This document shows, one piece after another, positions 1 to 64,000 of a DNA stretch of 64,000 nucleotides; position 1 is the stretch's first letter, and each line of letters starts with the position of its first letter. The stretch covers positions 2,871,058 through 2,935,057 of the forward strand of contig SCHM01000003.1 in assembly GCA_004123355.1 (NCBI GenBank). The letters run 5' to 3'. Origin of the DNA: Amphirosellinia nigrospora (Eukaryota; Ascomycota; Sordariomycetes; Xylariales; Xylariaceae). A model generated the notes under the pieces. It did not search any database. It saw only the letters and a program-made list of their open reading frames with translations, and had not been told where the DNA came from. The position numbers were made by a program, and so were the translations under genes.

Positions 1-646
1 ACCGGATTCTCGGGCCACACATTGACCTGACGACGGAACCCTTCATGATATTCTTGGAACATCTCTGGTGAGTCTTGAAATAGCTGGAATGCCTCATCTG
101 ATGGTTTTGTGTAGAGCGTCTCATTAAGATGACGGAATCGAGCAGACACCAGTTTTTCTCTCATTGCTGCTTGCATGGGAGTAAGTTTAGGGATTGGGGG
201 GCCGTAGGAGCCTGATCGTCCTTGTGAGCCTTTGATTTCTTGTCCTTTTTCTTGCTCTTTTTCGTCTCACTAGGGCCCTCTTCACCCGAAACGCCGTTTC
301 CTGACCTCGGTTCTACCTCGTCTTTAGTTGCATGCTTAATAACATCTTCTTGTAACTGTTGCTCTTTCTGCTTTTTCAACTTCTTCTTTTCCTTCAAGGT
401 CAGTCCCTTCTTTTTGCTAGCGTTTCCGGTAGATCCATCCTGGTTGGGTTTGGACTTCTTGCCTTCCCTTCCCTCAATGACTTGCTCCCATAAATCTGCA
501 ACATTGCTCGTAGTGACGTTGGAAGCTCCAGATTGTCTCTTACGCTTCTTTGAAACGTCAGACTCTCGTGGACTTTGGGTCGTATTTACAGCAGTCTCTG
601 CTTTGGGACCGTCTGCGGAGACGGCCCAGCCAGGGACAGCAAACAT
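1..646 (-). CDS. RRP8: 25S rRNA adenine-N1 methyltransferase Rrp8, N-terminal part, frameshifted, runs off the window
   Basis: Rrp8 is a nucleolar SAM-dependent methyltransferase that makes an m1A in 25S rRNA and acts in early pre-rRNA cleavage. The start MFAVPGWAVSAD at 646 matches the conserved N terminus of fungal Rrp8 as I remember it. A long lysine/serine-rich, low-complexity basic segment follows. The conserved stretch LTPMQAAMREKLVSARFRHL, then the part up to QVNVWPENP, is read in another frame and leads towards the methyltransferase fold, which lies beyond position 1. The two frames meet at a run of six G on the + strand (196-201). A seventh base would restore one frame, so I read a single-base deletion, not a stop. 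The catalytic domain is not in the window. Identity is fairly sure; the break is probably a sequence error. Confidence 0.8.
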
Positions 647-3450
647 GCTTAGGTTAGCTTGGGGGGATGGAAATGAATGATGTCTGAGAGTTCTCGTATT
701 ATATCGCAGCCCAATCGATCCAAAGTGTTGTTGGACGATGCTGTGCGGCCCGGCGTACTACATACCAAAGATATTGTTTCAATGAGCTGGGCCGATGCTG
801 CTTTGGAAACTTTTTTTCTTACCAGCCTGGCAGCTAAAGGCCCATTATTATTTTGATTTCTAGCCAATCACAAGGCCTGTTCGCCCATCCGCACACGTAC
901 AGTAAATCTACTGTGCAGCTATCCTTGCTCCTCAATTTCTGAGTACTGCAGCAATTGTTAGGGTGTTCTTCTCATATCCGGACTAGTTTATTCGACGCCC
1001 TGAGGTTATACTGAAGCAGCTCAACTCCCTGCCGATAGACTGCCTAGCAATCACAGTAATGAAATTTGGATCCCTGGCTTTCGTCCCCTGGCCTAGTTAC
1101 ACATATCCCACCGTCGCTGGCATTGCTACATCACCAATCCACCCCGGCTAATAAACGATCTCACCCACGATAGCACCAAGACATCCCGTTCGCCACATGA
1201 GGCTACGCGGAGTGTCTTGAAACATTTGGTTTATCAACTAAGACACCAGCAACCGTCGATACTCTCCTCCTTGTACGCCCCTTGTGGTACGGCCGGTTAC
1301 GGCAAGCAGGAATACATTGCCCGAACGCCGCCTTTCCAGATGCGACTAACCAGTCACACAACAGCTAGCTACCTCGGTATCTGATCAGTTCTTGGTTGGC
1401 GGGTGGCGATTCTAAACAGTGTCGTCTAGGTTGTTGAGGACGCGATGTTACTATCCGTGGCACTCACTCCCCAACCCTTTTGATTTGTAGGTATAGCGGA
1501 ATTGTCTTGTATTCCGTGGGCTATTGTCCCATCCATAACCGGAATTTCGGTCGGGCAAGGTAGGGCTGGACTTATCGCCTGTAGAATTATGTAACTCGAC
1601 ATTTCTTGTCGAGTCGTGTTTGATGACTGCACAGCATATACTCTTCAAGACCCTTGCTGCCAACTATGATAAGGGAGTTCTGAGGCGTCCAGTCTACTGG
1701 TACGTAGAATATGCTATGATGACCCGAAGGACGTTAATCTAAAGCCTTTATTTTGTCGTGCTTAGATAAGACTTACCATGCGAGCAGCAGCGTCAAGTAT
1801 ATATATAACATGGGCTTTCGGCAGTGCAATATTTCGCAGGACTTCTCTTGTCTCGTAAATTGAAACCATTGGGCGCCAACCCTGTTAACTCCAGGGCAAA
1901 CCTCTGAGGCGAGCTAAAGAAAGATTGCGAAACGGATGGTCGTCGAGTTGTCACTGTATCTCCGCCAATCATCTTCTATTGCCTTCGGGGAGACGAAGGG
2001 CAGCTTGACTGCCTGTGGAACACCCCAGGCTAGACACAACCGCTGGGGTTGTCTTCGAGGCCTGCATGTCTGATATATCCACTCGTACGCGTCTCATCAA
2101 ATGCCGAGTTTGTGTAGGACGAGGAATCATGGACGCAGTAGGAACAAGTGCGCCGCTGGTCTGCCAAATAGGATCCCGGAAAACGGCTCCGGCCATTCTT
2201 AGTTCAGCTTGTAGAGCCTGTGTGCTCCCTTCTACTGTAGCCTGGCTCGATAGACTGGATCGACAGCCGTTACTAGATTGTGGGAATTTTGAATAAATAC
2301 CCTCAATCCAGTCCAACCAACGCGATCCATCTAAGTGTCATCATCAGCTGCGCACAACTTTGTAGGTTACACCGCAGTCGAGTACATGAATAAACTGCGC
2401 TATCTTTGCTCGCAGGTTTCCCATTTCCTACCTTATTCCGACAGTTTTACAATCAAATTTCAACAAGGATCCAGCCCCAAGGACATCTCCGTATTGTTCA
2501 GCTTCTGCGGGCTTCCGAGGCAATTGGCGGGTTGGAAAGTCGCCGCCCGGCTTTGAAAGAGACAGTTCCATCACATTACCCAAGCATTTGCATTCGTTGT
2601 GAACGAGAAGACGTCCTAGGCGGAGCCGTCGATCCTTGGGCCGTAGACCCTGGATCTTTTAAACAGGGTCATCTGCCCCCGAGCTACGGTCGAAACGACT
2701 TGGGCTATATCAAACCCATCAGGTTTGTTAAGCAAGACAGGCTGGAGGCCATTTCTCTGGCGGCCGATCGGATCCGTGTGTTGCCGTCTTACGGATCTCC
2801 CAACAGTACCCCCACCATCTCCCCGGCGCCAAGTTGCTAGCGTTGGGGTGTTTTGCGATCTTGTTATTCGCCAATTATCACAAGGGGGCCTACGAGGTCT
2901 AGCCTCAAGCCTGCTCTTCTCCCGCCCACGCTGTTGGTTAGCTTCATTCATACCTACTTGTTGTCCTACCTTCTCATTGAAAGAGGTCTGACAATCTTGT
3001 TATCTGCTGGTAAGCATATCTACCTAGCCCGAGTTTTCGTCACACGGCTAAGTGTCTGAGTCGCGTGACTTTATATACTGGCACAGCTAGCCCTGATTTG
3101 ATTCTCACCATTGAGACTCAACATACGCGTCGTGATCCCATCTTTGTAGCTCGTTCTGGTTCTGTCTGTCCCTGGTTTCAAGTGCGGCCAGCCTTCGAGA
3201 GCTACTAGTTGTCCATCCTGCGATATCAACGCGGTCCATAACACCAATTAGGAAAGGACTGATGGTCTAAAGTGTCTCTAGACTACTCTTCTCGGCAATC
3301 GTCCGGGTCAAGCCACGCCAACTGCCGGCAGCATATACCCACACGCTATTGGCAAAAGGTTAACCCGGTTTTCCAACTACTAGGGAGTAATGGGTCTCAA
3401 GCAGACGGACTCCTTGCTGTAGATTATGACCAGCTGTCTAGAGTAACCAA
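647..3450. other. Long gap between RRP8 and the Zn2Cys6 regulator
   Basis: The flanking genes diverge, so this 2.8 kb must hold both promoters. Open frames of 115 codons (1969-2316, -) and 144 codons (2406-2840, +) exist, but neither resembles a known family or shows a clear intron pattern. I do not call them genes. A short TATATATAA stretch sits near 1800. I see no RNA gene or repeat. Confidence 0.5.
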
Positions 3451-3465
3451 GTGGCACTCTTGAGC

Positions 3466-6400
3466 ATGGAGTCCTCAGGCTTGGTGTTAAACGACTCATC
3501 TGCCAAGTCTCACGCGCCGCGACCCTCGTCGCCAGACGGCCATGATGATGAGGATCCCTCTCAAAAGAGAGTCCCCGTACGGAAGCGAACAAAGACTGGT
3601 TGCCTTAGTATGTCACCATTTTCTACTAACTCCATGTAAGACTCTGTACTGAGAATAATTTAGCTTGTAGGAAGCGACGCATCAAGTGCGACGAGGGGAA
3701 GCCAACTTGCAACAACTGTCTGAAATCTAAACGACAATGTGACGGCTACAATCAACGAGTCATTTTCAAAGACCCTCTTGGCGCGTTCGCCGGCGCTCCT
3801 TATGGGCCAATACAATACCCGGCCCCTTCGCCCCAGGCGTTGGTTAGGGAACAGCAGTTATCAGCTGCTCAACAGAGGTCCTCGTCTCAATCCCTTCAGA
3901 TAATCGCCCCGAAACCACCAAACGTTGATTATCGTCAAATTCCCACGCACCAATTTAGTCATTTTTATCCTGGCCAAGTTGGCCCTGTCCCGCCCCAGCC
4001 GCCTGTAAATTTGGCGCCAAACCAATTTTTGTCACAACCACAGCCGTCCAAATACACGTTTTTCCCACCTACGACGGTCGATGCCTTCTCACACTCACAG
4101 GGACAGTGGAGGCAGGATGCGCCTGGCAGTAGCAGTCAGTATCCCCATCCAGCCGCTCAAGATGGTAGCAGTAAGGGACCGACTTCAGTGTCGCCCCATC
4201 CTCGTGGGCAGCCCGATGCAGGCAGAATGTTCGTAGAAGCCGAATCGGCACAACGAGTGATCGAAGAGCCGCTCGAGGACTGGGAGTATGACATCTATGA
4301 TGATGATGCATCTATGGGCGAGTCGGACGATGAATTCCTCGCTGCACGACGAGACTCACAATTCAGTCTCGATGGAGCGGGAGTTATTACCTCACAGAGA
4401 TTTGATCATCAATATCATATGTTTGGCACCCACACGAGAACATTTTCGACCATCGGGGCGGAAACTGTACTTGCAACCTACGATCCTACACCGGCCAATT
4501 CCCCCTGACCGACAAGCATATCGCTGCGGTCTTTTGGCATTTCATGAATGTAACGGGGCCGAGTATGTCACTATACGAAAGGCATCCACTCGATCCTCCT
4601 AATATCTTTCAGGGGGAGGCGCCAAAGTCGAAGCAGCACGGATGGACCTGTAAGCGTGAAGTTATGCTAACCGGTTGATTGTCATACTAATATATTATAG
4701 ATGCGTTTCCCGTCATGTCATTTAGTCACCCAGCGCTTCTGCAGGCGATGCTCGCTCTCGGTAGCTTGCAGATCGCCAAGCTCCAAAAAGTTCCGCCAAC
4801 AGCGTCTCTTAAACATTACCATCTTGCCCTGAGAAGAATAGCGAAAAATGTTATGCGCCCCGCGAGACGCACCCAGACGGCTAATCTAGCAGCGACTTTG
4901 ATTCTTGCGTTCTACGAAGTTTGGAACTCGGATCATGATAAATGGTGTCGACACATGTTGGGTGCCCGCTGGATTATCAAGGAGATACCGCTTTCTGAGA
5001 TGACCAGGGCAATCATGGGAATAAAAATGAAGAAACGAATCGCTGAAATAGAGAAGCCCCAAGCTGGGAACTTTAGGGATTACTCTTCAACAGAAGACTC
5101 TAGTTTTCTATATAAGGATTGGGACATGATGGATGTATCGTTGCTGAGCATGATCATGGGCTATGAAGTTTCCTATGATGACCTTGGTATGCTGCCAGAA
5201 GACTTGAGTTCACACCCAAGGCCGAAATATATCTACACAAATAAGGACATGGAGAGATATGAGCAGCTGAGTGACCTTTTCTGGTGGTACTGTAAGATGG
5301 ATGTTTACCAAAGTATCCTGGGTGGGACTCGTCCATTGTGAGTACTTGGTTTATGTCTTTTGGGGCCACTGATACTGACGTGCTAGCCTACAATATGAGA
5401 CTTGGATGCAATGTCCGCCGAGGTCGCCAATGGGGAGACTAGATGCTATGTGAGTTACGGGAAGTCATAAATGGGTTTGACGACGCAGAACTGACGAGGC
5501 TTAGATACGGGAGTTACGATTACCTAATCCTCCTCTTGGGCCGTCTCGTCAATTTCGTATCTAGCGATCTTGCGCGAAAACGAGAGGCGCTGTCACGAAG
5601 CGGATCCGGCAGCCAGTGGCCGCCGCCAGGCATGTTTACGGGCATGATGCCAGCTTCCGAAAAAGTGACGCCGCCAATGGGCTTCAGTCCTCCGCGGGAA
5701 GAGGACTCTCCGCCGCGCAGCTCTGCCCCCCGGTACCACACAGATAGCGATCTCGATACTAGAACTGTCGAGGCGCTTCGAGAATGGGAGCAGATCCTGA
5801 TGGCCTTTCACGAGATCAAGCATCACTTTGGCCCAGACTTCGAGCCACTGGGGGCGGACATATACCCGTCACAGATGACGCCCTACGGCCCTGCCACGCA
5901 CTATCGGACATATTCGATCGCTGGCATCTGGATGAACTATTACATGGGGCTCATCGTCCTCCATCGAGCCCACCCCAAGATGCCGCCCGTAGCCATGCTC
6001 GCCGCTGGTATGTCTGCTAGCACCACCATGCCATGGTGACTCCAACTCTGTCGAATCGCCGCGGGTCTCGAAGAAAACATCTCGCATCTGAAAGTCGTCA
6101 GTACGTTGATGGGCGCTGCATTGATAGAATCCGCATTTCCCCTTTTCGTAGCGGGTGTCCAGGTAAATCAGCTTTCCTCTCACATTTCCTATACTTCTTG
6201 TGGCGCGTCCACTCTCCCCACGACCCCCTCAGTGTGGGGTGATATACTTTTTTTTTATCTAGTATTTCGCTGACAATGCTTGCTTTCCACAGCTCCAGGA
6301 TGAGACTCAACGACACTGGCTAGTCCGTCGCCTTCGCGACATAGCCCGTCTGACCGGGTGGCAGTCGGCGCACCAAATCGCCGACGGCTGCGAATCGGCG

Positions 6401-6766
6401 TGGTCGAAGGCGGCCCAGCTGGGCCGGGGTCCTCCATACAAGTCGGCACCAGCGACCGAAGACGAGGCGGCTGCGAAGGAGGTGCGGAGCCGGCACGAGG
6501 CCAAGAAGCGGCAGCCGCCGCATCCGCTCGACGTCGCGCCACCCGGTATGTCCTGGGTCTGGGGCAACCCGCGCCGGCTCGACCGACGTATCCAGGAGGT
6601 CGACGCGGCCGCTGGCGCTGGAAGTGCGGGAGACAGGGTGGTTATGGATAGCAACAAGAAGATTGTGCTTGCCAAGGGCGAGAAGGCGTTTTATGCCATG
6701 GGCTTGCTTACTGTTGAAGAGGATCTTGAAAAACTGGACTTGGACTCTGGGGATCGGGAGAAGTAA
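3466..6766 (+). CDS. Zn(II)2Cys6 fungal transcription factor, frameshifted
   Basis: This is a fungal binuclear zinc-cluster regulator that should bind DNA in the nucleus; its target pathway is unknown. The cluster has spacing C-X2-C-X6-C-X6-C-X2-C-X6-C (from GCLTC to KRQC) and is split by the first intron. A Pro/Gln-rich linker, an acidic patch (EDWEYDIYDDD) and a long helical fungal-TF regulatory domain (HPALLQAMLALGSLQ, LDAIYGSYDYLILLLGRL) follow. Exons by my reading: 3466-3607, 3664-4649, 4701-5337, 5387-5449, 5505-6007, 6074-6162 and 6293-6766, about 964 aa. An ATG at 3451 adds five residues. One base is missing in the C5 run at 4501-4505. The 6008-6073 intron has a GTATGT donor and removes an in-frame TGA, but the skipped stretch (LQLCRIAAG) looks coding. 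It may instead be an exon with a real or erroneous stop. Confidence 0.8.
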
Positions 6767-7160
6767 TGGTAATTGCGGTGTATAAAACTAGGAGGCGATA
6801 TCGGCTCTTAGGATAGGATATTACGTGTTTTGTGCTTAGATCGTGGAGTAGAGGGAATTGGACACCGGCTATGCTCTAATCAGGAATTCCTTCGGCATTT
6901 TGGCTCAGAGGATAAAGTCGTGTTTTTTTGGCCATATCGAAAACAGAAAAGACATGAAACAAGACAATATGCAGATCTGAATACGTGTACACTAATGATA
7001 CATAAGTTGTGGATGCTGGTGGTCGAATGATTCCAAGGTTGCCGTCATGTTGACTTTTAATCACAATCAAGCAAGAAACTCAAGTATTCGCCTCTACTCT
7101 ATTAGCTTGTCGTATTCCTCTAACTTTGAACAAACCTAGAATTGTTGTCTTTTAGACTTG
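6767..7160. other. Convergent 3' region between the Zn2Cys6 gene and PUP2
   Basis: This must carry both 3' ends. It is AT-rich with no supportable coding sequence. Confidence 0.6.
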
Positions 7161-8166
7161 TTAGTTCGCAGGTAGCCGCTGGACAACCGCAGCCATCTCC
7201 GTATCAGTGTATATTCTGAATCCTTTCTCTTTAGTCACACTTGCCAGTTGTACGTTCTTGGCATCTAGCTTCTCCTCCATCACTTGCTTTAAGGTCTTTA
7301 GAACGAGCAATTCGGCGTCTACAATCGTGAGAGACTGTTCGCAACCGTCAGTTGACTGATTCACACAAGGTAGAAATTATAGCACCATGGGCTCGGAGAT
7401 TATCTTTGGGATTATCTTTGGTGGGACTTGCCTTGTGGTATTCATTCTGTAGCTCGGCCTGTGCACCTTCGCTTCCCGAACCAATGGCTTTGGCGTCATA
7501 GCGGTAGAAGGTTCCGCTCGGCTCAGCGTGATATAGCTGGGGGCCATCCTCGTCATAACCAGCAATAAGTAGGGCGACACCAAAGGGACGGCTCATGATG
7601 CTCTCCTCGCCATCAGCGCTCTCGCCGAAGCGAAGAGCCAGGTCACAGATGGCCTGTGTGGTGCTTTCGATACGCAGGTTCTCGTTGTAGTTGAAGGCGT
7701 GCGACTGGCACTCGACACGGGCGTGATCGACCATGCTGCGGGCGTCTGCTTGCAGGCCTGACATGGCACATCCAATGTGCCGGTCAATCTCGACAATCTT
7801 CTCGACGGACGACGCCTCTAGGAGCGTCGACGTGACCCGCTTCTCTACACCCAGCACCACGCCCTCCGATGTCGCCACGCCGATCGCTGTCGAGCCGAGT
7901 TTAATTGCCTCTAGGGAGTATTCGACCTGGAACAAACGGCCTTCGGGCGAGAAGGTGCTATGAACAGGCGGTTAGCACGAGGGGCGGATGGCGGCCTTGG
8001 TGAAAGCTTCAGGAGCTTGCGAGGCGTGTTGGGGCTACACGTACTTGATGCCACGATCTGTTGAACTGGGTGTTAGTAATTCTAGAGGCTCTAGAGCTCA
8101 CATCATGGAGCTGTATGTGATGAGTGGCTGGCACCACTTACCATATTCAGATCTTGCCATAAACAT
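7161..8166 (-). CDS. PUP2: 20S proteasome subunit alpha5, with a GC-AG intron and a 13-nt exon
   Basis: This is a structural alpha-ring subunit of the 20S core, which gates entry to the proteolytic chamber. The N terminus [20 protein letters not shown] and then [14 protein letters not shown] are the proteasome alpha signature; the C-terminal part includes [19 protein letters not shown]. Exons: 8166-8142 (25 nt), 8057-8045 (13 nt), 7957-7432 and 7334-7161, giving 245 aa, the usual length for alpha5. The third intron (7431-7335, 97 nt) begins AAG|GCAAGT, not GT. It has a CTGAC branch site and an AACAG acceptor, and its removal joins NEYHK to SLTIVDAEL in frame. No indel is needed, unlike many neighbours. 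It shares a 557-nt divergent promoter with GCP2. Confidence 0.95.
7335..7431 (-). other. PUP2: GC-AG intron of PUP2
   Basis: The donor is AAG|GCAAGT, a strong match to the known GC-AG donor consensus. The branch is CAACTGAC and the acceptor GAACAG. Read through, the intron meets an in-frame TGA; spliced, it restores a well-conserved alpha5 sequence. Confidence 0.85.
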
Positions 8167-8723
8167 GGTGGCGGTTTATGGGGGTTATTGGTGAGAAGAA
8201 GGGCTGTTTGATTGGTACGAGGAGTCTGACTCGAAAAATAGTCACTTGGCTTTGTAGATCAAGGAAATTCGGCGTAAATAGAGGAAGAAGACTATGGTTA
8301 AGTTGTTTGGGTTATGAAGATAGCTAACCAGGTTCAAGGCTGCGACGGTGTTTACGAAGCCTTAAGGTACATACCTAACTTCCAGAGTCATAGCGTTACC
8401 TACAGCGGGTTAGTACCTGTGAATAAGGTAATAGCTACCTACTAAGGTACCATAATTTATGGTCGAGCTTTATACCCTCGTAGCCCCTCCCTTGGGAGCT
8501 GCACCCACCACCAACCTGGAAGCAGGCGCGTGCACCACCTGTGTAGCTATCTAGATAGGTACGCGACGTGTTATGGCGCTATCGGTGTTAAAAGTCATTC
8601 AATGCACATGTAGCAAACCTGCAGAGACCTAATGTTGTCGCAGAACTTTACGTATATCATAGTTGCCCACGACGCTCTAAAACGCTAGCAGCCAGATGTC
8701 GCTACCGCCCTGCTTTTCCCATA
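8167..8723. promoter_or_regulatory. Divergent promoter region PUP2/GCP2
   Basis: The region is 557 nt between two start codons pointing apart. It has repeated AGGTA/TACCTA steps (8390-8460) and a CT-rich patch near 8480-8520. I found no exact Rpn4-type PACE element. Confidence 0.4.
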
Positions 8724-11589
8724 ATGTCTTCAAGGCTCTCCAGCTATGCAGACCGGCGCTCCAATGGCACCGATAGCGACGGTAACCCGAGGCCACGAGC
8801 TGGCACATCGTTCTCAGGCACCGCGCGCGCATCAGCCGATTCACGCGATTCGCGACCCGGCCGTTCACCTCAGGTCGGCTTCACCAACCCAGCCCATAAA
8901 CGATCAGCATCAGGAAATCCCGACCTGCTAGTCGTGTCGTAGAAGAGCGAAAGACCGAGCGGTTGACCGTGACGAGAGAGAAGCTCATTAGTCGGACAAA
9001 GAGCCCCGAGAGGCGCCCCAAGGAAACCGCCCAGCCAGAGAGAGATAGATGGAGGCCGAAGGAAGCCCACAAGCCGCGACAGCCCGAGACGAAGCCCAAG
9101 GAGACCAAGTCAGAACCGTTACCCAGTGAGGCTGACTATATTCTGCTGTGTATATAGAGGACTTGGCTAATTATATGCGTTATCAGCAACATGGGACCTG
9201 TGGCAACTCTCGCGCCACATTCTACCGCTCCCCTCGCGATTCGCATATCAATACGCCCTTGGCCTCGGAAGCTCCTTCCTCCCAACAGCCCAGCCCCTTC
9301 ACGGTTATCATTGGAAGCACAGGAGGCGGTTATGATAGGGATCTGCTATTCGTTTTCATGGCTATGAGGGGCAATACATTCGCTACTTGTACGGATATAC
9401 CCAAGCGACGAGAGGATCGACTACAGGGACCAACCTTCAAGATATTGCCAGGGCTGGATCCAAGTTTACAAGATTTGTCGTTAGCTATGCTTCAAATGGC
9501 TACTCATCACTCTGCTCTCGAAATGTTCGTCAACGTACAAAGTCGGGAAGAATTCGGCATCGTCAACCACGCCCTTTGTGCCGCAATCAGGAAGTTTCTA
9601 CACGATTACTTGGTCATGGTCGCTCAGCTCGAACACAATTCCTGACAAATGAAACATTTACTTTACACCTTCTTCATGTCCACACGCTCCCTACCAGCCA
9701 GATGATGTCCCAACTTTATGCTTTGGCCTCGGATCTGCTTAAGAGAAACGCACTTTTGGATGTCGAGAGTGAAGAAGAATCGGATGCTGACGACTTTGAC
9801 AATATCATAGAAAATCTAAAGCGAGGCGGTGATCTTGTGCCAGGCAACATGACCGGGAAAAAATATGCAAGGGTGGTGTAGTCATCGAGCTAATAACAAA
9901 AAGGCTGGAATCTATGTCTGGAGACCCAGCTGCCAGAGCGTTGCTTACCTCTCTCTTGCGAGATGCAAGTCGGCCCTACATGGCTATGCTCAATGAATGG
10001 CTTCATCATGGCGAAATCAAAGATCCACATTCCGAGTTTCTGATCAAAGAGCAGAAGAGCATACGACGCGACATGCTAGAACAGGATTATACGGACGATT
10101 ATTGGGAAAGGAGATACATGATACAGAAACAAAACATCCCCCCTCAACTACAGGATGTCAAGGACAAGGTTCTACTTGCCGGCAAATATCTCAACGTTGT
10201 GCGAGAGTGCGGCGGCGTGGATATTAGCAAGGTAACTCGAGACGTACCTACCTCATTTGACGACCCTCGGTTCCTCGACAATGTCAACAACGCTTACGCC
10301 TATGCCAAATGAGTCGCTCATGAAACTCCTATTAACCACTCATGCCCTTCCAGCGAGGCTGCGGTCTTTAAAACATTATTTCTTTCTTGATCCATCTGAT
10401 TACTTTACCTACTTTATGGAGCTAAGTGCGTCAGAATTACGCAAACCACTTAAATCTGTCAATACGGCCAAGCTACAATCGCTTCTTGATCTTGTTCTCC
10501 ACCAACCTGGAAGTATAGTCTCCTTGGATCCATTTAGGGAGGACGTTCATGTTGAAATGAACGAAGTCAGCCTCATCAAGATGTTACAAAGAGTTGTAAA
10601 TATCACGGGGATTGAACAAGGAGAGTCACTACAACCCCTCAGCAACCAACCCGTCGAAAACGACAAGAATGCAGTTGGGTTTACGTCGTTACAAATAGAC
10701 TATCAGGTGCCATTTCCTGTATCTCTGGTTATAAGTCGCAAGACCGTCTGGCGATACCAAGCACTCTTTCGCTATCTATTATCGCTGAAATATCTAGAGT
10801 CCCAGTTATCTACAACTTGGCAAACTCACAATACTGGCATTGTGTGGAGCCACAAGTCTTCGGCTAGGAAACTGGAGATTTGGAAAAGGCGAGTGTGGAC
10901 ATTGAGGGCACGAATGGTTGTGTTCGTGCAACAATTACTCTACTTCTGCACACTGGAAGTCATCGAGCCGAATTGGCAATCTCTCATGTCGAGACTGAAA
11001 GCCAAAGACGGCAGCTCGGACGGCTCCGGAAAGCCAGACCGGACAGTTGATGAACTAATGCAAGATCATGTGGATTTCTTGGACACTTGCCTTAAGGGAT
11101 GTATGCTAACGAACGGCAAGTTGATAAGAGTACGCGTTGTTACAATCTTCCCAATTATTATATACGCTAATCGCCATTAGATTCACTCCAAACTGATGCA
11201 AACCTGCACCGTGTTTGCCGCCTATACCAATTGGCTCTCTCGAGAACTAGAAAAAGCCGATCCAGACCTTATTGGCCCTATTAAGCCGCCTAACATGTCG
11301 AAAAAGCAATGGACACGATTCCAGACGGCAAAAGCCCAGAAATCATCTAGTGATAGCGCTTCAAATAGTCAGCTTCAAGATGATTGAGGGCCGCATTAGT
11401 AATCTGTTTGAATCATTAAGAAGTGGGGGACCAATTTCAGCCGACACTTGCAGATCCTATTAGATGCTCTTGAATCATTACGCGGCGACAGAGACAGTAG
11501 TATTGTTGAGTTTATGTGCCAGATTAGCCACGGCCAACCAAGGTACTGAGTATGCCGGATTACGAACTGAGGAGGATATCGCCCCTTGA
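8724..11589 (+). CDS. Gamma-tubulin complex component 2 (Spc97/GCP2), about ten frameshifts
   Basis: GCP2 pairs with GCP3 to form the gamma-tubulin small complex that nucleates microtubules at the spindle pole body. Family features: KILPGLDPSLQDLSLAML, SREEFGIVNHALCAAIRKFL, SGDPAARALLTSLLRDASRP, GKYLNVVRECGGVDIS, ARLRSLKHYFFLDPSDYF and RKTVWRYQALFRYLLSLKYL (Spc97/Spc98 domain). A basic Ser/Arg-rich N terminus starts at MSSRLSSYADRRS. One clean intron lies at 11130-11180. The frame changes near 8920, 9145, 9360, 9411, 9632, 9860, 10308, 11377, 11418 and 11472. Six look like a missing base and four like an extra base, mostly at runs such as C3 and A6. Allowing for them gives about 938 aa, normal for the family. 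The residues stay conserved in all frames, so this is an intact gene with sequence errors rather than a decayed copy. Confidence 0.85.
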
Positions 11590-12256
11590 TACGAAACAAA
11601 AACAGCGAAGTCTATAGTATTGAAATTTCAATTGCCAAGGAGGCGGAGTATCGGAGCGCCAAATGTATCACGACTTCTACAAAGGCGAGGGAAGCAAACA
11701 GCTTACAATGTGAATATAGATTATACCCATGACTAATGAATATATAACCATTCGTCTTCCATCGTTGTCTCCGATTGCGTGCTACCCCTAGATACCATAG
11801 TGAAGCCTCTCTCGCTTATGTGAAATTAGGGCAAGAGCTACTATCAATCCGATGAACATACAAGAAGGAAGGAGAATGGTGTTTAGTCAAGAAACCATTT
11901 CATTTATCAGTATTTGATGAGTGGAAATATAGTATGCTTATTCATACAAATGGCATCGATAAGAAACGCCTTTTCCTATATGACGCTAGTTGGTGATTCA
12001 TGTCTGAATGCGTAAAGGTACGCACGGGTTTATCGTCAGTCTTACCAAATTTTCACAGTATGGAGGGGTTTCGCTTCTCAGCCTCCGCAATGTAGCGGGC
12101 GAGTACAAGGCAACTTGCAGCCTTATATAGGGGCAAAGTCGAGTCTCCATAGGGTCAGGGTCATTACCTGGGCCATGGATGGCACCTCCGCCAGGAGTAG
12201 TTATTCTTTCCATCCTCGTCCGTTCGTGTTTCTCGGCAGACTTATGGGAGGCGTCT
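11590..12256. other. Convergent 3' region GCP2/AIM41
   Basis: 667 nt without supportable coding sequence. It is AT-rich up to about 12000 and must hold both transcript ends. Confidence 0.55.
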
Positions 12257-12832
12257 TTAGGCACCCGTAACCTCCTTCACAACCCGCGCAAGTTCAGCCT
12301 TCTCGACATCCAAGCCGTCCAGCGGACCCCCAGGAGCCAGGAGCGTCTTCATCACGTCACCTAACTTCGGTTTCTCGCCCAACCCAGCCACGACATCCCC
12401 CACGATGGCTCGGAGCTGGTCTTTGCTAAGCTCTTCGACACCACTGCCGGCGACGTACTCGTCCAACACGGTGATCTGCGCCTCTTCCTTGGCGGCCAGA
12501 TCATCGCGACCCGCGGCCGCAAACTCGTCCCGAGCTTCGGCACAGCCTCGCCCCTGCTTGCGGAGCAGCGCCAGCGCAGCGTCTGTGATGGGCGACGATG
12601 TCTTGGATGCGTTCAGCGTCGCCGATAGTGCCCCGCGCAATACGGATAATCGCGCCGCGTCCTTGGCGCGCATCGCTGCCTTCAGGTCCGCCTTGAGCTT
12701 CTGTAATAGAGGCGGGGCTGGCGCATCGCTGTAGCTGCGTGCGAAGGCGACGATGGGCGTCCTGCAAGAGGACAGCCCGCTGGTCCGAGCGCGGAGCAGA
12801 TTTGTTGATAACCGCATGCTGGGGAGGGACAT
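12257..12832 (-). CDS. AIM41: YqeY/GatB-domain mitochondrial protein, AIM41-like
   Basis: This is a single-exon, 191-aa protein. Residues 1-35 are rich in Arg and Ser with no acidic residues (MSLPSMRLSTNLLRART), like a mitochondrial presequence. The YqeY-type helical domain follows: LQKLKADLKAAMRAKDAARL, then a block ending EEAQITVLDEYV and a C-terminal bundle with LGEKPKLGDVMKTLL. The bacterial relatives share a tRNA-binding fold with the C-terminal part of the GatB amidotransferase subunit. The role of the yeast protein AIM41 in mitochondria is poorly defined. The reading frame is uninterrupted and strongly GC-biased at third positions. It is convergent with GCP2. Confidence 0.85.
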   Translation of the reverse strand: MSLPSMRLSTNLLRARTSGLSSCRTPIVAFARSYSDAPAPPLLQKLKADLKAAMRAKDAARLSVLRGALSATLNASKTSSPITDAALALLRKQGRGCAEARDEFAAAGRDDLAAKEEAQITVLDEYVAGSGVEELSKDQLRAIVGDVVAGLGEKPKLGDVMKTLLAPGGPLDGLDVEKAELARVVKEVTGA

Positions 12833-13544
12833 GGTGATCGTCGAGATGGAGGTCGAGCGGGTGAGATCGAGGCTACCGGTTGCTAGGTTGTTGGATACGG
12901 CTCGACCGGGGTAGGAGGCTGGCTAGCTTAGAGAAGAATGTGACGGGGATGGTTGAAATTTGAAGCCCTGAAATATTACAATTGAGCCCTGGCGTTCAAT
13001 TGGCCAATGAAAAGCGTTAGTGTGGTTGGATATACTTTGTCCCCTGGCTAGGTAGGTAGCAATGACACGGACCCTTCCCCAGGGGGCGACACACCGACGG
13101 CACCTACCGTACCTAGTTCGACATGGTAAATTCTGCCCTACACAAATCTCAAGGTCAATGCTATAAAACTTAGGTATTCGTTACCTATCTTTCCTTTCTT
13201 TATACTCCTCTCCGGCACAACTAATGCCTAAATATCTACATACCTAGATAGATTAGGTCACGGGTCTAGTCAGGAGGCATGCTTATATTCTGCCCCTAAT
13301 TACCACATGTACCAACCAAGACTGGCTGCTTGTAAGTTAGGTAGCGTACAGCATACGAGCCCTTAGGCACCGAGGTACTTTAAGATACTAAGGTAGTAGT
13401 AGATTGCCAGACAAAACAGAGTATTTGCCTGTTTGAGCCATATTGCTTGGTTTTGATTCGTCAAAGCCGGCAATAGAGCTCAATCCTGTTGTCTTGGCAT
13501 AGGACTTTTTTTTCATTCACTTTTGTGCTTAGTGTTGGGCATCA
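12833..13544. other. Gap upstream of AIM41
   Basis: 712 nt holding the AIM41 promoter and the end of the next gene. It is dense in TAGGTA/TACCTA/CCTAGG motifs (for example 13045-13055, 13105-13112, 13235-13258, 13337-13342). No coding sequence is seen. Confidence 0.5.
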
Positions 13545-14440
13545 TTAGCGCACGAGCTTGCATCGCGCCCCAAAGCGAGATTTCGCCTCAAGTTCGGCCG
13601 GCCAGCTTTGTATAGGTATCCTGTCATCCTCAGGAACGGCAATATTGTAGGTTATAGTGCTGATTCCAGTGAAGTTGCCATTGTAGAGCGCGTCGAGTCG
13701 GATCTTCAGATCACTAATACAGCCTCAAGACACTCGTTATAGTGTTATCATGATAACGTTAAAAGAAAAGCCGAGAAAAAAAGAGAAGAGAAGGTATAGA
13801 AGACAATTAGAAATCACCTGATGAAGAACGCCAGCGACTGAATGCCGTCACGGCAAGGGTCGGATGCAAGTGCACTTCCCGCGGTTGGCCCACATGCACC
13901 CAGACAAGCTTTCCATCTAAACTACTACCGTCCACGGATACGCCGCTCTGGATAGTAATCATCGACGTCTAATTTCGTCTGGGTCACCTCGGCAGCTATC
14001 TTGGGTTACACGACCACTTTCGAGACAGGTGGCAAGATGTCTCCGTGATCTCCTTGGTCTCCTTGGTCTCCGTCTCTGGCCCGGTGCCTGATTGGTCCCG
14101 TGGAGTAGCAGTCAAGGAGCAGCCAAGTCCAGTGAGGGCACCAGCACCACTCCAGCACCACTCCAGTAACCGGGAAGCCCGCAGTAGACCACTGCCGCAT
14201 CACTCCGACCTGGAACCCTGTGAGCAACCCGTTGGCAGCCACGTGGAGGCAGATGAGCAGCCGAATCGTAGAGTTCATGACGATGATTCCAGCAGGACAG
14301 GCGAAGGCCTCGGCCCCGACTGGCTGGTCGTCTTCGGAAATGTGCACTCAAACTGACAGCTTGGATGGTGACGGCCCAGTCAGCTGGCACGGGGTTCTTG
14401 CGAATGGTCACATTGCGAGAGGAGCTCAAACAACCATCAA
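13545..14440 (-). CDS. Unidentified multi-exon gene, model incomplete
   Basis: I do not recognise the family. The last exon (13713-13545) is clearly coding-like: SDLKIRLDALYNGNFTGIST, then NIAVPEDDRIPIQSWPAEL, ending CKLVR and TAA. A 104-nt intron (13817-13714; GTGATT donor, TATTAG acceptor) joins it to an exon at 13968-13818. That exon reads MITIQSGVSVDG, then GKLVWVHVG, and after one apparent missing base at C3 13889-13891 reads ASDPCRDGIQSLAFFIS. A 46-nt intron (14014-13969) may link it to GDILPPVSKV. Further upstream, NVTIRKNPVPADWAV and then EDDQPVGAEAFACPAGIIV look coding in two frames (shift near 14350), but the start is unresolved. Confidence is good for the last two exons and low for the rest. 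Confidence 0.45.
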
Positions 14441-14858
14441 TGCTTTCTGATTCGTTACCCTATCCTCGGGACAGTAATTAAAGTCTGGCAGAAACCTTAA
14501 GCAGACCTCATTTCCCCTATTTTCTGATCATATTCCATAACAACCCACTGATCTCACAAGAGTTTTTTGCCTTGCTGTGTTGTCAACCCGCATGGGCGCG
14601 CCTCGGTCGTTCTTTTCGATAGCATCGCAGAGCTAGACGGCCTTGCCGACTTCGTGCATTGCTAAACACGTGGATTTCTGCGGCTGAACGCGTATTCGAC
14701 AGGCTCCCACGCGGAGACACACATCGATACCAACCCCTCTCATTTTTGGTGTCCAAGCTCGAGATATGCGTTTCTGGTTCAAGCGACAAAGGATCGACGA
14801 CAGGGTGCAAGAATACATTCGAGATAACCCATCGGTACCCCAAATCCCACTAGCAGCG
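14441..14858. other. Gap between the methyltransferase and the 13.5 kb gene
   Basis: 418 nt. It should contain the 3' end of the methyltransferase and the promoter of the unidentified gene. No supportable ORF. Confidence 0.5.
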
Positions 14859-16707
14859 CTATCGACGGGGCTTCTTACCCACACAGACATATCTTTGGAG
14901 CAGTCAGAAACGTCCTAAACTCAAGATTCACGCCTGGGGAGACAATACTCACAAGGGGAAGTATGGCTAAATAAGACGCCGCGGCTTGTCAGCAGTCCGG
15001 CCATCCACAAAATTAATATGCTATGAGTATCAAGGATTGTACCTTGAGCGCCGGGTTAGCAGCTTCTGTTCTCGCTTTTGCTACCAAAACGTGAAATTCA
15101 GTGATTGACATGCTAGAATGACTGTCAACATTACCCCTAGTTCCGTTTAGCATGTCCTTCGAGGGGCGTACCTAAGATAATGAGTGAAAGGGTATAATGC
15201 CACCGAAGACAATAACATCCGGACATTCTCCTGGTTGGCGGCCCCGATATCATAGTCCCTTTGATCTGCAATAGCCACTTTGTCAACACTGAACTCGACT
15301 CGACGGCTGAGACTCTTACTGTCCGACCAAGCACACATCGGCAGTGGGATCATTCTCTCGTCTACGTCCGTGAACCCAGCATTTCTAAGCCAGCCGCCAA
15401 GTCGGCGTGGCGCCCTTGGGTTCTTGCATTGTTCCATGGCATAAAGATATGTCTGCGACCACTGGCGAAGGGCCGAATCTGTCAGATGTATATGAGCCCC
15501 AAGTCCCGTGAGCGCACGTATTTGGGCAAGATTTACTATCCGTCAGGGCACCATTGTCTGACTGTGCATTGAAATCGATTTCCGCCATTTGCACCCAGCC
15601 TCCAGGTCGGAGGCTTCGGAATATATCACGAATGTATCCAGTCCACCGTTCCGCATTGATGCCACCGGCTACTAATCGACTGTTGACAAGGTCGAAATGG
15701 TTCGAGGAAAACTGGAATCTGCACTTCGTGTTAGAATTTTCCGTGCCCGGACATTACGAAGCCTTACGGCATATTCAGGTCGTCGACATCGAGATACAGG
15801 TTCTCTAAACCTTCTTCGGGTTGTGGTGGTGCGGTGTTATGTCGATCCCTCGAACCTAAACTCTTTGATTAGCGGACGACATTTTCAAGAGACCGCCAAT
15901 CATTCTCTTGGGCATCATAGTCATGATGTGGTGTTCTGTTCCTTACTCCCCAAGGGAGAGGGTTTTGTCTCCAATTCGCGACTGTTCGTCGCGCCAACGG
16001 CCTTCTAATACGCAACCATAGATGACCCTCGGGCGAGAAGGAAAGAGACTATCGATGGTACAGCCAGGGAACTGCGCGCTAATTACAGAGATATCCATAA
16101 CAACAGCGACAAAATTGAATGGGAAACTGGGCTCTACATACCTCGCATCTAGGATGTTCCCAAGCCACCTGAAGAGCCCACTATTCAAGAAATTGTCAAC
16201 ATTCAGCTCTATATTGCGAGCCAGGGGTTACACTCAAGTAACGTGGTGGCTTCGAGCTAATGCCGGCAAGGCTTGTAATGTCGAAGAGCCTCCGCCGGCG
16301 GTGAATCGGCAAGGAGTAAGGACATAGTGGATTCTCACCTCTCCCGTTCCAAACCCACAATCGAGGACTCGTCTCGGCGTTGTAATATGCGGGAAGATAA
16401 ATCTATTATCGAACATCATAGTCAAAACGCCATGTTGGATGCGTAATCGAAGAGTCTCATCCTATACACGCCGCCTGTTAGCTTCATTTTTCGTTTCCTA
16501 CCTCCTTCCGCCAATAAGCACTGCATGACACACCTCGTCAACGGGCACGAAATACGTGTTATTGTCGATAGCGTATCGTTGAAACGATCGGTTATGAAGA
16601 AGAAATGTCTCTTGAACTTCGTCACTGAGTTCCACGGTGTCTGCTTGGCTATTGACATGTTAGCAGGTCAACAAAATCATCCAAGCTGAGAATAACTACT
16701 CGGCCAT
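14859..16707 (-). CDS. LaeA/UMTA-like SAM-dependent methyltransferase, 11 exons, one frameshift
   Basis: This is a class I methyltransferase of the fungal Methyltransf_23 type, found in secondary-metabolism regulators and many orphan enzymes; the substrate is unknown. In order: the N-terminal DETLRLRIQHGVLTMMFDNR, motif I RVLDCGFGTGEWA, VRGIDITPHHHNP, ENLYLDVDDLNMP, NHFDLVNSRLVAG, RSLRPGGWVQMAEIDF, RRLGGWLRNAGFTDV and the end PLYVCVGKKPRR. Exons: 16707-16700, 16648-16534, 16461-16339, 16180-16142, 15855-15768, 15718-15537, 15478-15320, 15265-15172, 15112-15043, 14966-14953 and 14892-14859. With one missing base at G3 15818-15820 this closes at 308 aa. The 8-nt first exon (ATGGCCGA, weak GTAGTT donor) is tentative. 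Most introns are 49-76 nt, but two are 158 and 286 nt. There are no biosynthetic neighbours, so a link to a metabolite cluster is unsupported. Confidence 0.8.
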
Positions 16708-19700
16708 TTCTAGGAATATCCTCTTTTCAAGCGATGGTACTGCGCGGATTTGCAGTTTTCGATGTCGACACAATTATTTTTCTACACTTATTGCTCGGTA
16801 GGTGTGGCGGAGGCTGTCACTGTCACACACAGAAACCTCTGTGAGCTCACCGCAGTTATCTAATAGGCTTACCCAGCCGGACCTTAATTTTCTCAGCCTG
16901 CGAACCACCAGGATGGGGTTTAAAATTACTTCCTATTTTTCCTCTCCCCGAGCTATAACTGGTATCTGCAAGTTGCGGAATCAATGTACGACGGCCTTAG
17001 ACTTATGTGGAGCTAATGGGTATTATGACCTGGTCGACAGAACCACTGCATAATGGTCACCCACACGCAGCACCTCGGACCCCACGATACTGTTAGTACC
17101 GCTGTCGATCGTGTGCTGCATACACATCCATGAACATCAAGCTCTTATATATAATAGAACAATCGTCTCGTCGGGATTGCTGCGAAATAAACCATGGCCT
17201 GTACAAGGATTCTCGATAACACACCCGGATATACCATGGCGTCCATGAACTTGGTACCACTGGTTGGAGAGTATAAAAGATGACGTTGAACGGCACCACG
17301 TCTCATTGCAGGTTACCGGCGTCGAGCGTATGCCTGGCTGGAGGACGACGGGCTCTACACAGCACTGGCATTGTTGGGTAGTAGTGGCCTTGTTGTGTGG
17401 CCTGATAGGACCAAGGGACCACTCGTAAAGGCCAGAGTAACGTTCATACTACCTAATAGAACTAGCCTGGTTCTCCCTGGTCTTCAGAACACATATATCC
17501 CTTGCTATCCACTTGTCCCCTCGGCTGCAGGTCGCGGTTCAACCGGCTAACGCGTACCCTGGAGCGGGCGGCCTAGCAGCGGAGGAAGCTCGATGTTTGG
17601 AAAAGAATTGAAATGAGTGTTCCTGGGGAAGCGGAAGCGCTGAAATGCCGGGGACACAGGTGTGCTGATCTCGGCACTGTGAGGTGACTTCCGCCCAATG
17701 TCCCGTGTGGCGCACAACAGCAGCGCTCGAAGATCCCAAGCCAATGGTTCAGCTGGGTAGCTAACGCCTTTGGTACATGGCACAGAATACACAGTAATTC
17801 ACCACCCAGAGGCTTGGGTCTAGTGAGAGGGGTCCCTCCGTATCCTGACGGGATTGGCATGGTTACTTGCCATGCTATTCCCTGCTGTGGCGCCTGACAT
17901 TGATAGCCCAAGCTACAGACAGATTTTATTTAAAGGACACAAAAATGAAGCATTTGGTCTAACGCCATCGGCGTTCGACCATTTCTCTATGTTGTTACTA
18001 ACCAGCCACGAGCAGACATATATGTATATGTCTAGGCTTCCTTGTGGGCCACTATGGCAACAGGGGAGGAGAGAGCATTATGCTGTACAACCGCTCCTAG
18101 TGCCACTGACCATCTGCATTTTGAGAGGCGGCTTGAGAACCATAGCCAAACAGCAGCAATTAACCCGCGGTAATGCTGTCGGCTAGACATTACAAGGCTA
18201 GATAGCTACGGGAACACTTTATCGTGCAAATAACGGAAGGAAAATAGGCATTAGATTTCGCGATGAATACCCTTTTGCGATTAGCGGACCACAAGGTCAT
18301 ACACTATCTCACCTCACCGCCACACCGTCTCTGGGAGTGTCAATGGCTCATCGCTCATCAGGGGTCCAACAAGCTGGGTCATGACAGACATGTCTATTTG
18401 GCCTTCAATGACTCGACCCCTGTCGACGGCGTGTAGGCAGAGTAGCTTAGGGGGTTACCACCCGGGACAGACGAAATACCTGCCTTTTAAAAAACCCCAC
18501 GCGATCGATACGAAATGTGAAGTATAGCGGGCCGGCTATGGTGGAGTTGTTCTTCGCCCAGACACGCCACGCCCTTGGAGAGGGTGGCATCGGAGGGTCA
18601 TCACTTGGGCCGCAATATCTCGACAACACATTCACCAGTGTCTTGACCGAAAGTGTCATACTACTACGGCGAATGTTGATCTTACGTGGACCTTACTTTC
18701 CATACCCAATCGCTGTAGCATCAAGTATCAGGAGAGCGAAGGTCTATACCATGCCTCTGGCCCTTATAAACGGCTTACACCAACCTACATGCCAACACGC
18801 ACAGTGCAGGCAAAAGCGCTGGCGCTGCTAATAATAACACTAGTGTTAAGGAATAATAGGTTGCCTTTTTTCGTTAATGTGAGCCTCCCAAGTTATGATT
18901 GACGCCCGCAGATGCTTAGGATTTCCATGGGCTCATACCCCCTGTTTGGGAGCTCTGAAGGACGACTCCGCTTCGCCGCCTTTGACAGAAGCAGGCCAAG
19001 CTAAAGATGGTTAATTAGCAGGTTCTAAAATCCCTAGACGCACGCAATTTTCCTTGCCGCTCCCCACAAGATCATACTGATGAGAAATTACCTACCGGCA
19101 ATGTCCCAAATTGCTGGGAATTGTTCCACAGAATGAATCGGGTATGGCCCGGTTAGTCCTGGCAGACAGGGCGGGCCACGTCTAGGCCGGGAAAAGCCGG
19201 TCACGTATCGCAACAGCACGACAGATGGCGTGGGCTTATGCAGCTCTAAATGCATATATCCACGATATCAGACACGTTGGAATGTTGTGGTATGGAACTA
19301 TGAGAAACGTCGCCGCATGACAGAAGGCAGCACGGTTACCTGGAATACAAGTACACTACTAGATATTCCTTCATCCTTCGAGATGTCTTACCTTATTTTA
19401 GTGAACATGCATTAGCGTGTACCAGAGTATCGGGTCAGACAGCTTTGTGGGCGTATCCATATCATTTTAGTTGGCTAATCTTTTCCGTCAGCACGATACT
19501 CATACGTAAGGTCGGACCAGAAAACAGCTTCGTTTTGTTTGGTTTCACTTAATAAAACGTCGGTTCGGGATTAGCTTCAAACGCCTAGTTCCGAAGAGTT
19601 TTCCAAAGGAATGCGCCGCGGTTTTCGAACTGTTTCTCGTGGACCAGGCATCGCTACAAAAGTACCGGCTTAATAATAAAGCAGTATACGACGGGGCAAT

Positions 19701-20944
19701 TTGCGCCTCTAGTACGATATTGCATGAAGACACTGTATACCAAAAGAATTGGCAAATATGATAGCTCATATCGGCCAAAATATTCATTTGAAGGTTGAGC
19801 CCCGAGGTTCCCGAAGCGTTCTGGTGCTAATCAAAAGTCGCCAATCTCAGCCCATTTCAGCTTAATTAACCCGAGCGTGTGGCTCTGGTTTCACTGGATC
19901 CACGAACCTGGTGCAAGGAATCGCCAGCGTGTGTGGGCGATAAGCGGGATTCGTCCAAGCCCATCTGCTGCAAGCCACCCTCCCATGCACTGTGGTCTAG
20001 GTACTCCGGACACGGCATTAAGACACGACACTTACACAACATACATCTCTACGGCATACATACGCCGAAGAGCCTGGCCATCGTCTTACCCGTCATATCA
20101 ATTTATTTTGCACTGTGGCAATTACGTTAGCCGTGTGCTTAGTCGATCAGACCGAGATGTACAACCACCTGCAAAACATTTATAGGCTCACCGTATCATC
20201 ACCTTGTTCATAATTGAAACATAGAGAAGCAGTCGGCCGATGGGACCAAGGATGACCTAGGGAGGGAGGCCCGGATTCGTTCCGGGTTAAGTGGTTGTCG
20301 AGACCGGGGACGACTGTGTCACCTGCCAACGTATCCATCCTCAAACCCACTGCGACCACACAGCTGGCCCCTATCATTTCTGACGTGGTCTTGCATTCTG
20401 CGAATAGTGATCCAAGCGCACTACGACGCCGCCACAGGTCGCCCAATGCCGTGGCCCCGGAATAGGTCCAGATGTTGTGTTTCTAGTGCGACACGGTAGC
20501 GAAGCAGGCCTGTAACGGACGTATGTGTCATTGTCGGTTAGCACACCTCCTAGTTTGCATTCCGAGTACTTTCTCCTACTTTCTTAGCATCTCTCGAAGG
20601 CCGTGGCGAACACGTCATCCATTCGCCAGTCTCGACTCAAAGGAACTCCGTATGCTGCTTGACGTGGTAGGCGAGCTTCCGCCGCCCGTGGTTAGTATGT
20701 CTGATCTTGGTTCTGCTCTACGAGGAGCGGAAGAAAAGCAAAGCCAAGGGGTTATCACTTTGCCCCTCTGGGTACGTAACACATCGCCCCAGCCTCATGG
20801 TTCTGTGCCGCATGGAATCCCAAACACCAGCATCACACCTCATACCGACAGGTGGTATGGGGATGCCGCTGGGGTACAGCAACAACCATCACGGCTCGAC
20901 CCGGGCCTTACCAACACCATGGTTTGTGTACCGGACAATAAACC

Positions 20945-21187
20945 AGCCGGCTCAAGTTCTGCAACCAGATAGCCCAATACGCCCAGGAGCGCTCTGAGTT
21001 GCTTTTGGCGACGCATACCATCTGGGGCTCACAGGAAATAGCCCCAACGGCGCGGCCCGGAGAGATGGACGAGTCAGTAGCGATGGGCGTTCCAGCTCTC
21101 TGGGCGGCCAGAGTGGATTCAAAGATGTCTGGTGACTTCTTGCCTGGCTGTTCCCAACTGCTCCTAGCCCGGGAACTCAACACGTGA
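20945..21187 (+). other. Coding-like fragment, unidentified
   Basis: This open frame has amphipathic, protein-like composition (RLKFCNQIAQYAQERSELLL, then MDESVAMGVPALWAARVDSK). A possible acceptor lies just upstream (ACCAG near 20945). It could be the last exon of a small gene starting near 20520, which would need indel-tolerant reading. No family recognised. Confidence 0.25.
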
Positions 21188-22282
21188 AGCCTGCTTCCAG
21201 CCTGCTGAATACTACTGCCATTCCAATAGACTGTCCCCTGTGGTTCCGAGGTAGCAGCAGTGCGACGTGCCGCGCAGCTAAATAGTCGTAGTAGCAGGAC
21301 CGTACATATCTATCATGCGTCATGCCCCATACTCTCCACACGATACAGGTACCTATATGTGCGTGCACGGTATTTATGTAGCGGCAGCTCTCATTACCGG
21401 CCATGTGCAGCCGCGCTACCACCGGAATACCAAGGACAGGAAGGAGGATAAGAAGTACCAGGCAGAGGTTCCATACATAACATGTCTATGGACCTATCAA
21501 CCGGGAGATATGCGGCCGGGTATGCGAGCAGATGAACGGGGCCATGTACGTATTCGACAGTTGCATTCGAAACATGCAGGTGTTACTCGATGTACTTGGT
21601 TGATATCGTCGTGGATACGTGCATGGATGGATGCATGCGTACATGGTGTAGTTCTGCCGCAGCTCAGTAACTAAGTAGTAGCAGATGAGTTCAGCTCCCC
21701 CTTCAACTCTGCCCTGCTTCGCACCCGAGCCAGCCCATTCCTGATTCCTCCAACACCGCCTGATGCGACACAACTCTTGCATCCCACAAAATGCAGCCCC
21801 CAAGGCGGATAAAATAAGAGAGCCAAGAAGAGATTCTCGCACAGCACTGGACGGGGTCCGAGGCACTCTCCATCGATAGACAGGCTCGCCAGGCAAACGT
21901 CACAAGAGAGGGGGAGGCAGGCAAAGGAAATCTGTGCGGGTCGGCCGGGTTTTCTGGCCGCGCGACCAAATAAATGGCCGAAAGTCATGGCTCAATCGTC
22001 AAAACAAGATACCGGTACTTACAAATAACAAATTCATGATTTATCTTCTAACCCCCTCTTGCCAAGACCTGCCCTTTTTGGAGCCTCTAAGGATCTGTGT
22101 TCACACTCGAAAAAAAAATTTGACGCCGGACGTGGACAGGGGAACATATTATACATCACAGTGCAGAATTTTATTATTTCGAATGGGCTCGAGCCCTATT
22201 ATTATTTGTCCACAAGGATAACGTGAGAATGAAACGCCAGGGTACAGGATAAGTAGTGTAACGGGTGTGAAAATGAGAAAGC

Positions 22283-22298
22283 AAAAAAAAAAAAAAAA
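22283..22298 (+). repeat. Poly(A) run of 16
   Basis: Uninterrupted A16 in AT-rich intergenic DNA. No adjacent target duplication or retroelement sequence recognised. Confidence 0.9.
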
Positions 22299-23663
22299 GA
22301 TTAATAATTTCATGTCAAATCCACTCTGATTATTGGCTGAAAAACACTTTCCTCTTACATATTGTTTGTGGTCATCAGATAACCGTGGCTCACGTAAGTA
22401 ATTGGCTTAGATCATCAAGGATGAATTAATTGACTGGTCAGTTCTTTGATTATTTCCATCATTGCCTCTCCCTAGTGTAACCTGTTTTTTCTGGTTTGAT
22501 TGGTCAGATTTTTTTTCTTTTCTTTCTTGTGAAATGTATTGACCTACGGTGTAGAAAGTGTACAAAATTTAATGTCCACCATTGTAACCCGTATTACTAG
22601 GTAATACTTCCAAGTGATTTAAAATGCTATTTGTTCTAGATTAGTACTATTGGATTGGTCTTCTCATGTCTAAATGCTGCTTACTTGACCAACGTAATCA
22701 TTTTAAGCCTCAACTTATGCAAATGACATACATTTGCGTACTACCATGCTTACGTGCGTATGTAGTAGACTTTGTGTGCGCCTTCGCCTCACTTCACCCT
22801 TGACCAAGAACAATGACGAATCAACCTAGAATCCTGCAGCCATCCCAGCCCTTAGGTAATTCGGGAGAAGTTGCCTCAAAGTAAGAATCTCTTCGTAAGT
22901 CAACACTACAAGTTTGACAAGGCTATTTCCGAAAACCCTGATCAGGTACTGTTCATCAATGGGAAACTTTTGATCCTTGGTATGATCAATTTGTATTTAA
23001 GTAGAGCTGCTTAAGTTCCTAGAACGAAAAGGCTAATTTTACTAGGCCCTAGATTGCGAACTAAGCAAAAACTCTCACCGACTATTGTAGGCTTGACAGC
23101 CAGCTACCTACACTAGACGAGACATGTGATGAGATAAACCAGCCCGTTTGTCGGGGATATACCATGTACACTACTATGGAAAACGTGGATAAGCGAGTAC
23201 TAAGTCGCATAGAGCCTGCTTAATGATATCTATGGACTGCCCAAATCATTTGGGTAATGGGCGTCTGCTGATAAGGTATTACAAGTAGTATATTAACCTA
23301 AAGCACTCTTACACCTTTGTACTGTACAATCGAGGGACAGCCATCCTTTTAGTCTTGTATCAAACCAAGAAAGAAAAAGAAAAGCCGCCAGTGGCAAACG
23401 ACCCGCATCCATGATCTGCGTATAGACAGACCAATCCAACGGCAGACTAGCCCCTCTGTTTCCCTTGCCGTATGCCTATATCCTTGTATTCGCCCATGCA
23501 GTGCCCAGTTTACAACCCCTTTGCGCCGTCGCCCTCAAACCAAGAAAAAACATGAATGAACCGCGATCTCGTATCGATAACCGAGCCCCGGCGAGATGAA
23601 ATTTTGAGGGTTGGATGCAATAAGAAATGTCCCAAAGCCGTCGTGCAAACATTGAAAATAGTC

Positions 23664-26083
23664 TTAACACCACGTAAACACGGGGTTTCTGGCCTTGACT
23701 GTCTCTAGCCGCTCGACTATGACTTTCCGCCTGTTACCCTCCATACCCTCGGCTGCGGCGTACCCGAGGTCGCCTTCTACATCGTCTTGGGTGGCGTCCA
23801 CATAGTTATCTGCCGTATCGTGCATCTGTTGTGCAATTGTATTACTGTGTCGTCGTGCCGAGGCCAATGGATGGCGGCTATATTTCTGGCGCGATGTTTG
23901 GACCTCCGACCTTACGGGGCCTTGATAACTTGACCTCGGCCCAACTTTACTCATAGTTGGTCGGGCTTGTTCCTCATTTCCTGACCCGCGGACCAAACCA
24001 TTTTCATGTCCTTCGGGCGACTGTGCCCTCGGACTTGTAGTCAAATCAAAACGACCGGGATGCGGTAGAGGACTGGAAAGGCCAAGCAAATTTCTCCGTG
24101 GTTCATAGGGCGAGAGGATGAGTTGGCAGCGCCAATATCCATCTCTTCCTGGATAGTACTATGAAGTTCGGGTCCGACTTTCCGCCGCATCTCGGAAGAC
24201 GCCACGCGCATCGGCACAGCTACAGGGACATCCACCAAATCGTCCCATACACAAACCCTGGCTCGACGAGTGAGTTCCAGCGGTCCATGATCTGGTGTCT
24301 TTAACGTCTCAACAACGTTCCAAGCCTGGCCTTTCATAACTGCCATTTGTCGGGAAAACATCTTCTCCTGGAAATCGGGGTCAATTTGGAAGACTTTCCG
24401 TAGCTCGTGAGAAGTCTGGCCCCACCATGCTGTGGAAGTTAATAAAGGAAGGAAATGATCCCGAGTCTTTTGTGAGAACGGTCGCCCGATGAGGTCGACG
24501 GGTAGAAAAAGCCAGCCAAAAGGAAAACTACCACCTAGGTCAGCATAAATGTTCTTCCATGGTTAAGTTAAAGGGGATAGATACCTCCGCCAAGCATCCG
24601 GGTGCTTCCAGGGCCATGAGAGCGAGTTGTCGATTGCTCCAATTGATATATTGGGGTTCGCAACTTTCGTGGAGTTAGCTGTGTTCATCGGTTTTTGAAC
24701 TCTGTATGGATGTGGCTGTGGGCTAGTTGACTGTGTGCGTTGCGGCAAGAGAACCGGCCGAGGCCCCTCTTCATGCTCCTCTTCATCTACGAGATCCATG
24801 TGAAGTTGTGGTGGCTCAGAGGCAATTGTAACTGCCTGAGTTTCCCAATCCACTTTGACCATCCAATTGTCCAAGCCTCGATCTGTATTCCGCATAATGT
24901 AGTCTAGTATGACGAGTTTTTCGAGCTCCTCTCGAAAGGATTGTTTCAGAGACTCGGTCCACCTGAAATTGTCTGGTCCAAGGGGTCGCTGTTCCCTGGT
25001 GGTGTGCTCGTCGTCGCTCTCGAACTCATCGTAAACCGGTTGGCTTGATGGTCGGCAATTTGCAGTCCACCTTTTTGCGCTTATTCCGATGTGTGTCGTT
25101 CGAGCGGAAGCCGGACCAATACTGGTCAGGCCATGGATGCTCCCTCAGGAAGATGTTGGCGTCCTTATAGCCTTTGAGAAAGACCTGAAAGCTGCCAGGT
25201 TTGGCGGGGAGGGGCTTCTTTTCCTATAAAAGCTCCGACGATCCCAGTATGGGTAATGGAAGGACTTGGAAGAAAACCACACGACATCTGTGTATGGCAC
25301 CATGTTGGTTCGGAGTTGACAGTCAAGCGTGTACGCGGCGGCTTCACTGACATAAGAGAGATTGGGGATGAGGCTACGAATAGGTCAATATAGCTGAGCC
25401 GGGTAGCTTGGGACTTCGAATTAAACGTACCATGCTCTTCCGAAGAAACAAGGGAACAAGTTCGGTGAATCCACTTGTTCCATTTAGGATTTCCAGCCGC
25501 GTAAGGCTCCTCGTCCTTCGGCTTAAACACACCGACGATCTTGCCATCTGTATTCCGCGCAAAGTAGCTCCCGGAGCTGCCTTGGGTAATCATACTCGGG
25601 TGCATGCCCTGGTTTATGGCAATCTTGACGCTCTGACGATCTGATCAAACTCTGCCTTGGACATGGCGGGCTCGGACATGGCAGCCAAGGTCTCAGGGGT
25701 TGCAGGTCGAACGCCGGCGGGAGGATGAAAAACGCTGTAGTGTATCTCTGGACGCGCCTCCTCACCAGACGGCCGCCCCTTGGTCCGTTTGAACTTGGAT
25801 GCAATTTCGTCGGCCCATCGCTCCAGCCGTGCGTTTATAGCCTTCAAGTCAACACCCGAGTTGCTCCTATGACGCCTCGGGAAATGTTTTTGCTTGGCGA
25901 GGGCCTTAGGGGAAGCCATGCCGGAGTGTGGCCGCGGCTGGGTAGTGGCGCAACGCGGGGCAAGGCCTGGGGTTGGAGCGAGGCCGAGCTCTGGGCCAGG
26001 AGCTCATCATCAGACTCATCGCTGAACTGGTCGGCCTGGGCAAGGCGTTCATAGCCTGTTGTGGCGGGCCGATTCCGCGGCAT
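23664..26083 (-). CDS. LSB6: Type II phosphatidylinositol 4-kinase Lsb6, six frameshifts
   Basis: Lsb6 makes PI4P on vacuole and plasma membranes and, in yeast, affects actin-linked endosome movement. Visible features: [17 protein letters not shown]; the ATP-binding loop and lysine region [56 protein letters not shown]; the catalytic [36 protein letters not shown]; and the end [16 protein letters not shown]. Exons are 26083-25431, 25373-24585 and 24527-23664, with two 57-nt introns. The frame changes near 25880, 25632, 25462, 25221, 25074 (this one an extra A in A5) and 24125; the others each look like one lost base. Corrected length is 769 aa, normal for filamentous fungi. All kinase motifs are present, so the gene is probably functional. 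Confidence 0.88.
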
Positions 26084-27649
26084 CGTGGCGATAGGGCGGT
26101 TCTACGGTTCGACACAGGGCGACGGCGAGAGCGAGACACGAAACACGAGACGCGAGACGGGACACGGAAGACTTGGGAAGCGACCGGACTTTGACGTGCA
26201 GGTTTATGTCATCATGACCGAAGGGAGGACGCGTATCTAGTCGAGACAGTGAAAGGGGTGGTCTGAATTGAAGTTGCTTTGTGCTTTTGGAAGATGGGAA
26301 GAGCAGATATGGATGGTGTCATTAGCGAATGAGTGCATGAGTACCGCAAAATAGAATGATCATAGCTCATGCAAGCTGGACTAAGATTCAAGATGGCCGG
26401 TGGTTTCGGTGGTTTCGGAGACCCTGGAGGTCGATGCCTAATTGAAGCTAGGTAGCCATATATAGCCTAGTCTCGTTGTCGGGGATGGTTGTAATTGGAT
26501 GTTTTAGCTATTCCCTTCAGGCAGCAGCTATATGTACATCCACACAGTACCTATAGATAGAAAGGTATAAAGACGTATACGCCTACCTCTAAGTCTAAGT
26601 CCTATGCACGGGCATTCAATGTTTATGATGCAGGTAGGTATTGTACTCAGGCTCCACTTGTCTAATACTCATCTCTATACATACCGAGCAGACCTTCACA
26701 TGGACGTAGCAGAATGAATAGTCAATACTTGTATACGGAGTAGACACCAATCACGTATAACAGAGAGAGACAGGAGCCTCTCTCACTGTGATCCGTGCAC
26801 CTCTTCCTTATGGATTATCGTAGGATCGTCCGTCATCACGCGATCTCAGACAAAGTGCACCCGGGCAGCCCATAGAAGCATGCAGCCCCAACCCGGACGG
26901 CTCGCTTGGCACAAGGAATCCTCCCTCTCAGCTTGTTGTTACTCGACGTAATCAATTGCATACACTGAGGAGGCATCACCTTATTTAGAAACCTACTTGT
27001 ACCCCAAGCCAAGACCAAGAGTGGTGAGGGGAGCTGGGGAGCTAGAGAAACTAGGACAGAAACCAAGGATCCAATATCAGCTACCGGCGCCAGACTTGAA
27101 GCAGTGACCCCAACCCTAGGCTATCACGACAGAGTTTCGCTCCAGCAACAATAGAGTTTGCCTACGTCAACCGGTCCCGGCGATACTCGAGTTAACCAAT
27201 CGGACGTTGGCTCAGCGAGGCCAGGAATCGAGCTGTTTTCGACTGCTTGACGATCACCACGAGGAAACGTCGATCATCGCCCACCATCTCTGTAACTAGG
27301 TTGGCAGCCGACTTAGATAACAGCAGCGGAGGAATCTCCCCTGGGGGATTGCTTGACACCCATTCTTCGGACAAACTCCTAATGTAGGATGAACCCTCCT
27401 CCCTTGAAAGTCTACTCCCTTTCTGCCACTCTGGTAAGCGCTACCACATTCCAACCGATTTATATAAATCCACCTCGTCTCGAGAAAGCCGGTTAGGTAA
27501 CTTCAGCAAACATTCGTTTTTGGTAGAAGATTCCGTGTCATGAGATATACCATCCAGAGGCAAATTCCCACAATACATTTGCAAGACAATTCAAGACGGA
27601 TAAATCACCAGTGTTTCCAATTGACCGCAAAGTCAATACTACATGAAAA
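26084..27649. other. Divergent gap LSB6 / SR-rich ORF
   Basis: Contains the LSB6 promoter (dense TAGGTA-type steps 26430-26720). A TATATAAAT box near 27460 could serve the + strand ORF at 27650. A 60-codon - strand frame at 27192-27374 looks protein-like but matches nothing I know. No repeats of note. Confidence 0.45.
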
Positions 27650-28264
27650 ATGACAAACCTCGCCGGATTAAAAACAGAGGCCCTCCTCGATTTTGCTACG
27701 ACGACGCTATCGCCACTTGATCCGGAACTCCAGCGCGGCCGTAAGCGGCGGCGGGACTTCTCCTTCGAAGTGGGCGCTGGGCGGACCACAATTCCATCGG
27801 GTGAATCGGCCACGTGCCGGGGCCGATGTCGATACCGCAGCACTTCACGGTACATGGAGATGATGTCCCTATCACGACCAACCTCTCAACAACGGATGAC
27901 AACGGGCAATCATTATCGCAACACTTCGGCGTCCCCTTCGCCTTCGCGCCGTAAATTGACGCGCATCACGCAGCTAGCTAGAGACCGCCTCCGTAGCCAA
28001 TCACCGTCCCGGTCCCGGTCTCCGTGCGCGGCCCATTCTGGACTGGGGATACCGCAATATTTTGCTAAGCGCCGGCGGCAGCGGACCCAGAGTCGAAGCC
28101 GAAATCATATCAGCGTGCCCGTTCCCGTGGGTTTCGAGATAACTTCGCGTCGCGATGAAGTCAAGATTGCGGCCGTAGAAGCCTTATTGATTCCCCATAC
28201 AAAATATGAAATAGTAGTACCGGATAGGGTACCCAACACCGAGCAGAGGGGTGAGCAAGGATGA
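27650..28264 (+). CDS. Hypothetical SR-rich basic protein
   Basis: An uninterrupted 204-aa frame. It begins with a hydrophobic/acidic piece (LKTEALLDFATTTLSPLDPE) and continues into a basic nuclear-localisation-like cluster (RGRKRRRDF). RS/SP-rich segments follow (RLRSQSPSRSRSP, RRRQRTQSRSRNH), and the end is more ordered (RRDEVKIAAVEALLIPHTKY). RS repeats are typical of splicing-associated or other nuclear RNA proteins, but the family is not recognised. A TATATAAAT box lies about 190 nt upstream. Long chance ORFs occur in GC-rich fungal DNA, so this needs transcript support. Confidence 0.45.
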   Translation: MTNLAGLKTEALLDFATTTLSPLDPELQRGRKRRRDFSFEVGAGRTTIPSGESATCRGRCRYRSTSRYMEMMSLSRPTSQQRMTTGNHYRNTSASPSPSRRKLTRITQLARDRLRSQSPSRSRSPCAAHSGLGIPQYFAKRRRQRTQSRSRNHISVPVPVGFEITSRRDEVKIAAVEALLIPHTKYEIVVPDRVPNTEQRGEQG

Positions 28265-28786
28265 TTGTGCTGGAGAGTGCTGCTAACGACCTCCACTTGC
28301 ATTGGATCATCAAATATCATCGCTCTCATTGCTATGAGATTCAGACGTACTACTCTGTTAGAGTTACTGTTATAAGGAAGGTTAAAATTGGTCACGAGGG
28401 AGGTCTTCCGCATTATTCGGGAACCGAATGTGCGAACAGCTGTGCCAGCGCGCAAGAATACGGACTAGATGTAAGACTTACAGTCTAAAGGGAAGTGGAG
28501 CTGGGGGGTGTTTGGGATTGTATCGACTGTGTATATTAAAATTCAATTTGTATGAGACTGTAATATGGAGCACTGGATCGGGATTGTACATGTATTATAT
28601 ATCAGTGCCAAGCATCGAAAGGCTTAGGAAGTTGTCTTTCTGTTAAATGAGTTAATGAATTTCAATTGTCTGCATCCCGTAGCCGCTTGAATCTTGTCAT
28701 GTATTTGCGCTGGACTGCGCAAGCTCAAATCCATCCAAACCCCTTTCGCCCATCGCCCATCTAGAAAATTGTTGTTTCTACCCTGA
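28265..28786. other. Convergent 3' region between the SR-rich ORF and the secretory gene
   Basis: 522 nt, AT-rich, no supportable coding sequence. Confidence 0.5.
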
Positions 28787-29295
28787 CTAGAGGACACTTG
28801 CCGGCACACCCATCATGAAGAGGAACACGATGCAAAGTATAGGCATCGCGAGATTGCCGGGCGCGACACCAGGGGCATCAAGGATCTTCATGCCCGCCAC
28901 AGTGCCAGTGGTGAGGTTACGGTCAGCTTCGACAATAGCGAGGGCGCTCAAGTTGCCGCATTGCTGATTGAGTGCCACGTTGAATTTGAGGTTCATCAGC
29001 TTCGGAGACTCGGCGTCCAGGATAGCCGCTGCCGGAAATGTGCCCATCGACGAGGATCGCAGGAATGCACCCGGAGCGTCGAGTTCAGTGCAATGGTCGA
29101 TATGTTAGCGATTCGACTATAGTCTGCACAAGAATCGGGCAGTGACACTGCGGGTGTGGCGGCCGGACTCTGCCGCGGGGCGATGGCGGTCCGGAACTGG
29201 ATTGCTGCTGCGCTGGCGATGGAGATGTGGAAAAGCGAGAGAGACAGGAGTAGCACCAGTGAGGTGATGGGCTTGAAGGACGCTATGCGGGCCAT
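28787..29295 (-). CDS. Secreted, probably GPI-anchored small protein, one frameshift
   Basis: The N terminus (MARIASFKPI, then TSLVLLLSLSLFHISIASAA) is a clear signal peptide. The mature part is short, has N-glycosylation sequons (NIS, NST, NLT) and two or three cysteines (SCADY, QQCGNLSAL). It ends in a hydrophobic tail (PGNLAMPILCIVFLFMMG) typical of a GPI-attachment signal, or of a membrane anchor. The frame shifts near C3 29070-29072, where one missing base would join SRIANISTIALNSTLR to FLRSSSMGTFPAAAILD. Corrected length is 169 aa. The function is unknown; cell-wall or plasma-membrane outer face is the likely site. Confidence 0.7.
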
Positions 29296-32109
29296 TGTGA
29301 CGGTCTCCTTTTTCAGTTTGTTTTATGTCTTCCAATTTCTCCTCACTCCTCTGCTCTTTTGTGGATTTGGCCCCTACGTATCAACGAAGCGACGGCACGG
29401 CGAAGTGAACGGAATACTAATTAGAAAAGAGATGTGGCCGGCCACGAGAAGAATAACATGAACTGTAAGAATAGAACTAGAAAAAGTTGACGAAGCGAAA
29501 GACAAAAAAAGAGAACGACAGACCAAGCTGGCGACCGAGAACAGAGAGCAGAGAGCAAGGGAAAGGGAGAGTAGAGGTAAGGGACAAAAGTCCCTACCAA
29601 ACATTAAGAGAAGAAACCTACCTGGCGTACATAATCTTACCTATGCCATATTTGCTCGCCTATTTGGAACTCTGTACAGTAGAAACACGGGAGCGACGTT
29701 ATCAGTGTAGGGTACTGTCATGGATGTTTCGGGTGCCTGGTTTTTTGCGCCTGAGCCGTGTTCCGGACAGTGGCGTTACAGCCACGAGACCGAATCTGGT
29801 GTTGTTTGAAGCAGCGATCAGACAGGCTGCGGGGCCCCCTGGTTGCATGAGCCTGCTGTTGCCCCTGCTGTTGCCCCTGTTTAGCCGCCTTGGGCTTCGC
29901 GCTTCGTGGTACACATGTTGTTTGGGAAGCAGCCTCCTGCTGTCTTCATACACTAGTTTGAAAGGGAGACAGGCAGGTAGGAGATAAATAGCTGAAAAGA
30001 AGGCGGTTGCTGCTTCGAAAAGAACTTTAACCTAATCTCCCTAATCTCAGAACCTCGTGCTACTGCGAACAAGATTACCGATTTAAGTACCTCCTTCCGA
30101 CCGTTAATCACGTGACCGGCCATACGGAATCTAGCCTCATGTATTTAGAAGCTTCTAAATATCACCTACTACCTACTCTACAATTTGATCTAAAACTGGA
30201 GGTATTACCTTAATGATTATATGGCTTTGTATAAGAAAGGGCGACAATTCCTCTGATGTAAGTTTTGTGCAGATCAACTTTTAAACGCTTTTAGATCAAT
30301 GGCCCAAAGTATAAATAACGTTCTCGAAGGGCGAAGGTTACCGGTGGATCTATTTAAGAACCGTGTGGGTTTCTTAGTGCCCGCAGGCTTCTATTCTTAA
30401 GGTATGGCCAGCCATATTTCGAAGAAGAGGGTGTGCTATGTGATGCTTTCAACTCCCCCGCTCGTTATGAACCATTTTTAATGGCGCAACATGGCTACAT
30501 AGGTACCTAACAGGCCCACCACCAGATGATAGATGGAAATGAATAGATAAACAGCACCGACATTACAACTTGAAGTATTACACGAAAAATGTGTTCACAC
30601 AGGTAGGTAGCAATGAAATGTAAATAGTGCAAAACGCGTCATTACCAGGTACCTTAGCGAATAGCCCGGAAGATGGAGCTTTGCCTGGATCTGCGGGGCA
30701 CGTGGTCTTGCGAAAGACCCCATCGAGTAAGAGGGCTGATGGTGTCGGCAGGTCACCAGACCAGCAAGTTGTCCCATCTACCGCCGCAACCAAGGCGGGA
30801 ACTTGGCTTGGCAAACACCGGCAGCAAGGTTTGGGGGCGAGCGCTGGGAGGGTGAGAGATAGACGAGAGAGTTAGTTAGGCTGTACTGTAGACCGACGTA
30901 GAGATGGTGTATGTATGTTGTAGGCAGTGAGCAAGGGAGAACGTGGAAGTCGATACCTAGGTAATATACAGTAGACCTCACTTACAGGCAGTATTGTCTA
31001 ACCTAACCTAGGTACTACCCTAGGTCGGCAACGGGGCTGTGGCGGGACCCCAAAACATGGGCCGGGGTCTTAGTGGCAGGCCTATCAGGGCACTCCATAG
31101 GGATGTGCTAGTAGCCTGATACTTGCAAGGTTGGGGGAACAACCGCAATAGCACAAACTTCAACTAAAGTAACCTTAGATGGTGGGGAGGTGATAGTGAA
31201 GATGCTTTCAAAAGAAAAAGAACCATGAGCCGAGATCCTATACCCGACCTACCTAGTAGGCAGGTATGGGTAGGCACCTGAAGCTTCCACAAGTATACAT
31301 ATTTCCCTCCTCCCTCCTCCCTCTGCTCCCGCCGCCGCCGCCTAGATACTCCATTTCCATTCCGAATGCAGCAACAAGCGATATGTATCCCTTGCCTGCA
31401 TCTAAAATCTAAAATGCCCTCGTGACTCTAGTGTAGACGTGAACCAAACCTGCCACCAACGACAACTCGCCTCGACACTCACTCAACCATCCCTACTTAC
31501 CCATTCGAGAGCTGCTGCTGCCTTCTTTGACTCGTTCGGCTGCTGCCAGAGGAGGGTTGCTTCTTCACGTGCTTTTTTCTAATCTGGGTCCTCTGCATGC
31601 GCCTACCCCCAAACATAATCGTCGCAACTACCCCTCGGCCTCAGCCTTACACAGGCAGGCTACTTACCTCTACTTCTTCTACCTTCTTCCCCGCCACCTT
31701 CTACTCTACTCGACTCTACCCACCTACCCTCTAATCTCTCTCTCTGTCTGTTCTATCCTCTCCTTAGACGTTCTGCGCTGTTTCTCTTTACTTCTGCCTC
31801 CTGCGCTTTGTGCGCCTCCGGCAATCGGCTTGAACCATACACCATCCGCTCTTTGTCCAACTACCTGACTATCGGTAATCTCCACCGTTTGTCTCAAACT
31901 CCCCCTCCCTATAACGATACGATCGCGATCGCGATTAGGTGGTAGTGCTGCACATATGTGTGCCTTGTCGGCTCCACGCACCTTTCGAGCCTTTGGCAAG
32001 AAAGCTCTCGCGCAACAATCTTGGACGCCAGCAATTACCTGTGAAGTACCAACTCTGCGAGCCTCCACTCTTTGTTGCCTCGTGACGCAACACGATCAAG
32101 CCTTGCAAC
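29296..32109. promoter_or_regulatory. Divergent gap and long CT-rich leader of the SNF2 gene
   Basis: 2.8 kb. From about 31290 to the ATG at 32110 the + strand is markedly pyrimidine-rich (CTCCCTCCTCCCTCCTCCCT at 31301-31320, then GCCGCCGCCGCC), as in many fungal promoters and 5' leaders. Several upstream ATGs open short frames. TAGGTA-type motifs are dense at 30940-31035. ORFs at 29487-29987 and 31527-31868 look like composition artefacts. Confidence 0.5.
29855..29880. repeat. Short direct repeat
   Basis: CTGTTGCCCCTG occurs twice in direct succession in the gap. Confidence 0.6.
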
Positions 32110-35100
32110 ATGGCTTCGCATCCGCACCCCTATGGTATTTGATGCATCTTTTCCATTCTTCTCGGCATCTATAACCCTCCCTTACCCCTGGCTCCCACCA
32201 ACCTGCTCTAGCTTATTGTATTGGGTCATCTATTCATTCCTGGCGAGGTTCTTTGCAAATACCCATCTACTCTCTTGCTATAGTGGCACTAACAGTCTAT
32301 TTTTTATCTTGACAGGGCCGGTGCGGAATGGAGACCCGAATAATGCACCTGCTGCCTCGGCTCCCGCCTATAATCCTGCCGCTCTCCTCAACCCTCGCGC
32401 TTTCAATGGCTTGGCCCCCCCCAACAATGGCATGCAAAATCACTTCTTCAACAGCTCTGGTAGCTCAACACCAGTCGAGTTCAGCTTCGACAGCCCTGAC
32501 AACAGGTTTTCAGATCTATCGATGCACCATGCTGCGAATACTGTGAACCCGCCACACGGATTTAGCACTATGATCGAGCGCATGAATAATGTCGAACACC
32601 GCGGCTTTCCATCTCCTCAGTACAAACGCCGGAGGCTAGAGTCGGAAGAGGGCTTTGAGTCGAAGCACGGCTTCGGGGCCGGTGGAAATGGTATGATGGG
32701 TCAGCACATTAAGGAGAAAGAGAGAAGAATACCAACGACCCGGAAGCACACAAGTCGAGATGGTAGATTTGACTAGCGGAAGTAGGTCGCCTGTTGTCAA
32801 CGTTGCGAGAAACACGCTTACTTATTTATAGATGATGAGGGCGATATTATTGAAATACAACCTCCAATAGAAGAGGAGGTCTGCTACGGCATGGTCAAAG
32901 ACGCAAGGTTGAATTGCCACCTAGTACCCAGCCCCAAACCTGGTGCTATTACAGCAATGGGATCAAGTCACTGGCCGATGGTCAAGATTGTGCTGAAGAG
33001 AAAAATTGGGGATTCGACACATAGGATCCATGCCTACGACCACACACGGAACATTGTTGGCTCAGTGGACCCCAAACTTCTACAGGTCTAGCACCATTAC
33101 TCGATTCACCTCGCCTACAGATTAGAACGAATTGTAAGATCAATTCCAGGCCGAAGGAGCCCGGTGAAGAGGCTGGCCAGGCCATTTCCAAATGTTACGC
33201 GCTGGATTTGGTGCTCTATGGCCCGCGCAGGGCCGCTTTGACAGTTGGTAAATATCTATCGCAGAAAGGAATATGGCTTAGAAAGCCATTCGTATATGAC
33301 AACGGCATCAAGTACGAAAATCCTCAGGATATTCAAGGACCGAGGCTACCTCCGCCTCCAGCTCTGAGACAACAACCCGTATATCCACCGCCTCCTCAGA
33401 TGGTCCGAAACGTCGAAGAGATTCGTTCCGAGGTCATGGGCGTTTTTGATTCACTTACGAAAAGTGAGGACCTTCCGGAGATGGAGCCGCATCCTCGAGT
33501 ACAAACGGAGCTATTACGGCATCAGAAACAGGGACTTTACTTCATGATCACAAAAGAACAGCCACGCAAGTTTGCCCCGAACGGTAAAACCCCTGATTCT
33601 TTTTGGCAATTCCAGCACGGTCCGCATGGTGAGAGGTTGTATCGTAATGTGATCACCGGTCAAATTCTTGACAGAACGCCATCCGAGACGTTCGGCGGAA
33701 TCCTCGCTGATATGATGGGACTGGGTAAGACACTGAGTATACTATCCCTTGTCGCTACTACACTTGATGAAGCCGAAAACTGGTCGGGAAAAGAACCAAT
33801 TCAGCCGCAAGCTCCCCCACCTAAGAAGAAGGGAGAGTCATCGCGGCAGTTTAACGTACCAGCGCCGGCCCCCCTTCAACTAACACCACTCAAGCAAAAC
33901 GGCCGGGCTACACTTTTGGTTTGTCCTCTCAGCACTATAACCAACTGGGAAGAGCAGATCAAGCTCCACATACAACCAGGCCAGATAAGGTTATATACCA
34001 TGGGTCCAATCGCATCAAGGACGCGAGTGTTCTTGCTGACTATGACATGGTATTGACCACCTACGGCTCCGTGGCCAGTGAAGTGACTGCTCGTAGTAAA
34101 GGGAAGCCTGGACCCTGGCCACTCGAGGAAATAGGCTGGTTTCGCATCGTGCTGGATGAAGCTCACATGATTCGAGAGCAAGCGACTCTTCAGTTCAAAG
34201 CTATTTGCCGGCTACAAGCTAATCGTCGATGGGCTGTTACCGGTACACCGGTACAGAATAAATTGGACGATCTTGCTGCTCTTCTGGCTTTTTTGCGTCT
34301 AAAGCCGTTCGACGAAAAGGGCAAATTCACCCAGTACATTACAGCGCCGTTTAAAATGTGTGATCCAGAAATCGTGCCTAAACTCCGCGTTCTCGTCGAT
34401 AGCGTCACGCTTCGACGACTGAAAGACAAGATCGACTTACCTCCCAGGACTGATCAGCTTGTCAAGCTCGATTTCTCTCCTAATGAGCGCAAGCTTTATC
34501 AGCTATTCGAGCAGAATGCCCAGGATAAGGTCCAGGTTTTGGCCGCAGGCAGAGAGCGGATGGTTGGAGGAAAAGTCTATATTCATATCTTGCAGTCTAT
34601 TTTGAGGCTTCGGTTGATCTGCGCACATGGAAGAGACCTTCTTAATGATGCAGATCTCGAGCTCGTGCAGGGTATGACAGCCGACTCCGCAATTGACATT
34701 GATAGTGATGATGAAGACACCAAGCCGGCTATAGCCGAGGCTAGAACTTATGAGGCGTTTGCGCTCATGGAAGAAACAAACAACGACCTTTGTATCTCAT
34801 GCAAGAGAAGAATCGGTTCCAATGATGGCGCTGATATTGCATCCGAGCGAGAGGAAGACATCATTGGTCACATGACGGCCTGTTTTCACCTTCTCTGCCC
34901 AAGTTGTGTAAAGTCTTGGAAACAAGAAACCCAGGGCAGGGATTTGGGCAATTGCCTATTCTGCGGTTCTTACATTCGGTTTCAGTGTAACGAACTCCGC
35001 AAGAGCAAGCTTGAGGTTGAGCATGAAGGCCATCATACAGAGAATAAGAGTTATTCAAAAGACGGGCATAGTGGATATTCTGGACCTCACACCAAAACGA

Positions 35101-35636
35101 TGGCTTTGGTGGAAGACTTGCTTAAGTCAGAGGCCGAGAGCAAAGCTAAGCCCGACGAGCCCCCTTTCAAATCTGTTGTCTTCTCGGCTTGGACTTCTCA
35201 CCTTGACTTAATCGAAACTGCACTGGACGATGTGGGGATCCGCTTCACGCGTCTTGACGGCAAGATGAGCCGTCCTGCCCGAAGTGCCGCCATGGCTGCT
35301 TTTCGAGAGGACGATTCCATACACGTTATACTGGTGTCTATCTCTGCTGGTGGTTTGGGCCTCAATCTCGTTACAGGAAATACTGTCTACATGATGGAAC
35401 CTCAATACAATCCTGCTGCAGAAGCGCAAGCTATCGATCGCGTACACCGTCTTGGCCAGAAACGACCCGTGCGCACTGTTCGTTACATTATGCAGAATAG
35501 TATTGAGGAGAAAATGCTTATCCTCCAGGATAAGAAGATGAAGCTTGCCAGCCTGAGCATGGACAGGAATCGCATTATGGATAAAGCCGAAGCAGCGAAG
35601 CAGAAGCTTATGGATCTACGTGACCTTTTCAAATGA
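32110..35636 (+). CDS. HLTF/Rad5-like SNF2 helicase with HIRAN-like and RING domains, three frameshifts
   Basis: This is a SWI2/SNF2 ATPase of the Rad5/HLTF (SMARCA3) class. Such proteins remodel stalled replication forks and act as RING E3 ligases on PCNA in damage tolerance. The start MASHPHPYG is joined by a 181-nt intron (32135-32315) to PVRNGDPNN. Then come an NLS-like KRRRLESEE, a HIRAN-like segment (about 32880-33290; VKIVLKRKIGDSTHRIHAYD, GSVDPKLLQ), and Walker A GGILADMMGLGKT. Next are DEAH in IVLDEAHMIREQ, a RING (CISC, then CFHLLCPSC and CLFC) placed between the helicase lobes, and motif VI AEAQAIDRVHRLGQKRPV. A second intron is 32782-32831. Frame changes: near 32724 (extra base), 33086 and 33995 (each one missing). 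Corrected length is 1098 aa. I leave open whether it is the true Rad5 orthologue or a paralogue. Confidence 0.85.
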
Positions 35637-36682
35637 ATTGTTTCACAACTGCGTTACGTTAATCTTACCGGTTTTCGCCCTTCCTTTCCGGCGATATGCC
35701 ACATAGGGGTGTTTTGATTTTTACACTGGGTGCATTGCGTCGGTGTTCTCACGGTTTATGGGCAGGAGAATGGGTCCCATTACGTGTCATTTTTGGAGGG
35801 GCGTTCTATACTTTCACGTTGCATTGAATTTTGGTCGGATTAGAGACGTACCAATATTGGTTCAAAGACGGCCTAGAAAGACTCTTGCTTCTACGAAACA
35901 TAACGCCCCTAGGCCACGGTTGAATTCATGATCACACTGACTTGGGTTGACTGGTCTGCGGCTTTACATTTTGTGATGAGCAGGACGTCTAGATATCAAT
36001 TAGACTTGCCTACACCTGGCTGGATCCCAGGAATCTGCTATTGCGTTTCTTTTGCCCTGTTTTCGCAGAATAATTACCAGTCGATACCAAGCCTTCCCAG
36101 TATATGTTCCTTACTAGATAGTGATACTAGACGGGGTTAGATCCAGTGAGAGTTGAATGAAATACTATTTTAACGACCAATCCATGTCTCCATCGGTGTT
36201 GAGAACGATCCGGGTTTTCATTTCGAAAAACCAGCATAGGTGATCATGGTATCACTGTGAGTAGAGGTTATATATCTGAGGATATATATAAGGTTCGGTC
36301 ACGTATAAAGCTACCAATGCACACGCCGAAGCAGGTTGGATATATAGGTTTGTATTCTATGGATGTCCATACTTTTGGTCTAGTTAAGTATTGTTTCATC
36401 GTGATTCAATATCATAATCCCTCGTGACGAACGCCTTTTTGGCCCAAAATCATCCGATAACGCCGTGTTAAGTTTCTCTACTACTGCCATTCGTGGTTTG
36501 TAGAGTGTCATCATAAGGTATATGTACATAACATGGCCCACCATTTGTGCCGATACAACTTTTGATGCCGCGACCCAAACGTGCGATAATGCTAGATAGC
36601 ATGTTGGAGCTCGCACCCTGAATAAGGCGGTGTCGGTCTAAAATGGAGCCATCACAACTCATATTAAGTCTTATTGTTAGGA
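35637..36682. other. Convergent 3' region SNF2 gene / OLE1
   Basis: 1.05 kb, AT-rich, with TATATATA-like stretches near 36280. No supportable coding sequence. Confidence 0.5.
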
Positions 36683-38346
36683 TCAAGCTGCATCAGCGCT
36701 GACGGTTGGCTGTGGAACTTTGGTGACCTGATCACCAGCGCGAACAATACGCTTGCCGGCAGAATCGAAGAGCATCGAAACGTCCTTGTTCTCGGCCTGG
36801 GCACGTTTCCAGATCTCGACCTCGCAGCCGCCCCGAAGGACACCAACACGCATGGTAGAAAGCAGGTTGTGAGCAGCGTTGGAATGAAGATAGACGCCGC
36901 CATTGAAAATAGCCGTTGCATCTTTGCCGATAGCGGATGAGATGAGCGCTTTGCCACCGGGGTGGTCCTTGATGAAATCGGTTACATCGTGGATAACACC
37001 GGCAATAGAGACGAGAGCTTTTCCATTCTTAGACTCGGCCACAAAATCATCCCAGCTGATGACCGGGAGTTGCTCAAGTGGTGTGCCCCAATCTAGAGTG
37101 GCCCGCTTTTGATCAAGCTTCTTTTGCTGCTGCTGAATACGGCCCTTTTCGATCTCGTTCTGGCGGAATTGTTTGAGGTCATAGGCCAAGCCGAGTTTTT
37201 TGCATGACCAAATGAACCACTTTGTTGGGTCATATTGGTAAAATTCGATGGCATTACGGTAGTCAGAGGGAATTCGTGGTGAAACTATGAGCAGATTAGC
37301 TTTTGGTCATCTACAATGGTACAAGTACTAAGGACCATCGGGAAGGTTGTGATCTTGTCTTACGTTATGGTACCCCTCGCCAAGTGTGACCAAAGCAGTC
37401 AGAACGTGATCTCTAGGGGAGTTGCGGTCGTCGAAAGGCTGGTCGCCAAGCCAATGTGCAAGTGAATTGACACAGAAGGTAGCCTGCTGGACGACTGCAA
37501 AGGCGAGTCAGTAACTTAGCTCATTTAAAATAGATCAGTATGACTTACAGAAGACTCTCAGGATTCCGGCGTAGATGAAACCACCCATCCATTCGCCCCA
37601 ACCAAGTCCGCAGACAAGAGTCGGGAAGATGAGCGACATGGCCAAAACGCACTTGATATCTACATAGCGATCAGTACATGCTGACAGACGTGATTGGAGC
37701 CGGGCTTACAGTTCTTGTGTTGCCAGACAACAACGGGGTCGTCATTCAGATCTGAGATGTCCGTCCTTCCCACTCGCTTGGGGTTCTGCTTCATGACCAT
37801 CCAGCCCATGTGCGAATAGATGAAACCCTTGCGGACGCTATAAGGGTCCTTCTCAGTGCTAGACACGATGTTAGTCGATAATTGGCATTGATGGTATCGT
37901 CATTCTTACTCGGTGTATCTGTGGTGGGCGCGGTGGTCCCTCGACCACCATCTCGCACTGCCCTCGACGCTGGCGGAGCCCATGGCGGCCAGGTAGATCT
38001 TCAATGGTAATGTTGCCTTATATGACGAATGAGCCCAAAGCCTATGGTACCCAGCTGTGATTCCGAGCCCGCTATTGAAGTAGTAGAAGACGGCGAAGGC
38101 GGCGGTCTTGGCGCTCAGGGGGGTAAAGTAGGCGCCGACGCAGCCCATAAGAGGGAGGAAGACGATGAAATAGGTGCTGAGCCAATTGACATGCTTGTAC
38201 CAATTGCCCCATGTTATGGGGTATTCGGTGATGTGAGGCTTCTTTATATCATACTTGGTTGATCTCAATGGCTTGTAGTCCTTCGTACCGTCGGATGCTA
38301 CGTCGCCAGCAACAACACCGGCTTGTGGTGCGTTGGGAGACGCCAT
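36683..38346 (-). CDS. OLE1: Stearoyl-CoA delta-9 desaturase with fused cytochrome b5, one frameshift
   Basis: OLE1 places the delta-9 double bond in palmitoyl- and stearoyl-CoA at the ER, using electrons from its own cytochrome b5 domain. All three histidine boxes are visible: [19 protein letters not shown] (the last residues joined across the first intron) and HNFHH. Membrane segments include [16 protein letters not shown] and [20 protein letters not shown]. The C-terminal b5 domain has [14 protein letters not shown], with the haem-ligand His. Exons: 38346-37910, 37858-37710, 37659-37549, 37494-37364 and 37284-36683; introns are 50-79 nt. One base is missing at G3 37268-37270 on the + strand, right after the third histidine box (HHEFPSDYRN). 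Corrected length is 476 aa. The gene is normally essential without oleate, so the break is probably an error. Confidence 0.95.
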
Positions 38347-41337
38347 GGTGGGCGATAGTGCCGATGTCGTCGATGACAGTAGCAGGCCGTCGATATGGTT
38401 CTGCCGGCGTCTACGTTAGGTCGACGAGAACAATGGTAGGTGGTCGGCGTACGGGGGAGAACTGAAAGAGGACGGGACGAGGGCAGAGGCGGCGGGTTGA
38501 GGATATTATTTATTCAACGAGATGGAGCAGCAAACAAGGGCGGAATTATGGATACTGTATTGAGTACAGTACTGTAGGGAGGGGAGGGATGTGCAGTGGC
38601 GGAGGTAGACAGGAGCTCGGCTGGACCAGCATAGACCGACAGGGGACAGGGACAGGGACGGGCGATACTTTGCAGTTACTACAGGTGGCGGGGGAGAGAC
38701 TCTCGGAAGACGGTTGAGCAGACTGGACTGAGTTGTACTTACATTACAAGTCCCGGTGTTTAGAACAAGCAACGCCGTGGATGATTAATGAGGATAAGTA
38801 GAGTTTGTTGGTGAGTGATGGATCTGTGATGGAGTGGTAATATTTATATCATAGTCACGTAGATATAACGTAGACAAGCAAATGATCAGAAGAACTTGGA
38901 AGTCGGGGCTGGTTAAGCAGTTGCTGCTGTGTATCCTGATCGAACGAACTTCAGTACAAGATAAGTGTTGAATGTGGAGATGCAACACAGTCTCAGGCAC
39001 CGTCTTGCCTCTGTTTCAAGAGCTGCGCGCCATGGTGAGCCTGTGGTGAGCCTGTGGTGAGGGTACAACGGGTACAACGGGTACAACTGCTGCACAGTTC
39101 ATGTCACTGTCCCGGTTCTGGATCTGTCCTTCCTGTCCATATCCTGTTGCAGATCTGAAATTTGTTGAATTGTTGGGGAAGGGGTCCAAGGTGGCGGCTG
39201 TAGTCGACAGGGGCAGCCACCAATCAAGGACGTAGCCGGTGCTGGGGTGTTTCCTTTTCTGGAACCCTACCAGAATGGAGCGATTTTCGCTATGGATCTA
39301 CTATGTATCCATTCATCCATTCCCGCATCTAGATCAGACTACCTATCCATCTGTACCTATCTCGTGCAGAGCTCGTGTGCCCATCAAACGACATTCAACC
39401 TCTACACTACATACAATACCACCTCAGGTTGTCACACTTGGAATTGCACGGGAAGAGTGCGTTGAGTTTGGAAGCTGCTTCTAATGTAGGTTGGTTATCT
39501 TCAACATTCATCCTGTTGATCTCGTTTGGTTACGTCATGCTCCCTCCAGGTCAGCCTGGACTTTGCAGAGCAAGATAAAACAGGGCCGCGCAAGTCTTGT
39601 GTGAAATCTGCGCTGCGGTGTATGCCTGTTTAGTAGGATGAGTATTGATCAGCAGATTTTCCGTTCCAATTCCGTTCAACCAGGTGATGATGGTTCGAGG
39701 ATGCGCATCGCTTTCGTTGTCGATCCAGAGGTAAGAATTTCTTGGTGGTCGGCCAGATCGGTGTGATAGCTTCTGTAGCAGTGTGTACCTAAGTACCTGC
39801 CTAGTCTTCGTCCCAACAAACGGCGAGCGGGCAGGCCTTAGTTAGGTACCACTGTAGTGGAGTACCTAATACAGTAGCAGTGTCAAGGGGGGAAAGTCTC
39901 AGCCAATAGGGGAGAACAACTGATCAGCCCTGAGCCCCACCGTCAACGGAATTCTGTCTCAGCCTTCTAGAAACGTGAACGAACCTTGCGAGTCTCCACT
40001 ATCTATATTCATCATGATTGGTCTTTTCATGTGTGACCCACAGTAGGCAGTCTGCCTGTTCTGTGCCTGTGGCGACCCAAGTTGTTTAACAGTGGTAACA
40101 GTCTCGACAGTGGCCATGGACACCCGCGATGGTATGCCGATCTTTAAATGGTACGCTTGTCTATCTTTTAGTGACACGCCAATCTGTCAAGTAGCGTGCT
40201 AGTTAAGTGCCTAGTTCATGGACCTGCCGTAGCTACCTAACTTAATCAGCATCTCAGTAACGACCAACAAGCAACCCCCACCACCGAGTCTGAAGCTGAT
40301 GATGGTCTGACGAAAGTCTCAGCCGTGTAGCTTATATACTTTGCCCCGTCATCTAGACAGGCACAATGCCATAAACATAAAACATGGTGAACCAGTTCGC
40401 GGACAGGCAGTAGAGTTGAGGTTAGAGACCTGATAGCGCTAGTCTCCTCCGTCTGGATTGCACCAACATTCCCCGTCTACTCTGTAGTTAAATGTTTGAG
40501 TTGATGATGCAACGATACAATAGCGATCCTTTGAAGCTCTTGGATATGCACTCGTCCGCCACTTCATGTTGAAGTACAGGAACCTGAACGTTCCAAACGA
40601 TAAATGAGAGAAGGCAAAAAATGGATCAAGTAAAAAAAGTAACAAAGGAACGAAAAAAAACAACATCTAGTGCGCTATTCCGCTCAAAACTCACAGATCG
40701 GCCTAAAAAGACAAGTTCGCAAGTGTGCCGATCCCAGGGGCTGGATACCTCGACCTTCCAAGTGGGACAACTACGATACCTAGATATTGAATACTCACGT
40801 GAATCTATCTATGAATATAAAAGGGATAAAGCTAGGGAAGCCATATGACACACACTTCACTATACTCTGTTTAGGTCGTAGAGAAGTGTATTTGGAGAGG
40901 AGTCAGAATAGCACAGATCTGTTTTGTTTGACAGTCTCGGCTATTCGAGTTTACTTCACGGGTAGTGCCATATAGATTTCATTATTCCGTGTGTTTTTCG
41001 TATTATCTTCTACTTCCATAATCACGTTAACCCATGTGCTACTACCAGGTACGATATATCTAGATGATAGACTGTACAATGTTGCTGTTGCCGCGACTCG
41101 TAAAGGCACACTAAAATTCAATGAGAGACCACCCAACATTCATGGATATCATGAAAACCAAGGAATTCCCCCAACCCCAGCCCCATTGCACGTGCTAAGG
41201 TGTGACGTATGACAAAAAAAAATGACAAAAAAAAACAATCATATAAGACTGTGCCGCTCGTACAGAATTAACCAACGCAAACTCCTCGCTATGCAACAGA
41301 GATGAACTACCTAGAACAGGTCGAAATTCCGCTCTTC
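38347..41337. promoter_or_regulatory. Large gap upstream of OLE1
   Basis: 3 kb, containing the OLE1 promoter and, at its far end, the 3' side of the kinase gene. Short direct repeats lie at 39034-39087. TAGGTA-type motifs recur (39787-39870, 40215-40240). The stretch 40600-41330 is AT-rich. No gene recognised. Confidence 0.5.
39034..39087. repeat. Two adjacent short tandem repeats
   Basis: GTGAGCCTGTG is repeated about 2.5 times, and right after it GGTACAACG is repeated three times. Both are tandem and near-perfect, so probably replication-slippage repeats. Confidence 0.8.
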
Positions 41338-44163
41338 TCAGGCGGTTACTTCCGCGTCCCGTACAATCTCTGTTGAGGGGGCACTGGGGTGCTCGTCTGG
41401 GCACAATGACGGGCTCTGTCCCCCTGCGTTCTGGTGAGCCGGGCTGACGCCAGCTCGCTCTGATGGTTCTGCTGGTAGGGTGTCCTTCTGCGATTCCATA
41501 TTATCAGATATATTTATATCGGCCGCTTCTGTAGGTCGCGTAGATATGTCTTGTATTCTGTCGTGAGTATCAACCGTATTTTGATTATCAAATTGTGCCT
41601 CTATTCCTTGGGCGCCCGTAATTTCTGTAGATTTCGTTTGATCTGCGACATCCGGGGCTGTTGCTGCTGTAGTTTGATCATCTAGTGGCGGGATCATATT
41701 TTCAATATTGTGTTGAAGTGTCTTTTCAGTGGCGTCTGAATTATCCAACATTATCTCCCATTCGGTAGACTGATCAGTTTCTGGCTGTTCTGCAACTGCT
41801 GTAGTGTATGAAAATTCACTTTCTGTACGATTAGGTGTGGGCGTGGTGTTTTCGTCGTCGTCTAGAATATTCTCGGCTTGACCATTAACCGTTGGAAATG
41901 TTTCAACGGCAGTTGTCAACGAAATGCCTTGCGCCGGGCTATTACCGCCGGGCGCGTGGGGCTGTTCATTTTCCAGAACGGCCCCAGCACGGAGGTTTGC
42001 CTCGAGTTGTTCAAGTTCTTCCCCCAATTTCGTAGCGAATTCGACGTCGTGAAGATCTCTCGGTGTCCCACCCATTGCCTCATCTGCAGTGGGATCGACG
42101 CCACAGCTGCGATGTCATGCACTTTCGTCCACATTGCGTTTCCGCTAACATAGGGCGAGGAATAAATATCATGTGGCAACGGGCTAGGCGGAGATCGACC
42201 ACGTCGTGGATATGGTTCATCCGAGAAGCTCGGCGAGGATGACTGTGTATCACTAGCTGAGTATGGCCAGCTGTTCCGTGGCTGCACGGCCCTAATCTCT
42301 GGGACACCGTAGGCTTGGTCCCCAACATATTTCTGAAATGGAGTACCGTTGTGCATAGAGATCGATTGTATTTCCCGTTCCCCAAGTACGTCGCTGTCCA
42401 GTGTCTCAGGGAATTTAGTGAGTAGTGTGGTCGCTTGCAATCTAACACGTGGATTCTCATGCAAGCAGTTCTCTACTATCTCACGGTACCATGACGGCGC
42501 CTGTAACTCGGGATGTAAACGAAGCGGCCGAGGGTGGCTTTCAGGCTCATCCTCGAGAGTCGCGAGTGCCCACAACACCATTCCAAGCTGGTAGAGGTCA
42601 GATTTAACACCAATATACATGGAAATTCGCTGGTTGCTGTCGATGAGTGGGGTTGCCTCAGGAGGTTCCCACCCAACTGGGCAACCTCGTCTGTTGATAT
42701 CGATGATTTTGGCGTTGCCGAAGTCGTCAATAACAATATTGGAAAGAGTGAAATCCCCCTGGACAAACCCAGTTTCATGAATGTCTGAGAGTCCTTGCAC
42801 AATTTGCTTTGCCCACTTCTCACGAAGGACCCAGGGTAACGCCTGGTGACCATGTTCTTGAGCGTCATAAATGACGTCGATGAGGCCCCCCTCTCCGCAT
42901 AACTAATGAGAAGACCTTTAACGACCTGATCTTCATCATCAACAACTACACCGAAAAACTCGATGATGCTTCTCGAGAACCGCAGTGAGTTAAGAGCGTT
43001 GACCTCATAAAGAAAACTCATCTATAGTGTCGGGTCCCGGTATCTCTTTCTTGATGAGTGTATGTCCGTCAACTCGGACCTTGTAGACGAAGCCAGACAT
43101 GTGAGAATCAAATTCGAGTTCGCTTTCACGAACCCGCCGGCAGTTCATATGCTCAACCATGTGAACGGTGGGGAAATGAATAATTTCCTAGTTCGACCAA
43201 GTCAGTTTCAAGCACACGGGGTGCAAAAACGAGCCTAACCTACGTTAACATCCTCAACTACATGAACATGTAGTCTACCATCGGCGGTCTGTAACTTGAG
43301 GTTTGTGACAGTATCATAAAACTGGATGTCTTGTAGACTTTCGCGAATGGCCTCATATATCTTGGCGCTCTTGTCTCGCTGGAACTTGGTGCTAAGAAGG
43401 TCTTTTCGAGAGAGTCGCTGGGGGCGCTTCGGTAGTCAAGAGATATAGTTACTCGCCGCCAGACCGAGTCCCTCTCTCGATAGGTGACGAAGAATTTCTC
43501 CCTCCTGGATTTATCTCGGAAATGCATGCTCAGATTCAAAATCCATTTGTGTTCTAGTTCCTCGCGTACCAAAGCGTCGTATTGAGTGGTATTGATAGAC
43601 TGGGCGTCGGCGATAGAGTTGGCCTCAGGATAGTCAGGGACTGGCTCGTCTGTAGGGTCATCATCCCTAACTATACTTGGGGCCTCGATGCCGTTAAGGC
43701 TTAAGAAGTGTTTTTCGTCGATAGGACTATGAGGAGCTGATGCAGTTTGCGCTAGAATATCGAGTTTACCAGCAGAAAGTTCAGTATTATCAAACAAATC
43801 AGGCGCACTTGCGCGAGGCAAAAGTTGACTTGAGTGAGAGGCACTGCGTTGAGGAAGCATGCGTCTATCGACGGACACGGCTCTTCGTTCAGCCGAAGTA
43901 GGTAACACAGCTTCTAGTTTCTCCCTATTTTCAGACTGCTGTCTTTTGAACGTCTTGGTTCTGGGTAGGCCAGGAACCACCTTCCGTGAAACCCTCCGGA
44001 CCAAGCCCGAGCCGACCGACGAATCTCGGGACAGCCCTGGATCGGAGCGAGGCCCCGGCGGTGAGAGGCCTCTTGGGCCCTTACCGGTGAACCTCTTCAA
44101 GAGGGCGGCTAGACGATTGCTATCCGAGGACAGCGGAGGCGAGGTATTCGTAGGTGTCGCCAT
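41338..44163 (-). CDS. Atypical protein kinase-domain protein, four frameshifts
   Basis: A fungal kinase-like protein with a basic, serine-rich N terminus (LAALLKRFTGKGPRG; RRVSRKVVPGLPRTKTFKR). A conserved N-terminal block (IYEAIRESLQDIQFYDTVTN) precedes the kinase domain. The domain has SHMSGFVYKVRVDGHTLIKK, the catalytic loop GFVQGDFTLSNIVIDDFGNA and then KIIDINRRGCPVGWEPPE and GVKSDLYQLGMVLWALATL. The HRD histidine/arginine and the DFG phenylalanine/glycine are replaced (QGD, DIN). The catalytic Asp, Asn and metal-binding Asp remain, so activity is possible. The tail is long, acidic and Thr/Gln-rich. Exons 44163-43244 and 43187-41338. Frame changes near 43403 (missing A), 43014 (extra T in the gene sense), 42888 (G6 for G7) and 42075. 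Corrected length is 923 aa. Substrate unknown. Confidence 0.75.
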
Positions 44164-47100
44164 GGTAACAATCTGTCAGCGAAAATGGTACTGTGGACTC
44201 GGAATAGTTGAGACGTGTCTAGTCTATTGACCGGTGTTATGCAGAGAATAAAAGAATAAGCTAAAGCAACGAGTATCAAGACGGGGTGTTGCTGTTATGT
44301 TTGGCCCGCACTGCTGACTGCGTAGCCACACAGGTGCACAGGGAGATAGTCTAAGGCAGGGCAACGGGCTCAGATGAAGCAAAACAGGAACGGCTCCTCC
44401 GTCGTGACCGAGGCTTGACGTAGTAATGGTCTCGAGACCAACCCAGTCAATGCTTGACCGGCTCGGGCATAGACACCTTAGTACTTGGGCGGGGGGTGGA
44501 CAGCGAAGTGCAATTTTTCTATAGTCCGGACCAACCACGTAAGGGGCAGTTATAGCGAAACAGTTTGGAGATTGGTGTGATTGGGCTGAACATAGCTGCT
44601 TATTAGGCATGCATAATGACAGATCTAAAAAATGGTGCGTGAAGGATGCAGAATGGGGACGAGAAGAGGAAGGAGAAGGGGGAGAAGAAAAACAGGAGCA
44701 GAATGCGGGAATGAGTGAGGCTTCTTGTTGCTATTGGCAAACGCTGACGATGATGGCTTGCATGGGGCGGGCGTGTGCGTTGGCGGTCAACAAGGCCCGA
44801 GAGAGGTGTGGCTTCGACTGGTCCAAGACCTCTGAGTCGATGAATGGATGGATGGATGGATGATGGATGGTTTAGGTATTACTACTTAGGTATGCCGTAA
44901 GCGGAGCAGAAGAGAGAGGGAGAATAGGTAGCCAGAGGGGCACACGAGAATGGGCGGATGGAGAGATAATGTCTAAGTAAGTAAGTAAGTAGGTAGGCTG
45001 TCCAGCCCACCAGCCCACCAGCCCCAGTGTCAGTGCCAGTCGATTTGATGACAGGCTGGGATGCAATGCTACCTTGGATATAGGTAGGGAGGGTAGGTAG
45101 GTACCTCAGTAAAGAGAGGGGAAGAGACAAGTCTTGGATTAGGTAGGTAGTGGGATGGAGGGACGGTGAGCGATGCACCACTAGGTACCAATTGCGAGTT
45201 GGAGTACCTAGCCACGAGCCACGCCGATGTACGACTATAGAACTGCAAAGCAGGCACAAATCCCGACCTTGCCGCCTCCGTCTTAGTGGCTCTCGGCAAC
45301 ACTGCCTGCATCAGTCTGATCAGGGGCGCCAACCTCTCTACTAAGACAACCGCTTCCCAGATAGTACCTTGCTCAGTTCAATATTCTACACATGCTGTGC
45401 TACCTACTGTGCCTATAACAGATGAGGAGACAACAACACATGGGTGCGCCCAATATCACGATGTCGACCTAGATTTGACGGCTATTTCATGTCAACGGTA
45501 TCGAGAGATCTGTTGAATTCGAGGTCTAGGAGGATTCAGAAACAGTGAATATTACTTCATCATCCATATTCCACGTGATACTTCTTATTCTCCAGGTTCA
45601 GCAGTGGTTTGGTCCATCGCAACGCACGTTCAACCAACTGTGTCACAACTGTACCGACGCGAACATTGTATTGGGTATCAATCCAATAGATAAGGACGGC
45701 ACCAATCGCAGGCGACCCCCCAATCGGTCATACTATGCAGGTATCGCGAATAACAATAAATTCATGGACGTCAAAATTCAAACCATCGTCTTGATTGGGG
45801 GCGTGCGGTGCAAATGCGGGGATTTAGACGGTGGTTCCTATTCGACAACTTGGATTTAACAAATCACAGCCGCCCCCGATCCCGTGGGGTGGAATCTGGA
45901 ATCTGGAATCTCGGGTCTAAATGATTACATAGTAAATGATTTCAGACTAAGACAGGTAGATGAAGAGGGGTACTACCCAACGAGCGCTACGCCAGTCTGC
46001 GACGGCGTCAAGATTACCCCTCGCTGAAGCCAAAGTAGTCGAGACCGTAAACGGTAAGTCAATGCGGCCAGGGTCACTGACAACTCATCTACGTAGGCTA
46101 TCCTTTTCCTCTTCCGTTGTTGGTCCTCAAATCCTTGGCGCTATTCCCACACGGAGTTCATCGGGTAATTGCGTGAATTCTCGAAATCGATTGTTCAGCT
46201 TCCCTTATATAACCTCTTCATCGCTCACTGAGTAAAGTAAGGGTAGACCGAGGACTCCCAATGTGGTGGTTCGGATACAGAGGCTCTATATTTAGTTCCC
46301 GTCTCGTCTGCAAGGGTGTTCCAAGTTCGGCAACCTCCCGGCTGCTTGGTTATAGTACAGTAGTGTATGCTTGGGGCAAGTGTAAATACTATCAGACATG
46401 CGCGATCTGGGCTGGTAATCTGCGCACTTGTGCGCGGTAGCGTGTAGAAGAGAACGAACCCAAACCGCGTGGAGCATGGCATGGCATGGCCCAAGGTTAG
46501 ACATCTACCCGTCTGGGCAAGCTAAGTCATGTGGACAAACCGACACGTAGGACACTACCTTTAACCTACAGCATGGCTCGCCTGTATGCATGCTACCTCG
46601 AGGTTAGGTAAATGACTTATGCGGGCTTGTGCGAGATGACGTGGAGCTAGGTCTGACTAACCAGGCTCGTTGAGCTAACTTCTAGAATTGATCGGAGTAG
46701 TATGGAGAGAGGAGAGAAAGTGGTTGTTTATCGTGAATGGGCGATATGGTATATAGAACATGCCAAAGCACGTACGCATTTCGGCGGAATTATCATAAGC
46801 AATGTATACCCACTCAGGGGGGTAAGATTGGGGCTGACTGACTATGGTTGAAAGTGCAAATATGTGTGACGTACCTAACAGAAAGAATATGAATAAGGAA
46901 ATAAGTAAGAATGTGCCTCAATATCGCATCTTCAAAGTTGCCAAGTGAGGTGCCCACAAGGTGACGAAGAGGATCGTACCTCTTGACCTACGTACTTTGC
47001 CCATCCTATACCATCATCGTGAATTATGTGGGCTAACTAGGTACTTAGTAGTTAGTGATCACGACATTCCATTTTTGCAATACACTACGGAATCCCTCAT

Positions 47101-48475
47101 CAAGACCACCCATCCATTGATCCATCTGATGAGTTGTACAATCGACCGCGCTTCCCCAAAGTAAAGGCAAGGGGCCGTAGCCAGTTTGGAGAGCTATTGG
47201 GCAGCCATACAGCTACAGTCTCTCATTGGTCCCGGCTCGCCTACATTCTTTGCCCTCCCTACATATTTCCTCCGAGCTCACTTGCATCCTTTTTTTTTCC
47301 ACACTACGATCAATGTCCCATGTCACATGCTGGAAAGCGAGGCTGATGTGCCAAACACCGGCGCTCGCGAAAGCGAATGAAGTTTACGCGGCTTACCCAT
47401 GCTAATGCCATAGCGCAGTTTAGCAGAGGCCAAGCAAGGGCGAATATTTTCCCAATAAGATCTATCATCTATTGCATTAGGGCCCCTGGCGTCTCTAAAA
47501 TCATCGATTGGGCGTTGTTCAGTCGGATCATATGGAGACTAGCTGGGGTTAGCGTCGATGCACCTCATATCTGCACCTCATCCCACAAATAGCTAACTTT
47601 CTTATCCCGGCTGCGAAGCAAGCAACGGTGATAGCATCGTCGAGGGCTGCTTCGGAACCCATTCGACCTCTCTCGTCGGGCTGCAAAACTAGTCGGCAAC
47701 ATATCATCCCGACCATGTATTCATTCGTCATGCCCTGATAACTCGCGAGCACGTCATTCTGGCCAAATATCAATCTCGCAAGTATCTGTAAGATAGACAG
47801 GACCACGCCATGCCAAAGCCGTCAGCATCGCCGACGCTATGCTGGTTCGGAGCCGGTATACATTCATGCATAGCTCTAGCAATTGTCACGAGACCGGATA
47901 CAATTGAGCTTGTGCACATGTACTCCGGCGCTGACGTGACAGCCTGGTCGCTCAACATGGGCCATATCTTGTCGTACGCTATAAACACGAAACAAACAAA
48001 ACAAGAGTGGCGATGGTCTTGTCCTGTCTCTTCGTCGCCGTCCACGTCGCCCCAGACACTACAGAGTGGCAAATTCAATGGGGAGAAAGCCCCGTAGCAC
48101 AGACAAATTGTAGAGATGAGAATTCTCCGTGTGGATTCTGTACAAAATAGTACACTAATAGGTTCTATGCATGGTTAGATGAACAAAAATTTGCCAGCGG
48201 CTTGTTCCCCCCGGCTTTTTGTGTCGTCTTTGGTATGTTAGTCGCTATATGTGAGTGTGATGCAATCGGCCGCCTTGAACGCCCAAACCAATGCTGAGCC
48301 ATTGCGCCCTTCCCCCTCTTCTCGTACAGTTTTAGACAGCTGCGTAAAATGCTAAGCTTGCATGTAGTATACAGTATATACCGCCAGCCGCATCAATGTA
48401 TTGTTGGGGCCTGATATGATGGTACACCCGGGATAACTACTCCCAATTTTTGTCTCGGCTTCTCTTCCAGCCTTC
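44164..48475. other. Large gap between the kinase and Lon genes
   Basis: 4.3 kb without a gene I can support. It holds the kinase promoter and several simple repeats (44841-45105). ORFs at 45545-45859, 45960-46235 and 47549-48097 have no recognisable domains and overlap on both strands, so I treat them as chance. TAGGTA-type motifs recur at 46580-46620 and 47030-47055. Confidence 0.45.
44841..45105. repeat. Cluster of simple repeats upstream of the kinase gene
   Basis: Includes (GATG)n at about 44843-44870, (TAAG)n then TAGG at 44973-44998, CAGCCCAC copies at 45003-45022, and (GGTA)n at 45085-45105. These are short and imperfect, typical of promoter-proximal slippage-prone DNA. Confidence 0.8.
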
Positions 48476-51400
48476 TTACTCGTCCTTGTCGCTTGCAGTG
48501 CTGGATGACCCATGCTCCTTCTTCCATTCGCAGATCCTGCAGGTATTCGCCTTTTCCTTATCGAGGTTAGGAAAGACGAGTTCGAAAATCTCCTTGTACC
48601 AGCTCGCGGGATGGCCTTCAATGCCCTGCTTAATATTCTGCAACAATGTTAGTGCCGTAATACTGAAGGATTCTAGACTCATGTTGCCACGCGGGCGAGA
48701 CGTACCTCGGGAAGTTCTAGCCAGTCAGACATGTTGTCCTCTGGGAAAATGATCATCTTGCACCCAGCACGACGTGCAGCCACCGTCTTTTCCCTCAGGC
48801 CACCTATCCTGAGAACCTTACCGGTTAGAGTCAACTCGCCAGTCATGGCAATAGTGGGGTCCACGGGGCTATTCAGGGCCAACGATAGAAGAGAAGTGGT
48901 CATGGTGACGCCGGCCGACGGGCCATCTTTCTGCACGGCCCCTTCTGGCACATGCAAGTGAATCTTCGCCTTGTCGAAGAAGTGGTTGTCAGAGAATTCA
49001 TTGGCCATGTACGCCTTGGAGAACGAGTATGCGATGGTGGAGGATTCCTTCATGACTGTCTTGAGATTACCCGTAATTTCTAAGCCTGGACGGCTACTGG
49101 GGCGCAAGGCTGATTGGAGGATGGACTCGATGTACATAGCAGAACCACCTAGCTGGGTCCATGCGAGACCCATGGCGACACCAGGCGGCGTAACATCATA
49201 AAGACGATCGGAAGTGAAGATTGGAGGGCCAACATAATCCTTCAAATTCTCCTTGTCAATCACGACGCTAACCGACTCAGGCACTTTGAGAGCAACTCGG
49301 GGTTTCTCGGTAGTCTCCTTTTGCAATGCTTCGGGGGAGGTGGGCTCTTTGCCCTCGCTTGTCTTTTCTGATTCTTTCATGGCTGCTTTGCCCTCTTCTG
49401 TCAATGCTTCAGACTCCGGCAAGACTTCTTCGCCAAGTTCCTGTACAATTTTCAGAGCTGATTTGCGGTAAACCTTCTCGATTTGTTTCTTGAGGTTCCG
49501 AACACCCGACTCTCGGCAGTATGATTTAATGAGTTCCTCGATGGCCTGATCCGAGAGCGAAACGTCTACATTCTTAAGACCTGCAAGCTCCTTTGCTGCT
49601 GGCGACAGGTATCGATCCGCAATTGCTTTCTTTTCATCGGATACATAGCCAGATAGCCGTATAACCTCCATACGGTCAAGTAAGGGTCGGGGTATTGTGT
49701 CCGTCATATTAGCTGTGCAAACAAATAGGACTTTGGAGAGGTCGACGGGAACGTCCATGTAGTGATCCAAGAAAGAGCCATTCTGCTCTGGGTCTAGCAA
49801 TTCAAGAAGAGCTGAAGATGGATCTCCTTGGTAGCCACGTCCAATCTTATCTATCTCGTCGATTAGAATCAGAGGGTTTTCAGTTTGACACTTCTTGAGA
49901 GCTTGGATGACGCGTCCAGGTAGAGCACCAACATAGGTGCGCCGATGACCTTTGATTTCTGCCACATCTGTAAGACCCCCAACACTAAATCTGTAGTACT
50001 GGCGGTTCAAGGCTCTGGCAATTGACTTGCCAATGCTTGTTTTACCAACGCCGGGGGGACCGACAAAGCACAAAATCTTGCCTTCCACCGTGCCTCGAAG
50101 TTTGCCCACGGCAATAAACTCTAAAATTCGATCTTTGACATCCTTTAACCCGTAGTGATCTTCTTCCAAGACTTCCATGGCATGCTGAATACCAAAGTTT
50201 TCAGCACTCCTTTGACCCCATGGTATCTGTGTCAACCAATCTAAATAATTTCGCGTTACGTTGAATTCGGAAGCCGCGGGCTCGAGATGAGCAAGCTTGT
50301 TAATCTCCTCATCGAAAACCTTGCGCACCGCCTCAGGCATGGCGAGTTTATCGGCTTTGGCCTTGAAATCCTCTACCAACTTATCCTTCCCGTCAGACTC
50401 GATGCCCAGTTCACGGCGAATTCCTTTCATTTGCTCCATTAACCAGTACTCACGTTGGCGTTTCGTGATTTTTTGCTCAACGTCTTTTGTGATTTTCGAT
50501 TGTAACTGTGCATTCATCAATTCCTTCTTCAGGACCACAAGAGCCTTTTGCATCCGATCCTCCACATCCAGGCTGGAAAGAACCTCTTGGAGTTCGGCAG
50601 GTTCTCCGGCTGACACCGCTGCGGCGAAGTCGGCGAGCTTAGCGGGCTCTGCAGTGACGTTGCCCGTTGACTGGCTCATGGAGAAAGTCGAGATTTGATC
50701 TCGGAAGAGGCTGTTCATTGTGGCCACTTCCTTGAATACGTTGACAATCTCGTTCGTTACCGCTCGTATTACCGGGCTCTTCGGTCAAACGGCTCCTCAA
50801 CGAGGTTTTCTACATTTACCAGGCTGACAGGGTATTTGCGTAGAAACGAAGTTGGTTCGTATTTCTCGGGGGTTGGGTCAGACTTATTCACCACGGCGCC
50901 TTCCTCAAAGCTTGCGACTACGTCGCCCTTCTTCTCCGAGGGGGGTTGCTCTTCGGGCTTGGGAGGTATTGGGTCTGGGATATCTGTAGTTTCGGGCTCG
51001 GCCTCGGTCTTCTTCTGCTCCGGGGCGGCGGGCGGAATCAAAGTAGTCAGCTTAATCCTGCGGTGCGGATACAAGATGGCCGTCAGGCTGTTCTGCTCTC
51101 CGTGCACAGGGAAAGCGCTCGTGATCTGGGCAAAAACACCAGTATCGTAAACATCGGCCGGGTCTCGGATTATATCCTCATCTGCGTTCTCATCTTTGAA
51201 CAAGAAGGCGCCGACGTAAGGCTGGCCTCTTTTGATCATGTCCTGTATGGCAGCACAAACATTTGGATCCTTGATGGTAATCGCTTTATAGAACCCGGGG
51301 AATAGCGGTCGCTTTGCTATAGGATCGCCATGACCTGTGGATACACCTCGGGAATCTCTGGTTTTTGCAGCGCTCTGTTCGTGGTCCTTTGGCTAGGTTT

Positions 51401-51880
51401 CCTACCGCCATCGCCCGGGGTGTCGTTGCCGGATCCCGACGATGCGCCACCAGTTGCGCTACTTGCCTTGCCGTCCTTTGAGTTGCCCTCGCCCTCGCCC
51501 TCGCCATTGCCCTGATTATTATTCGGCGACGGCGAGTCTGCGGTGGAGTTTTTCGTCTCGCTCACCTCCTTCTCTGGTTGTTCCGATTTTTCCTCCACGT
51601 TCGTGTGCGAGTCTTCGTCAGTCAGAGCCGGGGCCTTGTCGTCGGGGGTGTCATTATTCTCTTGTTTCCACTGCGTGGCCGAGTTGGAAAAGGGGGATCT
51701 GTGCAGAAGTCCAGCGCCGGTAGGTCTCGAAGGATTGAGGCAGACGATTCGAGGTGTATGGGGCCTGTCTCGGGCATTTATGGAATATAATCTCGCTGGG
51801 CGTGTCAAGCGGGATGTGAGTGAGAACTGGGGCGATGTCCGCACGGCCATCTGCCGTGATAGACGTTGGCGGCACAGCAT
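48476..51880 (-). CDS. PIM1: Mitochondrial ATP-dependent Lon protease, two frameshifts
   Basis: Pim1/Lon is the matrix AAA+ serine protease that removes damaged proteins and maintains mtDNA. The start at 51880 ([19 protein letters not shown]) gives an Arg/Ser-rich presequence; an ATG at 51991 would add 37 less likely residues. A low-complexity linker and the N domain ([18 protein letters not shown]) follow. Then come Walker [17 protein letters not shown], Walker [18 protein letters not shown], the protease serine in [15 protein letters not shown] and the catalytic lysine region [16 protein letters not shown] 68-nt intron (48705-48638) joins DWLELPE to [18 protein letters not shown]. One base seems missing at 51322 (before PIAKRPLF) and one at 50780 (giving [14 protein letters not shown]). 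From there 682 codons run uninterrupted. Corrected length is 1112 aa. Confidence 0.93.
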
Positions 51881-51905
51881 CGTCGAGAGGCTCGCACAGG
51901 AAGAG

Positions 51906-51939
51906 GGAGACGGCAGACGGGAGACGGGAGACGGGAGAG
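51906..51939. repeat. GACGGGA tandem repeat
   Basis: Three to four copies of GACGGGA lie just upstream of the chosen PIM1 start codon, in its leader. If the more upstream ATG were used, they would encode part of an unlikely Pro/Ser-rich N terminus. Confidence 0.75.
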
Positions 51940-51991
51940 GCTCGGATGGGGAATTTTTCGACGCAACGGCGGCCCTTGCGGGAGGAAGCAC

Positions 51992-53702
51992 ACGATCGGT
52001 GCGATTATAAGAAGTATACAGTGCCTATGCTGAATAATACAAGCCGGTGAAATTATTAAAGCGCAAGCAGTGACACGAGACTGTCCCCATGCCTCGGTCG
52101 AATGCACATCCGATTGTTGCTTCTACTAAATACTCACAATATTTCAATAAGACTAGGCGGATTATCTAATAAATCCTTACATCATCACTGAGCTGCCTTA
52201 CTAGTAGATATAGCTGACCCACTACCTAGCCTAACTAACCTAGTTAGGTCGGTTAAAGCTCGGCCGTTACCGGACCGCGAGTCACTTGCTAACGCCATCT
52301 CGACTTGTTCCATTAACTTCCCCAAACCCGAGTATTCCTAGCGAAACTAATTACAAGGTCGATTTACTTCACGTCTAGCTATCTAGAACATTTGAGTCGA
52401 TCAGTCTACTTGTTGCACACGAATGCGGAGGGCATATCATTAGCATGTTTTTCTCCCAATCGTAGTGGCTGCGTCTTCTTCCATAAGTCAAGCGTACATG
52501 TCAGCCTTCATACTCCTCAACATCGATCATTTTGTCAAGGGCCGCTTATACTCACTCACTAGGGTAAGGAATTAATAGTCTAGTGCGCCATCACGGAAAT
52601 AACGAAAAAGTCGCGAGTTTATTCTATCGACAATATCCATCGACATGCCATCTACAAATCAAGTTGCAGCCGTCATGTAGTAAGCCCCGAACCTTCGCGG
52701 CTACATCAATTTCGCGTTTAGATTTATCTTCTGGAAACTGCCCCTGATACTTGTTGGAAGCTTGAATTGTTCTTGCTTCTCCTCTCGGGCCATTTGTTCG
52801 TCGCTCAAGTCATATAGGTCTAGGGTAAGCGCAAAAGTCACTATCATACTTGCATGCAAAAGCATCGCCTAGTGTCTTGGTGATGTGGCAACGAAGTTGG
52901 TTGACGCCATACCGAGCTGCAAAACGATTCAATCCCGGCGGGCAGTAATTAGCAGCAGCGCTAAAAAAACGAATTTCCCATGCAGTAAGGTTGTCGGGTG
53001 ATTGATTTAGCGGTAACGTAGGAGGAGGCTTGTTTGAGGTTGGTCAGGCAGGTAAGCAGACAATACCCGGTGGTTACTGAATAACAGAGGGGAGAGGAAA
53101 ACTCAAAGAGAACCTGGAAGGGTTCGTGAGTGTCCAGGCAATGTTATGGATTGAGTGGAGTTAGGTGTCGTGTTCGGAAAGTCCAAGTTATAAGTAGTTG
53201 GTTGTTTGGGGGAAACTACTGAGGTAGGTATCTAAGTTGAGAATTATATACACAAGGTACTTATATTTAACAGATCTAACGACTTAATGAGAACTTTTAA
53301 GGCAGTAATACAAAAGGCCAACCAAAGAAAGGGTGAATTAGATAGATTTCGTCTTGACGTGTTGGCCTCAGCTGTACCTTTGGCAGATCGCTAAGGGTGC
53401 TTAGGTAGAGTATTCCTAAGCTATTTACATATAATTAATAACCATAAGTTCATATGTAGCACTCTAGAGCACTGGGTTGTACTCACAGTGTATGAGGTTA
53501 GGTAGTATTGACATATGTATATAGGGATGTGGAGGTAATTATGTGTTGAATTGCGTCGAATTGCTTCATTATAATATTACCAATCTCAATTTTTCAAAAG
53601 GGAGTAGAATCTTTCTTCCCGGTTTCTCCAATTACCTCTTTGCTTTAGGTACCTTTGCCGGCTTTATTGTTATCACAGTTGCTCTTGCTAATTTCAGTGC
53701 CT
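51992..53702. other. Gap between PIM1 and RRN5
   Basis: 1.7 kb. The PIM1 promoter lies at the left, and the 3' end of RRN5 on the right. TAGGTA/CTAACCTA motifs recur (52220-52250, 53220-53260, 53400-53410). No supportable coding sequence. Confidence 0.5.
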
Positions 53703-55510
53703 TTAGTCATTAATGCTCGCGCTGTTATTGTTGTGAAGCACAGCCCATAGTTCCCTCTCGGCCGCTGCGCTAGTTTGCACATCAAGCAACTCCGCATCGC
53801 GTTGTAGTCTATGCTCGGCGCGGGTCCGGGATTTGATAATATGTGTCGCATCCTTGCTGGCGACGGTATGTTCAGTAGACGCCATGGACATCATCGCTTC
53901 TTCTATGTCTAGTGCTACCGCGTCCCAGTCTAGACCGTCGTCTAGGTTTTCTTGTTGATCTTCCATTTTGATGTCTCCTTCGTAGTCATCATCATCATCG
54001 CCGCTCTCTCTCCCTCTTCAGAAAATTCCTCCCCGTGAGCTTCTTCGTCCGCCTCGTCGTCGGGACTGTCCAATATATCGATGGTAGACGCGGTAAAATT
54101 GAGAGGACTAGTTCTTCTGCGCATATTATCGACGGCTGAGTAGCCAAGCGCAGCTTCAACCTCATCATAGCTCATGATTTCACCATGGTCGCCCTCCTTC
54201 TCTACTCCTGTATTCTGTTCAGGTCCCTCTGTGCTCCCCGATTCGGATTCCACAGTACTCAGTATTCGGCCGTCTCTGTCCGCCCCTCCCCGCTGTCTGG
54301 TTGGGAGTCCTCATGCTCCTGGTCAGTGAAGTTGTCCTCTCCGATCATATCATATACGACATCCAACTGCAGTCTCCTCGCGCACCGTGCCCAAAACTCC
54401 CTGAATTATGTTTCATTCCTAGCGATGAAACCGCAGCGATGACATCTTCGACTCTTATCTGAAGTTTCTTGTGCCTTTGCACTACTTCAAAACTATTCCT
54501 ACGAATGCGGGATTCCGCCACGTATATCGCAGCAAATAGCAAACGTCTAGTGACACTGACCGCTAACCCGTAAAAGTCTCCGAGTGCCGTCATTTGCATA
54601 GCGGGCGGTTCGTATTCTTCGGATGCGTTACGCCAGTTGTTATCCGAGACTATTGAGTTCATGAATATCCGATCAGACAATAGGAGCCAGTTTTGAATGC
54701 AGAAAAATTGGAGGGCCGGCAATTCATCGAGCCTTCCCTTTCTTTTCTTGTTTTTCGTCGTCCAACTGTGACTGGTCTCCGCGATCCTGCTCTTCGTCTC
54801 GCCGTCGTTCCTCCTTCTGCCTCCTCTGCGATTTTGGCTGTGGCGTTGGTGTTTTAGAGCGCTCCCGCTGTTGATTTTCGAAAGTTTCCACAAGCGGCGC
54901 CGTGACGCGCCACCACGAGCCCCAACGCTCCTTTTCTACCTGTTCTTCATAGCTCTCCTGACGTAGCGATAGCGCGTCCGCAGCCGCCTCCAACGCGGCG
55001 CCGCACTCGGCACTGATCTCCACCGCAGCGGGAATGTCGACGGGCCGCAGGGAGTTTTGCCGGACGCCCTTCCCCTCAGTCGCATCGAGAAGTACCAGGT
55101 ACTGACGCACCTCGAGCTCGCTCTTGGTCCCTATTCGCACGGAGATGCCTGCAGAGTCACTTCTACCGAGTCGGCCCACGGCGGCGAAGAAGGCATTTCT
55201 CTCAGCTGTGCTCCACACCACGGCCCCGATCTGCGTGTCGGTGTCCTCTCCTACTTCGTCATGGATGAATCCTAAAGATGCGTCGCTAATGTCCTGGTTT
55301 AGCAGCTCTAGATACGCGGCATTGAAACCACCCTTCATCCGCTTGAGGGGTGGGACCTGTGGTTGCGATCGGGCTTTCTAGCCGTCGCTTCCTGCGAATG
55401 GGTATGCTGCCTTGTATTGGCGAGACAGCCAGTGTGTTGTGTATAGGCGGCGAGGTAGTTTCATTCTCGCTGCTCGGTTCGCGGTAATCCTCATCTGAGT
55501 CTAAGTCCAT
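53703..55510 (-). CDS. RRN5: RNA polymerase I upstream activation factor subunit Rrn5-like, SANT domain, five frameshifts
   Basis: Rrn5 is part of the Pol I upstream activation factor at rDNA promoters. The protein starts MDLDSDEDYREPSSENE. It has a basic patch (PIRRKRRLE), then LKRMKGGFNAAYLELLNQDI leading into a SANT/Myb-like domain (GAVVWSTAERNAFFAAVGRL, RIGTKSELEVRQYLVLLDA). A Glu/Arg-rich charged linker follows, then a C-terminal helical block (LPALQFFCIQNWLLLSDRIF, RRLLFAAIYVAESRIRRNSF) and an acidic tail. It looks intronless. Frame changes: extra bases near 55380 and 54737, missing bases near 54400, 54262 and 54002. Corrected length is 602 aa. Family assignment rests on the SANT block and overall layout, recalled from fungal Rrn5 proteins, so it is good but not certain. 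Confidence 0.7.
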
Positions 55511-56138
55511 GATCCCTTCTTGTCGATAGCTCTTGAAAGTGATGCATATAGGTGATATTATGTATTTACACCATTTTAGTAATGAGAACGTGACCTATTA
55601 TTTTTGGGGGAAATCACCCTTCATATAACAAGGTTAAGTTGCTATAGCTATTTGAAGTTGGTGATTGGAATTGCTAAATGGAATAGAATCAATAGCTTAA
55701 GTTCTTACCTTAGGGATTCAGCAACCTCCATTAGGTACTTAGACCTACCTAGGTACCCAATCTGCACTGTAGAAGCCCTACGGCCCGCTAAAAAAGATAC
55801 ATTATATGAGTTAGGTACTTCCAGGTTAGGTACCGGTATATCTAAACAGATATAGCAACATCTCTTAAATACTTATTTATTCAATGAAGTTGAGAAATCT
55901 TAGAACTTTATTTACTATAAGGTAAAGAAACAATGATCTGTACTCCAAACAATTCTTTTATTTCCCTGTTACCTCGTTAGCTGGTGCAAAACGAAGCTTC
56001 CGCTTACCTTCTGGCACCGAGCAAGGGTACAGCAGGCTGAGATAAATTGTCCCGCCTTTAGCTATAGGCCCAATCACTGCAAGTGAAAGAAAATCTCAGA
56101 GTCCTGCATCATTTAGACTGAGTTCATCATTACAAGCC
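55511..56138. promoter_or_regulatory. Divergent promoter RRN5/IRC3
   Basis: 628 nt, AT-rich, with repeated TTAGGTAC/CCTAGGTACC steps at 55730-55840. No coding sequence. Confidence 0.45.
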
Positions 56139-58124
56139 ATGTCACGATTGGTTTCGAGATGGTCTTTAACGGCAAATGTATCGCGACTCATCCCATTGCT
56201 CAGGTCTGTGAGATTGCCTCAGACAAGGCTAATCTCGGGGTCTCCTCGCGAGTCGCAAACACACCCGCTCGAACCTGTGCGCCTCCGTGAATATCAGGAG
56301 GAATGTATACAATCTGTTCTCTCATCTTTAAAATATGGCCATAAGCGAGTTGGTATATCCCTGGCCACGGGCGCCGGCAAAACAGTGGTTTTTACTCAGT
56401 TGATCGATCGTATCAAACCTAGCTCTGAATATGCTACTCAAACAATCATCTTAGCTCATCGACGGGAGCTCGTGGAGCAAGCAGCACGGCATTGCAGCAA
56501 TGCTTATCCCACCAAAAGCGTTGAAATTGAGATGGGAAACCTACACGCTTCGGGGAGGGCGGATATCACGATTGCTAGTATTCAGAGCATCACGTCCGGG
56601 GACAGAATCAGCAAGTTCGACCCCAGGCTTTTTAAACTTGTGCTTGTAGATGAAGCTCACCATATCGTGGCGGCCGGTTATCTGCGCACCTTGGAGCATT
56701 TTGGTCTTCATGAAAAGAGGATGAGTCCCGATTCTTATCGGCGTGTCTGCAACTTTTTCCCGTTTTGATGGTCTCCGGCTCGGAGCTGCCATTGACGAAA
56801 TCGTGTACCACAAGGATTATGTCGACATGATTGGGGATAAGTGGTTATCGGATGTTATTTTCACGACAGTTGAGTCTACTGCGGACATTTCGAAAGTGAG
56901 AAGAGGTGCGAATGGAGATTTTCAGCCTGGTGAGCTCTCTGGTGTGGTAAATACGGACCAAATAAACGAGATCACGGTTCGCAGTTGGCTGGCAAGGGCG
57001 ACTGGAAGAAAATCCACACTTGTCTTTGTGTTGACCTCGCTCATGTCAGTGGTTTGACACGAGCTTTTCGCCAGCACGGCATTGACGCCAGATTCGTGAC
57101 CGGAAATACGCCAAAGCTTGAGAGGAGCGACCGCCTGGACGCATTCAAAAGAGGTGAATTTCCAGTTCTCGTAAACTGTGGCGTTTTCACCGAAGGTACC
57201 GACATTCCTAATATCGATTGCATTGTGCTTGCGAGGCCGACTCGCTCTCGCAACCTTTTAGTACAGATGATTGGAAGAGGCATGAGATTACATCCTGGCA
57301 AAACCAACTGCCACATCATTGATATGGTGTCCAGCCTTGAAACCGGTATTGTGACAACCCCGACACTTTTCGGGTTAGATCCCTCTCAACTAGTTGAAGA
57401 ATCCTCCGTGGATGCGATGAAAGATCTGAAAATCCGTCAATCATCGGAGCAGGTACGAGAAGAGGTTATTCCGGCAGCGAATCCGTCTCTTGCCCACTCT
57501 CACGGTGATAGCAGTGTCACATTCGTTGAATATGACTCTGTATTAGATTTGATCTCAGACACATCTGGCGAAAAACACGTTCGTTCAATTAGTATGCACG
57601 CCTGGGTGCAAGTCGGACCGGATCGATATATACTCACCGGTCCGAAAGGGACGTATATCCGACTTGAGAAAGTCGAGAAGGAAACAGAGGACCAAGCTGA
57701 ATTTGAGGCATGGGAAATACGTGCATTGCCAAAAGGAGTGTCAAAATCACCCTTTGCGGCACCCCGAAAGCTCCTCCAAGCCGCCACGTTCATCGATGCT
57801 ATACATGGTGCTGATAAGTACGCTTCCGAGAAGTATCCCCGTGTACTCATTGCCAGATATGCGAGTTGGCGAAAGGGCGAGCCCACCGAAGGTCAACTTA
57901 AGTTCTTGAATACGCTACGTGGAAAGAACGAAGAGCTCAAAGTGAAGGATATCAATAAAGGTAACGCAGCGGACATGATCACGAAACTTCGCCATGGGGC
58001 TCGAGGTCGATTTGCCATACATGAAGCGGATAAGCGACGGTTAGAGAAAAAAAGGTCTTCACAGGAGCAACAGGAAGCTATGAAGCTTCGAGAGCAGGTC
58101 TCGGTCGGGCCGCTTATGGCATAA
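56139..58124 (+). CDS. IRC3: Mitochondrial SF2 helicase Irc3, two frameshifts
   Basis: Irc3 is a branch-migrating DNA helicase needed for mitochondrial DNA stability in yeast. The N terminus ([20 protein letters not shown]) is a good presequence. Helicase motifs in order: [15 protein letters not shown], motif [35 protein letters not shown], motif [11 protein letters not shown], motif [15 protein letters not shown], motif IV STLVFCVDLAHV and motif [21 protein letters not shown]. It appears intronless. The frame changes near 56731 (one extra base, or two lost), just before motif III, and at T3 57025-57027 (one missing), inside motif IV. Corrected length is 661 aa. The C-terminal part after motif VI matches the Irc3 layout as I know it. 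Confidence 0.88.
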
Positions 58125-58724
58125 AATGCATTCATTCTATCATTCGTTCATTCGTCCATTCAAGGTAGCAAACCCAACTAGCTGGTCATTGTTTTGTTTG
58201 TCGGTTAGCTTTCCTGTCTCCGCTGGTACAGAGTTTGGAGGGGCTCGAGTCTGTCGCACAACCATTCATCTCTTCCAAAGCTTGCTTGTGTTCATCGCAT
58301 TCACTGTGGCTCGGTCCCTATTTCGTGTCGGCGAAGTCTCTTCATCCACCTCAGGCCTGCACACTTACCTCAGATGCCGATTCACTCACGCCCCCTTATT
58401 CAACTCAACTCTACTGCAACCAACTACTTGAACATACTATAACCACTCAACTTAACCCCTTTCAGCATACAATAACTACTTAATTCAATCCCCTTAAACA
58501 TACCACAGCCGCCCAATTCAACCGCTGTTGCTTGCTATACTACAATGCCAGCCAATCGTGGCTGCGTTTAGTACAAGAACTTGCCGCGCACGTTGTTGCC
58601 TCTTTTCCCACAATCGGCCAGGGCACCTTCCACAGCAATTTATAACGGCCGGCCACAAATTATACCACACTAATACCATACTTCTTATCCAGGCCCCGGA
58701 CGTTATTAACAAGCAACTCCAGGG
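58125..58724. other. Gap between IRC3 and the 58.7 kb gene
   Basis: 600 nt holding the IRC3 3' end and the next promoter. It is CT/CA-rich with an imperfect repeat: AACATAC-TATAACCACTCAACT-type units at about 58431-58510. No gene. Confidence 0.5.
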
Positions 58725-60626
58725 ATGGCTTTTCCTGCTGGGAGCACCCAAGACGCCAGCTTCACAACCGGTCAAATGAAGCATCTCAATAACACCGATA
58801 AGTCAGCATCTACTGGCCCTGTGCCGTCGCTTTGGCCTGAGCCTGCGCGTCCAATCCCTGCGCTTCCCCGTCGGGTACAGTTCAATACTGAGTCGCATAT
58901 ACTCGACTCTGCAATTACTGCATTAGACGGCGCGTCTGACCAACAGCAGGGAATGATTCATGCAGAAGGCGCAGTCTCTAGTGGTTATTCCATGACACCT
59001 CGAATGGAATCCGGTTCATCCTTCCCATCTGCGAGTTCGGCTACCACCTGTCCTTCGCTCAGGCCTATCAATGTTGTGGTTCCTAATATATTCGAGGCAA
59101 ACTATCCGAGGTGGTATGCATATCCCCCTATCCACCCCACCGAGTTTGAAACAAGAACGCCTCCCAGTTTCATCAAGGACAACTTGATCAATCCAACCGA
59201 CACATTCCTACAGCAGTCTAATGCCTTCCAAAACTGGGTAAACAATAAAAACGAGGCTAGGATTCGACTTCGACACAGTCCAGCTTACGAGAAGTTGGTT
59301 GACGAGCTACATGAACAGCAATACATCGCCGACCAAGGGGCGACGCCTCCGATTCGTGCGGATGCAATACAAAGAATACTCGGAATTCGGGAAAAACTAG
59401 TCGAGGAACGCAAGAGATTCTCAGGCGCAGAGCTGCAGCATATTAGAGACATTGAAAAGGCGTGGGTGTCCTTCGTCAGCATCGACAGTCCCAAGAGGGC
59501 GATATTTCAACAATGTCACGCGTCAACAATATCGCGAGTAAAACCAGAGCGTTCACTATCCAGAGTTGAACGTCTGCTCGGTTCAGATGGTTCTATTCCT
59601 GGAGCCTCAAGCCATAACCTGCCATATAGAGGGGTAGGCGTGGGCTCTATGGATTTTGGTGGTCGTCGTGGTACAAAGGCAACAGCGTCAACATTTTCTG
59701 GTCAGCTGCCTGCACCAGCAGGAGTCACCACCTGGCCAGACAAGCCATATGAGATTCTCGTCCCTGACTGGTTCCCCGTTGCCGAGGCTCAAGGCATAAT
59801 CGACATGAACGGCGCTACCATTGAGGATCGATTCAAAAGTCTCCTCAATTACATTTATCAGCTAGAATTTGAGAAAAGTCAACAAGAGTACCAGAGAAAG
59901 CATCCTGATGAAGGCAAGCGATATCTATTGGGTTTTTCTTTCCTTTTTCTTTGCGGCTTTTAACATCATACCACATTGCATTGCTCTCCCTACCTTTGCC
60001 ATGAACATCAATATTAATACCTTTATTTTACAGACGGAATCCTGAGGAATCACAACTGGGACAAACGCTGGCACCTGCCGAATCCCGGCTGGCGCCAGGA
60101 CCATCAGAGGAAAAAGGGCGGCTGGTGGAAATGCAATAAAGGGCCTGCAGGAACAGCCGCCGAAAGAAATTGCAAGCTCTGTCCAGATATCGAGATACCG
60201 AAACCCTCTCCTCCCGCGCAAGTTCTTGACAGTTTGATGAAGGATATTGGAGAGGCGATGGCGATGGCGCAAATTGATAAGAATGGGATCTTGGAGCATC
60301 GATCTGGCAGTAGCCACAGGCTCGCCGACGTGGACGTGTTCCAACAACTCGACGAGGACGTGAAGATCTGGGCTCTTCAAGAGGGCAATCTGGTTACTAT
60401 CACGCAACCTATCAAGATTTTGCTTAGTGCCCGTGAGCCCTGGATCAATTATAATCCACTTAGAGATCTAGGTGGTTCGCCAGAGGCGTTAATTGCGGCC
60501 GAGGCATACGCACAGCAAGCGACCGGCGAGAGCGAGGACCAGAAAATGTCCTACGATGAAGATTCTGGTAAAGGAAAGCAAATTTCCTCATCAGAATCTA
60601 CGAACGAAGAGGTCGCCGCGCACTAG
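58725..60626 (+). CDS. Conserved-looking fungal protein of unknown function
   Basis: I do not recognise a named domain. Two exons (58725-59913, 60034-60626) give 593 aa with no indels. The first 120 residues are Ser/Pro/Thr-rich and likely disordered. A folded-looking middle follows (FEANYPRWYAYPPIHPTEFE, FQNWVNNKNEARIRLRHSPA, helical IRADAIQRILGIREKLVEER). A compact Trp/Cys-rich block sits in exon 2 (NHNWDKRWHLPNPGWRQDHQ, then KGGWWKCNKGP and NCKLCPDIEIP), possibly a small metal-binding motif (C-N11-C-X2-C). The C terminus is acidic. The intron donor is GAAG|GCAAGCG, a GC-AG candidate. An alternative weak donor at 59932 (TTGG|GTTTTT) also keeps frame and adds six residues. Confidence 0.75.
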
Positions 60627-61828
60627 CGCTTAAGGGGAGTATGACAGTATTCGATATGAAGAAATCATGGCTCGGGACCTTGATTTGATTGCATTGCTGG
60701 AGGTGCTAATGTTCATGAGCAAAAAGGACGGTGTCTTATAGCTCTAGTGTAATGTATAATAGCTTTTCTGTACGAACTAAGCCTACGAAGCAGTATGATA
60801 TGTTCACGAGCTGGTAGATAAATAGCTATGATTTCTATTCCCTAACCATACATACGTATGATACATCTTCTATCGTCTGTGAAAAGAGTGAGCGTGCATA
60901 CCTATCCGTGCGGACCCCTGTTGGGCAGAGTGGTGCTCAATGTCTTCCAGCTCGTGCTGTTCAAAACTCTAACACTCGGTTCCATACATTGTACTTTGGT
61001 GTCGTAGCAAAAGGGTGGTTATATCCTAATACGAAACGTTAATTTTTCTTTCTTTTTTAAATATAACATTGTCATGATATCGTTATAATCCCGAACAGAA
61101 CATCCAACCCAACAGCATATGGACCGAAAAGGTTAAAACCTGAAGTGATTCGATCTAAACAATGTTATGTTGACCATTTTAAACTAGTTCTGCAATGGCT
61201 ATATCACGCTAGAACTAGCATGTTAAAAAACTGGCTTCCCCCGCCCCCCGTACCTAGGTAGGCTAGTTAGATGTTACTACCTGTGATAGAACATCGAGGG
61301 ATTCAAACACGCACATTCTGGCGCTAGTAAAAGATCCTCAATATCTACTAGTTTTCATAATTATGCAAGTGCAATACTTTCAAACTAAGGATGCTGCCTT
61401 AGAAAGGAATGAAATGCGCCAAACTGGGAATAGTAGCTCCCGCTGTTAGTTGACCAACTGCTTATATGTATTGCGAATCGCAAATGTCAAAACGTAGTCA
61501 TAGGGCCTTGTGCATATTGTATACTCAGCCGGCAAAGGTATGGATGGCATTTGCTGAAGATCTTTTTTTAAAGTAGGAAATTCGCTTCCAAGTGGGAGGG
61601 AACCCTCTCGATCAACCGTTTTGTGTAGTGGTACATATATTGACGACACTATCCCTGGCAGACCGGGTAATCCATCATGTCTTGTAAAGCCCCTTGCAAA
61701 ACGCCGTAGAAGGAAACAAGAAGCACTTAGAAAGAAAACCAGCCCATGTCTTGCCCTTTAAAAACCCTATTATTCGCCGCCTGCTCCCTAGCGCCCATTG
61801 TAGAGCTCATCATTAAGACTTCGTTATA
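60627..61828. other. Convergent 3' region between the 58.7 kb gene and RSC8
   Basis: 1.2 kb, AT-rich. A 67-codon - strand frame at 61446-61649 has no support. No repeat or RNA gene seen. Confidence 0.5.
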
Positions 61829-64000
61829 CTAAGCTTCGTAGCTCTTAATGTTTCCCTCACTGCTTAGGGGCTGAACGTTACCCACTCCTGGAGTAGACGT
61901 GAATGCCAAGCCACTGTTATTGATTTCAGCAGCTCTAAAATCACCTCCAGACCTCAAGCTCTCTTGCGTCTCACGGATCCGTCTCTTGAACGCTAGGCGG
62001 TCCAAGAATAGTTGCTGCCTGCCTCGCTCAAGCTCACGCCGCTCCGCTTGAAGGATGCCCTCCATTTCGTCGAAGTATTTGAGCTTCAATTCCATCTTTT
62101 GGAGGGTAACATTGACAGCAGCAGATAGAAGGCGGGTCATTTCCCGTTCTTCATGTGACGCTAAGCCACCAGCCCTAGCACCCACGGCCGCTAGGGGTAT
62201 GCTGGCAATCGCGTTGGTAGTTGTCGTAGTGGTGGTCGTAGTAGTCGTTGTTGTTTCTTGACGAATATCAATTTCCATTGAGTCGCTTTCTTTTTCCTTG
62301 CCTTTTCCATTAACCTTGTCTGCGTCACCACCCTCGATTCGTTTACGAAGCCCCTTTTGAAGTTCCTCGACAGATTTCCTCGCGGCCGCTGCAGTCGTTT
62401 TTGGATCTGCAAGACTGGCCAAGAAACCAATGACAGACATGACGGGGTTGTCAGCTTGGCTGAATGGGAGGAAGCCACCGTGGTTCCCTAGCATGGCTAA
62501 GCCTGTGGGAGCTTGGACGGGAGCTTCTGTTTCAAGATATTTGTCTTCAATATCTAATTGAAGGAATTGCAACACGCATTCCTCCCTAGTCCGGGTTCCG
62601 ACGTGATCAGCGATTTCGGACCAATCATCGTCATATTTCTCTAATCCCTCGAGAAGTCTTAAAATTTCCGAATCATCCCATGGAGAATCGCGGTCAAGAA
62701 CAGCCGAGTAAGCCTTGTTTTCCGTGCGGACAAATTGTGTGTTCGCCTGGTTACTAGGTATACGCCCCTCCAAGTAGCATGTCGGACAAACGTCATGCTT
62801 GGTTTTGTCCGTAGGCTTAGCTTCAGGGAGGTGATAGTAGACACGAGTGCAGTCAATCCCACAATTCTGGCAGAACACCTTGGCGATAGGTCCCTTTAGG
62901 CTCTCATCTGTACCGGCAGCGCTCGAGGTACCGTTGGGAACGGATTCACCGTTGGATTTGCTGTCTGTCTTGCTGAGTTTTGTTCCTTTCGCACTGGCTT
63001 CGTAGATGTTACGGCCAATCTCAAGATTCCGGTCGCCAGCAGCCGTAACCGCGGCATGGGCCTTTTGATCTGTGTCCGGGTTCTTTTGGCCTTCAGACAA
63101 AATGGGATCGGACGTAGGTTGCCAAGGTTGAAGTCCCCGAGGTGTATCGCAGATTACTTTGAAATGGCCGGTGAATGGGGGCCCAACTTGCGAAGGCCGC
63201 TGATCCGCATCGACCTACATGATGTGAGTACGTGGCTGAAGACATATATGGCAGTAGATAGTACCTGGTAATTAATCAAACCCCATTGCTCCAGAAAGGC
63301 ATGCACACGCATTATAGCGCATACATCGCCAGCTAGATTGCGACGGCATGCCGTGACTGTTAGATATTCAACGGGGTTTAATCGATACGTGTTGATCATG
63401 AAGTCTCGGTAATCCTTATAAACGTGTGGTGTCTTGCTTCGATTCCGGTTGTTGAAGAATTCAGGCAGTGCCTTGCGCTCGATATTATTGGTGTCGTTCA
63501 TATCAAACCATGTACTGTAACTTGGCAGGACAATGGCGTGGGTTTGAGAGATGAGGTGTTCGCGGGCAGCATTTTCGATGCTTTCTTTGGACTTGGCGTC
63601 GGGCGCGACACCCTCGACGACCGATACGCCATTCGCCCCATCAGTCCCTGGTTGCTCTCCATCCTTGGGCACGGCAGGCGCCTCGCCCATCTCCTCGTCT
63701 TCCTTAGCTAGGGTGGATTCAGCGGGCGGTGCAGGAGGGGCATCGAGGGGGTTATCTGAGGTACCCGTAGGTGCAGGAGTAGAGCTGTCTTGCTTAATGA
63801 CGGGCTCAGTCGATGGAACCTCGGACATCTGGATGTCTAAGCGGCGCATAAGTCTCTATCTACTCCGTGCAGGTCGCAGCAACACCAAAGACGCGTGATA
63901 CTTACCATCAGCCTGTGCAGGCGCACCAGTGGCATCGGATTGCAGACCCGGCTGCGCTAGGATCGGGTTGCTATCTGGGAAGCTCCGTGTGCAGGAGAGT
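61829..64000 (-). CDS. RSC8: SWI/SNF-RSC complex subunit Swi3/Rsc8, 5' end outside the window
   Basis: Swi3/Rsc8 (SMARCC) is a core scaffold of the SWI/SNF and RSC chromatin remodellers. Exons are 64000-63906 (partial), 63836-63265 and 63214-61829, with introns of 69 and 50 nt. Order: disordered Pro/Glu N terminus; SWIRM domain ([20 protein letters not shown] to [14 protein letters not shown]); a ZZ-like zinc finger (FCQNCGIDC, then CPTC); a SANT domain ([20 protein letters not shown], then [19 protein letters not shown]); a 13-residue threonine tract; and a C-terminal coiled coil rich in Glu/Arg ([15 protein letters not shown]). No indels are needed. One gene often serves both complexes in filamentous fungi, so Rsc8 and Swi3 cannot be told apart here. 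Confidence 0.93.
62216..62254 (-). repeat. RSC8: Threonine microsatellite inside RSC8
   Basis: Thirteen successive ACN codons with mixed third bases encode Thr13 between the SANT domain and the coiled coil. Third-base mixing suggests an old tract kept at the protein level rather than a fresh slippage expansion. Confidence 0.9.

Follow-up and report, generated by a model that had tools for sequence, protein, structure and literature searches.

Nanopore-only assemblies of the filamentous fungus Drechmeria coniospora contain conserved genes broken by homopolymer indels, which short-read polishing corrected; insertions outnumbered deletions after polishing (PMC7500977). A tool paper on small genomes reportedly traces frameshifts and premature stops to long-read assembly error (PMC12007338). 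We analyzed a stretch of 64,000 nucleotides (the window; C5:2871058-2935057) in a 48,114,038-base assembly of 11 contigs, the largest of which measures 13.8 Mb. The genes and short introns of the window are typical of a filamentous fungus. The setting resembles that of D. coniospora, namely, a filamentous fungus with chromosome-scale contigs and conserved genes carrying frame-breaking indels; the differences are that missing bases prevail here (38 missing-base versus 20 extra-base shifts in all stretches combined) and that the platform is one we infer. With the cases of the tool paper it shares frameshifts attributed to long-read error, unlike them in a 48-Mb eukaryote rather than in small genomes. 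An earlier note on this DNA had counted about 37 one-base shifts in 12 genes and preferred sequencing error to gene death as their cause. We put at about 0.96 the probability that the frame changes are residual indel errors in a long-read assembly incompletely corrected with accurate reads. The earlier observation is right in kind, yet ordinary, and amounts to a quality warning rather than a discovery; before a lost gene, a pseudogene, a split gene, or an unusual intron is read from this assembly, within the window or outside it, accurate reads should be consulted.

Frame changes in the genes of the window

Pfam-type family scans were run frame by frame with stops written as X, and shifts were counted with a three-periodic coding model that contains frameshift states and scores introns by their splice sites. 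Frame changes within conserved genes, with conservation carrying on in the next frame as the earlier note had described, were found in the GCP2, RAD5-like, and Lon genes. The GCP2 gamma-tubulin complex gene (positions 8747 to 11177, plus strand), delimited by Pfam matches in each frame, a match to human GCP2, and the coding model, has positions 2 to 114 of the N-terminal family profile in one frame, positions 136 to 286 in a second frame, and the C-terminal profile in the third. Its pieces are collinear with human GCP2 at residues 234 to 340, 369 to 529, and 527 to 778, the last two adjoining on the human protein, and protein conservation carries on across the shifts. The model places five shifts in this gene (near 8.94, 9.15, 9.63, 9.87, and 10.31 kb), against the 10 claimed; several of the frame changes have zero gap. 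The RAD5-like SNF2-family gene (32310 to 35633, plus strand), recognized from Pfam, PDB, and the coding model (top PDB match, RAD5; E = 9.9e-62), carries positions 1 to 85 of the SNF2-rel_dom profile in one frame and positions 80 to 287 in another. The switch, at about 33.98 to 34.00 kb, shows an overlap of profile positions 80 to 85 together with a genomic overlap (i.e., zero gap). Near 33.08 and near 33.98 kb the model places a missing-base shift, two in all against the three claimed, and it adds one intron. Both this junction and the 529/527 junction of GCP2 are too tight for an intron.

In the Lon protease gene (PIM1; 48479 to 52024, minus strand), the Lon_C, AAA, and Lon_lid matches share one frame, and the substrate-binding domain is divided between two frames according to Pfam. 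The model places two shifts, the number claimed, near 51.33 and 51.79 kb, and the 3' frame is long and clean. The division of the substrate-binding domain corresponds to a further frame change near 50.77 kb, at a 13-base overlap of two open frames; at this junction the model calls a weak intron (50.71 to 50.77 kb).

At a shift penalty of -8, the 28.55 kb of window coding sequence yielded 20 shifts (0.70 per kb) along with 27 introns, and penalties of -7, -8, -10, and -12 gave 25, 20, 18, and 14 shifts, respectively. Missing bases predominate at -8 (14 versus 6 extra bases), as the earlier note had reported, and neither its total of 37 nor most of its per-gene counts were reproduced. An earlier version of the model with cheap introns had returned only three window shifts, masking the others; it was replaced, and the penalties were changed by choice. 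In a control of 50 kb of Escherichia coli K-12, whose tighter genes and different codon bias limit the comparison, none of the four penalties produced a shift within an annotated gene farther than 45 bases from its ends. The 13 to 16 shift calls in this control all lay at or near gene ends, and none of its 11 to 13 false introns fell entirely within a gene (all were outside genes or across gene ends). The count of 20 is probably an undercount, because the splice score is negative for 4 of the 27 window introns and a weak intron was chosen at the Lon junction. The earlier figure of 37 may be closer to the truth.

The remaining genes of the window differ in how far the earlier counts were recovered. 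The Zn2Cys6 transcription factor gene (3491 to 6763, plus strand), with Zn_clus and Fungal_trans_2 in separate frames, received one missing-base shift (near 4.42 to 4.50 kb), equal to the number claimed, and six introns. The PI4-kinase gene (LSB6 in the earlier note; 23679 to 26090, minus strand; PF00454, E = 6.4e-11, in only one of three frames) was confirmed in identity, and the model places four shifts and introns, against six shifts claimed. For the DEAD/ResIII helicase gene (previously IRC3; 56236 to 58121, plus strand), with ResIII and Helicase_C in one frame, the helicase identity stands, with one extra-base shift and one intron, against two shifts claimed. A putative kinase gene (41351 to 44175, minus strand) has a Pkinase match below the Pfam cut-off (E = 8.2e-07; 29.1 bits against 31.7) and contains three modeled shifts, against four claimed, and two introns. 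The putative gene previously called RRN5 (53706 to 55377, minus strand) has no Pfam family match and no PDB match, and two shifts and one intron were modeled where five shifts had been proposed. In all, two fragments gave no match in PDB searches. The acyl-CoA desaturase gene with a cytochrome b5 domain (OLE1-like; 36687 to 38408, minus strand; PDB desaturase, 1.3e-21; Cyt-b5) has its breaks accounted for by four introns, one of which has a poor splice score and could be the single shift of the earlier note. The 5' part of an RRP8-like gene (161 to 757, minus strand; Methyltransf_8, E = 2.7e-16, profile positions 3 to 59 of 219) belongs to a gene that extends past the window edge.

Two of the genes described as clean showed no shift. 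The proteasome subunit gene (PUP2 in the earlier note; 7382 to 7957, minus strand; PF00227, E = 2.0e-45) is a single open frame with no internal stop and no shift found, and no frameshift was found in the YqeY-domain gene (AIM41; 12260 to 12922, minus strand), whose PF09424 match (E = 2.7e-19) lies in a single frame of the three. The RSC8-like SWIRM/Myb gene (61832 to 63905, minus strand), also described as clean, has no modeled shift; it does have a frame break, with SWIRM and Myb/SWIRM-assoc in two frames, which is accounted for by an intron at 63215 to 63324.

Indels on other contigs and in rRNA genes

Twenty-one other stretches of the assembly (163.7 kb, of which 63.4 kb was called coding) contained 38 shifts, of which 24 lack a base and 14 add one; this gives 0.60 shifts per kb of coding sequence versus 0.70 in the window, so the cause is not local. 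Seven of these stretches are loci recruited through a proteasome match, and the coding counts omit the loci L013 (12% GC), L023, and L002 (which lies within the window). Genes for CCT/Hsp60, Hsp70, and proteasome subunits consist of abutting pieces in different frames on contigs C1, C4, C5, C6, C7, and C8; the frame changes are therefore not confined to the window and are spread over six contigs regardless of gene function. From the match tables of these three families, we chose 16 junctions by eye for their abutting ranges and read them using profile ranges and, in part, HSP70, CCT, and proteasome motifs that we take to be conserved in these genes. Fourteen were zero-gap shifts, one (in a CCT gene) was a canonical intron, and one was ambiguous. 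Protein conservation carries on across the shifts. Twelve of the 14 shifts lack bases (11 fit the loss of one base and 1 fits the loss of four); an extra base is present at the other 2 (1 of which may alternatively lack two). The 12 deletions could be located, and 6 of them fall at a run of at least 4 when the missing base is counted (5 in the sequence as given).

The rDNA array on contig C10 permits a comparison of copies in which reading frames play no part, and this comparison is the decisive one for the cause. Two units aligned over about 5,990 bases differ by no substitutions and 7 short indels, which corresponds to about 0.6 indels per kb per copy (7 events in two copies of about 6 kb). 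A third unit, compared over 5 kb, has no mismatches to either of them and differs by one and five indels, respectively. Six of the seven indels lie in runs of at least 4, which hold 7% of the bases (binomial P of about 8e-7). Two of the seven shorten G runs of the mature 18S rRNA that are full-length in the Rfam consensus and in the other two units; a third, near these contractions, is an extra base, and the remaining four are outside the well-aligning part of 18S. Because units A and B are near-identical, unit C may be of unusually poor quality.

In a search for 5S rRNA genes, 47 of 2127 candidates were scored, giving 33 matches, of which two (L057 and L058) were dropped as poor. Among the at least 31 well-scoring copies, 11 are 120 bases long and 20 are shorter. 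The main type, selected by eye (17 of 31 copies), shows 10 deletion events and no insertions, and 8 of these deletions are in runs of 4 to 5, which hold 11% of the gene. Compared with one consensus, the 31 copies together show, counted in letters, 251 substitutions, 39 deletions, and 2 insertions; because the 5S family itself varies by substitution, part of its length variation may be genuine. Comparisons among rDNA units and among 5S copies offer a cheap test for error that uses neither reads nor a relative.

Sources of the frame changes

Under residual sequencing error, the genes of the living organism would be intact, and accurate reads would contradict the assembled sequence wherever a shift occurs. 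The changes are single-base insertions or deletions, rarely longer, and recur across the 48.1-Mb assembly; each large sample examined carries them, at about 0.6 to 0.7 per kb of coding sequence. They are biased toward missing bases and, at finely placed sites, often contract a homopolymer. A single error rate covers both the genes (about 0.6 to 0.7 per kb) and the rDNA (about 0.6 per kb per copy). The platform was most likely of nanopore type. Very large contigs point to long reads and not to pyrosequencing; of the two error types named in the earlier note, the long-read half is therefore favored by contigs of up to 13.8 Mb, and pyrosequencing is less so.

The same shifts, which are present in the sequence as given, would also be expected if the genes were dead or dying, either as pseudogenes or in a mutator lineage with unstable homopolymers; loss of mismatch repair would produce homopolymer contractions. 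We regard decay of this kind as extremely improbable. Pseudogenes should be restricted to dispensable genes, whereas CCT, Hsp70, proteasome, and 18S rRNA genes are all affected here, a combination that a living fungus should not tolerate, and the rDNA units differ by indels without substitutions, whereas decay would be expected to yield both. The preference of the earlier note for sequencing error over gene death is supported: essential genes on other contigs and untranslated rRNA genes are affected alike. Conservation that extends across a shift, as in GCP2 and the RAD5-like gene, might also reflect frames restored by programmed ribosomal frameshifting or RNA editing, an explanation whose probability we consider negligible. 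The shifts go in both directions and share no slippery context by eye among the 16 junctions, both against programmed frameshifting, and indels of the same kind occur in the 18S and 5S rRNA genes, which have no reading frame.

Short introns, which the earlier reader could have overlooked, do explain some breaks: the model places 27 introns in the window, and the breaks in the OLE1-like gene, the RSC8-like gene, and one CCT junction are of this kind. As a general account they are exceedingly unlikely. At 14 of the 16 junctions the pieces adjoin or overlap in both genome and protein and leave no GT...AG segment of about 45 bases or more, and the coding model, which was free to pick introns and if anything overcalls them (as in the E. 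coli control), still called 14 to 25 shifts in the window. Within the preferred reading of residual indel error, it is very unlikely that the organism itself carries a minority of the shifts, or of the length variants in the 5S genes and rDNA, as genuine variation (e.g., as a lineage with unstable homopolymers).

Density and homopolymer context

The earlier note had described the error density as uneven, citing 682 clean codons in PIM1. This was not upheld: the variance-to-mean ratio of shifts was 1.02 over 28 one-kb coding bins in the window and 0.94 over 83 bins overall, and a run of 682 clean codons has a probability of 0.24 at a uniform 0.70 shifts per kb. The claim that many of the window's own shifts lie in or beside homopolymers also found no support at the resolution of the coding model. 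For its 58 shifts, whose sites are resolved to no better than about 30 bases, a limit on the power of the test, runs of at least 4 were not enriched (0.058 versus 0.057 of posterior mass), and 658 and 1204 of 5000 resamplings reached the observed homopolymer means. Homopolymer depletion by run length was similar in the window and in E. coli, with slightly lower values for long runs in the window, and was uninformative. Extra-base sites showed an enrichment of runs of at least 3 (2 of 200 controls reached the value), to which we attach no interpretation. At the finely placed sites outside the window (i.e., in the rDNA, the 5S genes, and the located junctions), homopolymers are common.

rRNA genes

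Contig C10 of the assembly starts within an rDNA array (loci L059 to L061; from base 104), in which 5.8S rRNA genes lie at positions 104, 43832, and 58339 and the units are spaced approximately 14.5 kb apart (unit offset, 14507). In L059, the 18S rRNA gene is interrupted by a group I intron (L059:2120-2455; Rfam RF00028, 56.8 bits). The 18S match at this locus covers 2,942 bases and contains additional long insertions, and the gene is therefore likely to carry further introns. The chromosomes also carry scattered 5S rRNA genes (L026 to L058, 33 matches, of which L057 and L058 are poor), among which there are several sequence types.

An AT-rich stretch on C4

A 10-kb stretch of contig C4 (L013; C4:5000001-5010000) has a G+C content of 12%, compared with 44 to 57% in the other sampled stretches with complete letters, and may represent a centromere or a RIP-mutated region.
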